Shown here: positions 1 through 64,000 of the stretch, one piece after another
Layout of the letters: every line of letters begins with the position of its first letter
Numbering within the stretch: position 1 is the stretch's first letter
Assembly (NCBI GenBank): GCA_947642455.1
Contig: CANRSN010000005.1
Coordinates: 42,722-106,721 of the forward strand
Source: an uncultured Clostridiaceae bacterium
GTDB lineage: Bacteria > Bacillota > Clostridia > TANB77 > CAG-508
Length of the DNA stretch: 64,000 bases
Direction of reading: 5' to 3'
Made by a program: the position numbers and the translations under genes
The notes under the pieces: model-generated
What the model was told of the DNA's origin: nothing
Database searches by the model: none
Seen by the model: only the letters and a program-made list of their open reading frames with translations

Positions 1-66
1 GTTCCAACTCCTAGAATTATAATCTATTAGTTTACTAATTTTTTTAACAACTTCAAAGTTATCCAT
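1..66 (-). CDS. 5' end of an unidentified protein (partial)
   Basis: A minus-strand reading frame enters from the left edge. It opens with ATG at 64-66, preceded on its own strand by a good Shine-Dalgarno sequence (TTGGAGAAAA). Only 22 residues are visible, starting MDNFEVVKKISKLIDYNSRS. This is too little to identify; the start looks like a short helical N-terminus. The rest lies outside the window. Confidence 0.5.
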   Translation of the reverse strand, partial: MDNFEVVKKISKLIDYNSRSWN

Positions 67-149
67 ACTATTTTCTCCAATCTAAATAATTAATATTAAA
101 ATTCTCTTATTCATTATACAATAAATTTATAAAATTATATATATATTTA

Positions 150-178
150 TTGAAATTTAATACTAATTCATATATAAT
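150..178 (+). promoter_or_regulatory. Vegetative promoter ahead of a possible small RNA
   Basis: TTGAAA at 150-155 and TATAAT at 173-178 are separated by exactly 17 bp, a close match to the housekeeping sigma-factor consensus. Transcription would begin near 185 on the plus strand. It would read the hairpin-rich segment that ends at the terminator at 269-293. Confidence 0.6.
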
Positions 179-184
179 ACCTTT

Positions 185-295
185 ACAAAGAGAACAAGAG
201 AGTTCGTAACTTGTAAGAATATCGCTCCACTCAAGTAAAATCGTCGCACTTTGGCGAAGTATTGATAAATCAACTGCAAAAGGTTGATTTTTTCT
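185..295 (+). ncRNA. Candidate small RNA or leader of about 110 nt
   Basis: A consensus promoter lies just upstream, and the segment ends in an intrinsic terminator: AATCAAC, an eight-base loop, GTTGATT, then a T-run, at about 267-293. In between are two small hairpins: ACAAG/CTTGT around 195-215, and TCGC/GCGA around 242-256. There is no open reading frame of note. I do not recognise a riboswitch or known RNA family. It could be a free small RNA or a terminated leader of the broken gene at 388. Promoter and terminator are seen directly; the RNA itself is inference. Confidence 0.4.
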
Positions 296-387
296 ATTTT
301 TGAAAATTATATATATAATTTTATGCTTTACGAATAATTACTTTTATGATAGACTTATTTATAATTATCAAATATTAGGAGCAACAA

Positions 388-819
388 ATGAAAGAATATT
401 TTTATAAAAAAGAATATAAATATATGTATTTAGGTACTGTATCATATAGCTTTGCAAATGCTTTAATTGGAACATTTGGAACGGTTATGCATTGTCTAGT
501 AAATATGTAAATAAAGAGCATAGAGGAAGATATAATAGTTTTATAAATATAAGTAAAATATTAGGGACAGTATTAGCAAGTTGAATTGTAGTATCACTGT
601 TATTACAAATAATTACTATAACATTGATCGGGAAATATTCAGATAAAAATTTATCAAAATCCAATAATTTAGTTACAATTATTAAGACTATGATTACAGG
701 AATATACTTATTTGCAAGAAATAAAATAATAATATCATTAAATAATATGTTAAGTGATAATTTTACAAAAGTATATGAAACATCTATTCAAACATCATTA
801 AGCTTTGGAGAGTTCTAGC
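388..819 (+). pseudogene. Decayed major-facilitator-type transporter
   Basis: A frame begins at ATG 388 after TTAGGAGC and encodes MKEYFYKKEYKYMYLGT followed by a hydrophobic segment with a TFGTVM motif. It stops at 510. Shifting frame there reads NKEHRGRYNSFINISKILG, which resembles the cytoplasmic loop of MFS transporters, then meets an in-frame TGA near 583. The frame continues to 819 as a short hydrophobic tail. The product is far shorter than a normal 12-helix MFS protein and has at least one frameshift, one stop and large internal deletions. Membership of MFS is inference from short motifs. It points left to right, against nearly all neighbours. Confidence 0.5.
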
Positions 820-840
820 AACTCTCCTTTTTAGATTTAT

Positions 841-1233
841 CTATTTTCCTATATTAACTCCTATAATTCCACCTAATACGCCAGCTATCATTCCTGCTAC
901 AACCATCATAATTGAATACACATTTAATTCAAAACCAGAACCAGTAAAACTAGACAATAAATATAATGTTAGTACATAAAGCAGACCAACAATTCCACCA
1001 TTTATCAAACCTCTCTTTTTAATTTTTCTAGTACTAATACCGCTTCCTATTAAAATACTAATTACTGTAATAACAATAACTACTGGTTGTATAGTATTTT
1101 CTTGTACATCTGTATATGTAAGAATTGCAGAAAAAGCAAGTAATAATATTAATGTAATTATTATTGCTAGAACACTTCCAATCAATATATTTGTTATACA
1201 TTTAGACAAATCACTCTTATCAATACTTTCCAT
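841..1233 (-). CDS. TIGR04086 family membrane protein (YrzE-like)
   Basis: A 130-residue integral membrane protein with four predicted helices and a basic cytoplasmic loop (TRKIKKRG) between helices two and three. It ends in a glycine-rich helix (VLGGIIGVNIGK). This matches the small TIGR04086/YrzE family, whose function is unknown and which in many Firmicutes sits near queA-tgt-yajC, as it does here. I chose the ATG at 1231-1233 rather than the upstream ATG at 1252-1254 because GGGAGAAAGG lies at the right distance from it. A terminator precedes the gene, so it probably has its own promoter. Confidence 0.75.
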   Translation of the reverse strand: MESIDKSDLSKCITNILIGSVLAIIITLILLLAFSAILTYTDVQENTIQPVVIVITVISILIGSGISTRKIKKRGLINGGIVGLLYVLTLYLLSSFTGSGFELNVYSIMMVVAGMIAGVLGGIIGVNIGK

Positions 1234-1271
1234 AAAACACCTTTCTCCCATCATTTATAAAGGCAAACAAA

Positions 1272-1318
1272 AATAACCTTCTTTAATATCTATATATTAT
1301 TCAAAGGTTATCTTTTTT
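1272..1318 (-). terminator. Intrinsic terminator after the WG-repeat gene
   Basis: ATAACCTT at 1273-1280 pairs with AAGGTTAT at 1304-1311. T-runs follow on both strands, so it can end the minus-strand WG-repeat gene and may also act in the other direction. Confidence 0.6.
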
Positions 1319-1325
1319 AGAACAC

Positions 1326-2774
1326 TTACATTTGATTTGTACTAATATTATTTAAAATGATATTACCATTATCTACTGTATTAGTAATTATATTAGAATT
1401 GTTTATATCTTGATCTTGTGATGATACATTTCTTCTTATCCAATCTATAACATCATAACTGGTTCCATCATTTATCATAGTATATTCTTCTCTACCAGAT
1501 AAAGTCACAGAATAAATTGTCTCTAGTGCTATTGGGATCAATTCTTTTCCTAAAGAATTTACAATTCCATAATATTTTTTCTTATTATTATTGCTTATTT
1601 GTATTTCTTTACACACAACAATTCCCTCAATATCTGGTATTGTTAATACATTATTTGCACTTCTATTATTACTAGTTCCTGCAATACAACCTAAAGAGTC
1701 GTATTCTATAGGAAGTATCAAATTTCCTCTTTTATCATATATACCCCATTTATTATCCCTTTTTACTGGAATACAATTATCAAATAGTAGATATTTATTT
1801 TTTATGTCATTTTTACTATAGTTAGAAGTATCTACACCAATTTCATCATATTCTAAATATATTAGTATTTTTCCATTTTTCTCAATAACACCTTTTTTTC
1901 CTGAACTTGTTGCTAAATATAAATTTAAGTCTCTATCAATTTGTTTTAATTCATCATATTGTGGAGAGACCTTTGTCTCACCTGCTGAAGTAACAATTCC
2001 AACTTTTTTATCAGATGTTGTTACAATAAATTCCTGTGTACTTTCAACAAAATCTATTTTACTATATTTTGTACCAATTATCTCTTCACCGTCTAACGAA
2101 TACACTCCATATTTTGAATTACTAGAATAACTATGGTCTTTTGTATTTGAAAGAACAATCATATTATACAATAATGCTTTTTGATTATTAAAATTCTCTT
2201 TTATATCATTATTTTCATATTCTGCAATATAAATTTGAGTTAAATACGGTAATGAGTATACAGTTATACTATTTTTTTCTTTACTATAAATTATTTTTGC
2301 ATTACATCCTATACTTATACCTTCTGGGGTTGTATATAACTTATTTCCTATTAATTTTACAGGTTCCTGCAAAGTAAAATACTCATAATCTGTTTGACTT
2401 TCAGGTGGAGTTTTATATATTCTTCTTGAACCTAATTCAAATGAAGCTACTTCATTGGCATTTTCTATATAACATTTATTAGTATCTTCTGAAAATTGCC
2501 TATAACCACCATTATATGCTCTATAATCTAAAAGAGTTGCAAAGTCTTTTATAGAAATATACATATTATCACCTTCAAAAATGAATAAATCTTCTGTTGC
2601 CGATACTGATTTTTCATCTATAGTGAATTTAAACTCTGTACTCTTTAAATATGTTATATAACATATTAGAGCAATACTAATAATAAACAATATTGCAACT
2701 ATTATAAGTATTATTTTTATTAATTTTTTACTTTTTTTCTCTGTTTCTGGTATATCTGTTCCTATTATTTGCAT
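1326..2774 (-). CDS. Membrane-anchored WG-repeat protein
   Basis: About 482 residues. The N-terminus is cytoplasmic and basic, followed by one hydrophobic helix, then an extracytoplasmic region. Residues about 50-170 resemble a copper-amine-oxidase N-terminal-like (stalk) domain: paired short strands with SIKDFATLL and NGGYRQF. After that come several WG (KWG) repeats recognisable by GVYSLDGEEII, KVGIVTSAGE and KWGIYDKRGNLILP. WG repeats form beta-propeller-like surfaces; no enzymatic motif is seen. The tail is Asn-rich. ATG at 2774 has AAGGA upstream, though with long spacing; ATGs at 2786 and 2816 are alternatives. It lies downstream of tgt and may be cotranscribed. Confidence 0.7.
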   Translation of the reverse strand: MQIIGTDIPETEKKSKKLIKIILIIVAILFIISIALICYITYLKSTEFKFTIDEKSVSATEDLFIFEGDNMYISIKDFATLLDYRAYNGGYRQFSEDTNKCYIENANEVASFELGSRRIYKTPPESQTDYEYFTLQEPVKLIGNKLYTTPEGISIGCNAKIIYSKEKNSITVYSLPYLTQIYIAEYENNDIKENFNNQKALLYNMIVLSNTKDHSYSSNSKYGVYSLDGEEIIGTKYSKIDFVESTQEFIVTTSDKKVGIVTSAGETKVSPQYDELKQIDRDLNLYLATSSGKKGVIEKNGKILIYLEYDEIGVDTSNYSKNDIKNKYLLFDNCIPVKRDNKWGIYDKRGNLILPIEYDSLGCIAGTSNNRSANNVLTIPDIEGIVVCKEIQISNNNKKKYYGIVNSLGKELIPIALETIYSVTLSGREEYTMINDGTSYDVIDWIRRNVSSQDQDINNSNIITNTVDNGNIILNNISTNQM

Positions 2775-2847
2775 ATTAAAATCCATTCCTTTCTTGCTTT
2801 TTATAAAGCTACACATAGTTATAAAAAACTATATTTCTTCTCTTATG

Positions 2848-3978
<1,131 letters not shown>

Positions 3979-4076
3979 TCACATTCCTTGTATACTATAT
4001 TTAAATTTTTAATCGACTTACATATATCGTTAAATAATTAATGCTATTATATATTTAAACCAACCTGCCTAAAATC

Positions 4077-5102
4077 TTAGATAATAAACATTGCATCCCC
4101 AAAGCTAAAAAACCTATATCTCTCTTCTACTGCATGCTTATATGCTTTCATAATATAATCTTTTCCTGCCAATGCTGAAACTAACATTATTAATGTTGAT
4201 TCTGGTAAATGAAAATTTGTTATTAATCCATCTATACATTTGAATTTGTAACCTGGATAAATAAAAATATTTGTATCTGCTTCTGTTTCTTTTACTAATC
4301 CATCTTCATTTGCAATACTCTCTAAAACTCTACAAGAAGTAGTCCCTACTGCAATTATTCTTCCGCCATTTTTCTTTGCTTTATTTATTTTTTCTGCATC
4401 CTCTTTTTTTATGTAAAAATGCTCACTATGCATATTATGTGCTTCTACAGTATCTTCTTTAACAGGTCTAAATGTACCTATTCCCACATGTAAAGTTACA
4501 TTTGCTATTTCTACACCTCTTTGTTTTATCTTTTCAAAAAGCTCTTCTGTAAAATGTAACCCTGCTGTTGGAGCAGCTGCTGAGCCTTCATATTTTGCAT
4601 ATATAGTTTGATATCTATCTTTTTCATTTAATTGCTCTTTTATATATGGAGGTAATGGCATTAATCCTATTTCATCTAATATCTCATTAAAAATACCATT
4701 ATACTCAAATTTTACTTTTCTACTTCCTCCATCCATTTTTTCTAATATTTCTGCTTTTAATAAGCCATCTCCAAAAGTAACTTTAACACCTGGCATCAAT
4801 TTTTTACCTGGTCTTACCATCACTTCCCATATATCTGATTCTATTCTATTTAATAATAGAAACTCAATATTTGCTCCTGTTTCTTCTTTTTTACCATATA
4901 ACCTTGCTGGTAGTACTTTAGTATTATTTCTAACAATACAATCACCAGGTTTTAAATATTGGACTATTTCTTTAAAAGTTTTGTCCTCAATTGTTTCATT
5001 TTCTCTATTTAATAGCATAAGCCTAGATTCATCTCTATTTTTAATTGGTACTTGCGCTATTAGTTCTTTTGGTAATTCATAATTAAAATCTGATACTTGC
5101 AT
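4077..5102 (-). CDS. queA: S-adenosylmethionine:tRNA ribosyltransferase-isomerase
   Basis: 341 residues, normal for QueA. It transfers and isomerises the ribosyl group of S-adenosylmethionine onto preQ1-tRNA to make epoxyqueuosine. Signature blocks: [12 protein letters not shown] at the N-terminus, [34 protein letters not shown] and [13 protein letters not shown] near the C-terminus. AAGGAGAATTTTAAA precedes the ATG. It is the first gene of a queA-tgt unit transcribed leftward. Confidence 0.97.
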
Positions 5103-5186
5103 TTTAAAATTCTCCTTTCATTAGAAGTTAGATTTTTATTAAAAAATTATCTTTTCTTAATACTATGTTTTCTATCTTTCAATTTA

Positions 5187-6536
5187 CTATTCATTTCCAC
5201 TAAATAATTGTACTGCTCTGTCTATAAAACATTTTATTTCTTCAATAATGTTTTCTGGTTCTTTTAAAACATTTAATTTGTTTGAAATCTCAAAATCTGT
5301 AATCTTTGCTGGCTTTTTAGTAAAAATTTCAGCATTTAAACCAATATTTCCTTCTGGAGATTTTATTGTACAATTCATATAATCTGCATACCATTTTTTT
5401 AAACCTAACAATCTTTCTTCTTTATACCCATATTTACCATATGAATGTAACTCTGGTCTTTCATATCCATATTCTTCTGCATTTCTTTCTAATGTGTGTA
5501 AAAATTCATGTATATATACTTCTTCTGGAAATGTATTAACTCTTGTATCATATTTATATACATAATTGTTTGATTCATTTGGAAGTCTTATATTTGAAAA
5601 GCCAATTCCTCTGTATGCCATTCCTCCAAGTCCTATCCAATCATTAACAGGTATTTCACTTTGAGAATTAATATCTCCTGTTCTAAATGCAATAAATATA
5701 TGGTCATATTTTCCTTCATCTATATATTTATCTATAGTTTTTTGTACATCTATAGGAGAAACATAAAAACCATTTTCATCATCAAAAGACATAGTTCTTA
5801 TTTCATCATCTACTTCAAAAACTTCACAATTAGCCTTTATTTTTCCATTAGATAACTCTGGTAGAGCATCTTTGAACCTTTGTATACATAGCCTCATATC
5901 TTCTTTATCTTGCTTTGTTAAATGTAACTGTACATGCTGATTACCATCTACTGTTGGTATATTTACATTAACGTTATTAAATAATAAACATAAGTAATTC
6001 CAAGTATTTGAAGTATCTGCTACACCTGACTCTATTTCAAAATCTGAAAACCATGCTGTACCTTTTGAGTTCCCTGAATACCCCCCTAGCCTAAAACCTA
6101 TTTCAAGTTTTGTATTATTTTTTGAATTAAATATAAAATCTACTTTTTTCCAATCTGTAGTCCCTGTTACATTAACAGATTTTTCTAATGTTTTATTTAT
6201 ACATATATGTGCCCCTGTATCTGCATTTTGCTTTTCATTTTCTACATCTTTAGTTTTTATCATACATGACACTTTATATACTGTATTAGGATATACTTCT
6301 ATTTCTTTGTAAAACATTGAATCATTAAAATCTTTATTCTCTATTTTATAACTGTTCATATCAGAATATTTTATATTACTATCTCTCTCAAATGTTGAAT
6401 TACCTCTAATGTATTCTGCTTTCATATAATTATTGTAATTGTATTTTGAATATATTGTGTAGCCAACTACTAAAATAGCAATTATTATTAATAGTGTTAA
6501 AAGATTCCCAAAAATTTTCCTTTTTTTACTATACAT
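5187..6536 (-). CDS. Membrane-tethered putative zinc metallopeptidase
   Basis: 449 residues. An N-terminal transmembrane helix (about 10-28) tethers the protein outside. Residues about 45-170 look like a beta-sandwich of the carbohydrate-binding type (YKEIEVYPNTVYKVSCMIKT, WFSDFEIESG). The C-terminal half carries HEFLH at 343-347, a zincin HExxH signature with a likely downstream glutamate (the NAEEYG segment). The gene has its own promoter and a strong Shine-Dalgarno (AAGGGAGG). Substrate unknown; peptidase activity is inference from the HExxH context. It stands alone between queA and groEL. Confidence 0.6.
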   Translation of the reverse strand: MYSKKRKIFGNLLTLLIIIAILVVGYTIYSKYNYNNYMKAEYIRGNSTFERDSNIKYSDMNSYKIENKDFNDSMFYKEIEVYPNTVYKVSCMIKTKDVENEKQNADTGAHICINKTLEKSVNVTGTTDWKKVDFIFNSKNNTKLEIGFRLGGYSGNSKGTAWFSDFEIESGVADTSNTWNYLCLLFNNVNVNIPTVDGNQHVQLHLTKQDKEDMRLCIQRFKDALPELSNGKIKANCEVFEVDDEIRTMSFDDENGFYVSPIDVQKTIDKYIDEGKYDHIFIAFRTGDINSQSEIPVNDWIGLGGMAYRGIGFSNIRLPNESNNYVYKYDTRVNTFPEEVYIHEFLHTLERNAEEYGYERPELHSYGKYGYKEERLLGLKKWYADYMNCTIKSPEGNIGLNAEIFTKKPAKITDFEISNKLNVLKEPENIIEEIKCFIDRAVQLFSGNE

Positions 6537-6563
6537 AAAAGACCTCCCTTTTTTCTCTTTACT

Positions 6564-6592
6564 ATCATATCATATCTTACTATAAATGACAA
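6564..6592 (-). promoter_or_regulatory. Promoter of the metallopeptidase gene
   Basis: On the minus strand TTGTCA (6587-6592) and TATGAT (6564-6569) are spaced by 17 bp. They lie about 30 bp ahead of the start codon at 6536. Confidence 0.55.
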
Positions 6593-6600
6593 TGGAAAAT

Positions 6601-6636
6601 TTCTTTAAGTTTCAGTTTTTTTTGTAACTTAAAGAA
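6601..6636. repeat. Perfect 11-bp inverted repeat
   Basis: TTCTTTAAGTT at 6601-6611 is matched by AACTTAAAGAA at 6626-6636, with an A/T-tract loop. It sits between the metallopeptidase promoter and the groEL terminator and could be a second terminator or a binding site. Confidence 0.5.
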
Positions 6637-6637
6637 T

Positions 6638-6680
6638 TTTAAAAGTCCAATGAATAATTTTCATTAGACTTTCTATTTTA
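6638..6680 (-). terminator. groEL terminator
   Basis: In the minus-strand transcript AAGTCTAATGA pairs with TCATTGGACTT (one U-G wobble), followed by TTTAAAA. It lies about 55 bp after the groEL stop. Confidence 0.6.
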
Positions 6681-6732
6681 TACTATATCTTTATTTTTTC
6701 TATACATAATGAAACCAACTATTTCTTATTGT

Positions 6733-8694
<1,962 letters not shown>

Positions 8695-8722
8695 TCATTA
8701 CCTCCTCTAATAATTAAATATT

Positions 8723-8749
8723 TTAGCACTCTTTTATCTAGACTGCTAA
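8723..8749 (-). promoter_or_regulatory. CIRCE operator for HrcA upstream of groES
   Basis: TTAGCACTC, nine bases, GACTGCTAA. The classical CIRCE is TTAGCACTC-N9-GAGTGCTAA, so only one position of the second half differs. It lies between the promoter and the groES ribosome-binding site. hrcA is encoded at 35140-36183 in this window. Confidence 0.92.
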
Positions 8750-8750
8750 T

Positions 8751-8779
8751 AATTTATACCCTTTTTTATTAAAAGTCAA
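8751..8779 (-). promoter_or_regulatory. groESL promoter
   Basis: On the minus strand TTGACT (8774-8779) is followed by an AT-rich -10 region (TATAAA at 8753-8758, 15 bp away; TAAATT at 8751-8756 would give 17). It abuts the CIRCE, so HrcA binding would block it. Confidence 0.6.
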
Positions 8780-8805
8780 TACATATTTTTTAAATTTCAC
8801 ATATT

Positions 8806-8856
8806 TTTCACAATTCACAGCCTAATTTCTATTTAGGTAATATAAATTGTAACCAC
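8806..8856. repeat. Short remnant of the palindromic repeat family
   Basis: CACAATTCACAGCC and ATTTAGGTAATATAA followed by AATTGTAAC match the outer and middle arm of the 220-bp elements described at 16205, but everything inside is missing. Confidence 0.55.
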
Positions 8857-8870
8857 TACTCTGTCCTTGT

Positions 8871-8995
8871 CAATTATTTAGATAAGTATTCAGAGGTATT
8901 ATACTATATGAATATTTTTCTTATTTATGATACATTTTTAACTTTGCAAAAATAAATATTCATATTCTTGCTGAGAATATTTTAATCCTAAAATC
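8871..8995. repeat. Second repeat type, imperfect inverted repeat
   Basis: The string ATTCAGAGGTATTATACTAT near 8888-8908 recurs with few changes at 39249-39269, also beside CAATTATT. Here it is partly mirrored by AAATATTCATATTC and GCTGAGAATA at about 8955-8985. It appears to be a related but distinct palindromic repeat. Function unknown. Confidence 0.4.
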
Positions 8996-9035
8996 TGATA
9001 TTTCAAAAAATACAGAAACTTAAATAAAATACCTG

Positions 9036-9064
9036 TTGCAATTTTATGTAAATTGTAGTATACT
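9036..9064 (+). promoter_or_regulatory. Promoter of the orphan gene at 9115
   Basis: TTGCAA (9036-9041) and TATACT (9059-9064) with 17-bp spacing, on the plus strand, about 50 bp before the start codon. Confidence 0.6.
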
Positions 9065-9114
9065 ATATATGTAGTAATAATTTTTACCTTAAAAACACAT
9101 TAGGAGGGAACCTT

Positions 9115-9570
9115 ATGGCAATCAAAAACAATCATCGAGAAATTTCTGTAGCACAGTTACTTCACAATTTTGGGATTGGAAAGCCACAAAAAGTGTCTAC
9201 AATGTGGCGAGTTAACAGCATCCACTTAGGTGGACGCATCAATAATATTACATATACACCTGCAGGTTTCAATTTCATCATGCCATATTTTATCGACATG
9301 GTTGAAGGCACTACTGGAGATACTAGCTTACAGCTTGGAGTTTGTACAAAAATATCGGAATTAGTTCCTGAGGGTTCTAATAAACCAGTTGTATGCACAG
9401 ACTACTTAAACCCATTTCAAATCCCTGTGAAAATTTATCTCGATTCAGGGAAATGGCATTTATCTCCTGATGAGAACTCTAAAAAAACCTTCTTATATGA
9501 AGACGGAAGATATTTGGCTATCATTGATGACACTAGGTTACAAGTTTTCATTCATATTTACAAAAAATAA
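9115..9570 (+). CDS. Orphan hypothetical protein
   Basis: 151 residues starting MAIKNNHREISVAQLLHNFG, after a strong Shine-Dalgarno (TTAGGAGGGAACC). I do not recognise a family. It is soluble, without signal peptide or membrane helix, and rich in beta-forming stretches in the second half (FQIPVKIYLDSGKWHL, YLAIIDDTRLQVFIHIYKK). It is one of only two intact plus-strand genes in a minus-strand region and is a self-contained unit with promoter and terminator. Its base composition is visibly less AT-rich than its neighbours, which may mean transfer; that is an impression, not a calculation. Confidence 0.75.
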   Translation: MAIKNNHREISVAQLLHNFGIGKPQKVSTMWRVNSIHLGGRINNITYTPAGFNFIMPYFIDMVEGTTGDTSLQLGVCTKISELVPEGSNKPVVCTDYLNPFQIPVKIYLDSGKWHLSPDENSKKTFLYEDGRYLAIIDDTRLQVFIHIYKK

Positions 9571-9638
9571 AATTCCCAACTGGGAAACCATTTCAAGGGA
9601 TGGTAATAGAAGGTTTATTTATTCAATTAAAGATGAAA

Positions 9639-9668
9639 AAATTCCCCAGCATTTGGGGGATTTTTTCT
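9639..9668 (+). terminator. Bidirectional intrinsic terminator
   Basis: AATTCCCC and GGGGGATT flank a short loop, with A- and T-runs on the two sides. It can end the orphan gene on the plus strand and fhs on the minus strand. Confidence 0.8.
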
Positions 9669-9732
9669 TGTATAACTTCATAGTAATTTCCCAGCTATGT
9701 TTGGAAATAATTATAGAGCAACCATAATTTTC

Positions 9733-11403
9733 TTAAAATATTCCTATAATATTTCCATTATCATCTATATCTATTTGTTCTGCTGCTGGTTTTTTTGGAA
9801 GACCTGGCATGGTCATTATTTTTCCTGTTAATATCACAATAAACTCTGCACCTGCTCTTAATTTAACTTCTTTTACATGAATATTAAAAGGAGATTTACA
9901 CTCTAAATTTTTAGCATCATCAGACAAAGAATATTGAGTTTTAGCAATACAAATTGGTAACTTAGTGTACCTTCCATTATCTAATTTTTCAATTTTATAT
10001 ATTTGTTCCATAGCTTCTTCTGAAAACTCTACATCAGTTGCACCATAAATATTTTTAGCAACCTTACATATCTTTTCTTTTATACTATCTTCTAAGTTAT
10101 AAATATATTTAAGTTCTGTTTTATTATCACACAATTTTACAAGTTTTTGTGCTAAATCTACTGCTCCTTCTCCACCTTTTTCCCAACTTTCTACTAAACT
10201 TAATTCAACACCTTTTTCTTGTAATTTATTTTGTAAAAATTCAATTTCTCTTTGTGTATCATGTGTATATTTATTAATTGCAACAATAATATTTAATCCA
10301 AACTTATTTTTTATATTATCTACATGTTTTAATAAATTTTCTATTCCTCTTTCCAAAAATTCTATACTTTCTGTTTTTATATCATCTTTTGGCATTCCTC
10401 CATGATATTTTAATGCTTTAATAGTAGCAACCAAAACCACTGCTGATGGCACTTCTTCTAATACTCTTGTTTTTATATTTAAAAACTTTTCTGCACCTAA
10501 GTCTGCTCCAAAACCAGCTTCTGTAATAACATATTCACCCAATTGCATAGCCATTTTTGTTGCAATAACACTGTTACATCCATGTGCAATATTAGCAAAA
10601 GGTCCTCCATGAATTATAGCTGGTGTATGTTCTAAAGTTTGGACTAAGTTCGGATTTATAGCATCCTTTAGTAAAACAGCCATTGCTCCTTCTGCTTTTA
10701 AATCTGTAACTTTTATAGGTTGTTGTTGTTTATTATATCCTACAATAATATTTCCAAGCCTTCTTTTTAAATCTTTCAAATCTTTAGCAAGGCAAAAAAC
10801 TGCCATAACCTCTGAGGCAACAGAAATGTCAAAACCATCTTTTCGTGGTACAATATTTTTTTCCTGAGATAAACCTGTATCTACTGTTCTTAATTGTCTA
10901 TCATTTAAATCTACACATCTTCTCCAAGTAACAGTTTCAAATCCCAAGTCATTTCCAGCATATATATGATTGTCAATCATCGCAGACAATAAATTATTAG
11001 CAGAAGTAATAGCATGTATATCACCTGTAAAATGCAAATTTATATCTTCCATTGGAGCTACTTGTGAATACCCTCCACCAGTAGCTCCTCCTTTAATTCC
11101 AAACACTGGTCCTAAAGATGGCTCTCTTAATGCTAATATTGCCTGTTTTCCTATCTTTCTCATTCCATCTGCAAGTCCTATTGCCATTGTTGTTTTACCT
11201 TCTCCTAATGGTGTTGGATTAATTGCAGTAATTAGTATTAACTTTCCATCTTTTCTATTCTTATTTTCTTCAATTAAATTTAAAGAAATTTTAGCTTTAT
11301 ATTTTCCATATTGTTCTATATATTTTTCTTCGATTCCAATATCTTGTGCTATTTTTACTATATTATCTAATTTTGAATTTCTAGCAATTTCAATATCTTC
11401 CAT
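9733..11403 (-). CDS. fhs: Formate-tetrahydrofolate ligase
   Basis: 556 residues, the normal length. It makes 10-formyl-tetrahydrofolate from formate, ATP and THF. The ATP-binding TPLGEGKTT loop is present near residue 66, with EPSLGPVFGIKGGATGGGYSQ, HGGPFANIAHGCNS and the C-terminal MPGLPKKPAAEQID all intact. The gene ends the leftward run that starts at asp23. Formyl-THF is the donor for Fmt, encoded at 16430. Other one-carbon genes (folD, fchA) are not in the window, so an acetogenic role cannot be judged. Confidence 0.97.
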   Translation of the reverse strand: MEDIEIARNSKLDNIVKIAQDIGIEEKYIEQYGKYKAKISLNLIEENKNRKDGKLILITAINPTPLGEGKTTMAIGLADGMRKIGKQAILALREPSLGPVFGIKGGATGGGYSQVAPMEDINLHFTGDIHAITSANNLLSAMIDNHIYAGNDLGFETVTWRRCVDLNDRQLRTVDTGLSQEKNIVPRKDGFDISVASEVMAVFCLAKDLKDLKRRLGNIIVGYNKQQQPIKVTDLKAEGAMAVLLKDAINPNLVQTLEHTPAIIHGGPFANIAHGCNSVIATKMAMQLGEYVITEAGFGADLGAEKFLNIKTRVLEEVPSAVVLVATIKALKYHGGMPKDDIKTESIEFLERGIENLLKHVDNIKNKFGLNIIVAINKYTHDTQREIEFLQNKLQEKGVELSLVESWEKGGEGAVDLAQKLVKLCDNKTELKYIYNLEDSIKEKICKVAKNIYGATDVEFSEEAMEQIYKIEKLDNGRYTKLPICIAKTQYSLSDDAKNLECKSPFNIHVKEVKLRAGAEFIVILTGKIMTMPGLPKKPAAEQIDIDDNGNIIGIF

Positions 11404-11421
11404 TTTATCACATTCCTTTTA

Positions 11422-11856
11422 TTATACAATTAACCCTACTATTATACCTATAATTGCACCTACAAAAACTTGTATTGGAGTATGTCCTAATACTTCTACT
11501 AATTTTTCTGAAACTTCCAATCCTGTAAGCCCTGGTGTTTCTGCTATTTTATTTAATAATTTTGCCTGTTTTCCTGCTGCCCTTCTAACTCCTGCTGCAT
11601 CATACATTACAACAACAGCAAAAATTACCGCCATTGCAAACACATAAGAGTCTGTACCTGCTGCCTTGCCAACCATTGTTGCAAGACCTGTTACAACAGC
11701 AGAATGAGAGCTAGGCATTCCACCTGCTCCAAGTATTCTTTTAAAATTAAATTTACGTGTTGCTATTAAATCCCATATCAATTTAAATAATTGTATGAAA
11801 AACCATATTGCAAATGGTGTTATTAAAAATTTGTAATGTTCCCAAAATTCCTGCAT
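11422..11856 (-). CDS. Divergent PAP2-family membrane protein (DUF212, YuiD-like)
   Basis: 144 residues with about four hydrophobic helices. GAGGMPSSHSAVVTGLATMVG is the conserved segment of the DUF212/YuiD family, distantly related to PAP2 acid phosphatases; the PSSHS keeps the phosphatase-like motif. Natural substrate unknown. It lies 18 bp ahead of fhs, so the two are probably cotranscribed. AAAAGGAGAAAAGCA precedes the ATG. Confidence 0.85.
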   Translation of the reverse strand: MQEFWEHYKFLITPFAIWFFIQLFKLIWDLIATRKFNFKRILGAGGMPSSHSAVVTGLATMVGKAAGTDSYVFAMAVIFAVVVMYDAAGVRRAAGKQAKLLNKIAETPGLTGLEVSEKLVEVLGHTPIQVFVGAIIGIIVGLIV

Positions 11857-11955
11857 TGCTTTTCTCCTTTTCCCTTCTATATTCGCTTTTCATCTGTTAG
11901 CTATAAATTTTATATTTTTAATACAATATTGAAAATTATTTTACTGTATAAACAT

Positions 11956-12186
11956 TTAATCATTAGAAGTAAAACTTTCCTCAATAAGTTCTCCATCTTT
12001 ATTTAGTAAAATAGTAATCTTTTTCTCTGCATTTTCTAATATTTCGTTACATTTTTTTGATAATTCCATACCTTCTTCAAATTTAGAAACTGATGTATCT
12101 AAGTCTAATTCTCCCTTTTCTAGTTCAGCTGCTATTTTTTCTAACTCTTCCATAGCTTGTTCGAAATTTATATCTTTTTCTTTCAT
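11956..12186 (-). CDS. xseB: Exodeoxyribonuclease VII small subunit
   Basis: 76 residues beginning MKEKDINFEQAMEELEKIAA. Helical, with ELEKGELDLDTSVSKFEEGM, the XseB signature. It binds XseA to form the ssDNA exonuclease. I start at the ATG at 12186, which has AGGAAAGGA at good spacing, not at the ATG 24 bases upstream. It is separated from xseA by one gene (12226-12711), an unusual insertion in the xseA-xseB pair. Confidence 0.9.
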   Translation of the reverse strand: MKEKDINFEQAMEELEKIAAELEKGELDLDTSVSKFEEGMELSKKCNEILENAEKKITILLNKDGELIEESFTSND

Positions 12187-12225
12187 GATAAATCCTTTCC
12201 TTTTCAACATTTATAATTCAAAAGT

Positions 12226-12711
12226 CTATTTTGTAAAAGTTCCTGTAGTTGTATTCACAGTATAAAAAGCCATTGCTGCTGTAGTTTCAATATTTCTAAC
12301 ACTAACTACATAGTTCCCATTTGCATCAATAGTTTCTACTTGAAATTTAACACTATTATCTTCTCCCCAATCTGCCTTAACAATATCAATCGCCTTTTCT
12401 TCTGCCTTTTTTGGCTCTTCAGGTAAAATTTCAGTTTTATTGTTTGGTGTTTGTGTTGTAGTATTATTAGTTGGTACATTTTCTACTACATTTTGATTTG
12501 TAGTCTCATTTACTATATTTGTATTATCTATTTCATTTAACTCATTTGTTTGAACATCATTTATTGCATTATCTACATTTTGTGAAATTTCGTTAGTTGG
12601 GTTTGCCAAAACTTCTTTTGTATCTTCTTTACCAGTAAATATTATTACACTTATAATAATAGCACAGATAAGTATTATTAATATAGATATAATGATAACT
12701 TTCTTATTCAT
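12226..12711 (-). CDS. Secreted or membrane-anchored protein with C-terminal PepSY-like domain
   Basis: 161 residues. An N-terminal hydrophobic helix (about 4-26), then a low-complexity Asn/Thr-rich stretch (about 35-100) and a small folded C-terminal domain (AIDIVKADWGEDNSVKFQVE...AMAFYTVNTTTG) resembling PepSY/YpeB-like modules. These domains often inhibit or sense peptidases; here the role is unknown. It sits between xseA and xseB, with AGAGGAGGAATATAT as ribosome-binding site. Confidence 0.6.
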   Translation of the reverse strand: MNKKVIIISILIILICAIIISVIIFTGKEDTKEVLANPTNEISQNVDNAINDVQTNELNEIDNTNIVNETTNQNVVENVPTNNTTTQTPNNKTEILPEEPKKAEEKAIDIVKADWGEDNSVKFQVETIDANGNYVVSVRNIETTAAMAFYTVNTTTGTFTK

Positions 12712-12747
12712 ATATATTCCTCCTCTTACTTTATAAATTAACTTTGT

Positions 12748-13935
12748 TTATAAAATTTTAGCCCTATTCTTCCCATCTATAAACTTTAAAGTTATTTCAT
12801 CATTTGCTTTTAATAATTTTGAACTTTTCACAATTTCTCCATTAAACTCAGTAATCGAATATCCTCTAGTTAAAGTTTTTAATGGACTTAATGCATCTAG
12901 CCTTGCTATTTCTTTTACCATTTTTGTATGTGAATCTTTTATTTTAATTTTTATAGCATTTTCCATTATCTTTATCTTTTTGTCTAACAACATATATTGT
13001 TCATTTATGTTTTGCATCGGATTTGAAAAAGCTCTACTTTTCATACATTTTTCAAACCTAAGCCTCATTAATTCTAATTTTTTCTTTAAAGCTAATTTAT
13101 ATCTGTTGTTATATACATGTAGCTTTTCTTTTAATTCTTGGACATTTGCAACTGCAAGTTCTGCTGCAGCAGATGGTGTAGGAGCTCTTAAATCTGCCAC
13201 AAAATCTGCTATTGTATAATCTGTTTCATGACCTACTGCCGAAATTACTGGAATTTCAGACTCGTAAATCGCTTGTGCCACTATTTCTTCATTAAAAGGC
13301 CATAAATCCTCCAATGAACCACCACCTCTTGCAACTATAATAACATCTGCCAACTTTTCTTTATTCATTAATTTAATTGCATTAACTATTTTAGGTGCTG
13401 CATCTTTTCCTTGCACTGGAACAGGTAGCAATTTTATATATACATTTGGATTTCTTCTAGTTGAAACATTTATTATATCTCTAATAACTGCTCCTGTATT
13501 AGATGTTAATACACCTATACATTTTGGCATAATTGGTATTTTCTTTTTATGTGCTACATCAAAAAGCCCCTCTTTTTCAAGCTCAGATTTCAATTTTTCA
13601 TATTCTGCATATAAATCGCCTATACCATCTTGTTTCATGGCTTTTGCATATATTTGATATACCCCATCTCTTTCAAAAACTGATACTGTCCCTAAAATCA
13701 TGACTTTCATTCCATCTTTAGGTATAAAATTTAAATTTGGTGTATATGTTTTAAACATTACACATTTTATTAATGAATTTTCATCTTTAAGAGTAAAATA
13801 CATATGACCTGTATAATGATGCTTAAAATTTGAAATTTCTCCTTTTACCAAAACATTATTTAAAAATTCGTCTTGTTGAAACTTTTCTTTAACATATATA
13901 TTTAACTCTGTAACTGTTATTGGACTATATTCCAC
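12748..13935 (-). CDS. xseA: Exodeoxyribonuclease VII large subunit
   Basis: 395 residues. N-terminal OB-fold (VLVKGEISNFKHHYTGHMYFTLKD), catalytic-domain blocks GVLTSNTGAVIRDI, ARGGGSLEDLWPFNEE, SAVGHETDYTIADFVADLRAPTPS, then a long helical region and a short C-terminal beta tail (LTRGYSITEFNGEIV). It degrades single-stranded DNA with XseB. The start appears to be GTG (encoding the M of MEYSPIT) after AAGGAGAAAAAG. It follows nusB by 13 bp. Confidence 0.96.
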   Translation of the reverse strand: MEYSPITVTELNIYVKEKFQQDEFLNNVLVKGEISNFKHHYTGHMYFTLKDENSLIKCVMFKTYTPNLNFIPKDGMKVMILGTVSVFERDGVYQIYAKAMKQDGIGDLYAEYEKLKSELEKEGLFDVAHKKKIPIMPKCIGVLTSNTGAVIRDIINVSTRRNPNVYIKLLPVPVQGKDAAPKIVNAIKLMNKEKLADVIIVARGGGSLEDLWPFNEEIVAQAIYESEIPVISAVGHETDYTIADFVADLRAPTPSAAAELAVANVQELKEKLHVYNNRYKLALKKKLELMRLRFEKCMKSRAFSNPMQNINEQYMLLDKKIKIMENAIKIKIKDSHTKMVKEIARLDALSPLKTLTRGYSITEFNGEIVKSSKLLKANDEITLKFIDGKNRAKIL

Positions 13936-13948
13936 CTTTTTCTCCTTG

Positions 13949-14359
13949 TTAACTTATATTTCTATCTTTTACAACACTTGCTAAAACACCATTTATAAAT
14001 GATTTTGATGAATCATCTCCATATTTTTTTGCAAGTTCTACAGCTTCATTTATAACCACCTTATATGGTATATCTGATTTTAATAATTCGTAAATTGCAA
14101 GTTTTAAAATGGCTATATCTATTTTAGAAATTCTATCTATAGACCATTTCTCTTTAAGGTTCTTTTCTATTAATTCAAGTATTTCTTCTAAGTTTTCACT
14201 AATACCATAAAAAGTATCTTTTATATATTTTTCTTGACTATTATTTTTTACTTCAAATTGTTTCATAAAAATGTCTATCTCTTCTTCACCTATATCTTTT
14301 TGAACCTCATTACTATATAATAATTTAAAAGTTAATTCTCTGGTTTCTGTTCTATTCAT
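13949..14359 (-). CDS. nusB: Transcription antitermination factor NusB
   Basis: 136 residues, all-helical, beginning [20 protein letters not shown] and ending [30 protein letters not shown], both typical of NusB. It binds boxA with S10 (NusE) and promotes rRNA antitermination. The position between the Asp23 cluster and xseA is common in Clostridia. Confidence 0.95.
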
Positions 14360-14367
14360 AACTACCT

Positions 14368-14571
14368 CTACATTTTATCTATAAAATTCTTTAATTTTTC
14401 TTTAACTTCTTCTTTATTCTTTTGTATATAATTGCCTGCAAATGCACATGCGACAATTACAATTATACCAACTATTACAACATATAATCTTGTAAGCATC
14501 AATAATATTGCAACTGCTATTCCTATTACAATACCTCCATAATTTGCAAAAAAATCTTTAAAGTTGTTCAT
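14368..14571 (-). CDS. DUF2273 small membrane protein
   Basis: 67 residues with two closely spaced hydrophobic helices, then a basic/acidic tail ([15 protein letters not shown]). The family regularly sits beside Asp23 and AmaP genes, as it does here, and is thought to help anchor or organise the envelope-stress complex. Function is inferred from neighbours. Confidence 0.85.
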
Positions 14572-14633
14572 ATTTTACATCATCCTTCCTTATTTTAAAT
14601 GCAATTTGATATATTATTTTTATATTTAATCTC

Positions 14634-15206
14634 TTAAATTTCTTTTGTTATATTTACTTTTTGTTCTATATCTTTTTGCAATTCTTTAACACTTATATTT
14701 ACTTCTTTAACATCTAAGTCTGATGTACTTTTTATTGTACTTTTTATTTTATTTTGAAGATTTGCTGATAATTCTTTTATTACTGCTGTTTCTTTTACAT
14801 TAAACACTACATTTACTATTAGATTATGCTCTTTATCTAATATTATTCTTGTTACTGGATTTTGAGCACTATCAAATCCTCTAACTATATTATTTACCAA
14901 TTCTTCTAATGTAGTTTTTGATATTACTAATTGACCATCATCATTTTTTAATAATATTCCATCTTTTACACCATTTATCTCTTTTACTTCTGATGTAAAA
15001 AATATACATTTTATTGCAAGTAATATAAATACTATTGAAAAACCTAATATAATATTTGAAGATACTTCATTATTTAACATATCTTTTACTATTAAATTTA
15101 TAGTATTTAAATCTAGCCACCCAAATACTAATATACACATCATTATAGAAAGTAATAATACAACTACTGAAAATGTTACTAATCCCACTTTATCTAAAAA
15201 TTTCAT
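14634..15206 (-). CDS. amaP: Alkaline-shock-response membrane anchor protein AmaP
   Basis: 190 residues. Two N-terminal transmembrane helices (about 8-30 and 50-67), then a cytoplasmic Asp23-like domain (ISKTTLEELVNNIVRGFDSAQNPVTRI, VNVVFNVKETAVI, VKEVNISVKELQ). In Staphylococcus AmaP recruits Asp23 to the membrane. The gene lies between asp23 and DUF2273, the standard order. TGGAGGAAAATAT precedes the ATG. Confidence 0.85.
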   Translation of the reverse strand: MKFLDKVGLVTFSVVVLLLSIMMCILVFGWLDLNTINLIVKDMLNNEVSSNIILGFSIVFILLAIKCIFFTSEVKEINGVKDGILLKNDDGQLVISKTTLEELVNNIVRGFDSAQNPVTRIILDKEHNLIVNVVFNVKETAVIKELSANLQNKIKSTIKSTSDLDVKEVNISVKELQKDIEQKVNITKEI

Positions 15207-15228
15207 ATATTTTCCTCCATTTAATTAG

Positions 15229-15252
15229 GACGCGGAAATCCGCGCCCCCGCA
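15229..15252. other. GC-rich hairpin between asp23 and amaP
   Basis: CGCGGA-AA-TCCGCG at 15231-15244, extended by GGAC/GCCCCCGC, forms a very stable hairpin in otherwise AT-rich DNA. There is no T-run, so it may be an mRNA-processing or stability element rather than a terminator. It could set different asp23 and amaP levels. Confidence 0.45.
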
Positions 15253-15258
15253 AAACTA

Positions 15259-15693
15259 TTATTCCTCTGATTTTGTTTCTTCATCTTTAGAATCTGTATT
15301 AACTCCTTGTACATGAACATTTACTTCTAATACTTTTAGTCCTGTCATTGTTTCTACTGCTTTTTTTACTCTATTTTGTATTTCAAATGCTACATCTGGT
15401 ATTCTAACACCATATTCTACTATAATATTAACATCTACTTTTGTTTCTTTATCTCCAACTTCTACTTTTATTCCTTTGGCTAGGTTCTTTTTTCCACTTA
15501 ATACTTCTGTAATTCCTCCTGCAAAACCTCCTGCCATTGATGCAACTCCTGATACCTCTGATACTGCAACTCCTGCTATTACTGCAACTACATCATCTGC
15601 TATTTTGATTTCATCTGTTTGGTTTGTATTTGTTAGTGCTATTTCTTCTTTTTCTACTACTTTCTCTTCATTTTTTACTTCTTTCTCATCCAT
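15259..15693 (-). CDS. Asp23/Gls24 family envelope stress protein
   Basis: 144 residues. After an acidic N-terminus the Asp23 domain is clear: IADDVVAVIAGVAVSEVSGVASMAGGF, then KGIKVEVGDKETKVDVNIIVEYGVRIPDVA and VRVKKAVETMTGLKVLEVNVHVQGV-like strands. Family members are abundant, membrane-associated through AmaP, and induced by envelope stress. First gene of the leftward run through amaP, DUF2273, nusB and xseA. TTAGGAGGTATAACA precedes the ATG. Confidence 0.93.
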   Translation of the reverse strand: MDEKEVKNEEKVVEKEEIALTNTNQTDEIKIADDVVAVIAGVAVSEVSGVASMAGGFAGGITEVLSGKKNLAKGIKVEVGDKETKVDVNIIVEYGVRIPDVAFEIQNRVKKAVETMTGLKVLEVNVHVQGVNTDSKDEETKSEE

Positions 15694-15799
15694 TGTTATA
15701 CCTCCTAAATTTTATATTATGTGCTTGTTAACTTTTTTTGATACTATAAGTATACCAATTTATATATTTTTTTACAACAGTTTTTTCAAATTTTTTATA

Positions 15800-15845
15800 T
15801 AAATCCCCTTCAAAAAAATATTTAATTTCTTTGAAAGGGATTTTT
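15800..15845 (-). terminator. Strong intrinsic terminator
   Basis: In the minus-strand RNA AATCCCTTTCAAA pairs along its whole length with TTTGAAGGGGATT (one wobble). It immediately follows the stop of the 85-residue gene and isolates it from asp23; an eight-T run on the plus strand suggests it also works in that direction. Confidence 0.75.
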
Positions 15846-15846
15846 T

Positions 15847-16104
15847 TTAGTAATCGGAATCAAATGGATCTGTTTTTTCTTCAAGTTTAATATAATCTGA
15901 TGCTTTAATTATTTTTTCATTACGTCTCAAGTCTAGTAAAGCTTTTTGAACCCAAAAGTACCTATCATAATCACTCTCTGGTACAAGTATTTTAAGACAT
16001 TTACCTAGTTTGTCTTTCGTAACAGTAGTAATTACTTCATCGTCTGTAATTATTCCTAATGTTTTTAAATCATTTACAACTTGTGCCACTTCCCGAATTT
16101 CCAT
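15847..16104 (-). CDS. Small hypothetical protein
   Basis: 85 residues, soluble, beginning MEIREVAQVVNDLKTLGIIT. It reads as a small mixed alpha/beta protein with an acidic C-terminus (KLEEKTDPFDSDY). No family recognised. AAGGAGGAAAA precedes the ATG, and the terminator at 15800 closes the unit, so it is a real single-gene transcript. Confidence 0.7.
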   Translation of the reverse strand: MEIREVAQVVNDLKTLGIITDDEVITTVTKDKLGKCLKILVPESDYDRYFWVQKALLDLRRNEKIIKASDYIKLEEKTDPFDSDY

Positions 16105-16204
16105 TTTTCCTCCTTAAAATATTTATTTTTCAAGTATTTGTTAAAAGTATCTTTCTATATTATACTATTTTAAAGTAAGCTTTTCAATATTTTTTCTTTT
16201 TATT

Positions 16205-16425
16205 TCTCAAAAAGAGTACAATTTGTTATAATTCATAAATATTAATTATTTATCTAGGCAATATAATATTTATTTTTAGAAGTTTTGCGCAGGGAAGCTC
16301 CCAAAGTGGACATGACCCAGAGCTACCCACGAAGCCAGTAAAAAACTTCAACAAAATAAATATTATATTGCCTATTGGCTTCTAATTTTAAACTATGAAT
16401 TATAACAAATTGTACTCTTTTGCTA
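16205..16425. mobile_element. Palindromic mobile element, copy A (about 220 bp)
   Basis: Long terminal inverted repeats (AAAAGAGTACAATTTGTTAT and its mirror) enclose an arm GGCAATATAATATTTATTTT / AAAATAAATATTATATTGCC, which in turn encloses a GC-rich core starting GCGCAGGGAAGCTCCC. Flanks CTTTTTATT (16196-16204) and CTTTCTATT (16426-16434) are an 8/9 direct match, the likely target duplication. No coding capacity. The right-hand duplication overlaps the fmt stop codon. Its core has diverged (CTACCCACGAAGCC in place of GATTGGCGAAGCC). Confidence 0.85.
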
Positions 16426-16429
16426 CTTT

Positions 16430-17383
16430 CTATTTTCCAATTCCTCTTAAAAAATCGCTAACACTCATTCTTTTAGCATTTTCTGCTTGTATCTCTTTTA
16501 CATCTATAATACCATCAATAGCCTTAAAAAATAAACCTTTTTTGCTATTAGAAAGTAACACTGTTCCTACTTCTTTTTCTTTAACATCATTTATATTAAG
16601 ATTAAATTTATTTACAAAATCTTCTTCTTTTAAAACTTCCACCTTCCAAAGTTTAACCTTTTTATCATTAAAAAAAGTATATGCTCCCATTATTGGGTTT
16701 AGCCCTCTTACTAAATTCTTAATTTGCATAGCTGTTTTTTCTTGCCAATTAATTTTTGCCATTTCCTTATCAAGCATTTTAGCCATTGTAAAATCTTCAC
16801 CTTGTTTTATTCTTGGTGCAGTACCATTTTGAATTTGTTTTATTGTTTCTACCAAAAGTTTACCTCCAACTTTAGAAAGTCTATTCCAAAGTTCTCCTGT
16901 AGTTTCATTTTCTCCAATTTGAACTTTTTGAGATAAAATCATATCTCCAGTGTCCATTCCAATATCCATATACATAGTAGTAACACCAGTTTCTTTATCT
17001 CCATTTATAACTGCCCATTGAATAGGAGCAGCACCCCTATACTTTGGTAATAATGAAGCATGTACATTTATACAACCAAGCTTAGGTATATCTAAAATTT
17101 CTTTTGGAAGTATTTTTCCATATGCTACTACACAAATTAAATCTGGATCTAGTTCTTTTATTTTACTTATAAATTCTTCATTTTTCCTTACCTTTTCTGG
17201 TTGATATATTGGTAATTGTTTTGATATTGCAAATTCTTTTACAGGAGATGGTACCATTTTCATTCCCCTTCCCTTTGGTCTGTCTGGGTTTGTAACAACT
17301 CCTATTATTTCATACTCTTCTTCATAAATTGCTCTTAGTGATTCTTCTGCAAAATCTGGTGTTCCCATAAATAAAATTCTCAT
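16430..17383 (-). CDS. fmt: Methionyl-tRNA formyltransferase
   Basis: 317 residues. N-terminal formyltransferase domain with GRGMKMVPSPVK, VVAYGKILPKEIL, the catalytic block NVHASLLPKYRGAAPIQWA and DIGMDTGDM; C-terminal OB-like tRNA-binding domain with VRGLNPIMGAYTFF. It formylates initiator Met-tRNA. It follows def and priA on the same strand, a common arrangement. The TAG stop is inside the target duplication of element A, so the insertion just spared the reading frame. Confidence 0.97.
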   Translation of the reverse strand: MRILFMGTPDFAEESLRAIYEEEYEIIGVVTNPDRPKGRGMKMVPSPVKEFAISKQLPIYQPEKVRKNEEFISKIKELDPDLICVVAYGKILPKEILDIPKLGCINVHASLLPKYRGAAPIQWAVINGDKETGVTTMYMDIGMDTGDMILSQKVQIGENETTGELWNRLSKVGGKLLVETIKQIQNGTAPRIKQGEDFTMAKMLDKEMAKINWQEKTAMQIKNLVRGLNPIMGAYTFFNDKKVKLWKVEVLKEEDFVNKFNLNINDVKEKEVGTVLLSNSKKGLFFKAIDGIIDVKEIQAENAKRMSVSDFLRGIGK

Positions 17384-17433
17384 TCTCTACTTCCTTTCTA
17401 TAATGTAATTTTCTGTATTAGAAAAGCCTTTTT

Positions 17434-17916
17434 CTAAACATTCTTTTCTGGCTCTACATATTCTAAGGTTCCTGGAATCATATTATCAACAAAAACAATT
17501 CCATTTAAATGATCTATTTCATGACATAACGCCTGAGCTAGTAACTCTTTTCCATGAATTTTTATCTTTTTTCCATTTTCGTCTAAAGCCTCTACTGTAA
17601 CTTCTGCTGGTCTAAGCATTTTTGCATATTTATTAGGGAAACTCAAGCATCCTTCTTCTACTTCTTGCTCTCCCTTTTGTTTAATAATTACTGGATTAAT
17701 AAGTTTTAAAGGACCTTTACCATCATAAATATCTATTACAATAATTCTTTTTAATATACCAACTTGAACAGCAGCTAACCCAACGCCATTATATTTATGC
17801 ATAGTTTCGACCATATCATCTAATAATTCTCTAATTTTATCATCTACAACTTCTACTTCTCTTGATTTTTTTCTTAATATTTCGTCTCCTTCTTCTCTAA
17901 TTATTCTAACTGCCAT
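17434..17916 (-). CDS. def: Peptide deformylase
   Basis: 160 residues. All three deformylase motifs are present: [18 protein letters not shown] and CHEIDHLNG, giving the metal ligands Cys and two His and the catalytic Glu. It removes the formyl group that Fmt adds. Between priA and fmt in one leftward operon; AAGAAAGGAATGTG precedes the ATG. Confidence 0.97.
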
Positions 17917-17949
17917 TTTTTAATCACATTCCTTTCTTAATGCACAAAT

Positions 17950-20202
17950 TTACATCATATTACTAGGATTTATATCAACCACAACCCTTATATCTTGACT
18001 TTTATTTAAAGCATATAATTTTTCTAAACCATCATTTATTAAACAATTTACTTGGTTTCCATATAAACATTTTATAATCATTCTCCAACGATAATTATTC
18101 TTTATTTTATCTATTGGAGCTGGTAATGGTTTATATAGTAGTATTCCTATTTTTTCATTAATTACTCTTTGTTTATAATAACTATGTAATTTTTCTGCTA
18201 TTTTAATAACTTCTTGTTCATTATTCCCGCTAATACCAATTACTATTATATCGCAAAAAGGCGGATATTTCAACTGTTTTCGTAAACCTATTTCTGTATC
18301 ATAAAAAGTTTTATAATCTTGTTTTCTTGAACACTCAATTGCAAAATTATCTGGATTATATGTTTGAACAATAACCTTTCCTTCTAGTTTTTCTCTTCCT
18401 GCCCTTCCTGCAACCTGTGTAAGTATTTGAAAAGTTCTTTCATTAGCCCTATAATCATCTATATTTAATGAACTATCTGCTGCAATTACACCAACTAAAG
18501 TGACATTTGGAAAATGATGTCCTTTTACAACCATTTGAGTTCCAATTAATATATTAATTCCTTCATTTTTAAATTTATTTAGTATTTCTTCATGTGAATT
18601 TTTCTTAGTTACTGTATCTACATCCATCCTTATTGTAGTAGCATTTGGAAATATTTTATTTATTTCTGTCTCCAATTTTTGAGTTCCTGTCCCAAAATAT
18701 CTTATATTTTGACTCTGACATTCTGGGCAAATTGTTACTGGTTTTTCCTCATATCCACAATAATGACACTTCAATTTATTTTGCTTTAAATGATATGTCA
18801 TAGTTATATTACAGTTTTTACATTTTATAGTATGTCCACAATCTCTACACATTATAAAAGTTGAATAGCCTCTTCTATTTAAAAACAATATTGTTTGATG
18901 ACCATTTTTTAAATTGATATCAATTTCTTCATACAGTTTTGTACTTAACATTGACCTATTACCCTTAGCTAATTCTTCTCTTAAATCCACTATTTCAACT
19001 TCTGGCAATTTAGAGTTATTTGCTCTTTTAGTAAGTTCTAATAATTCAATATCTCCTTTTAACGCTTTATAATATGTAGAAATATCAGGAGTTGCACTGC
19101 CTAAAACTAAAGGAATATTTTTATTTTTAGCTATTTTACTTGCCACTATTTTTGCATCATATCTTGGAGTCATTTCAGACTTATATGAACTATCATGTTC
19201 CTCATCTATTATAATTAGACCTAAGTCTTGCACTGGGGCAAATATAGCAGAACGTGCACCTATTACTATTTTTGCTTCACCTGATTTTATCTTATTCCAA
19301 CTATCAAACCTTTCTCCAACAGATAATTTACTATGTAATACTGCTATTTTATTTAGCCCAAACCTACTAACAAACCTATCTACCATTTGAGGTGTAAGTG
19401 ATATTTCTGGAACTAACATTATGCTTGATTTTCCTTCATTTAATACTTTTTGTATTATTTGCAAATATATTTCTGTTTTCCCTGAACCAGTAACTCCAAA
19501 TATTAAAAACTCTGAATTCATTTGATCTTCAATTGCAGTCTCTATTGCATCATATGCTCTTTGTTGCTCTTGTGTAAACTTTAAGTTTGTACTCATTCTT
19601 GGCATTACCTTGTATAAAAACGGATTTCTTTCTATCTGTTTTTCTTTTATTTCTATATATCCATTTTTCTCTAATGTTTTTATTATGGCTTTTGAAACAT
19701 CTGTAAACATTTCTAATTCACTAATATTAGTTTCTCCATTTTCTATTAAAAATTTTAATACTCTAATATGCTTTTCCGACTTTATCTTATTTAGTTCTAT
19801 ATTTTCTTTTATTTCGTCTATATCTGCTTTTAAATTTACAAATTTAGCCTTCTTCTCTTTAATTCTGTTTTCTAGTACTTTTGTCTTTGTTCCTGGTGGT
19901 AACATTAATTTTATACAATCTGATATATTACATATATATCTTTTCGCCATCCACTTAGCTAATTTTATATTTTCTTCTTCTATAAATTCATTTTCTTCTA
20001 TTTTTACTATATCTTTTAATTTATATTCTGACTCTTCTGTAAAACCAACCACAAAACCTTCTTCTAGATTTTTGCTTCTTCCAAATGATACCAAAACCCT
20101 ACTACCTATTTTTATATTTGGTTGCATTTGTACTGGTACATTATATTCAAATACTTTATTTAATTCTTTTGCATTTGTATTTATTATTATTTGTGCTATC
20201 AT
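17950..20202 (-). CDS. priA: Primosomal replication restart helicase PriA
   Basis: 750 residues. N-terminal 3'-DNA-binding domain (VLVSFGRSKNLEEGFVVGF), winged helix, then SF2 helicase with Walker A GVTGSGKTEIYLQ, DEEHDSSYK, the zinc-binding array CRDCGHTIKCKNC...CHYCGYEEKPVTICPEC, and motif VAGRAGREKLEGKVIVQT. It restarts stalled replication forks. Full length, first of the priA-def-fmt unit. Confidence 0.97.
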   Translation of the reverse strand: MIAQIIINTNAKELNKVFEYNVPVQMQPNIKIGSRVLVSFGRSKNLEEGFVVGFTEESEYKLKDIVKIEENEFIEEENIKLAKWMAKRYICNISDCIKLMLPPGTKTKVLENRIKEKKAKFVNLKADIDEIKENIELNKIKSEKHIRVLKFLIENGETNISELEMFTDVSKAIIKTLEKNGYIEIKEKQIERNPFLYKVMPRMSTNLKFTQEQQRAYDAIETAIEDQMNSEFLIFGVTGSGKTEIYLQIIQKVLNEGKSSIMLVPEISLTPQMVDRFVSRFGLNKIAVLHSKLSVGERFDSWNKIKSGEAKIVIGARSAIFAPVQDLGLIIIDEEHDSSYKSEMTPRYDAKIVASKIAKNKNIPLVLGSATPDISTYYKALKGDIELLELTKRANNSKLPEVEIVDLREELAKGNRSMLSTKLYEEIDINLKNGHQTILFLNRRGYSTFIMCRDCGHTIKCKNCNITMTYHLKQNKLKCHYCGYEEKPVTICPECQSQNIRYFGTGTQKLETEINKIFPNATTIRMDVDTVTKKNSHEEILNKFKNEGINILIGTQMVVKGHHFPNVTLVGVIAADSSLNIDDYRANERTFQILTQVAGRAGREKLEGKVIVQTYNPDNFAIECSRKQDYKTFYDTEIGLRKQLKYPPFCDIIVIGISGNNEQEVIKIAEKLHSYYKQRVINEKIGILLYKPLPAPIDKIKNNYRWRMIIKCLYGNQVNCLINDGLEKLYALNKSQDIRVVVDINPSNMM

Positions 20203-20223
20203 TTAGTTCCCTTTCTTAATTTT

Positions 20224-21039
20224 TTACTGTTCTATTTTTACTGCACTTACAACTACCCTTTGCTCTCCATAACAAGTAATTAATGTAATAATATCACCTT
20301 TTAATTCTTCTGAGTTTTTAAATTTTACTCTACTTTTTTTTATAGCTTTATTCAAATATTGTTGTTTTTCGTTATCTGTTGAAAAACTTTTTTTAACAAT
20401 ATCTAAACTAGGTTCTGCCACATATGCTGTAACTATTTGATATAGATATGAATGTTCTTTTGTGTATATTTCTATTTGTATATTATCCCCTAATTCTCCA
20501 CTATAAATCTTATTTAAGTCTGCAAACATTCCACCACTTTTTAGATTATGTCCATATATAACTGTATTGTTCTCTGAAAAATCTGGCTTTGTTTTACAAT
20601 CTAAAAATATAGTTCCACAAGAATTTTTTTGTTTATATATATCTCTTTTTAAATAATATTCATTATCTTTTGCCTGTACTATTGGATAATTTATATTTGT
20701 ATTTTCTATGCATACCCAGCCTATAGTTTCACTATTGACTTGATTTAACTTCTCAAAGTCAATACTCTTTTTAGGTTTCTCGGTTTCTACTTGGTTTCCC
20801 TCACTTTGTTCATTTTCTGTATTTTGTTCAACCTTTACTACTTCTGAGAATATCCCTTCTTCTAGTGCCTTTAAATCACTATTACTCTTAAACCAATATA
20901 TAATATGATAGGCAGAATACACAAAAACAGCTATAAATATTATAAGTAATATTATAGTTATTATTGTTTCTATAGTATTACTTTTTTTAGATTTATTTTT
21001 CTTAGATTTTGAATTCTTTTTAAAATGATTTCCTTTCAC
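20224..21039 (-). CDS. Class B-like sortase
   Basis: 271 residues. A short basic Lys/Ser/Asn tail, one transmembrane helix (about 25-47), then the sortase barrel. The catalytic His is in TVIYGHNLKSGG, the Cys in ITLITCYG (Cys256) and the Arg in QRVVV (Arg261). The long helical insert before the Cys strand (NEKQQYLNKAIKKSRVKF) is typical of class B. The neighbouring gene encodes an LPKTG protein, the obvious candidate substrate, although LPxTG is more often a class A motif. Start appears to be GTG after AAAAGGAGAAAATT. Confidence 0.9.
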   Translation of the reverse strand: MKGNHFKKNSKSKKNKSKKSNTIETIITIILLIIFIAVFVYSAYHIIYWFKSNSDLKALEEGIFSEVVKVEQNTENEQSEGNQVETEKPKKSIDFEKLNQVNSETIGWVCIENTNINYPIVQAKDNEYYLKRDIYKQKNSCGTIFLDCKTKPDFSENNTVIYGHNLKSGGMFADLNKIYSGELGDNIQIEIYTKEHSYLYQIVTAYVAEPSLDIVKKSFSTDNEKQQYLNKAIKKSRVKFKNSEELKGDIITLITCYGEQRVVVSAVKIEQ

Positions 21040-21089
21040 TTCAATTTTCTCCTTTTCAGTAACTTAAATTAAACATAGTTACAAGAACA

Positions 21090-21135
21090 AAAAAATGCAC
21101 ATAAAAACTTAAAGCTTTTCTGTGCATTTTACTTT
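21090..21135 (-). terminator. Terminator between the LPKTG gene and sortase gene
   Basis: AAAATGCACA at 21092-21101 pairs with TGTGCATTTT at 21121-21130, with a T-run on the minus strand. It should end transcription of the LPKTG gene, so the sortase gene needs read-through or its own promoter. Confidence 0.7.
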
Positions 21136-21150
21136 TATTGTATTTTTTAA

Positions 21151-22785
21151 TTATTTTCTTATTTTTCTAACAACTACAAATACTATACCTGCTAAAGATA
21201 CTACCATTAATACTACAAATGCACCAATTGCCATTTCTCCTGTTTTTGGTAATACAGGTTTTTCTTCTTCTACTGCTTTTTCAACTACTTCGATTTCTAC
21301 TTCACTTTCAAATTTGCCATTTACTGTAACTGTAATTTTTGCTTTTCCTACATTTACACCTGTTACTATTCCATCTTCACTAACAGTTACTACTTGTTCA
21401 TTGCTTGATTTAAAAACTGGTTTTATATCTTCTGTTACTCTTTCAGGATTTGTTGCAATACCTAATAAAGTCTTTTCTCCAACTTCTATTTTTGTTGAGT
21501 CTGCAAATAATTCTACTCCTTCAATTAATACTTCTGGTACTGTAACTTTAACAGTTGCTGTTTTATCTCCTCCAACTGTTGCTGTTATTGTAGCTGTTCC
21601 TATTTTTAAAGCTGTTACTATTCCATTTTCTACTTTAACAACACTTTCATCACTTGATTCCCATTTTGCTGTTCTTGAATCTGTTGTGTTTGCTGGATTA
21701 TATATTATTGTTAATTCTCTTGAATCCCCTCTGAATAATTCAAAATCTTTTTCTGCAAATGCTATTGAATCTAATTTAATTTCTTTTACATTTATAGCAC
21801 ATGCTGCTGTATAAGTTCCTACTTTTGCTGTTATTACTGCTGTACCTTCTTTTAAAGCTGTTACATGACCATTTTCAACTTTTGCAACTGTTGCATCTGT
21901 TGATGTCCAAGTTACTGTTCTATCGTCTGTTGTGTTGCTTGGTATGTATTCTACTTTTAAGTCTAATTCTTGATTTTTTAACATGTTTTCACTTGTAGTA
22001 TTTAGTTTTATTCCTGTCAAAGGTGCTTTTACATCTATAGTATATGTTGCTGTTTTATCTCCTGCTTTTGCAGTTATTGTTGCTTTTCCTGGTCCTACAG
22101 CTTTAACTACACCATTTGTTACTGTTGCAACTTTTGCATCACTTGTTGTCCATGTTACTGTTTTGTTTGTTGCTGTATCTGGTTTTACTGTTGCTACTAA
22201 AGTTTCACTTACTCCTACATTTACAGAGTTAGCATTTTTGTTTAATGTTATTGTTTCTACTGGTATTATAACATTTATTTTTCCTGAAGTTGTTGCTACT
22301 GTATCTGCTTTGTCAACTTCATTTCCAACACTCTCAGAATAATATAATTCTGTTAATGTTAAGTTTAAGTCTTGTTGTCCTACTGCACCATTTTTTACTT
22401 TAAATTGTATTTTTCCTATTACTCCTGCTTGTAAAGTTTGGTTAGAATTTCCTGCTGCTGTAAATACTATTGCACCTACATTGTTTGCAGATTGAACGTC
22501 TGTATTATCTAGATTACCTTTTAATTGTTGCATTACTGTTCCTTGCTCAACTTTTACTACTTCTAACTTATCTTTATTAAAGTTTACTTCTGTAGCAAAA
22601 GAAATCATTTCTACTTTTTCTGATAATTTTACTTCTACTGTTACCATTTGACCAACTTTTGCTTCTGCACTTCCTATTGATAGTGTTGGTTTTGTTGCAG
22701 CATTACTCATGCTAATTGGTAACATTGTTAGCATAAGTGTTATTAGTGCTAATACTGCTAATAATTTTCTTGTTTTTGTTTTCAT
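21151..22785 (-). CDS. Sortase-anchored cohesin protein with four Ig-like domains
   Basis: 544 residues. Signal peptide (cleavage after the SNAA segment, about 30). Residues about 31-175 form a cohesin domain: TLSIGSAEAKVGQMVTVEVK, ISFATEVNFNKDKLEVVKVE, GVIGKIQFKVKNGA. Four Big2 Ig-like repeats follow (each with VTWTTSDAKVATV / GTAVITAKVG-type strands) up to about 500. The C-terminus has LPKTG, a hydrophobic helix and a KIRK tail, a full wall-sorting signal. It probably displays the dockerin-bearing enzymes encoded just upstream. A promoter and Shine-Dalgarno AGAAGGAGT precede it. Confidence 0.9.
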   Translation of the reverse strand: MKTKTRKLLAVLALITLMLTMLPISMSNAATKPTLSIGSAEAKVGQMVTVEVKLSEKVEMISFATEVNFNKDKLEVVKVEQGTVMQQLKGNLDNTDVQSANNVGAIVFTAAGNSNQTLQAGVIGKIQFKVKNGAVGQQDLNLTLTELYYSESVGNEVDKADTVATTSGKINVIIPVETITLNKNANSVNVGVSETLVATVKPDTATNKTVTWTTSDAKVATVTNGVVKAVGPGKATITAKAGDKTATYTIDVKAPLTGIKLNTTSENMLKNQELDLKVEYIPSNTTDDRTVTWTSTDATVAKVENGHVTALKEGTAVITAKVGTYTAACAINVKEIKLDSIAFAEKDFELFRGDSRELTIIYNPANTTDSRTAKWESSDESVVKVENGIVTALKIGTATITATVGGDKTATVKVTVPEVLIEGVELFADSTKIEVGEKTLLGIATNPERVTEDIKPVFKSSNEQVVTVSEDGIVTGVNVGKAKITVTVNGKFESEVEIEVVEKAVEEEKPVLPKTGEMAIGAFVVLMVVSLAGIVFVVVRKIRK

Positions 22786-22822
22786 TTTTTTACTCCTTCT
22801 TCCTTTTATTTTTATCGTTTAG

Positions 22823-22851
22823 ATTATATCATAACAATTTTTTATATACAA
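22823..22851 (-). promoter_or_regulatory. Promoter of the cohesin surface gene
   Basis: On the minus strand TTGTAT (22846-22851), 17 bp, TGATATAAT (-10 at 22823-22828 with an extended-type TG). It lies about 35 bp before the start codon at 22785. Confidence 0.6.
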
Positions 22852-22880
22852 TACTTTTTATAATTTTTTTTACAAAATAA

Positions 22881-22970
22881 GTTACAATTTGTTACAATTT
22901 ACAGTTTGTAAAATTATATTACTTAAATAGAAATTAGTCTGTGAATTGTAACAACAATTCATTACAAGCT
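22881..22970. repeat. Deleted copy of the palindromic repeat
   Basis: GTTACAATTTACAG (22891-22904) and CTGTGAATTGTAAC (22939-22952) are the outer arms of the 220-bp family. TTACTTAAATAG lies between them, but the core is absent. It lies just after the CAP-dockerin gene. Confidence 0.6.
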
Positions 22971-22982
22971 TTTTTGTTCATT

Positions 22983-24449
22983 TTAAAGACTTGGTATTTT
23001 CTTTGCTACAAATTGTAATATTCTAACTGCATCTAATGTATTTACTCTTCCATCTTTATTAGTATCTGCTGCAAGCATTTGGGCTTCTGTTAAAGTAACT
23101 TTTTTCGCTACATATTGCAATATTCTAACTGCATCTAAGGTATTTACCTTTCCATCATCATTTACATGACCTATTGTATAAGGAGGTGCCTGTTTTACAG
23201 TTAAAGTATAACTTGCTGTAAAGTCTCCTATTTTTGCAGATATAGTAGTAGTTCCATTAGCTTTACATGTTATTTTTCCATTTTTATCAATAGTTGCTAT
23301 ACTTTCATTACTTGAGCTCCATATTGTTTCATTATTCTCTGTATTATTGGTTGGCATTATTTTAATATTTTGAGCTACTTTCACTGTTCCATTATAGCCT
23401 GTTTGTTGATTTTCTGCAAAAGTAACATTTGTTATAAGTATTTCATTAAGATCAAAGAAATTAACATCATATTTATAATTTACAGTTTGATTTGATGTAT
23501 TTGTTAACCCTGTTAGCTTCACAGTTATTTTTGCACTTTTCATTTGTCTTCCATTTCCACCAAAAATATTTATTAATTCATCTGGCATTTTAAATACTAT
23601 AGCTGTTCTTTCAACTCCATATTCTTTTTGTGTATATGTTTTTCCATTATATATAAATTCTATTTTCATATTTTTTAAATTATATGATTCTGTACAATTT
23701 AAGTGCCAATATTCATTAGTTACAAAATTTTGCATTGGAAAATTACCTGCTGATGGATATGCGTAAAACTTTTCTTTATTATTTGTAGTACCATAATACA
23801 TAGATAAAGTAGAATAATAATTACAGTACCCAAAACTTGCTTTATCTGCTTTTAAATCTAATAAATTTAATCTATGTCCAATATAGCTTCCACTACTTAT
23901 ATTGTATAAATCACTAATATAGCCTTCTATTGTATCTGTTATAGATCTGTCTCCATAAGAACAATTTCCATTATAGTCATAGTCTGCATAGCATCCTGCA
24001 TATGCTTCTTTAAAAAACTCTTCGCTCATATCTGAAGGTCTTGTTGGTGTATGTGTTAATTCATCAGTAGCTGCTTGCACTACTGCTCCTTTTTGGTTTC
24101 TATCTAATTTTTCTGAATTTACTGTTACATCATTTACACCATATAACCATCTATAATAATTAATTTGATTTATTGTATCTGTAACAACTTGAGTTTGCAA
24201 TTTTCCTGCAACATATGGTGCTTTAGCAGATGGTTGTACTGAAAATTGATTTTTACTATAATCATATTTTGGTAAAGTACTTTTATATTTATCTACAATT
24301 TGCCTTTTTGTATGTTTTTGTGTACTATGCTCTGTATACCAAATCTCTCCATTGTTTGTTTCTGTACTTTCTGCAAATACCTTGTCATTTGCACATATTA
24401 GTGTAATAAGTATTAAAATAATAACTGATAATACTATTTTCTTTTTCAT
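22983..24449 (-). CDS. Secreted CAP-domain protein with Big2 and dockerin
   Basis: 488 residues. Signal peptide (about 1-26). Residues about 85-220 resemble a CAP/SCP domain (INQINYYRWLYGVNDV at the start, LTHTPTRPSDMSEEF, YIGHRLNLLDLKADKASFGY). A beta-rich region follows, then one Big2 domain (WSSSNESIATIDKNGKITCK) and a C-terminal type I dockerin (about 425-488) with two calcium loops, HVNDDGKVNTLDAV and DTNKDGRVNTLDAV. The dockerin should plug into the cohesin protein encoded next door. CAP activity in bacteria is poorly defined. Confidence 0.85.
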   Translation of the reverse strand: MKKKIVLSVIILILITLICANDKVFAESTETNNGEIWYTEHSTQKHTKRQIVDKYKSTLPKYDYSKNQFSVQPSAKAPYVAGKLQTQVVTDTINQINYYRWLYGVNDVTVNSEKLDRNQKGAVVQAATDELTHTPTRPSDMSEEFFKEAYAGCYADYDYNGNCSYGDRSITDTIEGYISDLYNISSGSYIGHRLNLLDLKADKASFGYCNYYSTLSMYYGTTNNKEKFYAYPSAGNFPMQNFVTNEYWHLNCTESYNLKNMKIEFIYNGKTYTQKEYGVERTAIVFKMPDELINIFGGNGRQMKSAKITVKLTGLTNTSNQTVNYKYDVNFFDLNEILITNVTFAENQQTGYNGTVKVAQNIKIMPTNNTENNETIWSSSNESIATIDKNGKITCKANGTTTISAKIGDFTASYTLTVKQAPPYTIGHVNDDGKVNTLDAVRILQYVAKKVTLTEAQMLAADTNKDGRVNTLDAVRILQFVAKKIPSL

Positions 24450-24500
24450 TTTCCTTCATCCCTTCATAATTTACAATCTTTTACTTTATTCTTTTTTATT

Positions 24501-25721
24501 TTAAAATGCTGTTATCTTTTTCGCTACAAACTGTAATATTCTGACTGCATCTAAGGTATTTATTTTTCCATCTTTATTAGTATCTGCTGCTAATATCTGA
24601 GTATCTGTTAAAGATATTTTTTTTGATACATATTGTAATACTTTTACTGCATCTAGTGTATTTACTTTTCCATCATTATTTACATCTCCTATTGTATATT
24701 TTTCCTGTGAATTTATTACTTTTATCTGAACTTCACTAAATACACTCTTATCTTGACATAATACCTTAATTTTAGCTGTTCCAGCAGCTTTTGCTGTTAT
24801 TTTTCCATTACTAGATACTTCTATTATATTAGAATTGCTACTTTCCCATTTTACATTTGTAGCAATTCCTGTAGGATCTGCTTTTGTACTTAATTGCTTT
24901 GTATCTCCTATTTTCATAAAATCAGGATTACCTTGTATTGATATTACTCCCTTTTTTAATTGTAAATAATCTATAATTGCTGTTGCATCTGCTTGTGCTA
25001 ACCTTTTTAAGTCTGCATCAGAATCTAAAAACTGTACATCATGACTATTATTCATATAACAATGTTCTATTAATACTGTTGGTATTCCAGAGCCATCTCT
25101 AAAATCTGCTCCATAATCACCTCTTGTATCTCCTCTCATTGCATGCCTTATATCTGCATAATAGTCTGCTTGACTTCCATCATAGTATTGATATGTTGGT
25201 TCATGGTCTTGACACAATTTATATACTACTCCATTATTTTTTATTCCTAATTCGTTTAATTTTTTTAATATTTTATTTCCTAATGTTGTCATCCCTTGCT
25301 TATACTTTGGTAACTCTGTTCTACTTGTTACAAATACATTTGCACCATTTACACTTTTATCTGTAGTGTCATTTATATGCAAACTTACATATAGGTCTGC
25401 TTTATTATTTCTAGCTACCATTGCCCTTGCTGCTAAATCTCCAGCATCGTTTTTTGGAAATGTTACTCCATCATGTGTTAATATGACTTTTACATTATAA
25501 TAATCTTCTAATATTTCTTTTAAATACTTACCTATTTTTAATGTTAGATTTTTCTCTACTAGCCCATATTCATTATTTGCACAACCTGTCCAACTTCCCC
25601 CATGACCTGGATTTATTACTATAACTGTTCCTGATGTTCCAGCAGCCTTTACTCTTGAAAACAAACATATAATTATCACAAATAACACTATTGCTACAAC
25701 CATTTTTCTTACCCTTTCCAT
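24501..25721 (-). CDS. Secreted N-acetylmuramoyl-L-alanine amidase with Big2 and dockerin
   Basis: 406 residues. Signal peptide, then an Amidase_3 domain: INPGHGG, GLVEKNLTLK, YVSLHINDT and TVLIEHCYMNN supply the zinc ligands and catalytic Glu. A Big2 domain (WESSNSNIIEVSSNGKITAK) and a C-terminal dockerin (about 345-406; DVNNDGKVNTLDAVKVLQYV and DTNKDGKINTLDAVRILQFV) follow. It cleaves the peptide stem from peptidoglycan and is probably held on the surface by the cohesin protein. First gene of a two-gene dockerin unit; it lies 51 bp ahead of the CAP gene. Confidence 0.93.
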   Translation of the reverse strand: MERVRKMVVAIVLFVIIICLFSRVKAAGTSGTVIVINPGHGGSWTGCANNEYGLVEKNLTLKIGKYLKEILEDYYNVKVILTHDGVTFPKNDAGDLAARAMVARNNKADLYVSLHINDTTDKSVNGANVFVTSRTELPKYKQGMTTLGNKILKKLNELGIKNNGVVYKLCQDHEPTYQYYDGSQADYYADIRHAMRGDTRGDYGADFRDGSGIPTVLIEHCYMNNSHDVQFLDSDADLKRLAQADATAIIDYLQLKKGVISIQGNPDFMKIGDTKQLSTKADPTGIATNVKWESSNSNIIEVSSNGKITAKAAGTAKIKVLCQDKSVFSEVQIKVINSQEKYTIGDVNNDGKVNTLDAVKVLQYVSKKISLTDTQILAADTNKDGKINTLDAVRILQFVAKKITAF

Positions 25722-25752
25722 TTTTCTATTCCTTTCATATCTATTTTTTCAT

Positions 25753-25781
25753 ATTATATTAAATATTTTTCAATTTGTAAA
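25753..25781 (-). promoter_or_regulatory. Promoter of the amidase-CAP unit
   Basis: TTTACA (25776-25781), 17 bp, TATAAT (25753-25758) on the minus strand, about 30 bp before the amidase start. Confidence 0.5.
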
Positions 25782-25836
25782 TATGAATATTACATTTAAT
25801 TTTAGATATTTTACAAAACTCCATAACTTAAATTCA

Positions 25837-26060
25837 CAGCAAAAAAAAGTACAATTTGTTACAATTCATAGATATCAATTATCTATCTAGGCAATATAAT
25901 ATTTATTTTTAGAAGTTTTGCGCAGGGAAGCTCCCAGAGTGGACATGACCCAGAGCGATTGGCGAAGCCAGTAAAAAACTTCGACAAAATAAATATTATA
26001 TTGCCTATTGGCTTCTAATTTTAAACTATGAATTGTAACAAATTGTACTCTTTTTTGTTG
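25837..26060. mobile_element. Palindromic mobile element, copy B (224 bp)
   Basis: Termini CAGCAAAAAA...TTTTTTGTTG. Arms GGCAATATAATATTTATTTT and its exact complement enclose GAAGTTTT-core-AAAACTTC. The core contains GCGCAGGGAAGCTCCC, GTGGACATGACCC and the stem-loop TTGGCGAAGCCAG. Flanks TTAAATTCA (25828-25836) and TCAAATTCA (26061-26069) match 8/9, a likely target duplication. No coding capacity. It separates the amidase promoter from the divergent orphan gene at 26208. Confidence 0.88.
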
Positions 26061-26077
26061 TCAAATTCAATTTTATG

Positions 26078-26106
26078 TTGACTTTTCTTTACTTATATAT
26101 TATAAT
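26078..26106 (+). promoter_or_regulatory. Promoter of the orphan gene at 26208
   Basis: TTGACT (26078-26083), 17 bp, TATAAT (26101-26106): a near-perfect housekeeping promoter on the plus strand, right beside the end of element B. Confidence 0.8.
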
Positions 26107-26160
26107 AGTATTAGTACATTTTGTATTTTTCTAATTGCAACTATTAACAATATTTTCTTA

Positions 26161-26203
26161 ATGGAGGCAATTAGAAAGCCTCCATCAACCACCAAAAGGA
26201 GGC
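26161..26203 (+). promoter_or_regulatory. Switch-like leader over the ribosome-binding site
   Basis: ATGGAGGC (26161-26168) is fully complementary to GCCTCCAT (26178-26185). The Shine-Dalgarno AAAGGAGGC (26195-26203) repeats the same GGAGGC, so GCCTCC can pair either with the upstream copy (site open) or with the ribosome-binding site itself (site closed). This is the architecture of a translational switch. The pairing is seen; the regulation is inference. Confidence 0.6.
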
Positions 26204-26207
26204 AAAT

Positions 26208-26501
26208 ATGTTATTATCAGTATCTTACAGAAAGCAATCTTCAAGCGAATTATTGGCTCATGAAATCGGAGCCAAATTCTCAGACTGTAAAAAAGTACGT
26301 GTAACTCCTGAAGAGCTAATTAGATTAAAAAAATTAGAACTGATGGGCGGAATTGATGCTTTGCAGGTTCCCGAGACAGATGCCAATATTCGTACAATGG
26401 CAAAACATTTAAATTCAGGAAGTACAGACAATTCGAAAATTTTCTTTACCTTTATGAAACGTTTAAATACTGTAGCCATGTCTGAGCTTGGCTGTAATTA
26501 A
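26208..26501 (+). CDS. Orphan small hypothetical protein
   Basis: 97 residues beginning MLLSVSYRKQSSSELLAHEIG. Soluble, mostly helical, no recognised domain. It has its own strong promoter, a structured leader, a very strong Shine-Dalgarno and a terminator, so it is certainly expressed. It points against its neighbours and, like the gene at 9115, looks less AT-rich. It may be a small regulator or a mobile-element cargo gene; nothing in the sequence decides. Confidence 0.8.
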   Translation: MLLSVSYRKQSSSELLAHEIGAKFSDCKKVRVTPEELIRLKKLELMGGIDALQVPETDANIRTMAKHLNSGSTDNSKIFFTFMKRLNTVAMSELGCN

Positions 26502-26510
26502 AGATACACA

Positions 26511-26544
26511 CAAAAAAGTATCCTGCTTGCAGGATACTTTTTTA
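26511..26544 (+). terminator. Bidirectional terminator
   Basis: AAAAAAGTATCCTGC and GCAGGATACTTTTTT form a perfect stem with A- and T-runs. It ends the orphan gene and can also end the CMP-kinase-like gene on the minus strand. Confidence 0.88.
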
Positions 26545-26623
26545 CATATTTTTATGCTTATTGAAATTTACTTTTACTAATGCACTATTTTTACATATTA
26601 GAAACCATTTATAAATATTATTG

Positions 26624-27184
26624 CTAATTATTTAGCCATTTAAAATACTCTACTTTTATTTTTTCTGCCACTTCTTCTGGCGTAATATTTGTTGTATCTA
26701 TAATTAAGTCATAATTAGATTCATCTTCTTTTCTTACACCATATAATTCAAAATATCTCTCATTTTCTAGTTTATATCTTTTTATCATGTCTTCTTTTTG
26801 TTGTTCTATAGTAGTAAAATTTTCTGACTTTTTTCTATTAGGATCGTTAAAAGCTCTTTTAGCTGCTACATCTATATCTACTTTTAAAAATACCTTAAAT
26901 GATTCTGGAACTGCATACCAACCTAAACGTGCATCTATCAAAAAATTGTCATGGCTTTGTGCATATTCTCTTGCACTATATTCAATTTTTCTATCTATTT
27001 CAGGGTGATTTATTACATACACATTGAAACTTGTTACATCCATTCCCATATCTAAAGCTAATTTTCTAAAATAGTCTCCATTTTTATATATTCCAAAATT
27101 TAATTCTCTTTGTAGTATTTCAGATACTGCACCTTTTCCACTTGCAAGTTGTCCACCTAAAGATATTATATGCTTCTTTTCCAT
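26624..27184 (-). CDS. Cytidylate-kinase-like P-loop kinase
   Basis: 186 residues with a P-loop GGQLASGKGAVSEIL, LID-like FNDPNRKKSENF and DLIIDTTNITPEEVA, the pattern of the cytidylate-kinase-like family. It lies directly downstream of yicC-remA-rpoZ, the chromosomal slot near guanylate kinase (gmk) in most Firmicutes. No gmk is seen here. It could be a (d)CMP kinase or have taken another nucleotide; substrate unproven. The gap to rpoZ is only 9 bp, so the genes are cotranscribed. Confidence 0.75.
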   Translation of the reverse strand: MEKKHIISLGGQLASGKGAVSEILQRELNFGIYKNGDYFRKLALDMGMDVTSFNVYVINHPEIDRKIEYSAREYAQSHDNFLIDARLGWYAVPESFKVFLKVDIDVAAKRAFNDPNRKKSENFTTIEQQKEDMIKRYKLENERYFELYGVRKEDESNYDLIIDTTNITPEEVAEKIKVEYFKWLNN

Positions 27185-27193
27185 TATGCCCCC

Positions 27194-27388
27194 TTAATCT
27201 ACTATTTTTATTTTGCCTTCTGAAATTTCATTTGCTGCAAGTGTTACTGTTGAAGGCTCATTACTTTCTACTAATACTTCACTTCCACTTGATATTTGTC
27301 TAGCCCTTTTTGCAGTTGCTATTACTAACCTAAATTTATTATCATCTATTTTTTTTAATAACTCTGCTGTTGTTGGTCTTACTATCAT
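27194..27388 (-). CDS. rpoZ: RNA polymerase omega subunit
   Basis: 64 residues, MIVRPTTAELLKKIDDNKFRLVIATAKRARQI. This is the standard omega core sequence (RLVIATAKRARQ) and size. It assists RNA polymerase assembly. Located in the yicC-remA-rpoZ run. Confidence 0.92.
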   Translation of the reverse strand: MIVRPTTAELLKKIDDNKFRLVIATAKRARQISSGSEVLVESNEPSTVTLAANEISEGKIKIVD

Positions 27389-27417
27389 AATATTTACTCC
27401 TTTCTTCTATAACCTTT

Positions 27418-27669
27418 TTAGTTAAGTTCTTCGATATCTTTGTCTAGTCTTCCAGCTACAGTTTCTGGCTGTACTGCAGATAAAATGATATGTCCCGAAT
27501 CCATTATTAAAACTGCTCTTGTTTTTCTTCCACATGTTGCATCTACTGCATTTCCACTGTCTCTTGCATCTTGCACTAGCCTTTTAATTGGTGCTGATTC
27601 TGGACTTACTATGGCTATAATTCTATCACTTGATACAATATTTCCAAATCCAATGTTTATTAGTTTCAT
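27418..27669 (-). CDS. remA: RemA-like DUF370 DNA-binding protein
   Basis: 83 residues beginning [20 protein letters not shown], with [23 protein letters not shown]: the DUF370/RemA family. In Bacillus RemA activates biofilm-matrix and osmoprotection genes. It sits next to yicC and rpoZ as in most Firmicutes. AAGGGGGAGTAAT precedes the ATG. Confidence 0.92.
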
Positions 27670-27701
27670 ATTACTCCCCCTTTACTTTGTGATTAATATT
27701 A

Positions 27702-28577
27702 CTACTCTACATTCTGTATTTGTTCTCTTATATCTTCTAATTGTGTTTTTATATCAATTACTAGATTCGTTATTTCCAATTTTACAGACTTTGAACCAAT
27801 AGTGTTTGTTTCTCTATTCATTTCTTGAATTAAAAAGTCTAACTTTTTACCTACTGGTTCTTTTGTATTAATCAATTCCTTAAATTGAGTAATATGACTA
27901 TTTAGTCTTGTTATTTCCTCTTCTATTGAACATTTATCTGCATATATTACTACTTCTGTTAAAATTCTTGTTTCATCTATAGAGTCAGTTTTTAACATTT
28001 CTTTTACTTTGTCATTTAATTTTACTATATATTCTTCAATAAGTCCAGTACTATTTTTTAAAATTTCATCAACTTTTGCTTCTACATCTTCAATTCTTTT
28101 TTTTAGGTCTTCTTTTATCTTTTCTCCTTCTTTTTGTCTCATTTCTATTATATTGTTAATTGCAATATTTAAAGTATCTAGCACTTCTTTTTTTATTATA
28201 TCTTCATCATCTTGAATTGTTTTTAAAGTAAGTACATCTGGAAGTTTTGTTATTTCTATAACTGGTATATCTAAACTTAAGTTATTTTCAGTTGCAATTT
28301 TATTATATTCTAATAAGTACTTCTTTACTAATTCATGGTTTACTATTATTTCTTTGCCTTGACTACTATAATTCTCATAGCTTATAAATATATCTATTTT
28401 CCCTCTATTTATATATTTTTTAACTTCTTTTTTTATGTCCTCTTCTAAATAACTTATACTTCTAGGTAACTTTATTCCAATGTCATTATATCTATAATTT
28501 ACAGATTTTATCTCAATTTCATATATTCTACTATCTTTTTGAAGTTTTGCTCTTCCAAAGCCTGTCATACTCTTCAT
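27702..28577 (-). CDS. yicC: YicC-family endoribonuclease
   Basis: 291 residues, beginning MKSMTGFGRA and containing EIKSVNYRYNDIGIKLPR and the C-terminal GKKLDFLIQEMNRETNTIGSKS, both hallmark blocks of YicC. The E. coli member cleaves RNA. First gene of yicC-remA-rpoZ-kinase. AAAGGAAAAAAT precedes the ATG. Confidence 0.95.
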   Translation of the reverse strand: MKSMTGFGRAKLQKDSRIYEIEIKSVNYRYNDIGIKLPRSISYLEEDIKKEVKKYINRGKIDIFISYENYSSQGKEIIVNHELVKKYLLEYNKIATENNLSLDIPVIEITKLPDVLTLKTIQDDEDIIKKEVLDTLNIAINNIIEMRQKEGEKIKEDLKKRIEDVEAKVDEILKNSTGLIEEYIVKLNDKVKEMLKTDSIDETRILTEVVIYADKCSIEEEITRLNSHITQFKELINTKEPVGKKLDFLIQEMNRETNTIGSKSVKLEITNLVIDIKTQLEDIREQIQNVE

Positions 28578-28596
28578 TATTTTTTCCTTTCGCTAT

Positions 28597-30123
28597 TTAT
28601 CCATTTATTATTCTTTTTATTCCTTGAGCTCTTCTTTTTGCAATTCTTCTTTCTCTTATATATGTTACCAATGATTTAATTATATAGTAAACTATAAATA
28701 CAAAAGATATTCCTGTCATTATATTAGTAAACCATTCATTATATCTTTCATATATTACTATTGAACATAATGTTACTATTGACATAAACATCAGCTCTAC
28801 ACCATGTATTCCTAAGCTTCCATTATCTTTTTTATATGCAACTTCAAATATAATTATTGTAATTGCTATAACAACTATACTAAACACTTTCATATCTAAT
28901 AAAAACATTTCTGCTGGCATATTTGCATACCCTAAATTTATAAATAAAAAATATGCCATTATTCCTAATGCTATTATCATATTTCCAATTAATTTATTGT
29001 ATACTCTTGCTAAACCTTTTTTAGCTTTGTTCCTTTTATTTTGTATTTCTTGTCTTATTGCTTCTAATTTTTCCTCATCTTTAACTTCTTTTACTGCCAC
29101 TTTTTTATTATTTCTTTTCTTTTTTGTTTTTGGCTCTTCTTCCTCTATTTTATCTTCTTCTATATTATCTTCTTGTATTTCATTTTCTTCTAATTCGATA
29201 TTTTCTATTTCTTCTTCAATTTTATTTGTAGCTTTTGACTTAGTATTCTTTTTTGTTTCACTTGATTTTTTTGATTTTGAAGTTATACTCTCTATTTCTC
29301 CTACAACTTCTATTTCTTCTATTATATCTGATTCTACTTTTTTGGATTTTGACGATGCCCTTTTAGCTGTTGATGATTTTTTTGGAGTTGTTTCTACTTC
29401 AGTATTTCCTTCTTTTTTTGCTCTTGCTGTGGCTTTTTTTTCTGTGTTTGCACTGCTTGCCTTTTTTGTTGTAGCCTTTTTAGCTGTACTACTTGTACCC
29501 TTTGTTGTTGATTTTTTTGTACCTATACTTTTGGTTGTACTCTTTTTAGCTGTTCCTTCAGTATCTGCCTTTTTGCTAGTACTTTTCTTGCTTGTAGCTT
29601 TTTTAGTTGTACTATTACTTGATACTTCTTCTTTTACATCAACTTTTTTAGTGTCTGCATCTTTTGTAGTAGCTTTTTTTGTAGTAACTTTTTTTGCTTT
29701 AATTTCTGTGTCTTTTGAAGCTACTTTCTTTGTATCAGAGTCTTTAACAGTTGCCCTTTTTGTAACTACTTTTTTCTCACTATCACTTTGAGTCTCTGCC
29801 TTCTTTGTAGATACTTTTTTGGTATCTGAAGATTTTGCTGTAGCACTTTTTGTTGTTGCTTTTTCTGTACTTTGTTTGCTCTTATTTGCTTTTTTTGTAT
29901 CAGAAATATTTTTTGTGACTCCTGTTTTAGTATTAGATTTTTCTTCTTTTATATTAGACCCCTCTTTAGCAACTTTTTGTCTAGTTACCTTCTTTGTATT
30001 AGAATCTTTCACAACAGCTTTTTTGGTAGTTATTTTTTCTGCATCAGAATTATTTGCAGTAGCATTTTTAGTAGTTTCTCTTTTATTTATTTTTGCCTTT
30101 TCTAATTCATTTTTTTCTTTCAT
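28597..30123 (-). CDS. Lys/Ser/Thr-rich repetitive membrane protein
   Basis: 508 residues. The first 270 or so are repeats built on TKKATTK / DTKKV motifs, strongly basic, like histone-H1 or AlgP-type tails. An acidic stretch follows (EEIENIELEENEIQED...), then a helical linker and four hydrophobic helices in the last 130 residues. It has no signal peptide, so the basic tail should face the cytoplasm. I start at ATG 30123; the TTG 12 bases upstream abuts the Shine-Dalgarno. It is the gene after rsmE. A role in tethering nucleic acid to the membrane is speculation. Confidence 0.7.
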   Translation of the reverse strand: MKEKNELEKAKINKRETTKNATANNSDAEKITTKKAVVKDSNTKKVTRQKVAKEGSNIKEEKSNTKTGVTKNISDTKKANKSKQSTEKATTKSATAKSSDTKKVSTKKAETQSDSEKKVVTKRATVKDSDTKKVASKDTEIKAKKVTTKKATTKDADTKKVDVKEEVSSNSTTKKATSKKSTSKKADTEGTAKKSTTKSIGTKKSTTKGTSSTAKKATTKKASSANTEKKATARAKKEGNTEVETTPKKSSTAKRASSKSKKVESDIIEEIEVVGEIESITSKSKKSSETKKNTKSKATNKIEEEIENIELEENEIQEDNIEEDKIEEEEPKTKKKRNNKKVAVKEVKDEEKLEAIRQEIQNKRNKAKKGLARVYNKLIGNMIIALGIMAYFLFINLGYANMPAEMFLLDMKVFSIVVIAITIIIFEVAYKKDNGSLGIHGVELMFMSIVTLCSIVIYERYNEWFTNIMTGISFVFIVYYIIKSLVTYIRERRIAKRRAQGIKRIING

Positions 30124-30139
30124 TCTACATTTCAACTCC

Positions 30140-30880
30140 TTAATTTTCTAACTCATAAATAGTATTACTTACTACAACTATTGGTGCAGTTTCTGTTCTT
30201 AATATTCTACTTCCTAAAGTAACAATATCTGCCTTGTCTTTTAATATTTGTATCTCCTTTTCATCTATTCCACCTTCTGGTCCTATTAATACTCCTATTT
30301 CTATATTTTCTTCTTCCTTTAATTCTTTTAGTACTTGCTTTAATGTTTTACTATTTTCCTCTTCATATGCTACTATAAATTTTGTATAATTATTTATTCT
30401 GTTTTGCACTTCTTTTATGTTTATACATCTTTCTATTTCGGGGATAATATCTCTTTTACTTTGCTTTGCTGCTACTTCAGAAATCTTTTGCCATCTTTCT
30501 ATTTTCTTTTCTTCATCTTTTTTTGTTAATTTTACAATACTTCTTTCCATTGATACTGGAATAATACTTCTTACTCCTATTTCTGTTGTTTTTTGAATTA
30601 TTAGTTCCATTTTATCTGCTTTTGGAAGTCCTTGGAATATATCTATCTTAACTTTTGGTTCTGTTGAGATATTAAGTTCTTCTACTATTTTACATATAAC
30701 ATTTTCTTTATTATATTGTATTATTTTTGCAATATAATTTTTTTTATCTTCTACACTACAAATTTGAATTTCTTCATCTATTTTTAGTCGCAAAACATTT
30801 ACTATATGATTTATGTCACTACCAATTATATGTACTTTATTATTTTGTATTTGATTTTTATTTACAAAAAATTTGTGCAT
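30140..30880 (-). CDS. rsmE: 16S rRNA m3U1498 methyltransferase
   Basis: 246 residues. PUA-like N-terminus (MHKFFVNKNQIQN, LRLKIDEEIQI) and a SPOUT domain with VLIGPEGGIDEKEI and LGSRILRTETAPIVV, the SAM-binding knot. It methylates U1498 in the decoding site. dnaJ is upstream on the same strand; prmA, often between them, is absent. Confidence 0.95.
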   Translation of the reverse strand: MHKFFVNKNQIQNNKVHIIGSDINHIVNVLRLKIDEEIQICSVEDKKNYIAKIIQYNKENVICKIVEELNISTEPKVKIDIFQGLPKADKMELIIQKTTEIGVRSIIPVSMERSIVKLTKKDEEKKIERWQKISEVAAKQSKRDIIPEIERCINIKEVQNRINNYTKFIVAYEEENSKTLKQVLKELKEEENIEIGVLIGPEGGIDEKEIQILKDKADIVTLGSRILRTETAPIVVVSNTIYELEN

Positions 30881-30987
30881 ATTTTCCCCTTTTATAATAT
30901 TGCATATTGTCTTTTTTTCACTATATTATATTTTAACATATTTTGTTACCTTTTTTCAACAAATTTTGAAAAAAAATTGTAATTATT

Positions 30988-31060
30988 CGTAACAATTGTT
31001 ACAATTCATAGCTCAATTTCTATTTTAAAGATGGAACCCGCAAAGCGGATTCCATCTCGT
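30988..31060. repeat. Half-copy of the palindromic repeat joined to a hairpin
   Basis: GTTACAATTCATAGC with TTTCTATTTTA matches the left arm of the 220-bp family. It runs straight into GATGGAACCCGC-AAA-GCGGATTCCATC (31030-31056), an independent strong hairpin that pairs fully (with a wobble) in minus-strand RNA. The rest of the gap to dnaJ (to 31190) has a weak CAACAT/ATGTTG inverted repeat and nothing else I can name. Confidence 0.5.
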
Positions 31061-31190
31061 TCCTAAAAATTACAGTGGTCAGTGCTAATCAAGTGCAAGC
31101 ACGCCAACATCATTATAGAGTTTATTGTCTACAATGTTGAGGTGATAATTTATGTATATTTGCAAGCCAGATACAAAAATGCAGAAAAAT

Positions 31191-32348
31191 TTACCCAAAA
31201 ATCCCTCTCTTCTTAACTGGTGGTTGTTCATTCATTGTTTTAGCTAATTGCAATAGTAAATCTCGTTGCTCTTTAGTTAAACGTTTTGGAACCTGAACTT
31301 GTACAGTAAATACAAAATCTCCTTGAGAATTTCCGTTTACTGTTTTAAATCCTTTATTGCGTATAGTAAACTTTGTACCAGTTTGTGTACCTTCTGGTAT
31401 TTTGTATCTTTCTTTTGTTCCATCTACCATTGGTACTTCAAGTTCTGCACCTAAAGTTGCTTGAGTAAAAGTAATTGGAATATCACAAAATACTCTATCA
31501 CCTTTTCTTGTATAAATACTATGTTTTTTTATACGAACAACTATGTATAAGTCGCCATTTACGCCACCTCTTTCTCCAGGTTCTCCTTGTTTTGTTAATA
31601 CAATAGTTTGTTCATCATCAATTCCTGCTGGAATTTTAATTTTTATTCTAGCTTGTTTTCTAACAGTACCTTTTCCTCTACAATTGTCACAAGGTTCTTT
31701 TATAACTTTACCTGTTCCATGACAATTACTACAAGGACGTTGAGTTTGCATTTGTCCTAATATTGTTGTTTGTATTTGTTTTACTACACCTGTACCACCA
31801 CAAACTGTACAGTTTTCTATACTTGTTCCTGGTTTTGCACCATTGCCATGACAAATGCTACAAGTTTCATTTCTACTTATTGATATCTCTTTTTCTACAC
31901 CCAAATATGCTTCTTCAAAAGTAATATCAACATATGTTTTTAAATCTGCTCCCTTAACAGGACCTGCACGTCTTGAAGAACTTCTTCCTCCAAAACTTCC
32001 TCCACCAAAAAATGATGAAAATATATCTCCTAAATCTCCAAAGTCACTAAAACCATCAAACCCTGATGTTGAATATGAATAGTAACCCCCTTGACTGCCA
32101 GCACCTCCTCCAAAACCTTGTGGACCATCTGGACCGAATTGATCATACATCCTTCTTTTTTGACTATCAGATAATGTCTCATATGCTTCATTTACTTCTT
32201 TAAATTTAGCTTCAGCTTCTTTTTTATTATCTGGATTTGCATCAGGGTGATACTTTTTTGCAAGTTTTCTATATGCCTTTTTTAATTCATCATCTGTTGC
32301 ATTTTTATCTACTCCTAACACTTCATAATAATCTCTTTTTCCAGCCAT
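31191..32348 (-). CDS. dnaJ: Chaperone protein DnaJ (Hsp40)
   Basis: 385 residues. J-domain with the HPD motif ([11 protein letters not shown]), Gly/Phe-rich linker, four zinc-finger motifs [32 protein letters not shown], then the C-terminal substrate-binding domains. It activates DnaK ATPase. The second of two adjacent ATGs fits the Shine-Dalgarno AGGAGGAA better. Follows dnaK. Confidence 0.97.
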
Positions 32349-32463
32349 CATTTCCTCCTATTTAAAATGTCTTTTTGTTATATTTTTCAGAATTTTCTTT
32401 TTCATAATGTCTATATATATTTACATTATGCTTACTTACATATGTACTTGAATATTCTTCCTT

Positions 32464-32510
32464 AAAGATTGAGGCTGGACTTTACTTATTTTCCAACCTC
32501 TCTTTAATTA
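32464..32510 (-). terminator. dnaK terminator or attenuator
   Basis: GAGGTTGGA and TCCAGCCTC pair in the minus-strand RNA (one wobble) just after the dnaK stop. The T-run is short, so some read-through into dnaJ is likely. Confidence 0.5.
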
Positions 32511-32516
32511 CTATAT

Positions 32517-34613
<2,097 letters not shown>

Positions 34614-35123
34614 TTAATTTGCTACTACAACCATTGAATGACGTATTACTTTACTGCCTATTTTGTAGCCTTTTCTGAATTCTTCTTTTATTTCCTTTTC
34701 TCCTAAGTTTTCATCTTGAACTAAACTTACTGCTTCATGAAGTTCTGGGTCAAATGTTTGCCCTATTGTTTCAATCTCTTCAACTCCATTTGCTTTTAAA
34801 ACATCTTTGAATTGTTTTAATACTAATTCTACGCCTTGTTTATATCCTTCATCTTCTGTTTTTGCTTCTACTGCTTTTTCTAAGTTATCTATTACTGGTA
34901 GTAAATTTGTAAATATATCTGATACTAAAGAATTATATAATCCTTCTCTTTCCTTTGTACTTCTTTTTTTGAAGTTGTCAAACTCTGCCATTAATCTTTT
35001 TAGTCTATCTTCTTGTTCCTCTAATTTCTTTTCTTGAAGAAGTATTGTATCTTTCATTTTTACTTCTTCACCTTGGTTATTTTCTAGTTCTTCATTATTT
35101 ACCTCTTCTTCTTTTTCTGACAT
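34614..35123 (-). CDS. grpE: Nucleotide exchange factor GrpE
   Basis: 169 residues. Acidic helical N-terminus, long coiled coil (LEEQEDRLKRLMAEFDNFKKRSTKEREG), and the beta-domain with FDPELHEAVSLVQD and EFRKGYKIGSKVIRHSMVVVAN, the GrpE signature. It releases ADP from DnaK. Directly after hrcA. Confidence 0.96.
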   Translation of the reverse strand: MSEKEEEVNNEELENNQGEEVKMKDTILLQEKKLEEQEDRLKRLMAEFDNFKKRSTKEREGLYNSLVSDIFTNLLPVIDNLEKAVEAKTEDEGYKQGVELVLKQFKDVLKANGVEEIETIGQTFDPELHEAVSLVQDENLGEKEIKEEFRKGYKIGSKVIRHSMVVVAN

Positions 35124-35139
35124 TTTTTACCTCCCATTT

Positions 35140-36183
35140 TTATTCATTTTCTTCAGTTTCATTACTTTGCTTTGTTTTTAATTCTGAATTCATTTTTTTG
35201 CTTATATATTTCATTACTGAAATTACTTTTGAATAATTCATCCTCTTTGGACCTATTATACCTATTGTTCCTAAATCTTTATCTCCTACTGAATGTTTAA
35301 ATGTAACTATACTAAAATCTTTTAATTGCTCATTATCATTCTCGTCTCCAATATAGACATTTATATCTTTTGCAAAACCTGAATTTAATACATCTATTAC
35401 TAAATCCTTTTCATCTAGGATATTTACAAAGTTTTTTACAACATCTATACTTTTAAACTCTGGTAATTCAAATGATTTATTTGTTCCTTCTAAGTATATA
35501 CTTTCTTCTGCTTCTATTATTTTATTTATCTGTTCTATAATAGGTTTTATAACATCTATACTATATGTTATTTCTGCCAATATATATTCTTCCATTGGTT
35601 TATCTATTTTGCTTAAAGGCTTTCCTTTTAACTTGCTATTAAATAGATTATTTAAAGTCTCAACTTGACTTTCTGTTATGTCTTCATCATACTTTATTAT
35701 TGTTTCTTTAACTAATCCACTTTCTGTAACTATTACTACCATTAACATTTTTGTTCCTAATAATACAAATTTAATTTCTTGTATTATTTGCATATCTGTT
35801 TTTGGTCCTATTGCTACTGTTGTATAATGTGTTATTTCTGATAAAGTTGTTGTTGCAATTTTTGTTAACTCTTCTATTTCGTTTACTTTTGTTCCTAATT
35901 TTGATTGAATATATTTTATTTCTTCTAGTGAGATGTTGTCATCTTTTATTAGTTCATCTACATAAAATCTATAACCTTTTTCTGATGGAATTCTTCCAGA
36001 TGATGTGTGTGTTTTATCTAAATATCCACTATTTTCTAAGTCTGCAAGTTCATTTCTTACTGTTGCACTACTGTAGTCTAAATTGTATTTTTTTACTAAT
36101 GCCCCTGAACTTACTGGCTCGGCAGTATTTATATATTCATCTATTACTGCTTGTAATATCTTTTTTTTCCTATTATCTAACAC
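35140..36183 (-). CDS. hrcA: Heat-inducible transcription repressor HrcA
   Basis: 347 residues. N-terminal winged helix (KKILQAVIDEYINTAEPVSSGALVKKY, SSATVRNELADLENSGYLDKTHTSSGRIPSEKGYRFYVDEL) and C-terminal GAF-like domain with VGDKDLGTIGIIGPKRMNYSKVI. It binds CIRCE and represses the heat-shock operons, including its own. First gene of the hrcA-grpE-dnaK-dnaJ run, with a CIRCE in its promoter. Confidence 0.97.
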   Translation of the reverse strand: MLDNRKKKILQAVIDEYINTAEPVSSGALVKKYNLDYSSATVRNELADLENSGYLDKTHTSSGRIPSEKGYRFYVDELIKDDNISLEEIKYIQSKLGTKVNEIEELTKIATTTLSEITHYTTVAIGPKTDMQIIQEIKFVLLGTKMLMVVIVTESGLVKETIIKYDEDITESQVETLNNLFNSKLKGKPLSKIDKPMEEYILAEITYSIDVIKPIIEQINKIIEAEESIYLEGTNKSFELPEFKSIDVVKNFVNILDEKDLVIDVLNSGFAKDINVYIGDENDNEQLKDFSIVTFKHSVGDKDLGTIGIIGPKRMNYSKVISVMKYISKKMNSELKTKQSNETEENE

Positions 36184-36208
36184 TTCTTCACCTCTTCGTT
36201 AGTTCTTT

Positions 36209-36235
36209 TTAGCACTTTACCGTGTCGACTGCTAA
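36209..36235 (-). promoter_or_regulatory. CIRCE operator upstream of hrcA
   Basis: TTAGCACTT, nine bases, GACTGCTAA. The right half carries the same G-to-C change as the groES CIRCE. It lies between promoter and start codon. Confidence 0.9.
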
Positions 36236-36247
36236 CACTTGTTATAT

Positions 36248-36274
36248 ATTATAACCATTTTTAGCAAATGTCAA
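36248..36274 (-). promoter_or_regulatory. hrcA promoter
   Basis: TTGACA (36269-36274) and TATAAT (36248-36253) on the minus strand, 15 bp apart, immediately upstream of CIRCE. Confidence 0.6.
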
Positions 36275-36338
36275 TATAGATTGCTAATTTTTTTGTGAAT
36301 TTTTTGTGAAAAGGTTACAAAACACAGTAGGAGCCGTT

Positions 36339-37454
36339 TTATACAAATTCTTGCCAAACTATATTGGCAAAATCTATTCCTTTATTTGTTAATTTTATAT
36401 AGTCTGCATCTACTGCTAGCAAATTGGCTTCTACTAATTTATTAATTTCATTTCTAAAAACATATAAAGGATTTAATGCAAATTTATTTTTAAACTCACT
36501 AATTTTTATGCCATCAATTTTTCTCAATCCTAATAGCATATATTCCTTTTGTTTTTCATTTTCATCTTGTACTTCATGAACAATCTTTTTAAAACTATTT
36601 TTTTCATATTCTTGTAGATTACTTACATTTGAAAAACGTTTTCCTTCATAATATGAATGTGCTCCTAAGCCAAAGCCTAAATACTCCATTTGTTTCCAAC
36701 AATTCATATTATGTTTTGACTCATAACCTAACTTTGCAAAATTTGAAATTTCATAATGTTTATATCCATTTTCCTGTAATTTTCTTTTTACTAGCCAATA
36801 CATTTGTCTTTCTAAGTTTTCCTCAGGTAAATATACTTTATTTTCTAAAACTAAACTTTCTAATTTTGTATTTTCTTCCAAAATTAATGAATATACAGAA
36901 ATATGTTCTGGATTTAATAATATTACTTTTTCTATACTTTCTTGTAAGTCTTCTATAGATTGATTAGGAAGTGCTAACATTAAATCTACATTTATATTTT
37001 TTATTCCTAGATCTCTAGCTATTTTATAAGTTTCTAAAAATTTTTCATAATTATGAATTCTTCCTATTTCTTTTAATATTCTATCATTTGTAGATTGTAA
37101 ACCTATACTAATTCTATTTATTCCTATTTGCAAATACTTTTTTATTTTATTTTCATTTACTGTTCCTGGATTTACTTCTATTGTCATTTCTGCTTGATTA
37201 GAAACTATATAATTTTCTTTTATTTTGTTTATAATCTCTTTAATATATTTTTCATCAATAATAGAAGGTGTACCTCCACCTATATAGATAGTTGAAACTT
37301 GTACATTCTTTATCTTACTATATTCAATTTCTTTTAATAATGTTTGAATATATTTGTCTACTTTTTCTTCACTATTTGAAAATGATAAAAAGTCACAATA
37401 ATAACATTTTTGTTTGCAAAATGGTATATGTATATAAATTCCTATATTTTTCAC
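36339..37454 (-). CDS. hemW: HemW-type radical SAM protein (heme chaperone family)
   Basis: 371 residues. YIHIPFCKQKCYYCDFLSF gives the radical-SAM CX3CX2C cluster site with the HemW-type CDF ending rather than the extra Cys of true HemN. YIGGGTPS, GINRISIGLQSTND and LGLGAHSYYEG-like blocks follow. The family binds heme and was long misnamed coproporphyrinogen oxidase. The GTG start overlaps the whiA stop by four bases (GTGA), so the two are translationally coupled. Confidence 0.92.
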   Translation of the reverse strand: MKNIGIYIHIPFCKQKCYYCDFLSFSNSEEKVDKYIQTLLKEIEYSKIKNVQVSTIYIGGGTPSIIDEKYIKEIINKIKENYIVSNQAEMTIEVNPGTVNENKIKKYLQIGINRISIGLQSTNDRILKEIGRIHNYEKFLETYKIARDLGIKNINVDLMLALPNQSIEDLQESIEKVILLNPEHISVYSLILEENTKLESLVLENKVYLPEENLERQMYWLVKRKLQENGYKHYEISNFAKLGYESKHNMNCWKQMEYLGFGLGAHSYYEGKRFSNVSNLQEYEKNSFKKIVHEVQDENEKQKEYMLLGLRKIDGIKISEFKNKFALNPLYVFRNEINKLVEANLLAVDADYIKLTNKGIDFANIVWQEFV

Positions 37455-38329
37455 TTTTTTTCCCTTTCTGCAATTTGTATAATTGAATTTAATCTATGGT
37501 TTACCCCCGATTTTCCTATTGGTATTTTTAACATCTGTCCTAGCTCTAAAAGAGTTGCATCTGGGTTTTCTTCTCGTATTTTGGCAATCTCTTTTAAGTT
37601 GTCTGGTAAACCTTCAAAAATTTTTTTCTTTTTTAATAACTTTATAGCATCTATTTGTTTTACTGCAGCACTTACAGTTTTTGTTATATTTGCAGTTTCA
37701 CAGTTTACCTTCCTATTTATGTTATTTTTCATATCTCTAATTACTCTTATTTCTTCAAATTTTAAAACTGCTGTATTTGCACCTATAAATGCAAAATACC
37801 TTGAAATTTGTTCTCCTTCTTTTATATATAGCGATATTCCTTTTTTCCTATCTAATTGTTTTGTTTCTATATTTTGCTCTAATAATATCTGTTGTATAGC
37901 TTTTGCATTTTCTAAATTACTTAATATTATTTCTAAGTGATACTTTTTTTCTGGATTGTTTATACTTCCACTTCCTAAAAATGTACCTCTAACTAGTGCT
38001 TTTATTAAATTTTCGCCTTTTTGTATTTTAGCTAATTGTATATAATTTTCTATATATTGTATTTCTTGCAAACCTTCTATTTTTTCAAATGTTATTATAT
38101 ATTTTTTTCCTTTTAATTCAATTTTAAAGTTTAATATATTCATATTTGTTAATAATTTACTAAATCTATTGATATTATACTCATTTGATGTAGTATACAT
38201 TATTTTGTTTTTTATACATGTTATGTTATTACTAATTAAATACCCTATTAACTCATATTTTACTTCTTCTTTATTTTTTAAATTACTTATTTTACTAAGG
38301 CTTTCTTTTACTTCTGACGAAAAAGACAT
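37451..38329 (-). CDS. whiA: WhiA family DNA-binding protein
   Basis: 292 residues. N-terminal LAGLIDADG-like domain (LVRGTFLGSGSINNPEKKYHLEI) and C-terminal helix-turn-helix (LGQMLKIPIGKSGVNHRLNSIIQIAE). It regulates or influences cell division and chromosome organisation. The usual neighbours yvcK and rapZ are missing; whiA here sits between prmC and hemW. Confidence 0.93.
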   Translation of the reverse strand: MSFSSEVKESLSKISNLKNKEEVKYELIGYLISNNITCIKNKIMYTTSNEYNINRFSKLLTNMNILNFKIELKGKKYIITFEKIEGLQEIQYIENYIQLAKIQKGENLIKALVRGTFLGSGSINNPEKKYHLEIILSNLENAKAIQQILLEQNIETKQLDRKKGISLYIKEGEQISRYFAFIGANTAVLKFEEIRVIRDMKNNINRKVNCETANITKTVSAAVKQIDAIKLLKKKKIFEGLPDNLKEIAKIREENPDATLLELGQMLKIPIGKSGVNHRLNSIIQIAEREKK

Positions 38330-38351
38330 TTTTAAATTCTTCCTTTCTGTG

Positions 38352-38386
38352 TTGTTACAATTCTCGCTCCAATATTCCTATTTAAG
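38352..38386. repeat. Half-copy of the palindromic repeat at the prmC 3' end
   Basis: GTTACAATTCTCGCTCC with TTCCTATTTAAG matches the left arm of the 220-bp family. The prmC stop codon (38378-38380) lies inside it. Confidence 0.45.
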
Positions 38387-39217
38387 CTGTGCTATTATTA
38401 TTCTATCATTTCCTTGTAAATCTTCTTTTGAATATATTTTACTATACTTTCCTGTTTGTTGTAATAACTCTATTACTTGCTTTTTTTGATTATATCCTAT
38501 TTCTAAACACAAATAACCTTTTTCTTTTAAATATTTATATGCTTCCATTGCAAGTATTTTATAAAATCTTAATCCATCTGTTCCTCCATCTAATGCTAAT
38601 ATTGGCTCCTTTTGGACTTGTTTATCTAATTTATAAATTTCATTAGTTTTTATGTATGGTGGATTTGATACTATTATATCAAATTTTTTATTTATATTTT
38701 CAAACATATCTGATTTTATAAATTCTATTTTATTTTGTCTTTTATTATTATTGTAATTTTTATGTGCTATCTCTAAAGCCTTTGCACTTATATCTGTCGC
38801 TACTATTTCTACATTTTTCAAATAATATGCCAGTGATATTGCAATAGCTCCACTTCCAGTACATATATCTAATATTTCCTTTTTATTTTCTTTTACTATT
38901 TCTATTATCTCTTCAACTAAAACCTCTGTATCTGGCTGTGGTATTAACACATTTTCATCTACATAATAGTCTATTTTCATAAATTCTTGATTATTTGTTA
39001 TATATTGCAATGGTTTTCCATCTGCTATATTTTTTAATTCTTGAACATATTTTATTTGCTCTACATCTGTTACTTCTTTTTCTTGATTTATTACTAACTC
39101 TTCTCTTTTCATTCCTAATATGTTTGTTAATAAAACTTTTACTATTATTCCTGTATCTTGTATTTTATATCTATTCAAATATTTTTTTCCATATTCTATT
39201 AATTGTTTAATTGTCAT
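38378..39217 (-). CDS. prmC: Release factor N5-glutamine methyltransferase
   Basis: About 279 residues. SAM-binding LDICTGSGAIAISLAYY and the catalytic NPPY (IIVSNPPYIKTNEIY), with LALDGGTDGLRFY typical of PrmC. It methylates the GGQ motif of release factors. prfA, the usual neighbour, is not in the window. No clear Shine-Dalgarno, so the start (39217 or 39232) is uncertain. The last codons and stop come from repeat sequence. Confidence 0.93.
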   Translation of the reverse strand: MTIKQLIEYGKKYLNRYKIQDTGIIVKVLLTNILGMKREELVINQEKEVTDVEQIKYVQELKNIADGKPLQYITNNQEFMKIDYYVDENVLIPQPDTEVLVEEIIEIVKENKKEILDICTGSGAIAISLAYYLKNVEIVATDISAKALEIAHKNYNNNKRQNKIEFIKSDMFENINKKFDIIVSNPPYIKTNEIYKLDKQVQKEPILALDGGTDGLRFYKILAMEAYKYLKEKGYLCLEIGYNQKKQVIELLQQTGKYSKIYSKEDLQGNDRIIIAQLK

Positions 39218-39234
39218 TTTTATACATTTCATTC

Positions 39235-39330
39235 AATTATTAGTAACCATTCAGCGGTATTATACTGTATGCTATGTTATTAATATTTATTTTTAGAAGT
39301 TTTGCTTACCTCTGAATTGTTATAATTGAA
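39235..39330. repeat. Small inverted repeat related to the element family
   Basis: CAATTATT...ATTCAGCGGTA at 39235-39258 is mirrored by TACCTCTGAATTGTTATAAT at 39308-39327. Inside, AATATTTATTTTTAGAAGTT is identical to the arm of copies A and B. A deleted relative; shares its tip with the repeat at 8871. Confidence 0.5.
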
Positions 39331-39449
39331 CTACTTCTCCTTTAATATTTTTATTTATGTTTCATTCTATCTTTATATATACATATAAAGTTTTGTATAT
39401 GGATAACTTCTATTGAATTAACATTAACTCTTTCTCATAATACTACATT

Positions 39450-39500
39450 TTAATGGAGAAAGCAAGAAGATTGCATAATGCTTTCTCCTTGCTTTTATTT
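39450..39500 (+). terminator. Hairpin with T-rich tail
   Basis: GGAGAAAGCA (39455-39464) pairs with TGCTTTCTCC (39479-39488), then TTGCTTTTATTTT on the plus strand. No plus-strand gene precedes it, so it may end an unseen small RNA or act as a weak bidirectional terminator. Confidence 0.45.
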
Positions 39501-39594
39501 TGCACAATTTAATTCTTTACAACATATTATTGTTGTAGTTGAGCTTTTCAAGATCTTGTCAAGAGCAGTGTGTAAATTTTTTCAAGATAACCTT

Positions 39595-40431
39595 TTAATA
39601 CTCTCCAAAGTATTCTGTACCGATTTTGTCATATACTCTACCTTGTCTTGGTCCTTGCCATACTAAACGATAACTTCCAATTGGACCATATGTGAGTATG
39701 TCTCTAGCCCAATCATATACAAAGGCATGACCGTGAGTTAAAGGAGCTCCTTTTCCTACAAGCCTTCTTGTTCTAGAAGCATACTGCCTATGACCTGACA
39801 CAACCGAATTTATTACGCCTAATACATTTGCTTGACCTCCTAATTCTGGTTTTCCTATACGGTTACATACAACGCTTCCTGCTAAAAGAAGTGCACGTTT
39901 TCCTCTGGTTGTTCTTGATAACAATATACACTCTTCTGCATCCATCAGGTCTCCAAGATAAATTACATCTTCTTCAGTATACGCAATCCATGGATTGTCT
40001 GGACTGAAATTTCTTTCTATTATTAACTGTGCCTCCACTTCATTTATTACGCCCTCATTTAATAAGTTAGTAGCATATATTTCTGCTGGTGATGGCATTT
40101 GCTCAAGTGAACAATTATGAATTGCTTTTTTATATATTTCTCCTGCATTAGTAAATAGCCCCTCTGGAGGTGTAGCTGTTGATGATGTTGCTACTGACGA
40201 AGTTGCTATTTGTGTAACTTCTGATGGCATTGCTACTGACGAAGTTGCTACTGGTGTGACTTCTGATGGTGTTGATACTACTGATATAGTATTTCCTGTT
40301 GCTGCTACTATTTTTTCAGTAGTTGGAATAGTAATTATCGTACTACCTATTAATATAGCATAAGCCATATTACTAATTTTACGATTTACTTTCCTGTTTT
40401 GTTTTTTTCTGCTTCTCCGTACTCTGTGCAT
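39595..40431 (-). CDS. Secreted SleB-like cell-wall hydrolase
   Basis: 278 residues. A basic N-terminus and a hydrophobic signal/anchor (about 22-45) lead into a Ser/Thr/Val/Pro-rich linker with repeated ATSSVA and PSEVT units. The C-terminal domain (about 150-278) matches the Hydrolase_2 (SleB/CwlJ) fold: DVIYLGDLMDAEE with the likely catalytic Glu, AGSVVCNRIG, INSVVSGHRQYAS. Spore-cortex or wall lytic transglycosylase activity is likely but the domain is divergent. AAAAGGAGAGAGAAAA precedes the ATG. Confidence 0.7.
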   Translation of the reverse strand: MHRVRRSRKKQNRKVNRKISNMAYAILIGSTIITIPTTEKIVAATGNTISVVSTPSEVTPVATSSVAMPSEVTQIATSSVATSSTATPPEGLFTNAGEIYKKAIHNCSLEQMPSPAEIYATNLLNEGVINEVEAQLIIERNFSPDNPWIAYTEEDVIYLGDLMDAEECILLSRTTRGKRALLLAGSVVCNRIGKPELGGQANVLGVINSVVSGHRQYASRTRRLVGKGAPLTHGHAFVYDWARDILTYGPIGSYRLVWQGPRQGRVYDKIGTEYFGEY

Positions 40432-40552
40432 TTTTCTCTCTCCTTTTCTGTTGTACTAGTATTTCTAGCACATTTTCACATAGTAAACATAACTGTTATA
40501 CCATTTTTTCCCTTTCATTTCAAGCTTTATTTTTAAATTTTTAGCAAATGTG

Positions 40553-40757
40553 GTAACTATCCGTTACAATTCACAGCCAAATTTCTATTTAGACAATATA
40601 ATATTTATTTTAACGAAGTTTTGCGCAGGGAAGCTCCCAGAGTGGACACGACCCAAAGCGATTGGCGAAGCCAGTAAAAAACTTCTTTAAAATAAATATT
40701 ATATTGTCTAAAATATATAATTTTAAAAACTGTGAATTGTAACAATAATTATGTTAC
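40553..40757. mobile_element. Palindromic mobile element, copy C (eroded ends)
   Basis: GTTACAATTCACAG (40563-40576) and CTGTGAATTGTAAC (40730-40743) are the arms. The core is intact apart from three substitutions (GACACGACCCAAAGC). The terminal CAGCAAAAAAGAG tips are lost, so no target duplication can be seen. Confidence 0.75.
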
Positions 40758-40818
40758 AGTTCACAGCCAAATAATCCGTTTAGACTATATAGTGTTTGTT
40801 TTGACGAAGTTTTATTGT
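40753..40818. repeat. Truncated repeat copy abutting a stop codon
   Basis: GTTACAGTTCACAGCC, GTTTAGACTATATAGTG and GACGAAGTTTT match the left half of copy C. It stops where the radical-SAM gene's TAG (40819) begins, as if the copy was cut off by or inserted at the gene end. Confidence 0.55.
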
Positions 40819-42609
40819 CTATTTTTTTGTTAATGCTTTCATTTCTTCAAGATTAACTAGTTCTTCTCTGCACCAATCTTGATACACATCTCCATTTGAT
40901 GTCATTGTAAAGTCAAATGTTTTTTTTACACATTCACCCCAATATTTAGGAAATTGCTCTTTAGTAATATAAATTTTAAAAGAAACAGTATAATTATAAT
41001 CCTTTACAAATCTTTTTAATATATAACCACCTGTAGAACAGATTGTTCTTTTTTGTCTAAAACCTTGAGCTAATAACATTGAAAAAACATCATCTAAAAT
41101 ATTTTGATCTACATATAAGTTCTTGTTATCAATTTCTTTTTTTCCCATTGAAGCATCTTTATGGAGTGTTGAAATAATAATGTTTTTTACTCCATATTCG
41201 AAAGACACTGCTATATATCTAATTATTTTTTGCGAACTATCAAGTCCACCTTTTACACAAACTGGTGTAAATGTTATTATATTTCGCTTAGCAATTTCTT
41301 TAATATCTTCTAAGGATAATATATTACAAGACTTTCTTGGTTCTAGAATATTATAGTTTTCTTCATCTGAGATAGCATGTCTGCTTATATAAAGATTAAG
41401 TCTAAGTTCTCTTGCTCCTATTTTATCAAGGGTTTTCTTTTCCACAGTTCCATTTGTAACAATTACTAATTGAATCTGTTTTTCATAAATTTTTAAAATG
41501 TCATCAACATACAATGTAGGTTCTCCTCCACCAATAAAAATGCTATCTACATATTCTTTCATTATCTCTAAATTTGTTAAAATTCTACTTATATTACGCT
41601 CCTCGCACTTTTCATTGAAAGACTTATTTCTGCAGAATGTACAATTACAATTACAGCTCATTCCAAGTTCTAAATATAGAAATCTTTTAAAACTAATAGT
41701 TCCTAATTGATTCATATGACTGTAAGTGTTCAAATTTTTCCAACTATTTAAGTTTAAATCTGATAATTCAATACATTTAAAACTATTATTACTTTGTTGA
41801 GAAAAAAATGAAATTCTAGAGTTTAATAATTTTTTCAATTTATTGTCTAATTCCATCTTTTCAAAACTACAATTCGAAAAATGTATCATTTCTAATAAAT
41901 TTATTGGAGAATCGTTAAATATGAGATTTTGGTAAACTTTTCCTTCAACTCTTCCTTGAAAGAATTTTAGCTTATCAAGATAATTGAAATTTCTACAAAC
42001 AAGTTTATATAATCTTGTAAGTGTTCCATCATCATATTCTTCAAGAAATTTTTCACACTGTTCAACAAGGTTTATTATCTGATTTTGAGTTAAAAAAATA
42101 CACTTTTTTTCAATATATACTTGTATGAGTATGAATAACTTATATGGTGTAATGTGAATAAAAGGATTTACCTTTAATGTTGAAAAATCGATATTACATG
42201 TATCCCAATATTCTATTGGTTTATCTGCATAACTTTCATCTAAAATAATATCTCCTACAGATTTACCATCACAATAAATATTGCAATATGAAATATTTAT
42301 TGTTGCACCTGTATTTCTAAGAATTGCATCAGAAATAGTAAAACCTACCCACTCTTTTTCTTTAATATAGCTTAAATCAACATTTTCGAAATTGCACTTT
42401 TCGATTGTACGCATTCCAAGTTTTTCTGGATTAAAGCGTATACCTGTATTACTAAGATTTGTATTGTAAAAAATAGCATTCTCCCAAAACTTTGGTTTAA
42501 ACTTACTTAAATCTAAATGTGATAAATCCATATTTGAGAAATTCCTTATTTTCCGTTCTACTATATCCCTCTCCTGTACTAACTCACTTACGTTACTATT
42601 TTTTTTCAT
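40819..42609 (-). CDS. Radical SAM protein with pentapeptide-like N-terminal region
   Basis: 596 residues. The first 130 or so show pentapeptide-like periodicity (MDLSHLDLSKF, FYNTNLSNTGI, KCNFENVDLSY, ISDAILRNTGA). A helical region follows, then a second short patch (CSFEKMELDN, CIELSDLNL). Radical SAM domain from 310: Cys319, Cys323 and Cys326 form CX3CX2C, with IFIGGGEPTLYVDDIL and LVIVTNGTVEKK. The C-terminus (TMTSNGDVYQDWCREELV) recalls the region after radical-SAM cores in peptide-modifying enzymes, but lacks the SPASM cysteine array. No precursor peptide was found nearby. Substrate unknown. Confidence 0.75.
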   Translation of the reverse strand: MKKNSNVSELVQERDIVERKIRNFSNMDLSHLDLSKFKPKFWENAIFYNTNLSNTGIRFNPEKLGMRTIEKCNFENVDLSYIKEKEWVGFTISDAILRNTGATINISYCNIYCDGKSVGDIILDESYADKPIEYWDTCNIDFSTLKVNPFIHITPYKLFILIQVYIEKKCIFLTQNQIINLVEQCEKFLEEYDDGTLTRLYKLVCRNFNYLDKLKFFQGRVEGKVYQNLIFNDSPINLLEMIHFSNCSFEKMELDNKLKKLLNSRISFFSQQSNNSFKCIELSDLNLNSWKNLNTYSHMNQLGTISFKRFLYLELGMSCNCNCTFCRNKSFNEKCEERNISRILTNLEIMKEYVDSIFIGGGEPTLYVDDILKIYEKQIQLVIVTNGTVEKKTLDKIGARELRLNLYISRHAISDEENYNILEPRKSCNILSLEDIKEIAKRNIITFTPVCVKGGLDSSQKIIRYIAVSFEYGVKNIIISTLHKDASMGKKEIDNKNLYVDQNILDDVFSMLLAQGFRQKRTICSTGGYILKRFVKDYNYTVSFKIYITKEQFPKYWGECVKKTFDFTMTSNGDVYQDWCREELVNLEEMKALTKK

Positions 42610-42696
42610 TCTTCTACCTCCATAATAATTATTTTTTTCGGTTATTAATAAAAACTTGCCATTTGCAATATTTATATTATACTATAAAAACAGTTC

Positions 42697-44325
42697 CTAT
42701 GCAAGTTTCCTAAGCTCAATTGCATGTTCTATTGTAACATCTGTAATGTCTCCACTTGCTATTCTTGCTATTTCTTCTATAGTTTCTTTTTCATTTAATT
42801 GTTTTACTTGAGTCTTTGTTCTGTTTTCTTCAACTTTTTTGCTAATATAATAATTATAATCTCCCTTTGCTGCAATACTTGCTAAGTGAGTGACACATAA
42901 TACTTGATGATTTTTCGCTATATTTTTTATTTTTGAACCTACAGCTTTTGCTGCTTTTCCGCTAATTCCTGTATCTATTTCATCAAAAATTAGAACTGGT
43001 ACTTTGTCTACTTCTGATAATACTGACTTTATAGCAAGCATTATTCTTGACATTTCTCCTCCTGATGCTATTTTTATTAAAGATTTTTCTTCATCGCCTA
43101 TATTAGTAGCAATTAAAAATTCTACGTTATTTAAACCATTTTTATTAAAATCTTTGTTTTCATTAAATTCTACATTACAATTAAATTTTGCGTTTTTCAT
43201 CTCTAATTCTTGGAGTTCTTTATTTATTTTTTCTGATAATTGTTTAGCAAATTCTTTTCTTGTTTTATCCATCTTTATTGCTAATTGAACCATTTCTTCT
43301 TCTAAATTCTTTTTTTCTTTTTTTAATTTATTGTTATATTCGTCTACATTTTCTATTTTTTCTATTTCTTCATCTAGCTCAGCTTTATATTTTAGTATTT
43401 CCTCAATACTATTTCCATACTTTCTTTTTAATGAAAATATAGTATCTAATCTTGTTTCTATTTCATTTCTTTCTTCTTCATTAAAATATACATCTTCTTT
43501 CATGTCATTAATGTCTCTTGATATTTCTTGTATTTCATAATATGCACATTTTAATTCTGATAACTTTTTACTATATTTTTCATCTATATTTTCTATTTTT
43601 TCTAGTGCTCTTATTGCTTCATTTATTCCATCTATTGCCTGCTCACTTAATGAAATATCTGAAATTTTTAAGTTTTCTGCTATTTTCTCTGAATTTGATA
43701 TTATTCTTTTTTGTTCTTCTAATTTCTCATCTTCGCCTACTTTTAAGTTTGCAATTTTTATTTCATTTAATTGGTATTTTAATAAGTCTAACCTTCTTTG
43801 TTTTTCTTTTTCGTCTCCATAATTTGACTTTAAAAGATTTTCGATTTCTTGGTACTTACTATATAAATTACGATATTGCTCTTTTAATTTTTGAATACTA
43901 TTTCCAATAAAACTATCTAGATAACCAATATGTGAATTTTTATTTAGTAATGTTTGATTATCGTTTTGACCATGTATGTCTATTACTTTATTCATAAAAT
44001 CTTTTAGCTCACTTACTGTTACTAATCTGCCATTTATTTTACACATATTTCTACCATTTGTGTATACTTCTCTTGATACTATTATATTTCCATCTATTGC
44101 CATTTCACTTTGTGGCATATATATACATGCTTCTATATATGAATGTGTTTCTCCTTTTCTTATGATTTCTTTTGAGAATCTCCCTCCTGATATTATTCCT
44201 AATGAATCTATTATTAATGTTTTTCCAGCACCAGTTTCTCCTGTTAATACATTGAAACCTTGATTTAAGTCTATACTTAAATTATCTATAATTCCTACAT
44301 TTTTTATATTTATTGTTGTAATCAT
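42697..44325 (-). CDS. recN: DNA repair protein RecN
   Basis: 542 residues from the ATG with GGAGGTATTAT. SMC-like: Walker A LTGETGAGKTLIIDSLG, two long coiled coils, signature KIASGGEMSRIMLAIKSVL and Walker B VPVLIFDEIDTGISG. It acts in double-strand-break repair. The frame is open upstream to 44403, but the extension has no ribosome-binding site. Element D lies just upstream and may affect its transcription. Confidence 0.97.
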   Translation of the reverse strand: MITTINIKNVGIIDNLSIDLNQGFNVLTGETGAGKTLIIDSLGIISGGRFSKEIIRKGETHSYIEACIYMPQSEMAIDGNIIVSREVYTNGRNMCKINGRLVTVSELKDFMNKVIDIHGQNDNQTLLNKNSHIGYLDSFIGNSIQKLKEQYRNLYSKYQEIENLLKSNYGDEKEKQRRLDLLKYQLNEIKIANLKVGEDEKLEEQKRIISNSEKIAENLKISDISLSEQAIDGINEAIRALEKIENIDEKYSKKLSELKCAYYEIQEISRDINDMKEDVYFNEEERNEIETRLDTIFSLKRKYGNSIEEILKYKAELDEEIEKIENVDEYNNKLKKEKKNLEEEMVQLAIKMDKTRKEFAKQLSEKINKELQELEMKNAKFNCNVEFNENKDFNKNGLNNVEFLIATNIGDEEKSLIKIASGGEMSRIMLAIKSVLSEVDKVPVLIFDEIDTGISGKAAKAVGSKIKNIAKNHQVLCVTHLASIAAKGDYNYYISKKVEENRTKTQVKQLNEKETIEEIARIASGDITDVTIEHAIELRKLA

Positions 44326-44420
44326 ATAATACCTCCGTACATTTATTCTACAAATATCTGTTTGTATTTTTTGTATTATACAGCCGAATTTTTGTTTTGT
44401 CAATACTTTTTATAAAAATT

Positions 44421-44643
44421 CAGCAAAAAAGAGTACTCTTTATTACATTTCACAGATTAAAATCAGAATTATATGAGTACTATAATATTTATTTTTACAA
44501 AGTTTTTTACTGGCTTCGCCAATCGCTCTGGGTCATGTCCACTGTGGGAGCTTCCCTGCGCAAAACTTTGTTAAAATAAATATTATAGTACTTAAGTGAA
44601 TATTCTATCTGTGAAATGTAACAAATTGTACTCTTTTTTGCTA
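44421..44643. mobile_element. Palindromic mobile element, copy D (223 bp, core inverted)
   Basis: Termini CAGCAAAAAAGAGTAC...CTCTTTTTTGCTA, with a perfect 9-bp target duplication ATAAAAATT at 44412-44420 and 44644-44652. Subfamily 2 arm: AGTACTATAATATTTATTTT. The core reads on the minus strand here, opposite to copies A, B, C and E. The target is the T-tract of a terminator-like hairpin (TTCTTTA/TAAAGAA at 44651-44667). Confidence 0.92.
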
Positions 44644-44825
44644 ATAAAAATTCTTTAAAATAAAGAACTATTTTTCCATTTGAATAATTCAATTTGGAAT
44701 CTTCTGTTACTACTGCACAAGGAATTTCCTTTGTGCGGTTCTTTATATAGCTAATCATTATAATCTTTTCATCTGCGGGAACGCAAATTGTTTTTTGATA
44801 AAAACATAATGTAAATTTTTTATAA
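44644..44825. other. Spacer between element D and the ART-like gene
   Basis: In the minus-strand RNA TTCTTTA-TTT-TAAAGAA followed by TTTTTATT (about 44645-44668) is a plausible terminator for the gene at 44826. GCACAAGGAA/TTCCTTTGTGC near 44732-44753 is another hairpin. A frame is open through this region into element D but looks incidental. Confidence 0.4.
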
Positions 44826-45716
44826 CTATGCGAGTTTCTTAAGTTCAAGAAATACTAATTTCTTGAATGCGTCTTTCCACTCTTTGTAACATGCTGGAAC
44901 TTCTGGAAAGTCTTCTTTTGTATTTAATTCAGTATAAAAATCTTTAATTTCGCTTATATACTGAACATTATATACAATCTTTTCAATTTCCTCTGTATTA
45001 CCTTCTATATTGCTAAAATCTGGAGGATACACTTCTACTTCATACATTAAGGCTGGTTCTCCATCTTTGCCTCGATATGTATCATTGTATCCTAAACAAT
45101 GTGCAACTAATCTACCCCCTGTAAGTAAAAGTACTTCTTTTTCTTCAGGTTTTGGATAGTTTTTCCCTAGCTCTTCCATATCAAAAACTGCTGCTTTGTC
45201 ATGAATTTTATAACAGCATATAGCTAAATGGTTTTTGTTGCCATATCCTAGTTGCATAATTTCTTCAGTGGAAAGTTTTGTTGTTGATGTAAGTGCATCT
45301 ATTACGGTTTCCCCTTCTGAAATTTCGCTCTGCCGGCAAGCCCTAACTGTTGCAAGTTCTGTGGTTCTATTTATTCCACTTCCATAGCAGTATAAATATG
45401 TATAAAGATGAACCATTTTTCTTACACCTAATGGAGTAAGTAACCCTGGAACCTGTTTTTTTCCTTCGTCAAAGCGATCTTTTTCTGCTGTTTCGCCTCC
45501 CATAATAGTATTTAATGTTACATATGCCTTTTTGGCTTTTACTACACTTTCCTCAAAGTCCTTTTCTGTAAAGAATTCTCCATCAGGAACTCCTATATAG
45601 TACTGTGCTGCTGAAATAATTTTTCTTGAAACCATTTTTGCAGATGTCCGTAATACATTTTCTCCTGCACTAGTTTGTAAAAACTTTATTAAGTTTTCCT
45701 TTCCTAATTTAGCCAT
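44826..45716 (-). CDS. Putative ADP-ribosyltransferase-fold protein
   Basis: 296 residues, no signal peptide. The middle resembles ADP-ribosyltransferases of the R-S-E group: ALTSTTKLS (141-149) sits where the STS motif would be, and EEKEVLLLTGGRLVA (from 191) looks like the ExE strand with Glu192 and Glu194. A conserved Arg is not obvious (candidates near 117-128). The fold call is inference from short motifs only. It could instead be a host- or phage-related protein of unknown fold. Single gene with AAAGGAGGACAAA; codon use looks like neighbours. Confidence 0.45.
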   Translation of the reverse strand: MAKLGKENLIKFLQTSAGENVLRTSAKMVSRKIISAAQYYIGVPDGEFFTEKDFEESVVKAKKAYVTLNTIMGGETAEKDRFDEGKKQVPGLLTPLGVRKMVHLYTYLYCYGSGINRTTELATVRACRQSEISEGETVIDALTSTTKLSTEEIMQLGYGNKNHLAICCYKIHDKAAVFDMEELGKNYPKPEEKEVLLLTGGRLVAHCLGYNDTYRGKDGEPALMYEVEVYPPDFSNIEGNTEEIEKIVYNVQYISEIKDFYTELNTKEDFPEVPACYKEWKDAFKKLVFLELKKLA

Positions 45717-45880
45717 TTTGTCCTCCTTTAATTAACCATAAGTTCCAATGCTCTTTAGTCAATTGACTATAAATTGTTTTCTCCTTTCTATAGATTTTAA
45801 CAATTTCTGCTACAAATAATTTACTTTATAACACTAGTATTATACCATTTTTGTTAACATAATTCAAGTGCTAAAAATAA

Positions 45881-45923
45881 AAAAATATATGGTTATAAAC
45901 ATTTAAACCATATACTTTTTTTA
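45881..45923 (-). terminator. rplQ terminator
   Basis: TATATGGTT and AACCATATA form the stem directly after the rplQ stop, followed on the minus strand by TTTTTTTATTTTT. It ends the ribosomal-protein operon. Confidence 0.85.
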
Positions 45924-45924
45924 T

Positions 45925-46449
45925 TTATATTAATTCTAATATTACAGTTTCTGCTGCATCTCCTCTACGAGGTCCTTTTTTGATTATACGAGTATAACCA
46001 CCTACTCTACCTTCATATTTTGGAGCTATTTCATTAAATAATTTTGATGTTAAATCTACATTATTTCCTTCTGCATCTTTAACTTTATTTATCATTTTCA
46101 TCATTTTTCTTCTTGCATTTAATCTTGATGGCATATCTTTTTGTCTTTTTTCAGTAGTTGTTTCTTTTACTACTTTTAGATATTCTTTACCATTTTTACT
46201 TTTAGCAATTTCAGTTTCTTTATTTCCTTTGCTGTCTAATTTTGCTTTTACAACTTTAGCTTCAACAGTTTCAAAATTGTCTTTTTCTTTAATAGCTAAT
46301 GCTATTATGCTATCTGCCATAGATTTAACTTCTTTAGCTCTAGCCTCTGTTGTTTCTAATTTTTCATGTAAAATTAAGTCTGTTAATTGAGTTTTTAACA
46401 TTGCTAAACGTATATCTGTTTTTTTGCCTAATTTTCTATTTATTGCCAC
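45925..46449 (-). CDS. rplQ: Ribosomal protein bL17 with internal insertion
   Basis: 174 residues from the GTG that begins [17 protein letters not shown]. The N-terminal two-thirds of the fold and the C-terminal [26 protein letters not shown] are typical of bL17. Between them, about residues 60-105 hold extra charged sequence ([21 protein letters not shown]...) not present in the usual 115-130-residue proteins. Last gene of the operon. AAGGAAGG fits this GTG better than the one nine bases upstream. Confidence 0.93.
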
Positions 46450-46470
46450 TTTTTTCACCTTCCTTTTAGT

Positions 46471-47418
46471 TTAATCTTCTTCTCTTGCGAAATCTAAACC
46501 TAATGAACGTAATTTATATGTTACTTCATCTAAAGATTTCTTTCCTAAATTTCTAACTTTCATAACTTCTGATTCTGTCATGTTTGTTATATCTTCAACA
46601 GTTGATATTCCAGCTCTTTTTAAGCAGTTGAATGATCTTACAGATAATTCTAAATCTTCTATTGACATTTCCAATACTTTTTCTTTTTTATCTTCTTCTT
46701 TTTCTATCATAACTTGAGTATTTTTAGCTGTTTCTGATAGGTCAATAAATAATTCTAAATGACCTGTCATAACTTTAGCAGCCAAACTTAATGCTTCATA
46801 TGGAGCTAAACTTCCATCTGTCCACACTTCTATTGTTAGCTTATCATAATCAACCATTTGTCCTACTCTAGTGTTTTCTACTGCATAGTTAACTTTTTTT
46901 ACTGGTGTATATATTGAGTCTATTGGTAATACTGCTAAAGGTTGATTGTCTTTCTTATTTTTTTCTGCAGAGTTATAACCTCTTCCCATATTAACTGTCA
47001 TTTCCATTTGAAGATGTGCACCCTCTGAAAGAGTTGCAATATGTAAATCTGGATTTAATACTTCTATTGAAGAATCTGTAATTATGTCTCCAGCTTTTAC
47101 TTCTCCTTCTCCTTTGAAGTCTATTCTTATTATTTTTTCTTCATTTTCATGAAGTTTCAATCTTACACATTTTAAATTAACTATTATCTCTGGTACATCT
47201 TCTACTACATTTGGTATTGTAGAAAATTCATGAACTACGCCCTCAATTTTTACGCTTGTTATAGCTGCGCCTGGTAATGAAGATAATAGTATTCTTCTTA
47301 AGGAATTTCCTATTGTTACTCCATACCCACGCTCTAATGGTTCACAAACAAATTTTGCATAATTGTTCTCATTATCTATTTCTAAGCATTTGATATTTGG
47401 CCTTTCAAATTCTATCAT
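46471..47418 (-). CDS. rpoA: RNA polymerase alpha subunit
   Basis: 315 residues. Dimerisation domain with [26 protein letters not shown], and the C-terminal domain [26 protein letters not shown]...[11 protein letters not shown] that contacts UP elements and activators. Complete. TTAGGAGGTAAAA precedes the ATG. Confidence 0.98.
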
Positions 47419-47563
47419 TTTTACCTCCTAATTTTTTTAGAAGTTTTAAGTTTAAGGTTAGTTCTATGCCCAATTATTTTCATATTTTACCCCTATTACT
47501 CTACTTCTTAATACATAATATATATTTTTTACAAGTATATAAATACTGTGTAATATTTTTTCA

Positions 47564-48190
47564 TTATTTAGAGTAAAGCTCTACAATTAAATGTTCTTCT
47601 ACTGGGATATCAACATCTTCTCTAGATGCTAATCTTACTACTTTACCACTTAATTTTTCTGTGTCTTTTTCTAACCATTCTGGAACAGGTCTTCCTGAAT
47701 TTTCTTGTACATTTAATTTTATTGCTCCATTGTCTTTTCTTATTTCTCTAACAGCAATTACATCTCCTGCTTTTATTAGATATGATGGTATATCTACTTT
47801 TTGTCCATTTACTTCAAATGCTCCATGTGTTATAAGCATTCTAGCTTGTGCTCTTGAGCTTCCATAACCTAATCTATATACTACATTATCTAATCTGCTT
47901 TCTAATATTTGAAGTAAAACTTCACCAGTTTTTCCTCTTGATTTAGAAGCCATGTCAAAGTATTTTCTGAATTGTTTTTCACCAACTCCATAAAATGCTT
48001 TTGTTTTTTGTTTTTCTCTTAATTGAGTACCATATTCTGAAAGTTTCTTCTTTTTTTGTCCATTTTGTCCTGGTGCATAATTTCTTCTTGAAATACTACA
48101 TTTATCTGTATAACATCTTGAACCTTTTAAGAATAACTTTTGTCCTTCTCTACGGCAAATACGGCATTGTTCATCTTTATATCTTGCCAT
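47564..48190 (-). CDS. rpsD: Ribosomal protein uS4
   Basis: 208 residues with [18 protein letters not shown] at the N-terminus (the four-cysteine zinc-binding form), [22 protein letters not shown] and the S4 domain [31 protein letters not shown] 145-bp gap separates it from rpoA. It also regulates its own operon in Firmicutes. Confidence 0.98.
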
Positions 48191-48219
48191 TTTTATATTT
48201 CCCTCCTTAATTATTCCTT

Positions 48220-48618
48220 TTATACTCTTCTTCTTTTTGGTGGTCTACAACCATTATGTGGTATTGGTGTAACATCTTTTATGCTACTTATTTCCAAACC
48301 TGCTGATTGTAATGATCTTATAGCAGCTTCTCTTCCTGAACCTGGTCCTTTTACAAAAACTTCTACTGTTTTTAAACCATGTTCCATTGCTGCTTTTGCA
48401 GCTGTTTCTGCAGCTTCTCCTGCTGCAAAAGGTGTGCTTTTTCTTGAACCTTTAAAACCAAGTTCACCAGCACTTGCCCAAGAAATTGCGTTTCCTTGAA
48501 CATCTGTTATTGTAACTATTGTATTATTAAAACTAGAATGAATGTGTGCCATACCTCTTTCAATGTTTTTTCTATCTCTTCTTCTAGGTGTTGTTCTTTT
48601 TGTTACAGCTTTTGCCAT
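48220..48618 (-). CDS. rpsK: Ribosomal protein uS11
   Basis: 132 residues. [26 protein letters not shown] and [19 protein letters not shown] are the family hallmarks. Part of the 30S platform. Confidence 0.98.
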
Positions 48619-48650
48619 TTAAGGTTACCTCCTATTTAATTCATTTATTT

Positions 48651-49016
48651 TTATTTTTTGCTTTTACTTACTAATTTTCTAGGTCCTTTTCTTGTACGAG
48701 CATTAGTTTTTGTTCTTTGCCCTCTTACTGGAAGACCTCTTCTATGTCTTATTCCTCTATAACAACCTATTTCTGTAAGTCTTTTTATATTTAAAGCTAC
48801 TTCTCTACGTAAGTCTCCTTCAACTGTAATTCCTTCCATTGCTTTTCTTATTGCTTGTTCTTGTTCTCCAGTTAAATCTTTTACTCTAGTATCTGGGTTT
48901 ACTCCAGCTTCTTTTAATATTTTTTGAGAAGTTGTTAGTCCTATTCCATATATATATGTAAGGCCTATTTCAACTCTTTTTTCTCTAGGTAAATCTACTC
49001 CTGCTAAACGAGCCAT
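48651..49016 (-). CDS. rpsM: Ribosomal protein uS13
   Basis: 121 residues from [50 protein letters not shown] is the conserved tail. GGAGGTGCTAAAAAAC fixes this start; an upstream in-frame codon would add six residues. Confidence 0.98.
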
Positions 49017-49063
49017 GTTTTTTAGCACCTCCAAATTTTATTTTTATTGTTTGTCTCCTTTCA

Positions 49064-49107
49064 AAAATAAAAGGTGAAATGCATTGGTTTTACCAATCTT
49101 TTATTTT
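49064..49107 (-). terminator. Hairpin upstream of rpsM
   Basis: AAAATAAAAG (49064-49073) pairs with CTTTTATTTT (49098-49107), with an inner ATTGG/CCAAT stem. On the minus strand a T-run follows, so it may attenuate transcription between rpmJ and rpsM. Confidence 0.5.
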
Positions 49108-49273
49108 CTCATAGACATGTATATAAACACAAATCTGATTTATAAGTTTTATTAATATATACATTTATAATATTGTTCATATTTAGTAGAATAATAATAC
49201 TTTAATGTATATACTATAAAATTAAACTTACAGCCGCTTCAAGACTTGTGCTAATATCTAAATTAATTTTTAA

Positions 49274-49387
49274 TTACCCTTGTCTTTGTTTGTGTTTAGG
49301 GTTTTCACATATAACTCTGATGACACCTTTTCTCTTAATGATTTTGCATTTTTCACATATTTTTTTTACTGATGGTCTTACTTTCAT
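49274..49387 (-). CDS. rpmJ: Ribosomal protein bL36
   Basis: 37 residues, [20 protein letters not shown] then [17 protein letters not shown]. The zinc ligands CxxC, C and H mark the C+ form. CAGGAGGTGTAATATTA precedes the ATG. Normal infA-rpmJ-rpsM order. Confidence 0.97.
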
Positions 49388-49436
49388 TAATATTACACCT
49401 CCTGTAATTAATAATACCTATACTTTATATATTAAA

Positions 49437-49511
49437 ATATGATGTGTGATGTCAGATGTATTATAATTACAGGCTACATGAAATTAATACACCTCACGTC
49501 GCACCTCATAT
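49437..49511. repeat. Long imperfect inverted repeat between infA and rpmJ
   Basis: Arms of 26 bp (49437-49462 and 49486-49511) match at about 21 positions, with scattered mismatches. No T-run. It could be a decayed terminator or mRNA stem, unrelated in sequence to the 220-bp family. Confidence 0.45.
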
Positions 49512-49543
49512 TTTATATTCTATTTACTATTTTATTAACTATT

Positions 49544-49762
49544 TTATTTTGCTCTCCAAGTAATTCTACCTCTTGTTAAGTCATATGGTGAAAGTTCTAC
49601 TTTTACTTTATCTCCTGGTAATATTTTTATGTAATTCATTCTTAATTTACCTGAAATATGAGCTAATATTTGATGTCCATTTTCAAGTTCTACTTTGAAA
49701 TTAGTATTTGGTAATGTTTCTACAACAGTACCTTCTACTTCTATAACATCCTCTTTTGCCAT
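49544..49762 (-). CDS. infA: Translation initiation factor IF-1
   Basis: 72 residues from [22 protein letters not shown]-fold, ending [10 protein letters not shown]. Standard length. GGAGGGAAAA precedes this ATG, which is preferred to the in-frame ATG upstream. Confidence 0.97.
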
Positions 49763-49907
49763 TTTTCCCTCCATTTTCTTAGCTGTTTTATAACAAATAA
49801 TTATTGTATAATTTAGCTTTATTTGAAAATATTTTTGACTTCCTTATATTGTATTTATATACAATTTTTGTAATTTACATATAATGCTTATATAGTATAT
49901 AATAAAT

Positions 49908-50678
49908 TTACAAAATTGTCAATATTTCTGGCTCATTTTCTGTAATTAATATTGTATTTTCATAATGTGCAGCATTGCTTCCATCTTCTGTAATTATAGT
50001 CCATCCATCATCTAATTGTAAAATTCCATCACTTCCATATATAACCATTGGCTCTATTGCTAGAGTCATGCCTGCTTCTAGTCTTATTCCTTTTCCTGCT
50101 TTTCCGTAGTTTGGAATTCCTGGATCTTCATGCATTTGTCTTCCTATTCCATGCCCTTGAAATTCTTTTACAACGCTAAATCCATTTTTCTTAATAAAAT
50201 CTCCAATGCTATGTGATATATCTCCTAGTCGATTTCCTTTTTTAGCATATTTTATTCCTTCAAAAAATGCTTGTTTTGTTATTTCCATTAATTTTTGGTT
50301 TTCTTCACTTATTTTTCCTACTGCATAAGTTCTTGCACAATCTCCATTAAAGCCATCTTTGTATGCTACTAAATCTATACTTATGATATCTCCTTCTTTT
50401 AATATTACTTTTTTTGATGGTATTCCATGTATTACTTCATCATTTACTGAAGCACATATTGAGCCAGGAAAATCTATTACTCCTTTTACTCCACTTGGAT
50501 ATCCTTTTTCTGCTGGAATTGCTCCATTTTTTCTCATTGTATTTTCTGCTATTTTGTCTAATTCCCAAGTTGATATTCCTGGTCTTATTGCTTCTTCTAT
50601 TGCTTTTTGTGTTAAACTTGCTATTCTACATGCTTCTCTCATCTTTTCTATTTCATGTTTCGATTTTATTGTTACCAT
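49908..50678 (-). CDS. map: Methionine aminopeptidase type I
   Basis: 256 residues. Metal ligands in SIDLVAYKDGFNGDCART, GHGIGRQMHEDPGIPNYG and AIEPMVIYGSDG. Removes N-terminal Met after deformylation by Def. Between adk and infA, the usual Firmicutes order. Confidence 0.97.
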   Translation of the reverse strand: MVTIKSKHEIEKMREACRIASLTQKAIEEAIRPGISTWELDKIAENTMRKNGAIPAEKGYPSGVKGVIDFPGSICASVNDEVIHGIPSKKVILKEGDIISIDLVAYKDGFNGDCARTYAVGKISEENQKLMEITKQAFFEGIKYAKKGNRLGDISHSIGDFIKKNGFSVVKEFQGHGIGRQMHEDPGIPNYGKAGKGIRLEAGMTLAIEPMVIYGSDGILQLDDGWTIITEDGSNAAHYENTILITENEPEILTIL

Positions 50679-50708
50679 TTTAATATCATCCTTTCCTAAT
50701 GTACAAAT

Positions 50709-51374
50709 TTATTTTTTCTCTATATATTTTTTTATGTCTTTTGCTGCATCTTCTGATGTTTTTCCTGAATGTAAATTTAATCTTACAGTATATAATAACT
50801 GTTGTGATTTATAATAGTCTGTTAATTTTGCTGATGTTGCATAATAGTTTTCTAGCCTCTTTTCTACAGTTTCTACATTGTCATCATCTCTTTTTTCTAG
50901 TTTACTACCACATTTATCACAAATTCCCTGCTTTCTTGGTGGCTTAAATTCTAAATTATATATTTCCCTACATTCCTTGTTTGTACATACTTCTCTTTTT
51001 ATAATTCTATCTATTATTTCTTTATCTGACAAATTTAATTCTATTGCTATATCTACTTTTTGATTTTGTTTTTTTAAAAATCTATCTAATTCTATAGCCT
51101 GATTTCTTGTTCTTGGAAATCCATCTAGTATTACACCATTTATGCAGTCTTTTTCTAGTAATCTTTTTTCTACTAATTTTATTGCTAATTCATCTGGTAC
51201 TAAATTTCCTACTGATATATATTCATCTATTTTTTTTCCTATTTCTCCTGCCTTTTTTACATAACTTCTAAATAGTTCTCCACTTGATACATGTGGTATT
51301 TGTAGTTGATTTGATAATAAACTTCCTACTGTTCCTTTTCCTGATCCAGGCTTTCCTAACATTACTATATTCAT
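50709..51374 (-). CDS. adk: Adenylate kinase
   Basis: 221 residues. P-loop GKPGSGKGTVGSLL, DGFPRTRNQAIELD and a LID domain with four zinc cysteines (CTNKEC...CDKC). Catalyses ATP + AMP to 2 ADP. Normally follows secY; here secY is absent and a deleted repeat copy lies directly upstream. Confidence 0.97.
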   Translation of the reverse strand: MNIVMLGKPGSGKGTVGSLLSNQLQIPHVSSGELFRSYVKKAGEIGKKIDEYISVGNLVPDELAIKLVEKRLLEKDCINGVILDGFPRTRNQAIELDRFLKKQNQKVDIAIELNLSDKEIIDRIIKREVCTNKECREIYNLEFKPPRKQGICDKCGSKLEKRDDDNVETVEKRLENYYATSAKLTDYYKSQQLLYTVRLNLHSGKTSEDAAKDIKKYIEKK

Positions 51375-51396
51375 TTAGATTCCTCCTAATATTTTT

Positions 51397-51476
51397 GCTA
51401 CAATTCATAGCCCAATTTCTATTTAGGTAATATAATATTACCTATGGCTTTTAATTTCAAACTGCGAATTGTAACA
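51397..51476. repeat. Deleted copy of the palindromic repeat upstream of adk
   Basis: TACAATTCATAGCCC, ATTTAGGTAATATAATATTACC, then GCGAATTGTAAC: both arms of the family joined without the core (about 80 bp). It lies in the adk leader. The remaining stretch to 51620 is AT-rich, with a possible 15-residue minus-strand frame (MVWENLITEINELEE) that looks like gene debris. Confidence 0.6.
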
Positions 51477-51620
51477 TATTTTTGTTTACTTAACTTATTG
51501 TATTATTTCCTGTAATTATTCTTCTAATTCATTTATTTCTGTAATCAAATTTTCCCACACCATTTGACGTTATCAGTATATCATATTTATTTATTTTTTA
51601 CCATAACCAATTATAAAAAT

Positions 51621-51843
51621 CAGCAAAAAAGAGTACAATTTGTTACATTTCACAGATATAACATTCACTTAAGTACTATAATATTTATTATAACAAAGTT
51701 TTGCGCAGGGAAGCTCCCAGAGTGGACATGACCCAGAGCGATTGGCGAAGCCAGTAAAAAACTTTGTTAAAATAAATATTATAGTACTTATATAATTCTG
51801 ATTTTAAGATGTGAAATGTAACAAATTGTACTCTTTTTTGCTG
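51621..51843. mobile_element. Palindromic mobile element, copy E (223 bp, best preserved)
   Basis: Termini CAGCAAAAAAGAGTAC and its mirror, 33 bp of inverted repeat, perfect target duplication TATAAAAAT at 51612-51620 and 51844-51852. Arm AAGTACTATAATATTTATT pairs exactly with its complement; inner CAAAG/CTTTG. Core GCGCAGGGAAGCTCCC ... TTGGCGAAGCCAG unchanged. It was inserted into the T-tract of the terminator at 51847. Confidence 0.93.
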
Positions 51844-51846
51844 TAT

Positions 51847-51880
51847 AAAAATTCCAGCAATTTCTTACTGGAATTTTTAA
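51847..51880 (-). terminator. Terminator of the dockerin/Ig gene
   Basis: AAAAATTCCAG (51847-51857) pairs with CTGGAATTTTT (51868-51878), T-runs on both strands. Its A/T tract is the insertion site of element E. Confidence 0.75.
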
Positions 51881-51912
51881 TTTTATTTATGGTATATTTT
51901 ATAATATATTTT

Positions 51913-54900
51913 TTATTCTTGTGTTTCTGATGTTGTATCATCTTGTACATTATCTTCTCCTTGTGTTGGTTGCTCATTTTGCTCTGGATTGCTAACTGGT
52001 GCTACATATTTCATGTTTACTATTGATGTATTTGAGTTATTTGTACATTTAAAAGTTATTTGATATTTATTCAATTCCGTTTTATCAAAAACATATTCTT
52101 CTTCATCTACATTATAAGCAAACCCTACAAAAGCTACATCATCTGAAGTACTAGCAATTGATTTACTATTATTAAAATATTTAACATCTATTGGAGTTAC
52201 TGGTTCTACTTCTGTATCATCTTTTATTTGTATATCTATTCTTGGTATTGATGTCAATATTTGTTCTTTAGAAACTTGAATTTTTACAAATGTACTTTGT
52301 TTTAGATCAATTTCTTGTGTTTTTTGTTCATCTGCATATGCTTTTACTGGAACTAAAGTATAAATTTTTCCTCCAACTGTAGTTGTATTTTCATTTTCTT
52401 CTTCAAATATTTGTACTGTTTGTGCAATATCTATACTTCTTGGAACACCTTCATATAATTTAACTTTCTTTGTTTCTGTATATTCATTTTCTTTACCTTT
52501 ATATAATGTAATTGTTAAATCTTGTATTCCTTCTTCTGCTCCAGTAAGATTAGATATTTCTAAGTAAGCTACTTCTGCATCTGGTTGATCTTTTTTAACA
52601 AGTTTTCTTCCACTATTTAGATATTTTACATCTATACTATTAACATCATATGCAATATCTAAGTCTGCTACTTTGATTGTTTCTCCTGAAGGTTTTTGAG
52701 TACTAATTGCTTTTATTCCTGTTTGTATAGTTTTTCCTATAAGTAAATTTACATTTTTGTTTTCATCTTCTTTTTCAAGTTGTATCTTTTCTATATCTGG
52801 AATTGATATAGCTTTTAAGAAAATATTAGGTGCTTTAATTGAAGTTCCTTTTACAGATGCTGTTATTTGATAATATCCTTCTTCTAAAATAGTTCCTTTT
52901 ATTACAAGATTGTTATTTTCATCTAACTCATAACTAATTTTTACTTCTTCATCCATACCATTTGTTGATAATTCTAATGCTTCCTTAGTTAAAGGTCCTT
53001 CATATGTTCCTACTTCCATTTTTCCTAGTATAAATTCTTTATTTGCAACAACTATCTTTTCTTTATTTTCAGTTTCTCCTATAATGTTTTTACTTACAGT
53101 TTCGTCTATACTTAATCTTGATATTTCTCTGTAATTTACACTTATTGGAAGGTTAGTTATTTTATTTTGTTTTTGACATCTAAACTCAATATTCTTTCCT
53201 TCTAATGTATTTAATTCAACTTCTACTCCTGTACCACTTGTTATTGCAATTCCTATTTTTGCAACATATGTTCCTGCTACTGCTGGCTCTCCATTTTTAT
53301 CATAAAGTTTAACTGTTTTTATAGCTTTATCTATTTCACTTTCGCCATCATATTTTACACTTGCTTTTGGTGCTACTATAACTACATTGTTTTCATCTTG
53401 TAATGCTGTATTTATTATTGTTGAACCTTGTGTTGCCTGTTTTATTGAGCTTGCTGGTACATCTATTTTCTCACCTTTTTGGTTATAGAAATTAATTGGT
53501 ACTATAGTATAAAAATCATTTCCTTCTCTTTTTACAGTATATTCAGAATTTTTTGGCTCTTCTGTATATAACTCAAGTTTATCTGCTCCTATTTCTATTG
53601 AAGTTAAAACTAAAGCATCTCCTGTTTTAAATGTTATTTCTTTTGAAACTTCTCCAGATTTTAATGTAAATGTTACTTCTTTTTGTTGTTTTAATGTTGT
53701 TGCTATTTCTAAGTATTTTACAATTGCTGTATCTTCTCTTTCAATTGATTTTTTATCTTTATTTAATCTTGTTATACTAATTCCTTCTGAAAGATTTTCT
53801 ATTTTTAAATCTTTATTCATTACTTCTAATTCTTCATTATTTATATTTTTTATTGTTAATTCTTTTATTACTGGCTGTGATTGATTAAGTCTTACTTCTT
53901 CTTCTTTAATTGTTTCTAGTTCTATTGTATTTACTTTATTATTTTTTACTACTTCTAATGTTATAGTTTTTTCAATCCTTTCATCAGCGCCATACATTAT
54001 ATATACATTAATTTTATAACTTCCTATATTTGGTGTATTTCCTTTTATTAATACATTTCCTTGTTCATCTTGTTCTACAGAAACTGTTAATTCATTTGTT
54101 TCTTGTTCTGTACCATCTATTACTTTATATGTTTCTATTTGTACTTGCTCTTGTTTTAATGTACTTACATTTTCTATTTGTACAGCTCTTAATGTACCTA
54201 AAATGAAGTCTTCTTGTGAATTTGCTTTATATCCACCTTCTATTTGAGTAATGTTTTGTCTTCCATTTTCAATTAATTCTATTGCATTAATTGGTTTACA
54301 TACATTTATTTCAAAACTTGTTTCAAAACCTTCATATTGAACAGTAATTGTATGTTTTCCAACTTGTGTTAAATCATAATCTTTTACAATCATATTTTCA
54401 TTAATTGATATGTTTGAACTTGTTCCAGATTTCCAATTAACTTTTATTTGTAAACCAGTTAAGTCTATTTGACTTTCTCCATAATTGCAATTTACTGTTG
54501 GTATATTTGATTCTATTGATATAATTTCATCTTTTACAATTACTTTTCTTTCTACTTGCTCTGCAGCATTATTGCTACTATCTTTTACATTGTAGTATAT
54601 TGTATACTCTCCTGCAACTTTAGTATTTACTTCTCCAGTTATTTGTACTTTTAATTTATCTGAACTGTCGTAGTTGTCTGTAGCAGTTGCTCCTAATTCT
54701 ACATATTCTTCCCCTGCATTCATAGTTATTGTACTTGCACCATTTAGTTTTATTACTGGCTTTGTTGTATCTACAATATTTATTGTTCTTGTAGCTGTTC
54801 CTTTATTTCCGTGACAGTCCACTGTAGTGTATGTAATTAGATATTTTCCTACTACTTTTGTATTTACTTTTTCTCTACCTTCTACTTTTATATCACTTGC

Positions 54901-55596
54901 TGGTATATTTCCATCAAAGTTGTCTTTTGCTGTTGCTCCTGGATCTGTATATGTTGCTATTGTTCCTACTTCTATTGTTTCAGTTTGTTTTCCCTTTAGT
55001 GTAATTACAGGTTTTTCGCTATCTTTTGTTGTTTGTGGTTCTACTACTACAAGACGTTTTGGTAATGTTCCTCTTTTGAACATTATTATTCTTTGTGCAT
55101 CTGCTAAGTCTACTTCATTGTCGTCATTGCCTACGTTTGCAACTTTAAAATATAAACCTTCTAATTTTACGCTACCAGGGTTTCTTTTATATAATATTAT
55201 TTTTTGAGCATCTGCTAAGTCTACTTCGCCATCTCCATTTACATCTCCATAAACTAAAATATTATATACTTTAGAGTTTTCATTTACAGTTACTTTTGTT
55301 CCTGTTCCTACTTCAGTACCTGTTGATATGTTTTTTACTGTTAGACCTGCTTTTTTAAATTCTTCTTTTATTTTATCTGCTGTCATTTTTTGTGTAGCAT
55401 TTTCATATATAAATGGTAATATTATTTGATTATTTTCCATAAATATATTCTCTAATGCATTTGATGGATTTTTTATATATGCTTTAATATTTTCTTCATA
55501 TTTTCCTAATAAATTTGTAGTATTCAATATACTTGCAGATGCTATTGCTACTGTTGTAGCTCCTAATAATATTAAACTTTTATATGATTTTTTCAT
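51913..55596 (-). CDS. Large secreted protein with N-terminal dockerin and Ig-like domains
   Basis: 1227 residues. Hydrophobic signal segment at the N-terminus, a short unknown domain, then a dockerin at about 110-185: DVNGDGEVDLADAQKIILYK, and a second loop NVGNDDNEVDLADAQ in which the first loop residue is Asn instead of Asp. Two DUF5011 (HYR-like) Ig domains follow (GATAKDNFDGNIPASDI, GATATDNYDSSDKLKV), a bacterial Ig (Big3-like) domain, and a long series of beta domains. Asp-Glu-rich C-terminus without anchor. It lies 20 bp downstream of the cohesin gene, so both are one operon. Confidence 0.82.
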   Translation of the reverse strand: MKKSYKSLILLGATTVAIASASILNTTNLLGKYEENIKAYIKNPSNALENIFMENNQIILPFIYENATQKMTADKIKEEFKKAGLTVKNISTGTEVGTGTKVTVNENSKVYNILVYGDVNGDGEVDLADAQKIILYKRNPGSVKLEGLYFKVANVGNDDNEVDLADAQRIIMFKRGTLPKRLVVVEPQTTKDSEKPVITLKGKQTETIEVGTIATYTDPGATAKDNFDGNIPASDIKVEGREKVNTKVVGKYLITYTTVDCHGNKGTATRTINIVDTTKPVIKLNGASTITMNAGEEYVELGATATDNYDSSDKLKVQITGEVNTKVAGEYTIYYNVKDSSNNAAEQVERKVIVKDEIISIESNIPTVNCNYGESQIDLTGLQIKVNWKSGTSSNISINENMIVKDYDLTQVGKHTITVQYEGFETSFEINVCKPINAIELIENGRQNITQIEGGYKANSQEDFILGTLRAVQIENVSTLKQEQVQIETYKVIDGTEQETNELTVSVEQDEQGNVLIKGNTPNIGSYKINVYIMYGADERIEKTITLEVVKNNKVNTIELETIKEEEVRLNQSQPVIKELTIKNINNEELEVMNKDLKIENLSEGISITRLNKDKKSIEREDTAIVKYLEIATTLKQQKEVTFTLKSGEVSKEITFKTGDALVLTSIEIGADKLELYTEEPKNSEYTVKREGNDFYTIVPINFYNQKGEKIDVPASSIKQATQGSTIINTALQDENNVVIVAPKASVKYDGESEIDKAIKTVKLYDKNGEPAVAGTYVAKIGIAITSGTGVEVELNTLEGKNIEFRCQKQNKITNLPISVNYREISRLSIDETVSKNIIGETENKEKIVVANKEFILGKMEVGTYEGPLTKEALELSTNGMDEEVKISYELDENNNLVIKGTILEEGYYQITASVKGTSIKAPNIFLKAISIPDIEKIQLEKEDENKNVNLLIGKTIQTGIKAISTQKPSGETIKVADLDIAYDVNSIDVKYLNSGRKLVKKDQPDAEVAYLEISNLTGAEEGIQDLTITLYKGKENEYTETKKVKLYEGVPRSIDIAQTVQIFEEENENTTTVGGKIYTLVPVKAYADEQKTQEIDLKQSTFVKIQVSKEQILTSIPRIDIQIKDDTEVEPVTPIDVKYFNNSKSIASTSDDVAFVGFAYNVDEEEYVFDKTELNKYQITFKCTNNSNTSIVNMKYVAPVSNPEQNEQPTQGEDNVQDDTTSETQE

Positions 55597-55616
55597 TTTT
55601 TCACCCCTATAATTTT

Positions 55617-56573
55617 TTAATTTTCTCTATTGCGTTTTATTATTAATATAACTATTATAATAATTATGATAACTATTACAATTCCATAAATTGCATATAA
55701 TATATAATCTTGTTGCGCTTCTTCATTGCTATTTTCATCATTTTGCATATCGTTATTTATCTCGTTTGTCAATTCATTTGACAATTCATTTGAAATTTCG
55801 TTTGATATCTCGTTTGATATTTCATTTGATATCTCATTTGAAATTTCATTTGTTCCATTGTCTGGCTCTTGTGTTCCATCATCTGGATTTTGTACTGGAT
55901 CTGCTGATGTTGGAGTAGATGGATTATTTGGTATTTGTGTACTTGTGCTTGGTTTATTTGTGCTTGGTGTAGTTGTATTTGGTTTATTTGTGTTTGGTGT
56001 ACTTGGCTTATTTGTATTTGGCGTGCTTGTACTTGGATTACTTGGATTTGTTGGCTGTTCTGGCTGTGTTGGTGTACTTGGCTTTTCTTCTGGTGGATCT
56101 GGATTTACTACTGGTGGATCTGGTTCTACTGGCTTTGGTGTTTGAACTGTAATTGTTGCACTACCATTTACACTTGTAGTATATTTTTCTGCAATTTCAT
56201 CTGTAAGTTTACTTATTGCAACACTACAATTAGCTGTTTTTCCCTCTGTTCCTGCTTTTACCTTAAATGTAAATGTAGCACTACTAATTGGTTTCATATC
56301 TAATGTTAAATAATCTACTACTACTTTACTTCCAGTATTAACTCCTCCTACTGAATTACCAACATATTCTAATACTGAGTTTGTATAGTTTAAACTAAAA
56401 CTAGCTGAATAAGCTGGTTTTGAAAATGATACTGTTACTGTTACTGTATCTCCTGTGTTTGGTGTTGTATTGTTGCATTTTACACTAACATTAGCAGAAG
56501 CAGCATTTACAGTAATGGTTCCTGCTATTACTAATAAGCACATTGTAATAAAAGTTAAAACAATTTTTTTCAT
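55617..56573 (-). CDS. Membrane-tethered cohesin protein
   Basis: 318 residues. Signal peptide; residues about 24-150 form a cohesin domain (VSVKCNNTTPNTGDTVTVTVSF, YSASFSLNYTNSVLEYVGNS, SATFTFKVKAGTEGKTANCSV). Then a Pro/Thr/Asn linker with NKPSTPNTNKP-type repeats, a block of NEIS repeats (about 245-280), and a C-terminal transmembrane helix with a short basic tail. No LPxTG, so it is held by the membrane, not by sortase. It probably anchors the dockerin protein encoded downstream in the same operon. The 249-bp repeat protein lies upstream, beyond a terminator. Confidence 0.85.
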   Translation of the reverse strand: MKKIVLTFITMCLLVIAGTITVNAASANVSVKCNNTTPNTGDTVTVTVSFSKPAYSASFSLNYTNSVLEYVGNSVGGVNTGSKVVVDYLTLDMKPISSATFTFKVKAGTEGKTANCSVAISKLTDEIAEKYTTSVNGSATITVQTPKPVEPDPPVVNPDPPEEKPSTPTQPEQPTNPSNPSTSTPNTNKPSTPNTNKPNTTTPSTNKPSTSTQIPNNPSTPTSADPVQNPDDGTQEPDNGTNEISNEISNEISNEISNEISNELSNELTNEINNDMQNDENSNEEAQQDYILYAIYGIVIVIIIIIIVILIIKRNREN

Positions 56574-56635
56574 TCTCTAATTTCCTTTCTCTTAAGGAAT
56601 AAATTTATTCCCTTTTGTATTTTTCTTCATATATT

Positions 56636-56665
56636 ATAATAATATATTTTTACCACTTTTGTCAA
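56636..56665 (-). promoter_or_regulatory. Promoter of the cohesin/dockerin operon
   Basis: On the minus strand TTGACA (56660-56665), 18 bp, TATTAT (56636-56641). The leader contains a GGAATAAATTTATTCC palindrome at 56596-56611. Confidence 0.6.
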
Positions 56666-56685
56666 TATCTACATTTTGTTTTATA

Positions 56686-56728
56686 AAAAGGAGAAATCAG
56701 ATTTTTTTCTGATTTTCCTTTTTATATT
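56686..56728 (-). terminator. Terminator of the giant repeat protein gene
   Basis: AAAAAGGA-G-AAATCAG and CTGATTT-T-CCTTTTT form a long stem right after the stop codon, T-rich on both sides. Confidence 0.75.
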
Positions 56729-56733
56729 TTAGT

Positions 56734-59700
56734 CTATCTTACTCTGAATTCAATTTCTGTTAATCTACCCATATTATCTTTTAAATGTATAATATATATT
56801 CCTTTTTCAAATTGATAAGCAAGAATTTCTTCAGCTGTTTGTGCAACAAATTCATCATCTTTTACTAAAAATGCTTCTGTATATTCTACACTTGTGTCAA
56901 ATGTTACACTTGTTAATCCTCTATATATATAAGTATCTGGATCCATTACTACTTGACCTGATGTTGTATTTGCTGTAATTTGTGGTCCTTTTGTATTTAC
57001 TGTAAATATTACTGTTGTACTTGCTCCATCTTCTAATTTAGCTGTCATTTTATATTTACCATCTGTTATATTGTTGCTTCCTGAAGTTATTAATTTTCCA
57101 TTTTCTGCTGTTACTTCTTCAGTAATTTCATCACCTTGTTCCCAGTTTTTAATATATCCTACTCCATCAAAGTTAACTATTAATGTATGTATATATTCTG
57201 CATTATTTATAAGTTCGTTATTATCACTACCATTATAAGTATATGTAATAATTGGATTGTAATTTCTTACTAATACTTCTACTATTAATTTTTCTGATCT
57301 GTTTCCATATTTATCAATTGCTGTATATTCTACTATATATTTTCCAGGTTTTGTTTCATTTACTATACCATTTCTGTCTATAACAACTTCTTCTCCTGAA
57401 TTATCTGATACATTAAATTGTGGAGTTTTATATGTTCCTCCTCTAGTAAATACTTGTTTTGCATCTTCTGGATTTACAAATGAGATCTCTGGTGCTGTAG
57501 TATCTTCAACAACTACTGTTACATTAACTGATGCTGCATTTCCACTTGCATCTGTTACTGTATATGTTACAGTATATGCTCCTACTTTACTCATATTTAA
57601 GTTAGTTGTATTTACAGTAAGTACTGGATTTGGATCTACTTCATCATGATAAATTGCTTTTAATTGTTTATATTCTCCACCAACTTCTAGGGTTTGTACA
57701 TTTTGATCTTCATTGTAAGTTTCATCTGCTTCAAATCCACTAATAATTGGAGCTTCTTCATCTTTTACAGGTTCTACTATTGTAAATGTTACTTCTTTAT
57801 TAACAGTTCCTTCAAAGTTTCCTTTTCCTGTAACTACTATTTTTGCTGTATATTCTCCTACTTCTATAGCTTTTCCTTCTGTAACATTTCCTTCATATGT
57901 TACAACAACATCTGCATCAATTCCATTGTTTAATGTTACTGTTACTTCTTTTGCTGTTCCGTCATATGTTAGGTTTTCAGGTTCATTTACTGTTACATCT
58001 GTGTCTTGTATTGCTGTTTTGGCTAGTTCAATTGTAAATGTTAATTCTTTATTTACTGTTCCTGCATAGTTTCCTTTTCCTGTAACTACTATTTTTGCTG
58101 TATATGTTCCTGCTTCTATTGCTTCTGAATCTGTAACATTTCCTTCATATGTTATAACTACATCTGCATCTATTCCATTATTTAATGTTACTGTTACTTC
58201 TTTTGCTGTTCCATCATATATTAGATTTTCAGGCTCATTTACTGTTACATCTGTATCTAGTATTTCTTTTCCTGCTATTGTAAATGTGATTTCTTTATTT
58301 ACAGTTCCTGCATAGTTTCCTTTTCCTGTAACTGCTACTTTTGCTGTATATTCTCCTGCATTTACTACATTTCCTTCTTCATTTACATTTCCTTCATATG
58401 TTATAACAACATCTGCATCTACTCCATTGTTTAATGTTACTGTTGCTTCTTTTGCTACTCCATCATATATTAAGTTTGCTGGTGCATTTACTGTTACATC
58501 TGTATCTGTTATTTCTTTTCCTGCTATTGTAAATGTGATTTCTTTATTTACTGTTCCTGCATAGTTTCCTTTTCCTGTAACTGTTACTTTTGCTGTATAT
58601 TCTCCTGCATTTACTGCTTTTCCTTCTTCATTTACATTTCCTTCATATGTGATAGTAATATCTGCATTTACTCCATTGTTTAATGTTACTGTTGCTTCTT
58701 TTGCTGTTCCATCATATACTAAGTTTTCAGGTTCATTTACTGTTACATCTGTATCTGTTATTTCTTTTCCTGCTATTGTAAATGTGATTTCTTTATTTAC
58801 TGTTCCTGCATAGTTTCCTTTTCCTGTAACTGTTACTTTTGCTGTATATTCTCCTGCATTTACTGCTTTTCCTTCTTCATTTACATTTCCTTCATATGTG
58901 ATAGCAACATCTGCATCTACTCCATTGTTTAATGTTACTGTAGCTTCTTTTGCTGCTCCATCATATGTTAAGTTTGCTGGTTCATTTACTGTTACATCTG
59001 CATCTACTATTTCTTTTCCTACTATTGTAAAGTCTTTTGCTGTACTTATCATTCCTACATAGTTTCCGCTTCCTGCTACAAGTATTTTTGCTGTATATGT
59101 TCCTACATCTACTGGTTTTCCTTCTTCATTTACATTTCCTTCATATATAATAGCAACATCTGCTTCTATTCCATTATTTAGTGTTACTGTTACTTCTTTT
59201 GCTGTTCCATTATATGTTAAGTCTTCTGGTACATTTACTGTTATATCTGTGTCTGTTATTTCTTTTTCTGTTATTGTAAATGTTTCTTCTTTATTTACTG
59301 TTCCTATATAATTTCCTTTTCCTGTAACTACTACTTTTGCTGTATATGTACCTACATTTACTGCTTTTCCTTCTACTAAGTTTACACCTTCATATGTTAT
59401 AGTTACATCTGCATCTACTCCATTATTTAATGTTACTGTTGCTTCTTTTGATGCTCCATCATATACTAAGTTTTCAGGTTCATTTACTGTTACATCTGTA
59501 TCTGTTATTTCTTTTCCTGTTATTGTAAATGTTACTTCTTTATTTACTGTTCCTATATAGTTTCCTTTTCCTGTTACAACTACTTTTGCTGTATATTCTC
59601 CTACATTTACTGCTTTTCCATTTTCATCTGTAGCACCTTCATATGTTACAACTACATCTGCATCTATTCCATTGTTTAATGTTACTGTTGCTTCTTTTGA

Positions 59701-62700
59701 TGCTCCATCATATACTAAGTTTTCAGGTTCATTTACTGTTACATCTGTATCTGTTATTTCTTTTCCTGTTATTGTAAATGTTACTTCTTTATTTACTGTT
59801 CCTATATAGTTTCCTTTTCCTGTTACAACTACTTTTGCTGTATATTCTCCTACATTTACTGCTTTTCCATTTTCATCTGTAGCACCTTCATATGTTACAA
59901 CTACATCTGCATCTATTCCATTGTTTAATGTTACTGTTGCTTCTTTTGATGCTCCATCATATACTAAGTTTTCAGGTTCATTTACTGTTACATCTGTATC
60001 TGTTATTTCTTTTCCTGTTATTGTAAATGTTACTTCTTTATTTACTGTTCCTATATAGTTTCCTTTTCCTGTTACAACTACTTTTGCTGTATATTCTCCT
60101 ACATTTACTGCTTTTCCATTTTCATCTGTAGCACCTTCATATGTTACAACTACATCTGCATCTATTCCATTGTTTAATGTTACTGTTGCTTCTTTTGATG
60201 CTCCATCATATACTAAGTTTTCAGGTTCATTTACTGTTACATCTGTATCTATTATTTCTTTTCCTGTTATAGTAAATGTAATTTCTTTATTTACTGTTCC
60301 TACATAGTTTCCTTTTCCTGTAACAGCTACTTTTGCTGTATATTCTCCTACATTTACTGCTTTTCCATTTTCGTCTGTAGCACCTTCATATATTATAACT
60401 ACATCTGCATTTATTCCATTATTTAATGTTACTGTTACTTCTTTTGATGCTCCATCATATACTAAGTTTTCAGGTTCATTTACTGTTACATCTGTATCTA
60501 TTATTTCTTTTTGTGTTATTGTAAATTCTTTTTCAATTGTAATGCTTCCAGTATAATTTCCTGTTGCTTCCACTTCTACTTGTGCCTTATATGTTCCTAC
60601 ATTTACTGGTTTTCCTTCTACTAGATTTTCTCCTGTATATGCTATTTCTCCTACATTTGCTGTTACATTTTCTTTTGGCTCTACAGTTACAAGTTTTGCT
60701 TCTCCATTATATACTAAGTCTGTTGGAAGTATTATATTCATATCTTCTTGTTTTATTGTTCTTCTTTCTATTGATAGAGTTACTTCCATGTCTTCTATTG
60801 GTTCATAATTATGTGTATCTGTTGATACAAAGCTTACTATTACTATATAATCTCTTGCTTCTACTTGCTCATTACCTGTATATTGTTGTACACTTACACC
60901 ATTTGGTAATGTATCTTCATTTACAGATATACTATGTGGTTGTCCATCATATGTTACTTTTGTTCCACTAAATGTTACCTTTGACATATCATATTTTGCT
61001 TTTTTAATTGTTAATATTACTTCTTTTTCTGGAATTTCTTCATAATTGTCTTTATCTCCAGTAAATTGTACTTTTACTTTATATTCTCCAACTACTATTC
61101 TTCCATTACCTTCATAACCTAAAACAGTTACTCCATCTGGTAAAGTATCTTCATTTACACTAATTGAATGTTTTTCACCATCATATATTGCTTCTGTTCC
61201 ATTGAATGTTACATTTGACATATTATATGTTGCTTTATTTATTGTAAATGTTACTTCTTTATTTATAGTTCCTGCATAAATTCCATTTCCTGTAACAACT
61301 ATTTTTGCTGTATAATCTCCAGCATTTATTGCTTCTCCATCTTCATTTACATTTCCTTCATATGTTATAGCAACATCTGCTGTAATTCCATTATTTAGTG
61401 TTACTGTAACTTCTTTTGCTGTTTTATTGTATGTTAAGTCTTCTGGTATATTTGCTGTTATATCTTCATCTTTTATTTGAATTGGTAATATTTCAAATGT
61501 TTTTTCTATATTAATTGTTCCTTTATAGTTTCCTTTTCCTGTAATAACTACTTTTGCTGTATATTCTCCTATATTTATTGCATTACCATTCTCATTTACA
61601 TTTCCTTCATATGTTATAACTACATCTGCTGTAATTCCATTATTTAATGTTACTGTTACTTCTTTTGCTGTTCCATCATATACTAGATTTTCTGGTTCTA
61701 ATACTTCTATATCTGTATTTTCAATTTCTTTTGCATCTATTGTAAATATTACATTTTTGTTTATTGTTCCTGCAAAATTTCCATTTCCTGCAACAATTAT
61801 ATTTGCTGTATATTCTCCTACATTTACTGGTTTTCCTTCTACTAAGTTTGCTCCTGTATATGTAATAATTATATCTGCTGTAACTCCATTATTTAAGTCA
61901 ACTGTTACTTCTTTTTCTGATCCATTATATGTTAGGTTTTCTGGTACATTTATTGTTATATCTGTGTCTTGTATTGCTTTATCTTCAATTGTAAATGTTT
62001 GTGTTTTATTTAATGTACCAATGTAATTTCCTTTTCCTGTAACAACTATATTTGCTGTATATTCTCCTACATTTACTGGTTTTCCTTCCACTAAGTTAAT
62101 GCCTGTATATGTTATAACTACATCTGCATCTATTTCATTGTTTAATGTTACTGTTATTTCTTTTGCTGTTCCATCATATATTAAATCTTCTGGTACATTT
62201 ATTGTTATATCTGCATCTGTTATTTCTTTTCCTGTTATTGTAAATGTTTCTTCTTTATTTACTGTTCCTATATAGTTTCCTTTTCCTGTTGCAACTACTT
62301 TTGCTTTATATTCTCCTACATTTACCGCTTTTCCTTTTTCATCTGTAGCACCTTCATATGTTATAACTACATCTGCTTCTATTCCATTATTTAGTGTTGT
62401 TGTAACTTCTTTTGCTACTCCATCATATACTAAGTTTTCTGGAATATTTATTGTTACATCTGCATCTGTTATTTCTTTTCCTGTTATTGTAAATGTTTCT
62501 TCTTTATTTACTGTTCCTATATAGTTTCCTTTTCCTGTTGCAACTACTTTTGCTTTATATTCTCCTACATTTACCGCTTTTCCTTTTTCATCTGTAGCAC
62601 CTTCATATGTTATAACTACATCTGCTTCTATTCCATTATTTAGTGTTGTTGTAACTTCTTTTGCTGCTCCATCATATACTAAGTTTTCTGGTATATTAAT

Positions 62701-64000
62701 AGTTATATCTGCATCTGTTATTTCTTTTCCTGATATTATAAAGCTTTCTGTTTTTCTTGCAGTTCCTGCAAAGTTTCCTTTTCCTGTTATTGTTACTGTT
62801 ACTGTATATTCTCCTACACTTACAGGTTTTCCTTCTTCATTTACAGCTCCTTCATATGCTATAACTATATTTGCATCTACACCATCTTTTAATGCTACTC
62901 CTATTTCTTTTGCTTCTCCATTGTAGATTAAATCTTCTGGTTTTGTTATTATTATGTCTTCTTCAGTAACTTGTTTTTCTACTATTGTAAATGTTTTTGT
63001 TTCATTTAATTCTCCTGTATAATTTCCTTTTGCTGTTATTGTTACATTTGCTGTATATTCTCCTACATTTACTATTTTTCCTTGTACAAAGTTGTTTCCT
63101 GCATATGTAATAACAATGTCTGCTTCTAATCCATTATTTAATTGTACTCCTACTTCTTTTATTCCTCCATCATAGATTAGACTTTCTGGCTCTGTAATTG
63201 TTACATCTGATTTTGCAACCTGTTTTGGTGTTATTGTAAATGTTACTTCTTTGTTTACTGTTCCTGAATAATTTCCTTTTCCTGTAATAACTATTTTAGC
63301 TGTATATGTTCCTACATTTATTACATTTCCTTCAACTAAGTTATTTCCTTCATATGTTATAACTACATCTGCATCTACTCCATTATTTAGAGTTACTACT
63401 GGTTGTTTTGCTTCTCCACTATATATTAAATCTTCTGGTTGTGATACTGTTACATCTGTATCTGTTATTTCTTTTTCTATTATTGTAAAGTTTTCAGATT
63501 TATTTATAGTTCCTGAATAGTTTCCTTTTCCTGTTACAACTATGTTTGCTGTATATAATCCTACATTTACAGGTTTTCCATCTTCATTTACATTTCCTTC
63601 ATATGTGATAACAACATCTGCATCTATTCCATTGTTTAATGTTACAGTTGCTTCTTTTGCTGTTCCATCATATGTTAGATCTTCTGGTAAATTTACTGTT
63701 ATATCTTCATCTGTTATAGCTTTTCCTGCTATTGTAAATGTTATTTCTTTGTTTACAGTTCCTTCAAAGTTTCCTTTTCCTGTTACAACTACTTTTGCTG
63801 TATATGTTCCTATTTCTACAGGTTTTCCATCTTCATTTACTGTTCCTTCATATGTGATAACAACATCTGCATCTACTCCATTGTTTAGAGTTACTGTAAC
63901 TTCTTTTGCTGTTCCATTAAATGTTAAGTCTTCTGGTAAATTTAATGTTACATCTGTATCTGTTATTGCTTTTCCTGCTATTGTAAATGTTATTTCTTTA
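56734..64000 (-). CDS. Giant secreted MBG/YDG-repeat surface protein (partial, N-terminus outside window)
   Basis: The frame is open from the right edge to 56734, at least 2421 residues; no in-frame stop occurs in 62092-64000 and no usable start was seen there. Nearly all of it is tandem units of about 75-85 residues of the MBG/YDG type: LVYDGASKEATVTLNNGIDA...GKAVNVGEYTAKVVVTGKGNYIGTVNKEVTFTI. The last 350 residues are DUF5011-like Ig domains (DASGNAASVNVTVVVEDTTAPEI). It ends EFRVR with no LPxTG, helix or dockerin at the C-terminus; an anchor, if any, must be N-terminal. Adhesin-like by analogy. Confidence 0.85.
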   Translation of the reverse strand, partial: KEITFTIAGKAITDTDVTLNLPEDLTFNGTAKEVTVTLNNGVDADVVITYEGTVNEDGKPVEIGTYTAKVVVTGKGNFEGTVNKEITFTIAGKAITDEDITVNLPEDLTYDGTAKEATVTLNNGIDADVVITYEGNVNEDGKPVNVGLYTANIVVTGKGNYSGTINKSENFTIIEKEITDTDVTVSQPEDLIYSGEAKQPVVTLNNGVDADVVITYEGNNLVEGNVINVGTYTAKIVITGKGNYSGTVNKEVTFTITPKQVAKSDVTITEPESLIYDGGIKEVGVQLNNGLEADIVITYAGNNFVQGKIVNVGEYTANVTITAKGNYTGELNETKTFTIVEKQVTEEDIIITKPEDLIYNGEAKEIGVALKDGVDANIVIAYEGAVNEEGKPVSVGEYTVTVTITGKGNFAGTARKTESFIISGKEITDADITINIPENLVYDGAAKEVTTTLNNGIEADVVITYEGATDEKGKAVNVGEYKAKVVATGKGNYIGTVNKEETFTITGKEITDADVTINIPENLVYDGVAKEVTTTLNNGIEADVVITYEGATDEKGKAVNVGEYKAKVVATGKGNYIGTVNKEETFTITGKEITDADITINVPEDLIYDGTAKEITVTLNNEIDADVVITYTGINLVEGKPVNVGEYTANIVVTGKGNYIGTLNKTQTFTIEDKAIQDTDITINVPENLTYNGSEKEVTVDLNNGVTADIIITYTGANLVEGKPVNVGEYTANIIVAGNGNFAGTINKNVIFTIDAKEIENTDIEVLEPENLVYDGTAKEVTVTLNNGITADVVITYEGNVNENGNAINIGEYTAKVVITGKGNYKGTINIEKTFEILPIQIKDEDITANIPEDLTYNKTAKEVTVTLNNGITADVAITYEGNVNEDGEAINAGDYTAKIVVTGNGIYAGTINKEVTFTINKATYNMSNVTFNGTEAIYDGEKHSISVNEDTLPDGVTVLGYEGNGRIVVGEYKVKVQFTGDKDNYEEIPEKEVILTIKKAKYDMSKVTFSGTKVTYDGQPHSISVNEDTLPNGVSVQQYTGNEQVEARDYIVIVSFVSTDTHNYEPIEDMEVTLSIERRTIKQEDMNIILPTDLVYNGEAKLVTVEPKENVTANVGEIAYTGENLVEGKPVNVGTYKAQVEVEATGNYTGSITIEKEFTITQKEIIDTDVTVNEPENLVYDGASKEVTVTLNNGINADVVIIYEGATDENGKAVNVGEYTAKVAVTGKGNYVGTVNKEITFTITGKEIIDTDVTVNEPENLVYDGASKEATVTLNNGIDADVVVTYEGATDENGKAVNVGEYTAKVVVTGKGNYIGTVNKEVTFTITGKEITDTDVTVNEPENLVYDGASKEATVTLNNGIDADVVVTYEGATDENGKAVNVGEYTAKVVVTGKGNYIGTVNKEVTFTITGKEITDTDVTVNEPENLVYDGASKEATVTLNNGIDADVVVTYEGATDENGKAVNVGEYTAKVVVTGKGNYIGTVNKEVTFTITGKEITDTDVTVNEPENLVYDGASKEATVTLNNGVDADVTITYEGVNLVEGKAVNVGTYTAKVVVTGKGNYIGTVNKEETFTITEKEITDTDITVNVPEDLTYNGTAKEVTVTLNNGIEADVAIIYEGNVNEEGKPVDVGTYTAKILVAGSGNYVGMISTAKDFTIVGKEIVDADVTVNEPANLTYDGAAKEATVTLNNGVDADVAITYEGNVNEEGKAVNAGEYTAKVTVTGKGNYAGTVNKEITFTIAGKEITDTDVTVNEPENLVYDGTAKEATVTLNNGVNADITITYEGNVNEEGKAVNAGEYTAKVTVTGKGNYAGTVNKEITFTIAGKEITDTDVTVNAPANLIYDGVAKEATVTLNNGVDADVVITYEGNVNEEGNVVNAGEYTAKVAVTGKGNYAGTVNKEITFTIAGKEILDTDVTVNEPENLIYDGTAKEVTVTLNNGIDADVVITYEGNVTDSEAIEAGTYTAKIVVTGKGNYAGTVNKELTFTIELAKTAIQDTDVTVNEPENLTYDGTAKEVTVTLNNGIDADVVVTYEGNVTEGKAIEVGEYTAKIVVTGKGNFEGTVNKEVTFTIVEPVKDEEAPIISGFEADETYNEDQNVQTLEVGGEYKQLKAIYHDEVDPNPVLTVNTTNLNMSKVGAYTVTYTVTDASGNAASVNVTVVVEDTTAPEISFVNPEDAKQVFTRGGTYKTPQFNVSDNSGEEVVIDRNGIVNETKPGKYIVEYTAIDKYGNRSEKLIVEVLVRNYNPIITYTYNGSDNNELINNAEYIHTLIVNFDGVGYIKNWEQGDEITEEVTAENGKLITSGSNNITDGKYKMTAKLEDGASTTVIFTVNTKGPQITANTTSGQVVMDPDTYIYRGLTSVTFDTSVEYTEAFLVKDDEFVAQTAEEILAYQFEKGIYIIHLKDNMGRLTEIEFRVR
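59430..60249 (-). repeat. Perfect tandem 249-bp repeat, about 3.3 copies
   Basis: Identical blocks recur at 249-bp spacing (for example at 59521, 59770 and 60019). The 83-residue units are identical at the DNA level, unlike the other repeats of the same gene, so this block arose by very recent duplication or conversion. Confidence 0.85.

Follow-up and report, generated by a model that had tools for sequence, protein, structure and literature searches.

It is usual to define bacterial MITEs by their ends and to regard what lies between as filler. Among the described families, Correia/NEMIS, RUP, and ERIC are outlined in PMC2229807 as short, AT-rich, noncoding elements with inverted-repeat ends and target duplications, whose transcripts would form long stem-loops, and the palindromes analyzed here resemble them in all of these respects. 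Compared with the elements as outlined there, ours are longer, near-perfect palindromes (about 220 bp in arm families S1 and S2) with 8- or 9-bp duplications, and they carry one GC-rich structured core common to elements of different ends. The Caulobacter CIR repeats, as presented in the same source (PMC2229807), are also intergenic, with a conserved loop-exposed motif and a structure kept between species, but they consist of two arms, a linker, and a methylation site, whereas ours form a single palindrome with a core of ~55 nt and show transposition footprints.

REP/REPIN sequences with their RAYT-type Y1 transposases are likewise high-copy-number intergenic palindromes. REP/REPIN units are not known to have target duplications, whereas our elements have them in the source genome (G000), and Y1 transposase matches (PF01797) occur in two of four carrier genomes, with none in G340 (16 copies; assembly 94% complete) or G222 (6 copies; 92% complete). 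REP/REPIN units are given as 20 to 40 bp (PMC3733652) and our elements measure ~180 to 225 bp, so that membership fails on size, on the duplications, and on the two carriers without PF01797, and a Y1 transposase is ruled out as the common mover for these same two carriers. IS elements that target REPs offer another likeness, as the account in PMC1525189 describes one element inserted within the palindrome of another.

A search of the open-access literature by title and abstract, with most subscription journals outside its scope, returned no description of the family. At the gathering score, Rfam 15 had no matches of any family in the window (the whole 64-kb stretch of DNA that was analyzed) and tRNA alone in eight loci from other genomes. 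A known RNA family was also rejected for copy E of the window: the matches obtained at E values up to 5, five to microRNA hairpins and one to an lncRNA, did not reach their gathering scores.

Copies of the palindrome in the window

The original prediction placed five long copies in the window, and all five were found at those positions. The 16-base core start GCGCAGGGAAGCTCCC has five zero-mismatch matches there (chance expectation, 0.01 even allowing 3 mismatches). The cores are not invariant as predicted, since copy A carries the allele TACCCAC in place of the GATTGGC of copies B to E, which breaks its apical hairpin. The limits of the copies were read off the sequence at the pattern-match positions.

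Copy E (L001; 51621..51843, plus strand) belongs to arm family S1 and has both ends intact; the 9 bp on either side of it (51612-51620 and 51844-51852) form a perfect target duplication, TATAAAAAT. Its core (51703..51757, plus strand) contains the stems P2 (GGG/CCC) and P3 and the apical hairpin P4, TTGGC-GAA-GCCAG. Copy D (L011; 44421..44643, minus strand; core at 44507..44561 on the same strand) is also an S1 element and is flanked by the perfect 9-bp duplication ATAAAAATT (44412-44420 and 44644-44652); a mechanical 113-aa ORF overlaps it, the sole such ORF among the copies. Two copies belong to S2, both with the element and its core on the plus strand: copy B (25837..26060; core, 25920..25974), which lies between TTAAATTCA (25828-25836) and TCAAATTCA (26061-26069), and copy A (16206..16425; core, 16287..16341), which has degraded ends and an imperfect flanking repeat (CTTTTTATTT/CTTTCTATTT) and adjoins the 3' end of fmt (ORF 16430-17383, minus strand). 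Copy C (40563..40743, plus strand; core at 40623..40677, plus strand) was assigned to S3, and no target duplication was seen around it by eye. The termini proposed as common to the family are intact in copy E and degraded in copy A; copy C ends at GTTACAATTCACAGC, the end of another arm family.

Incomplete forms are present as well. A half copy at 40753..40819 (plus strand) is truncated to the left arm alone and stops at the would-be core start. A 62-bp core-less relative (22891..22952, plus strand) shares the ends GTTACAATT.., and another core-less relative, at 51397..51475 (plus strand), is probably the product of a slippage deletion.

Copy number, ends, and target duplications in the source genome

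Gathering the genomic copies, a check proposed with the prediction, showed that the five copies of the window belong to a large family: when up to 3 mismatches are allowed, the 2.2-Mb genome holds 98 copies of the core, and 51 of these are exact (control, 0). Merging of copies identical over 120 bases gave 96 distinct cores, and 92 of these were aligned together with their arms, the other 4 being dropped for a truncated or unplaceable arm. Two arm subfamilies had been predicted; there are instead at least five. Copies were sorted into them by fuzzy pattern matching, which has probably put a few in the wrong family (L089 and L093, both in S3, are examples).

The elements (~180 to 225 bp) are too short for a transposase gene, and at least 130 places in the genome match their terminal inverted repeats with no more than 3 mismatches (control, 0). 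Perfect 9-bp target duplications flank 14 of 31 S1/S2 elements, whose ends are CAGCAAAAAAGAGTAC (control, 0.22% of 930 pairs), with no perfect duplications at 10 bp, while S3/S5 elements with GTTACAATTCACAG-type ends show 8-bp duplications in 6 of 24 cases (control, 0.54% of 552 pairs) and no perfect ones at 9 bp; these counts refer to subsets with both ends at fixed places, which differ from the whole arm-family sets. The 8-bp end type comprises GTTACAATTCACAG and the variant GTAACTATTCAGAG, and the signal is weaker in S4, where at least 7 of 8 bases are alike in 5 of 12 elements. As the duplication length follows the end type, a single module, made up of the inner stem and the ~55-nt core (~100 bp), seems to travel on two or more transposition systems. 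Being short and transposase-less, with shared inverted-repeat ends and fixed-length duplications, the family consists of MITE-like nonautonomous DNA transposons, and the duplications, the copy number, and the lack of an Rfam match uphold the predicted mobile, nonautonomous palindromic family with a common structured core outside Rfam. The source genome carries about a hundred of these small mobile hairpins, of several kinds and all with nearly identical folded cores.

The apical allele TACC is present in all five arm families (5/24, 4/18, 6/19, 2/18, and 5/15 copies; chi-square P = 0.49). The core is borne by 93 of 100 long palindromes, a proportion biased by the choice of stretches around copies and ends; of the 7 others, 2 are other repeats and 5 are core-less forms, and another scan gave more of these forms. 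One core-less S4 form, found at three places (C2, C30, and C37), fits both insertion into palindromes and slippage loss of the core.

The full-length, transposase-encoding element with matching termini that the original prediction had suggested searching for was not found in the stretches read around ends: by eye, no autonomous element was seen among the end matches listed for the 85-contig assembly, where stretches only were read, and in 18 plus 11 further stretches around ends, also read by eye, no transposase was noticed within a pair of ends. In one case the paired ends are separated by 512 bp and enclose a spore-protein-like ORF, with no duplication around them. Five ORFs of the end stretches were searched against Pfam: two, a serine recombinase and a sigma factor, lie near a lone end in L239, and the other three, located elsewhere, are ScpA, a DUF4143 protein, and a germination protein. 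A phage or plasmid origin was rejected, with 0 matches in viral contigs, 0 in phages, and 0 in plasmids.

Arm pairing and core conservation

Copy E folds at -97.2 kcal/mol (z score, -15.3), far beyond chance, and nearly all of this excess is due to the palindrome, as the 79-nt core stem-loop alone gives z scores of -2.6 and -2.5 on the two strands. Over 92 copies (87 distinct), 94.2% of the cells are paired, compared with 91.3% in shuffles and no more than 49.8% after sliding, and 20 pairs changed on both sides, versus 6.1 in shuffles. In the covariation test envisaged with the prediction, compensatory pairs thus exceed the controls, and the arms do covary, but wobble pairs are not favored in the arms: counted as unique events, mismatches equivalent to G·U in the strand of the core number 14 against 17 A·C in the inner arms and 101 against 115 in the outer arms. 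Furthermore, 8 of 79 copies have the core flipped with respect to the asymmetric spacers. The missing excess of G·T over A·C and the inversion of the interior point to DNA template switching and not to RNA selection, and so the covarying arms do not prove, as had been argued, that the folded molecule is selected.

Arm homogenization and spacer inversion are described as effects of template switching (PMC8604942; PMC8794818). Its role in hairpin maintenance, as set out in PMC8794818, accounts for arms that change together, and the spacer inversion seen in our family is among the outcomes named in PMC8604942. Template switching as presented in PMC8794818 is, however, a mutation mechanism and not a family, and it leaves the likeness of the core between genomes unexplained. 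For RNA discovery in general, this calls for caution, as covarying arms of long palindromes can stem from template switching instead of RNA selection, and the comparison of G·T with A·C mismatches is a cheap check between the two.

Within the core, single-side changes in P2 and P3 have no clear wobble preference (12 G·U and 8 A·C; P = 0.50), and those in P4, with a constant U·G pair left out, favor A·C (14 versus 2 G·U; P = 0.004). This is largely an effect of the TACC allele: of 94 classified copies, 22 have P4 broken by it. Wobble counting in arms and core supported neither strand as the RNA strand.

The core of S1, the youngest family (24 copies), departs from its consensus by 6.3%, compared with 3.6 to 6.1% for the arms. 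The core departs less than the middle arm in S2 (5.0% versus 8.9 to 13.6%) and S4 (3.9% versus 9.3 to 19.8%) and also in S3 (8.5% versus 11.0 to 14.1%) and S5 (8.2% versus 21.5 to 26.1%), the last two being figures of the middle bins only, as the outermost bins run into flanking DNA. The inner stem of each of the five families diverges less than the core or about as little, so within the source genome nothing singles out the core. Core mutation at a neutral rate, which had been named as evidence against the prediction, is thus half borne out: the S1 core departs as much as its arms, but in S2 to S5 the core is better conserved than the middle arms, though not than the inner stem. If there is any constraint, it acts while the elements spread and not at each resident locus.

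Related modules and the origin of the core

Related modules, with different arms and rebuilt hairpins, were found in eight other uncultured Clostridia assemblies, and the matches are confined to one family of bacteria among the genomes sampled; the scan scored 10 candidates per genome, so absences in it are weak. The nine-genome comparison included 127 copies (96 from the source genome and 31 from the others, with L192 left unplaced). Over the 36 genome pairs, mean identity was 0.82 (0.70 to 0.92) for the 37-nt core and 0.58 (0.51 to 0.81) for the 35-nt left arm, with 0.44 for shuffled arms, and this likeness is inflated because part of the set was fetched by a pattern that fixes many core positions. 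The nine genome consensi agree at 23 of 37 core positions. Just 3 of the 37 never vary among the 127 copies, and 14 never vary among the 31 copies from other genomes. P1 is exchanged among TTTT/AAAA, TTCC/GGAA, and the tandem-GA form GCGAC/GGAGC, while apical hairpins of very different lengths mostly remain paired. These relatives suggest that the core may itself be what is kept and transmitted.

We lean toward an explanation in which MITE-like transposons carry a maintained module of ~100 bp, their arms being corrected by template switching and the folded core aiding its carrier. It builds on the footprints of mobility, the number of copies, the core they have in common, with one allele across all arm families, and the likeness of cores across genomes despite rebuilt hairpins. 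The inverted-repeat ends of each palindrome would presumably be recognized in trans by a transposase, one type (CAGCAAAAAAGAGTAC ends) leaving 9-bp duplications and another (GTTACAATTCACAG and its variant GTAACTATTCAGAG) leaving 8-bp ones. The maintained unit would be the inner module, an AT-rich stem plus the ~55-nt core, which could pass between palindromes by recombination or nesting and would thereby ride on more than one transposition system. Complementarity of the arms would result mainly from template switching correcting inverted repeats in the DNA, and the core would be kept because the folded single strand, either a transcript or hairpin DNA at the fork, with neither favored here, helps the carrier persist or spread; resident copies would then drift. 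More tentatively, the ~100-base hairpin head with its conserved core could be a new kind of selfish nucleic-acid module that spreads among uncultured Clostridia on several unrelated palindromic transposons, swaps arms and ends, and maintains itself as RNA or single-stranded DNA.

It is unlikely, in our opinion, that these are ordinary MITEs with inherited filler, whose core would be a functionless ancestral spacer that gene conversion keeps alike in the ~100 copies of a genome and that different genomes share through descent or transfer. The turnover of the arms between genomes exceeds that of the core, the hairpins have been rebuilt with their pairing, including longer replacements and tandem-GA forms, and most long palindromes of the (biased) stretches bear the core, all of which argue against such filler, although the spread of one allele over all arm families, the S1 cores drifting at the rate of the arms, an inner stem as conserved as the core, the core-less forms, and the restriction to one bacterial family would be expected from it. 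Module exchange would homogenize modules without any function, which is a counterpoint to the favored explanation of a maintained module, as are the lack of an autonomous element among those found, the S1 core being no more conserved than its arms, the low divergence of the inner stem, the lack of a clear G·U preference in the core, the few invariant core positions, the inflated likeness between genomes, and the persistence of core-less forms.

The occurrence of the core unit within various unrelated inverted repeats could also result from its insertion into the loops or centers of preexisting palindromes, such as other MITEs or terminator hairpins. The unit of G340 is sharply bounded (TAGCCG...GGCGGAAA) and sits at unrelated places; of its 16 copies, 5 are enclosed by inverted repeats that exceed 99% of the control and 6 by repeats that exceed 95%. 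L147 and L154 sit within terminator-like hairpins as read by eye. For the other 10 of the 16 copies in G340, no enclosing inverted repeat exceeds 95% of the control, and no target duplication was seen by eye around copies other than L173, one of these 10, which has a direct repeat instead. With the core-less palindromes of G000 equally explained by slippage between direct repeats and Y1 transposase matches absent from two of four carriers, we judge a module that seeks such sites to be rather improbable. A host-serving regulatory RNA (riboswitch, ribozyme, or part of a terminator) that is mobile by chance is very doubtful, for although aptamers and ribozymes usually show such a conserved unpaired core with variable paired arms and the core is weakly biased toward the antisense of both neighbors (41, versus 24 sense), no common gene context was noticed for the copies looked at, resident copies drift, and there is neither an Rfam match nor a wobble signal.

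The constancy of the interior and the exchangeability of the ends hold across two target-duplication lengths and nine genomes, and if the core is functional, it represents an uncharacterized folded module that spreads selfishly. In 55 relatives the S1/S2 ends are at chance level: at 3 mismatches they have 5 matches, and the reversed control likewise has 5. The 8-bp end type is found in G338 too, where L130 has ATCTTACT on both sides.

A palindromic element and its arm families

Each of the five places where the original prediction had seen a palindrome holds a copy of a single element (from 16206, 25837, 40563, 44421, and 51621), and the start of its core has five mismatch-free matches in the window against 0.01 expected. 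The window belongs to a genome of 2.2 Mb in 85 contigs, in which we counted 98 cores at up to 3 mismatches, 51 of them exact, and 117 matches with a looser pattern; the reversed patterns used as controls gave 0 matches in both cases. The genes around the copies are ordinary housekeeping genes, fmt, priA, rpoA, and hrcA among others. The stretches read include 105 core places: 3 were within mechanically called ORFs, 2 were without context, and the others were between ORFs, with the core antisense to both neighbors in 41 cases, sense in 24, and between divergent or convergent ORFs in 22 and 13, which is a weak antisense excess.

From the outside inward, the element consists of a target duplication, a terminal inverted repeat, an imperfect spacer, an AT-rich inner stem of ca. 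23 bp, and the core of ca. 55 nt. Inner stem and core make up an inner module, which was aligned in 92 distinct copies (alignment A1). Outside the inner stem, 96 copies were sorted into the arm families S1 (24 copies), S2 (18), S3 (19), S4 (18), and S5 (15), with 2 unassigned. The ends are CAGCAAAAAAGAGTAC in S1 and S2, GTTACAATTCACAG in S3, TTTAAGTTTCRGTATTTTTTGAAATA in S4, and GTAACTATTCAGAG in S5. By eye, five loci (L032, L061, L063, L068, and L071) have their own distinct outer inverted repeats and may be members of another palindromic repeat family hosting the module; TTTTGTTCG-like stretches near the ends are also common, by eye, to several of them despite the differing outer palindromes. 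A separate GGGAC...GTCCC palindromic repeat family is found in the same genome (G000:C1:32106-32325 and loci L108 and L111), sometimes adjoining broken copies of the core-bearing element.

Target duplications and probable exchange of the inner module

With the ends fixed and mismatched flank pairs as a control, perfect 9-bp duplications flank 14 of 31 S1/S2 copies (control, 0.22%; none at 10 bp), and perfect 8-bp duplications flank 6 of 24 S3/S5 copies (control, 0.54%; none at 9 bp), while in S4 at least 7 of 8 positions match in 5 of 12 copies (control, 0.8%). Duplications of fixed length are a mark of DDE-type transposition, and the occurrence of two different lengths suggests two or more transposition systems. 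The family is MITE-like in every testable feature except for a known autonomous partner, which was not found in the stretches read around the ends. At locus L238 (ca. 419-931; G000:C20:11918-12430), a pair of S1/S2-type ends, facing inward and separated by 512 bp, encloses a small ORF resembling, by eye, an alpha/beta-type spore protein; no 9-bp duplication was seen by eye at this pair, which is perhaps composite or a chance pairing. At locus L239 (1105-3445; G000:C17), a lone S2-type end precedes ORFs for a sigma factor and a serine recombinase.

The distinguishing trait of the family is that the interior is constant, rather than the ends. The apical core allele TACC, five substitutions away from GATTGGC and probably of single or very rare origin, is present in each of the five arm families at comparable frequencies (S1, 5/24; S2, 4/18; S3, 6/19; S4, 2/18; S5, 5/15; P = 0.49, excluding one other allele). 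As further core polymorphisms are likewise common to different arm families, cores and arms recombine, probably with the inner module as the unit of exchange. Exchange alone can account for part of the core uniformity within the genome, and the main rival explanation is that the module is inert filler kept uniform through conversion and descent. In the account that we prefer, the module would be retained because its folded form aids the persistence or spread of its carriers, and it would pass between palindromic transposons via recombination or nesting.

Departures from the family consensus were compared between the core and the 22-nt middle arms. The core rate was 6.3% versus 5.9 to 6.1% in S1, 5.0% versus 8.9 to 13.6% in S2, 8.5% versus 11.0 to 14.1% in S3, 3.9% versus 9.3 to 19.8% in S4, and 8.2% versus 21.5 to 26.1% in S5. 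The inner stem (3.6 to 4.1%, 1.9 to 3.5%, 3.9 to 7.5%, 2.7 to 3.5%, and 3.5 to 9.0%, respectively) is thus conserved at least about as well as the core. Drift in young copies is even, while over the longer term the entire module, but not the outer parts, is retained, a pattern that fits selection or exchange acting on source elements rather than a host function at each locus.

Arm complementarity and the fold of the core

The arms had been predicted to change together, and this was borne out by the pair counts: 20 pairs are altered on both sides versus 6.1 in shuffles, and the share of paired cells is 94.2%, compared with 91.3% for shuffles and no more than 49.8% for slid structures. However, among unique arm mismatches, those that would be G·U on the core strand do not exceed A·C (14 versus 17 in the inner arms, 101 versus 115 in the outer arms), giving no sign of RNA wobble tolerance. 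In 8 of the 79 copies of S1 to S4, the core has the opposite orientation with respect to the asymmetric spacers, with 4 more unassigned. Template switching at inverted repeats leads to arm homogenization and spacer inversion (PMC8604942, PMC8794818), and we take it as the main cause of the complementary arms.

The core is modeled as a stem (P1), a GGG/CCC helix (P2), a short P3 of uncertain register, and an apical hairpin (P4). Double changes in the 92 copies affect one P2 pair, one P3 pair, and three P4 pairs, in one sequence each. P1 takes the form TTCC/GGAA or a tandem-GA GCGAC/GGAGC in other genomes, where P4 ranges from TTGGC-GAA-GCCAG up to much longer stems, with loops GCAA, GTAA, GAGA, GTA, and TTT; loci L056 and L068 of the window's genome have P4 replacements of the same kind. 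On the core strand, several of these P4 loops have G as their first and A as their last base, a hint that this strand folds; loops of this type are stable in RNA as well as in DNA. Wobbles in the genome's own copies, counted by pair, type, and arm family, do not support an RNA form: at the top of P1 there are 8 GU versus 4 AC (P = 0.39), in P2/P3 12 versus 8 (P = 0.50), and in P4, once its constant U·G pair is set aside, 2 versus 14 (P = 0.004), an imbalance due mostly to the TACC allele.

Occurrence in other genomes

A covariance search across the order (385 genomes, 10 candidates scored per genome) matched four genomes: the window's own and three of other genera of the same family (G340, G222, and G338, with 16, 6, and 4 core copies). 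An exact degenerate pattern matched 20 stretches in 8 assemblies of the GTDB species collection, these three included and the window's genome absent from the match list. No core match turned up in a sample of 55 relatives from the genus, family, and order of the window's genome, nor, among 391 genomes drawn across the class, in the other 390. Over nine genomes (127 copies, 37 core positions), 23 of the 37 positions agree in all nine consensi; 14 do not vary among the 31 other-genome copies, and 3 do not vary in the full set of 127. Averaged over the 36 genome pairs, core identity was 0.82, an upper estimate because the copies were partly picked by core pattern; left arms averaged 0.58, with one pair as high as 0.81, and shuffled arms 0.44.

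The G340 unit has sharp ends, TAGCCG...GGCGGAAA, likewise seen by eye at loci L121, L149, and L150, and 5 of its 16 copies are within inverted repeats scoring above 99% of the control. One G340 copy (L173, G340:C2:34804) is flanked by a direct repeat matching at 16 of 17 positions (TGTGTCATTTTTCTACT / TGTGCCATTTTTCTACT), also scoring above 99% of the control, where other copies have inverted repeats. A repeat of another kind is found in the window at 57890-63895, a long array of 22 copies of a 249-bp repeat within and past ORF 56734-62091, which encodes a giant surface protein carrying MBG and Ig-like domains.
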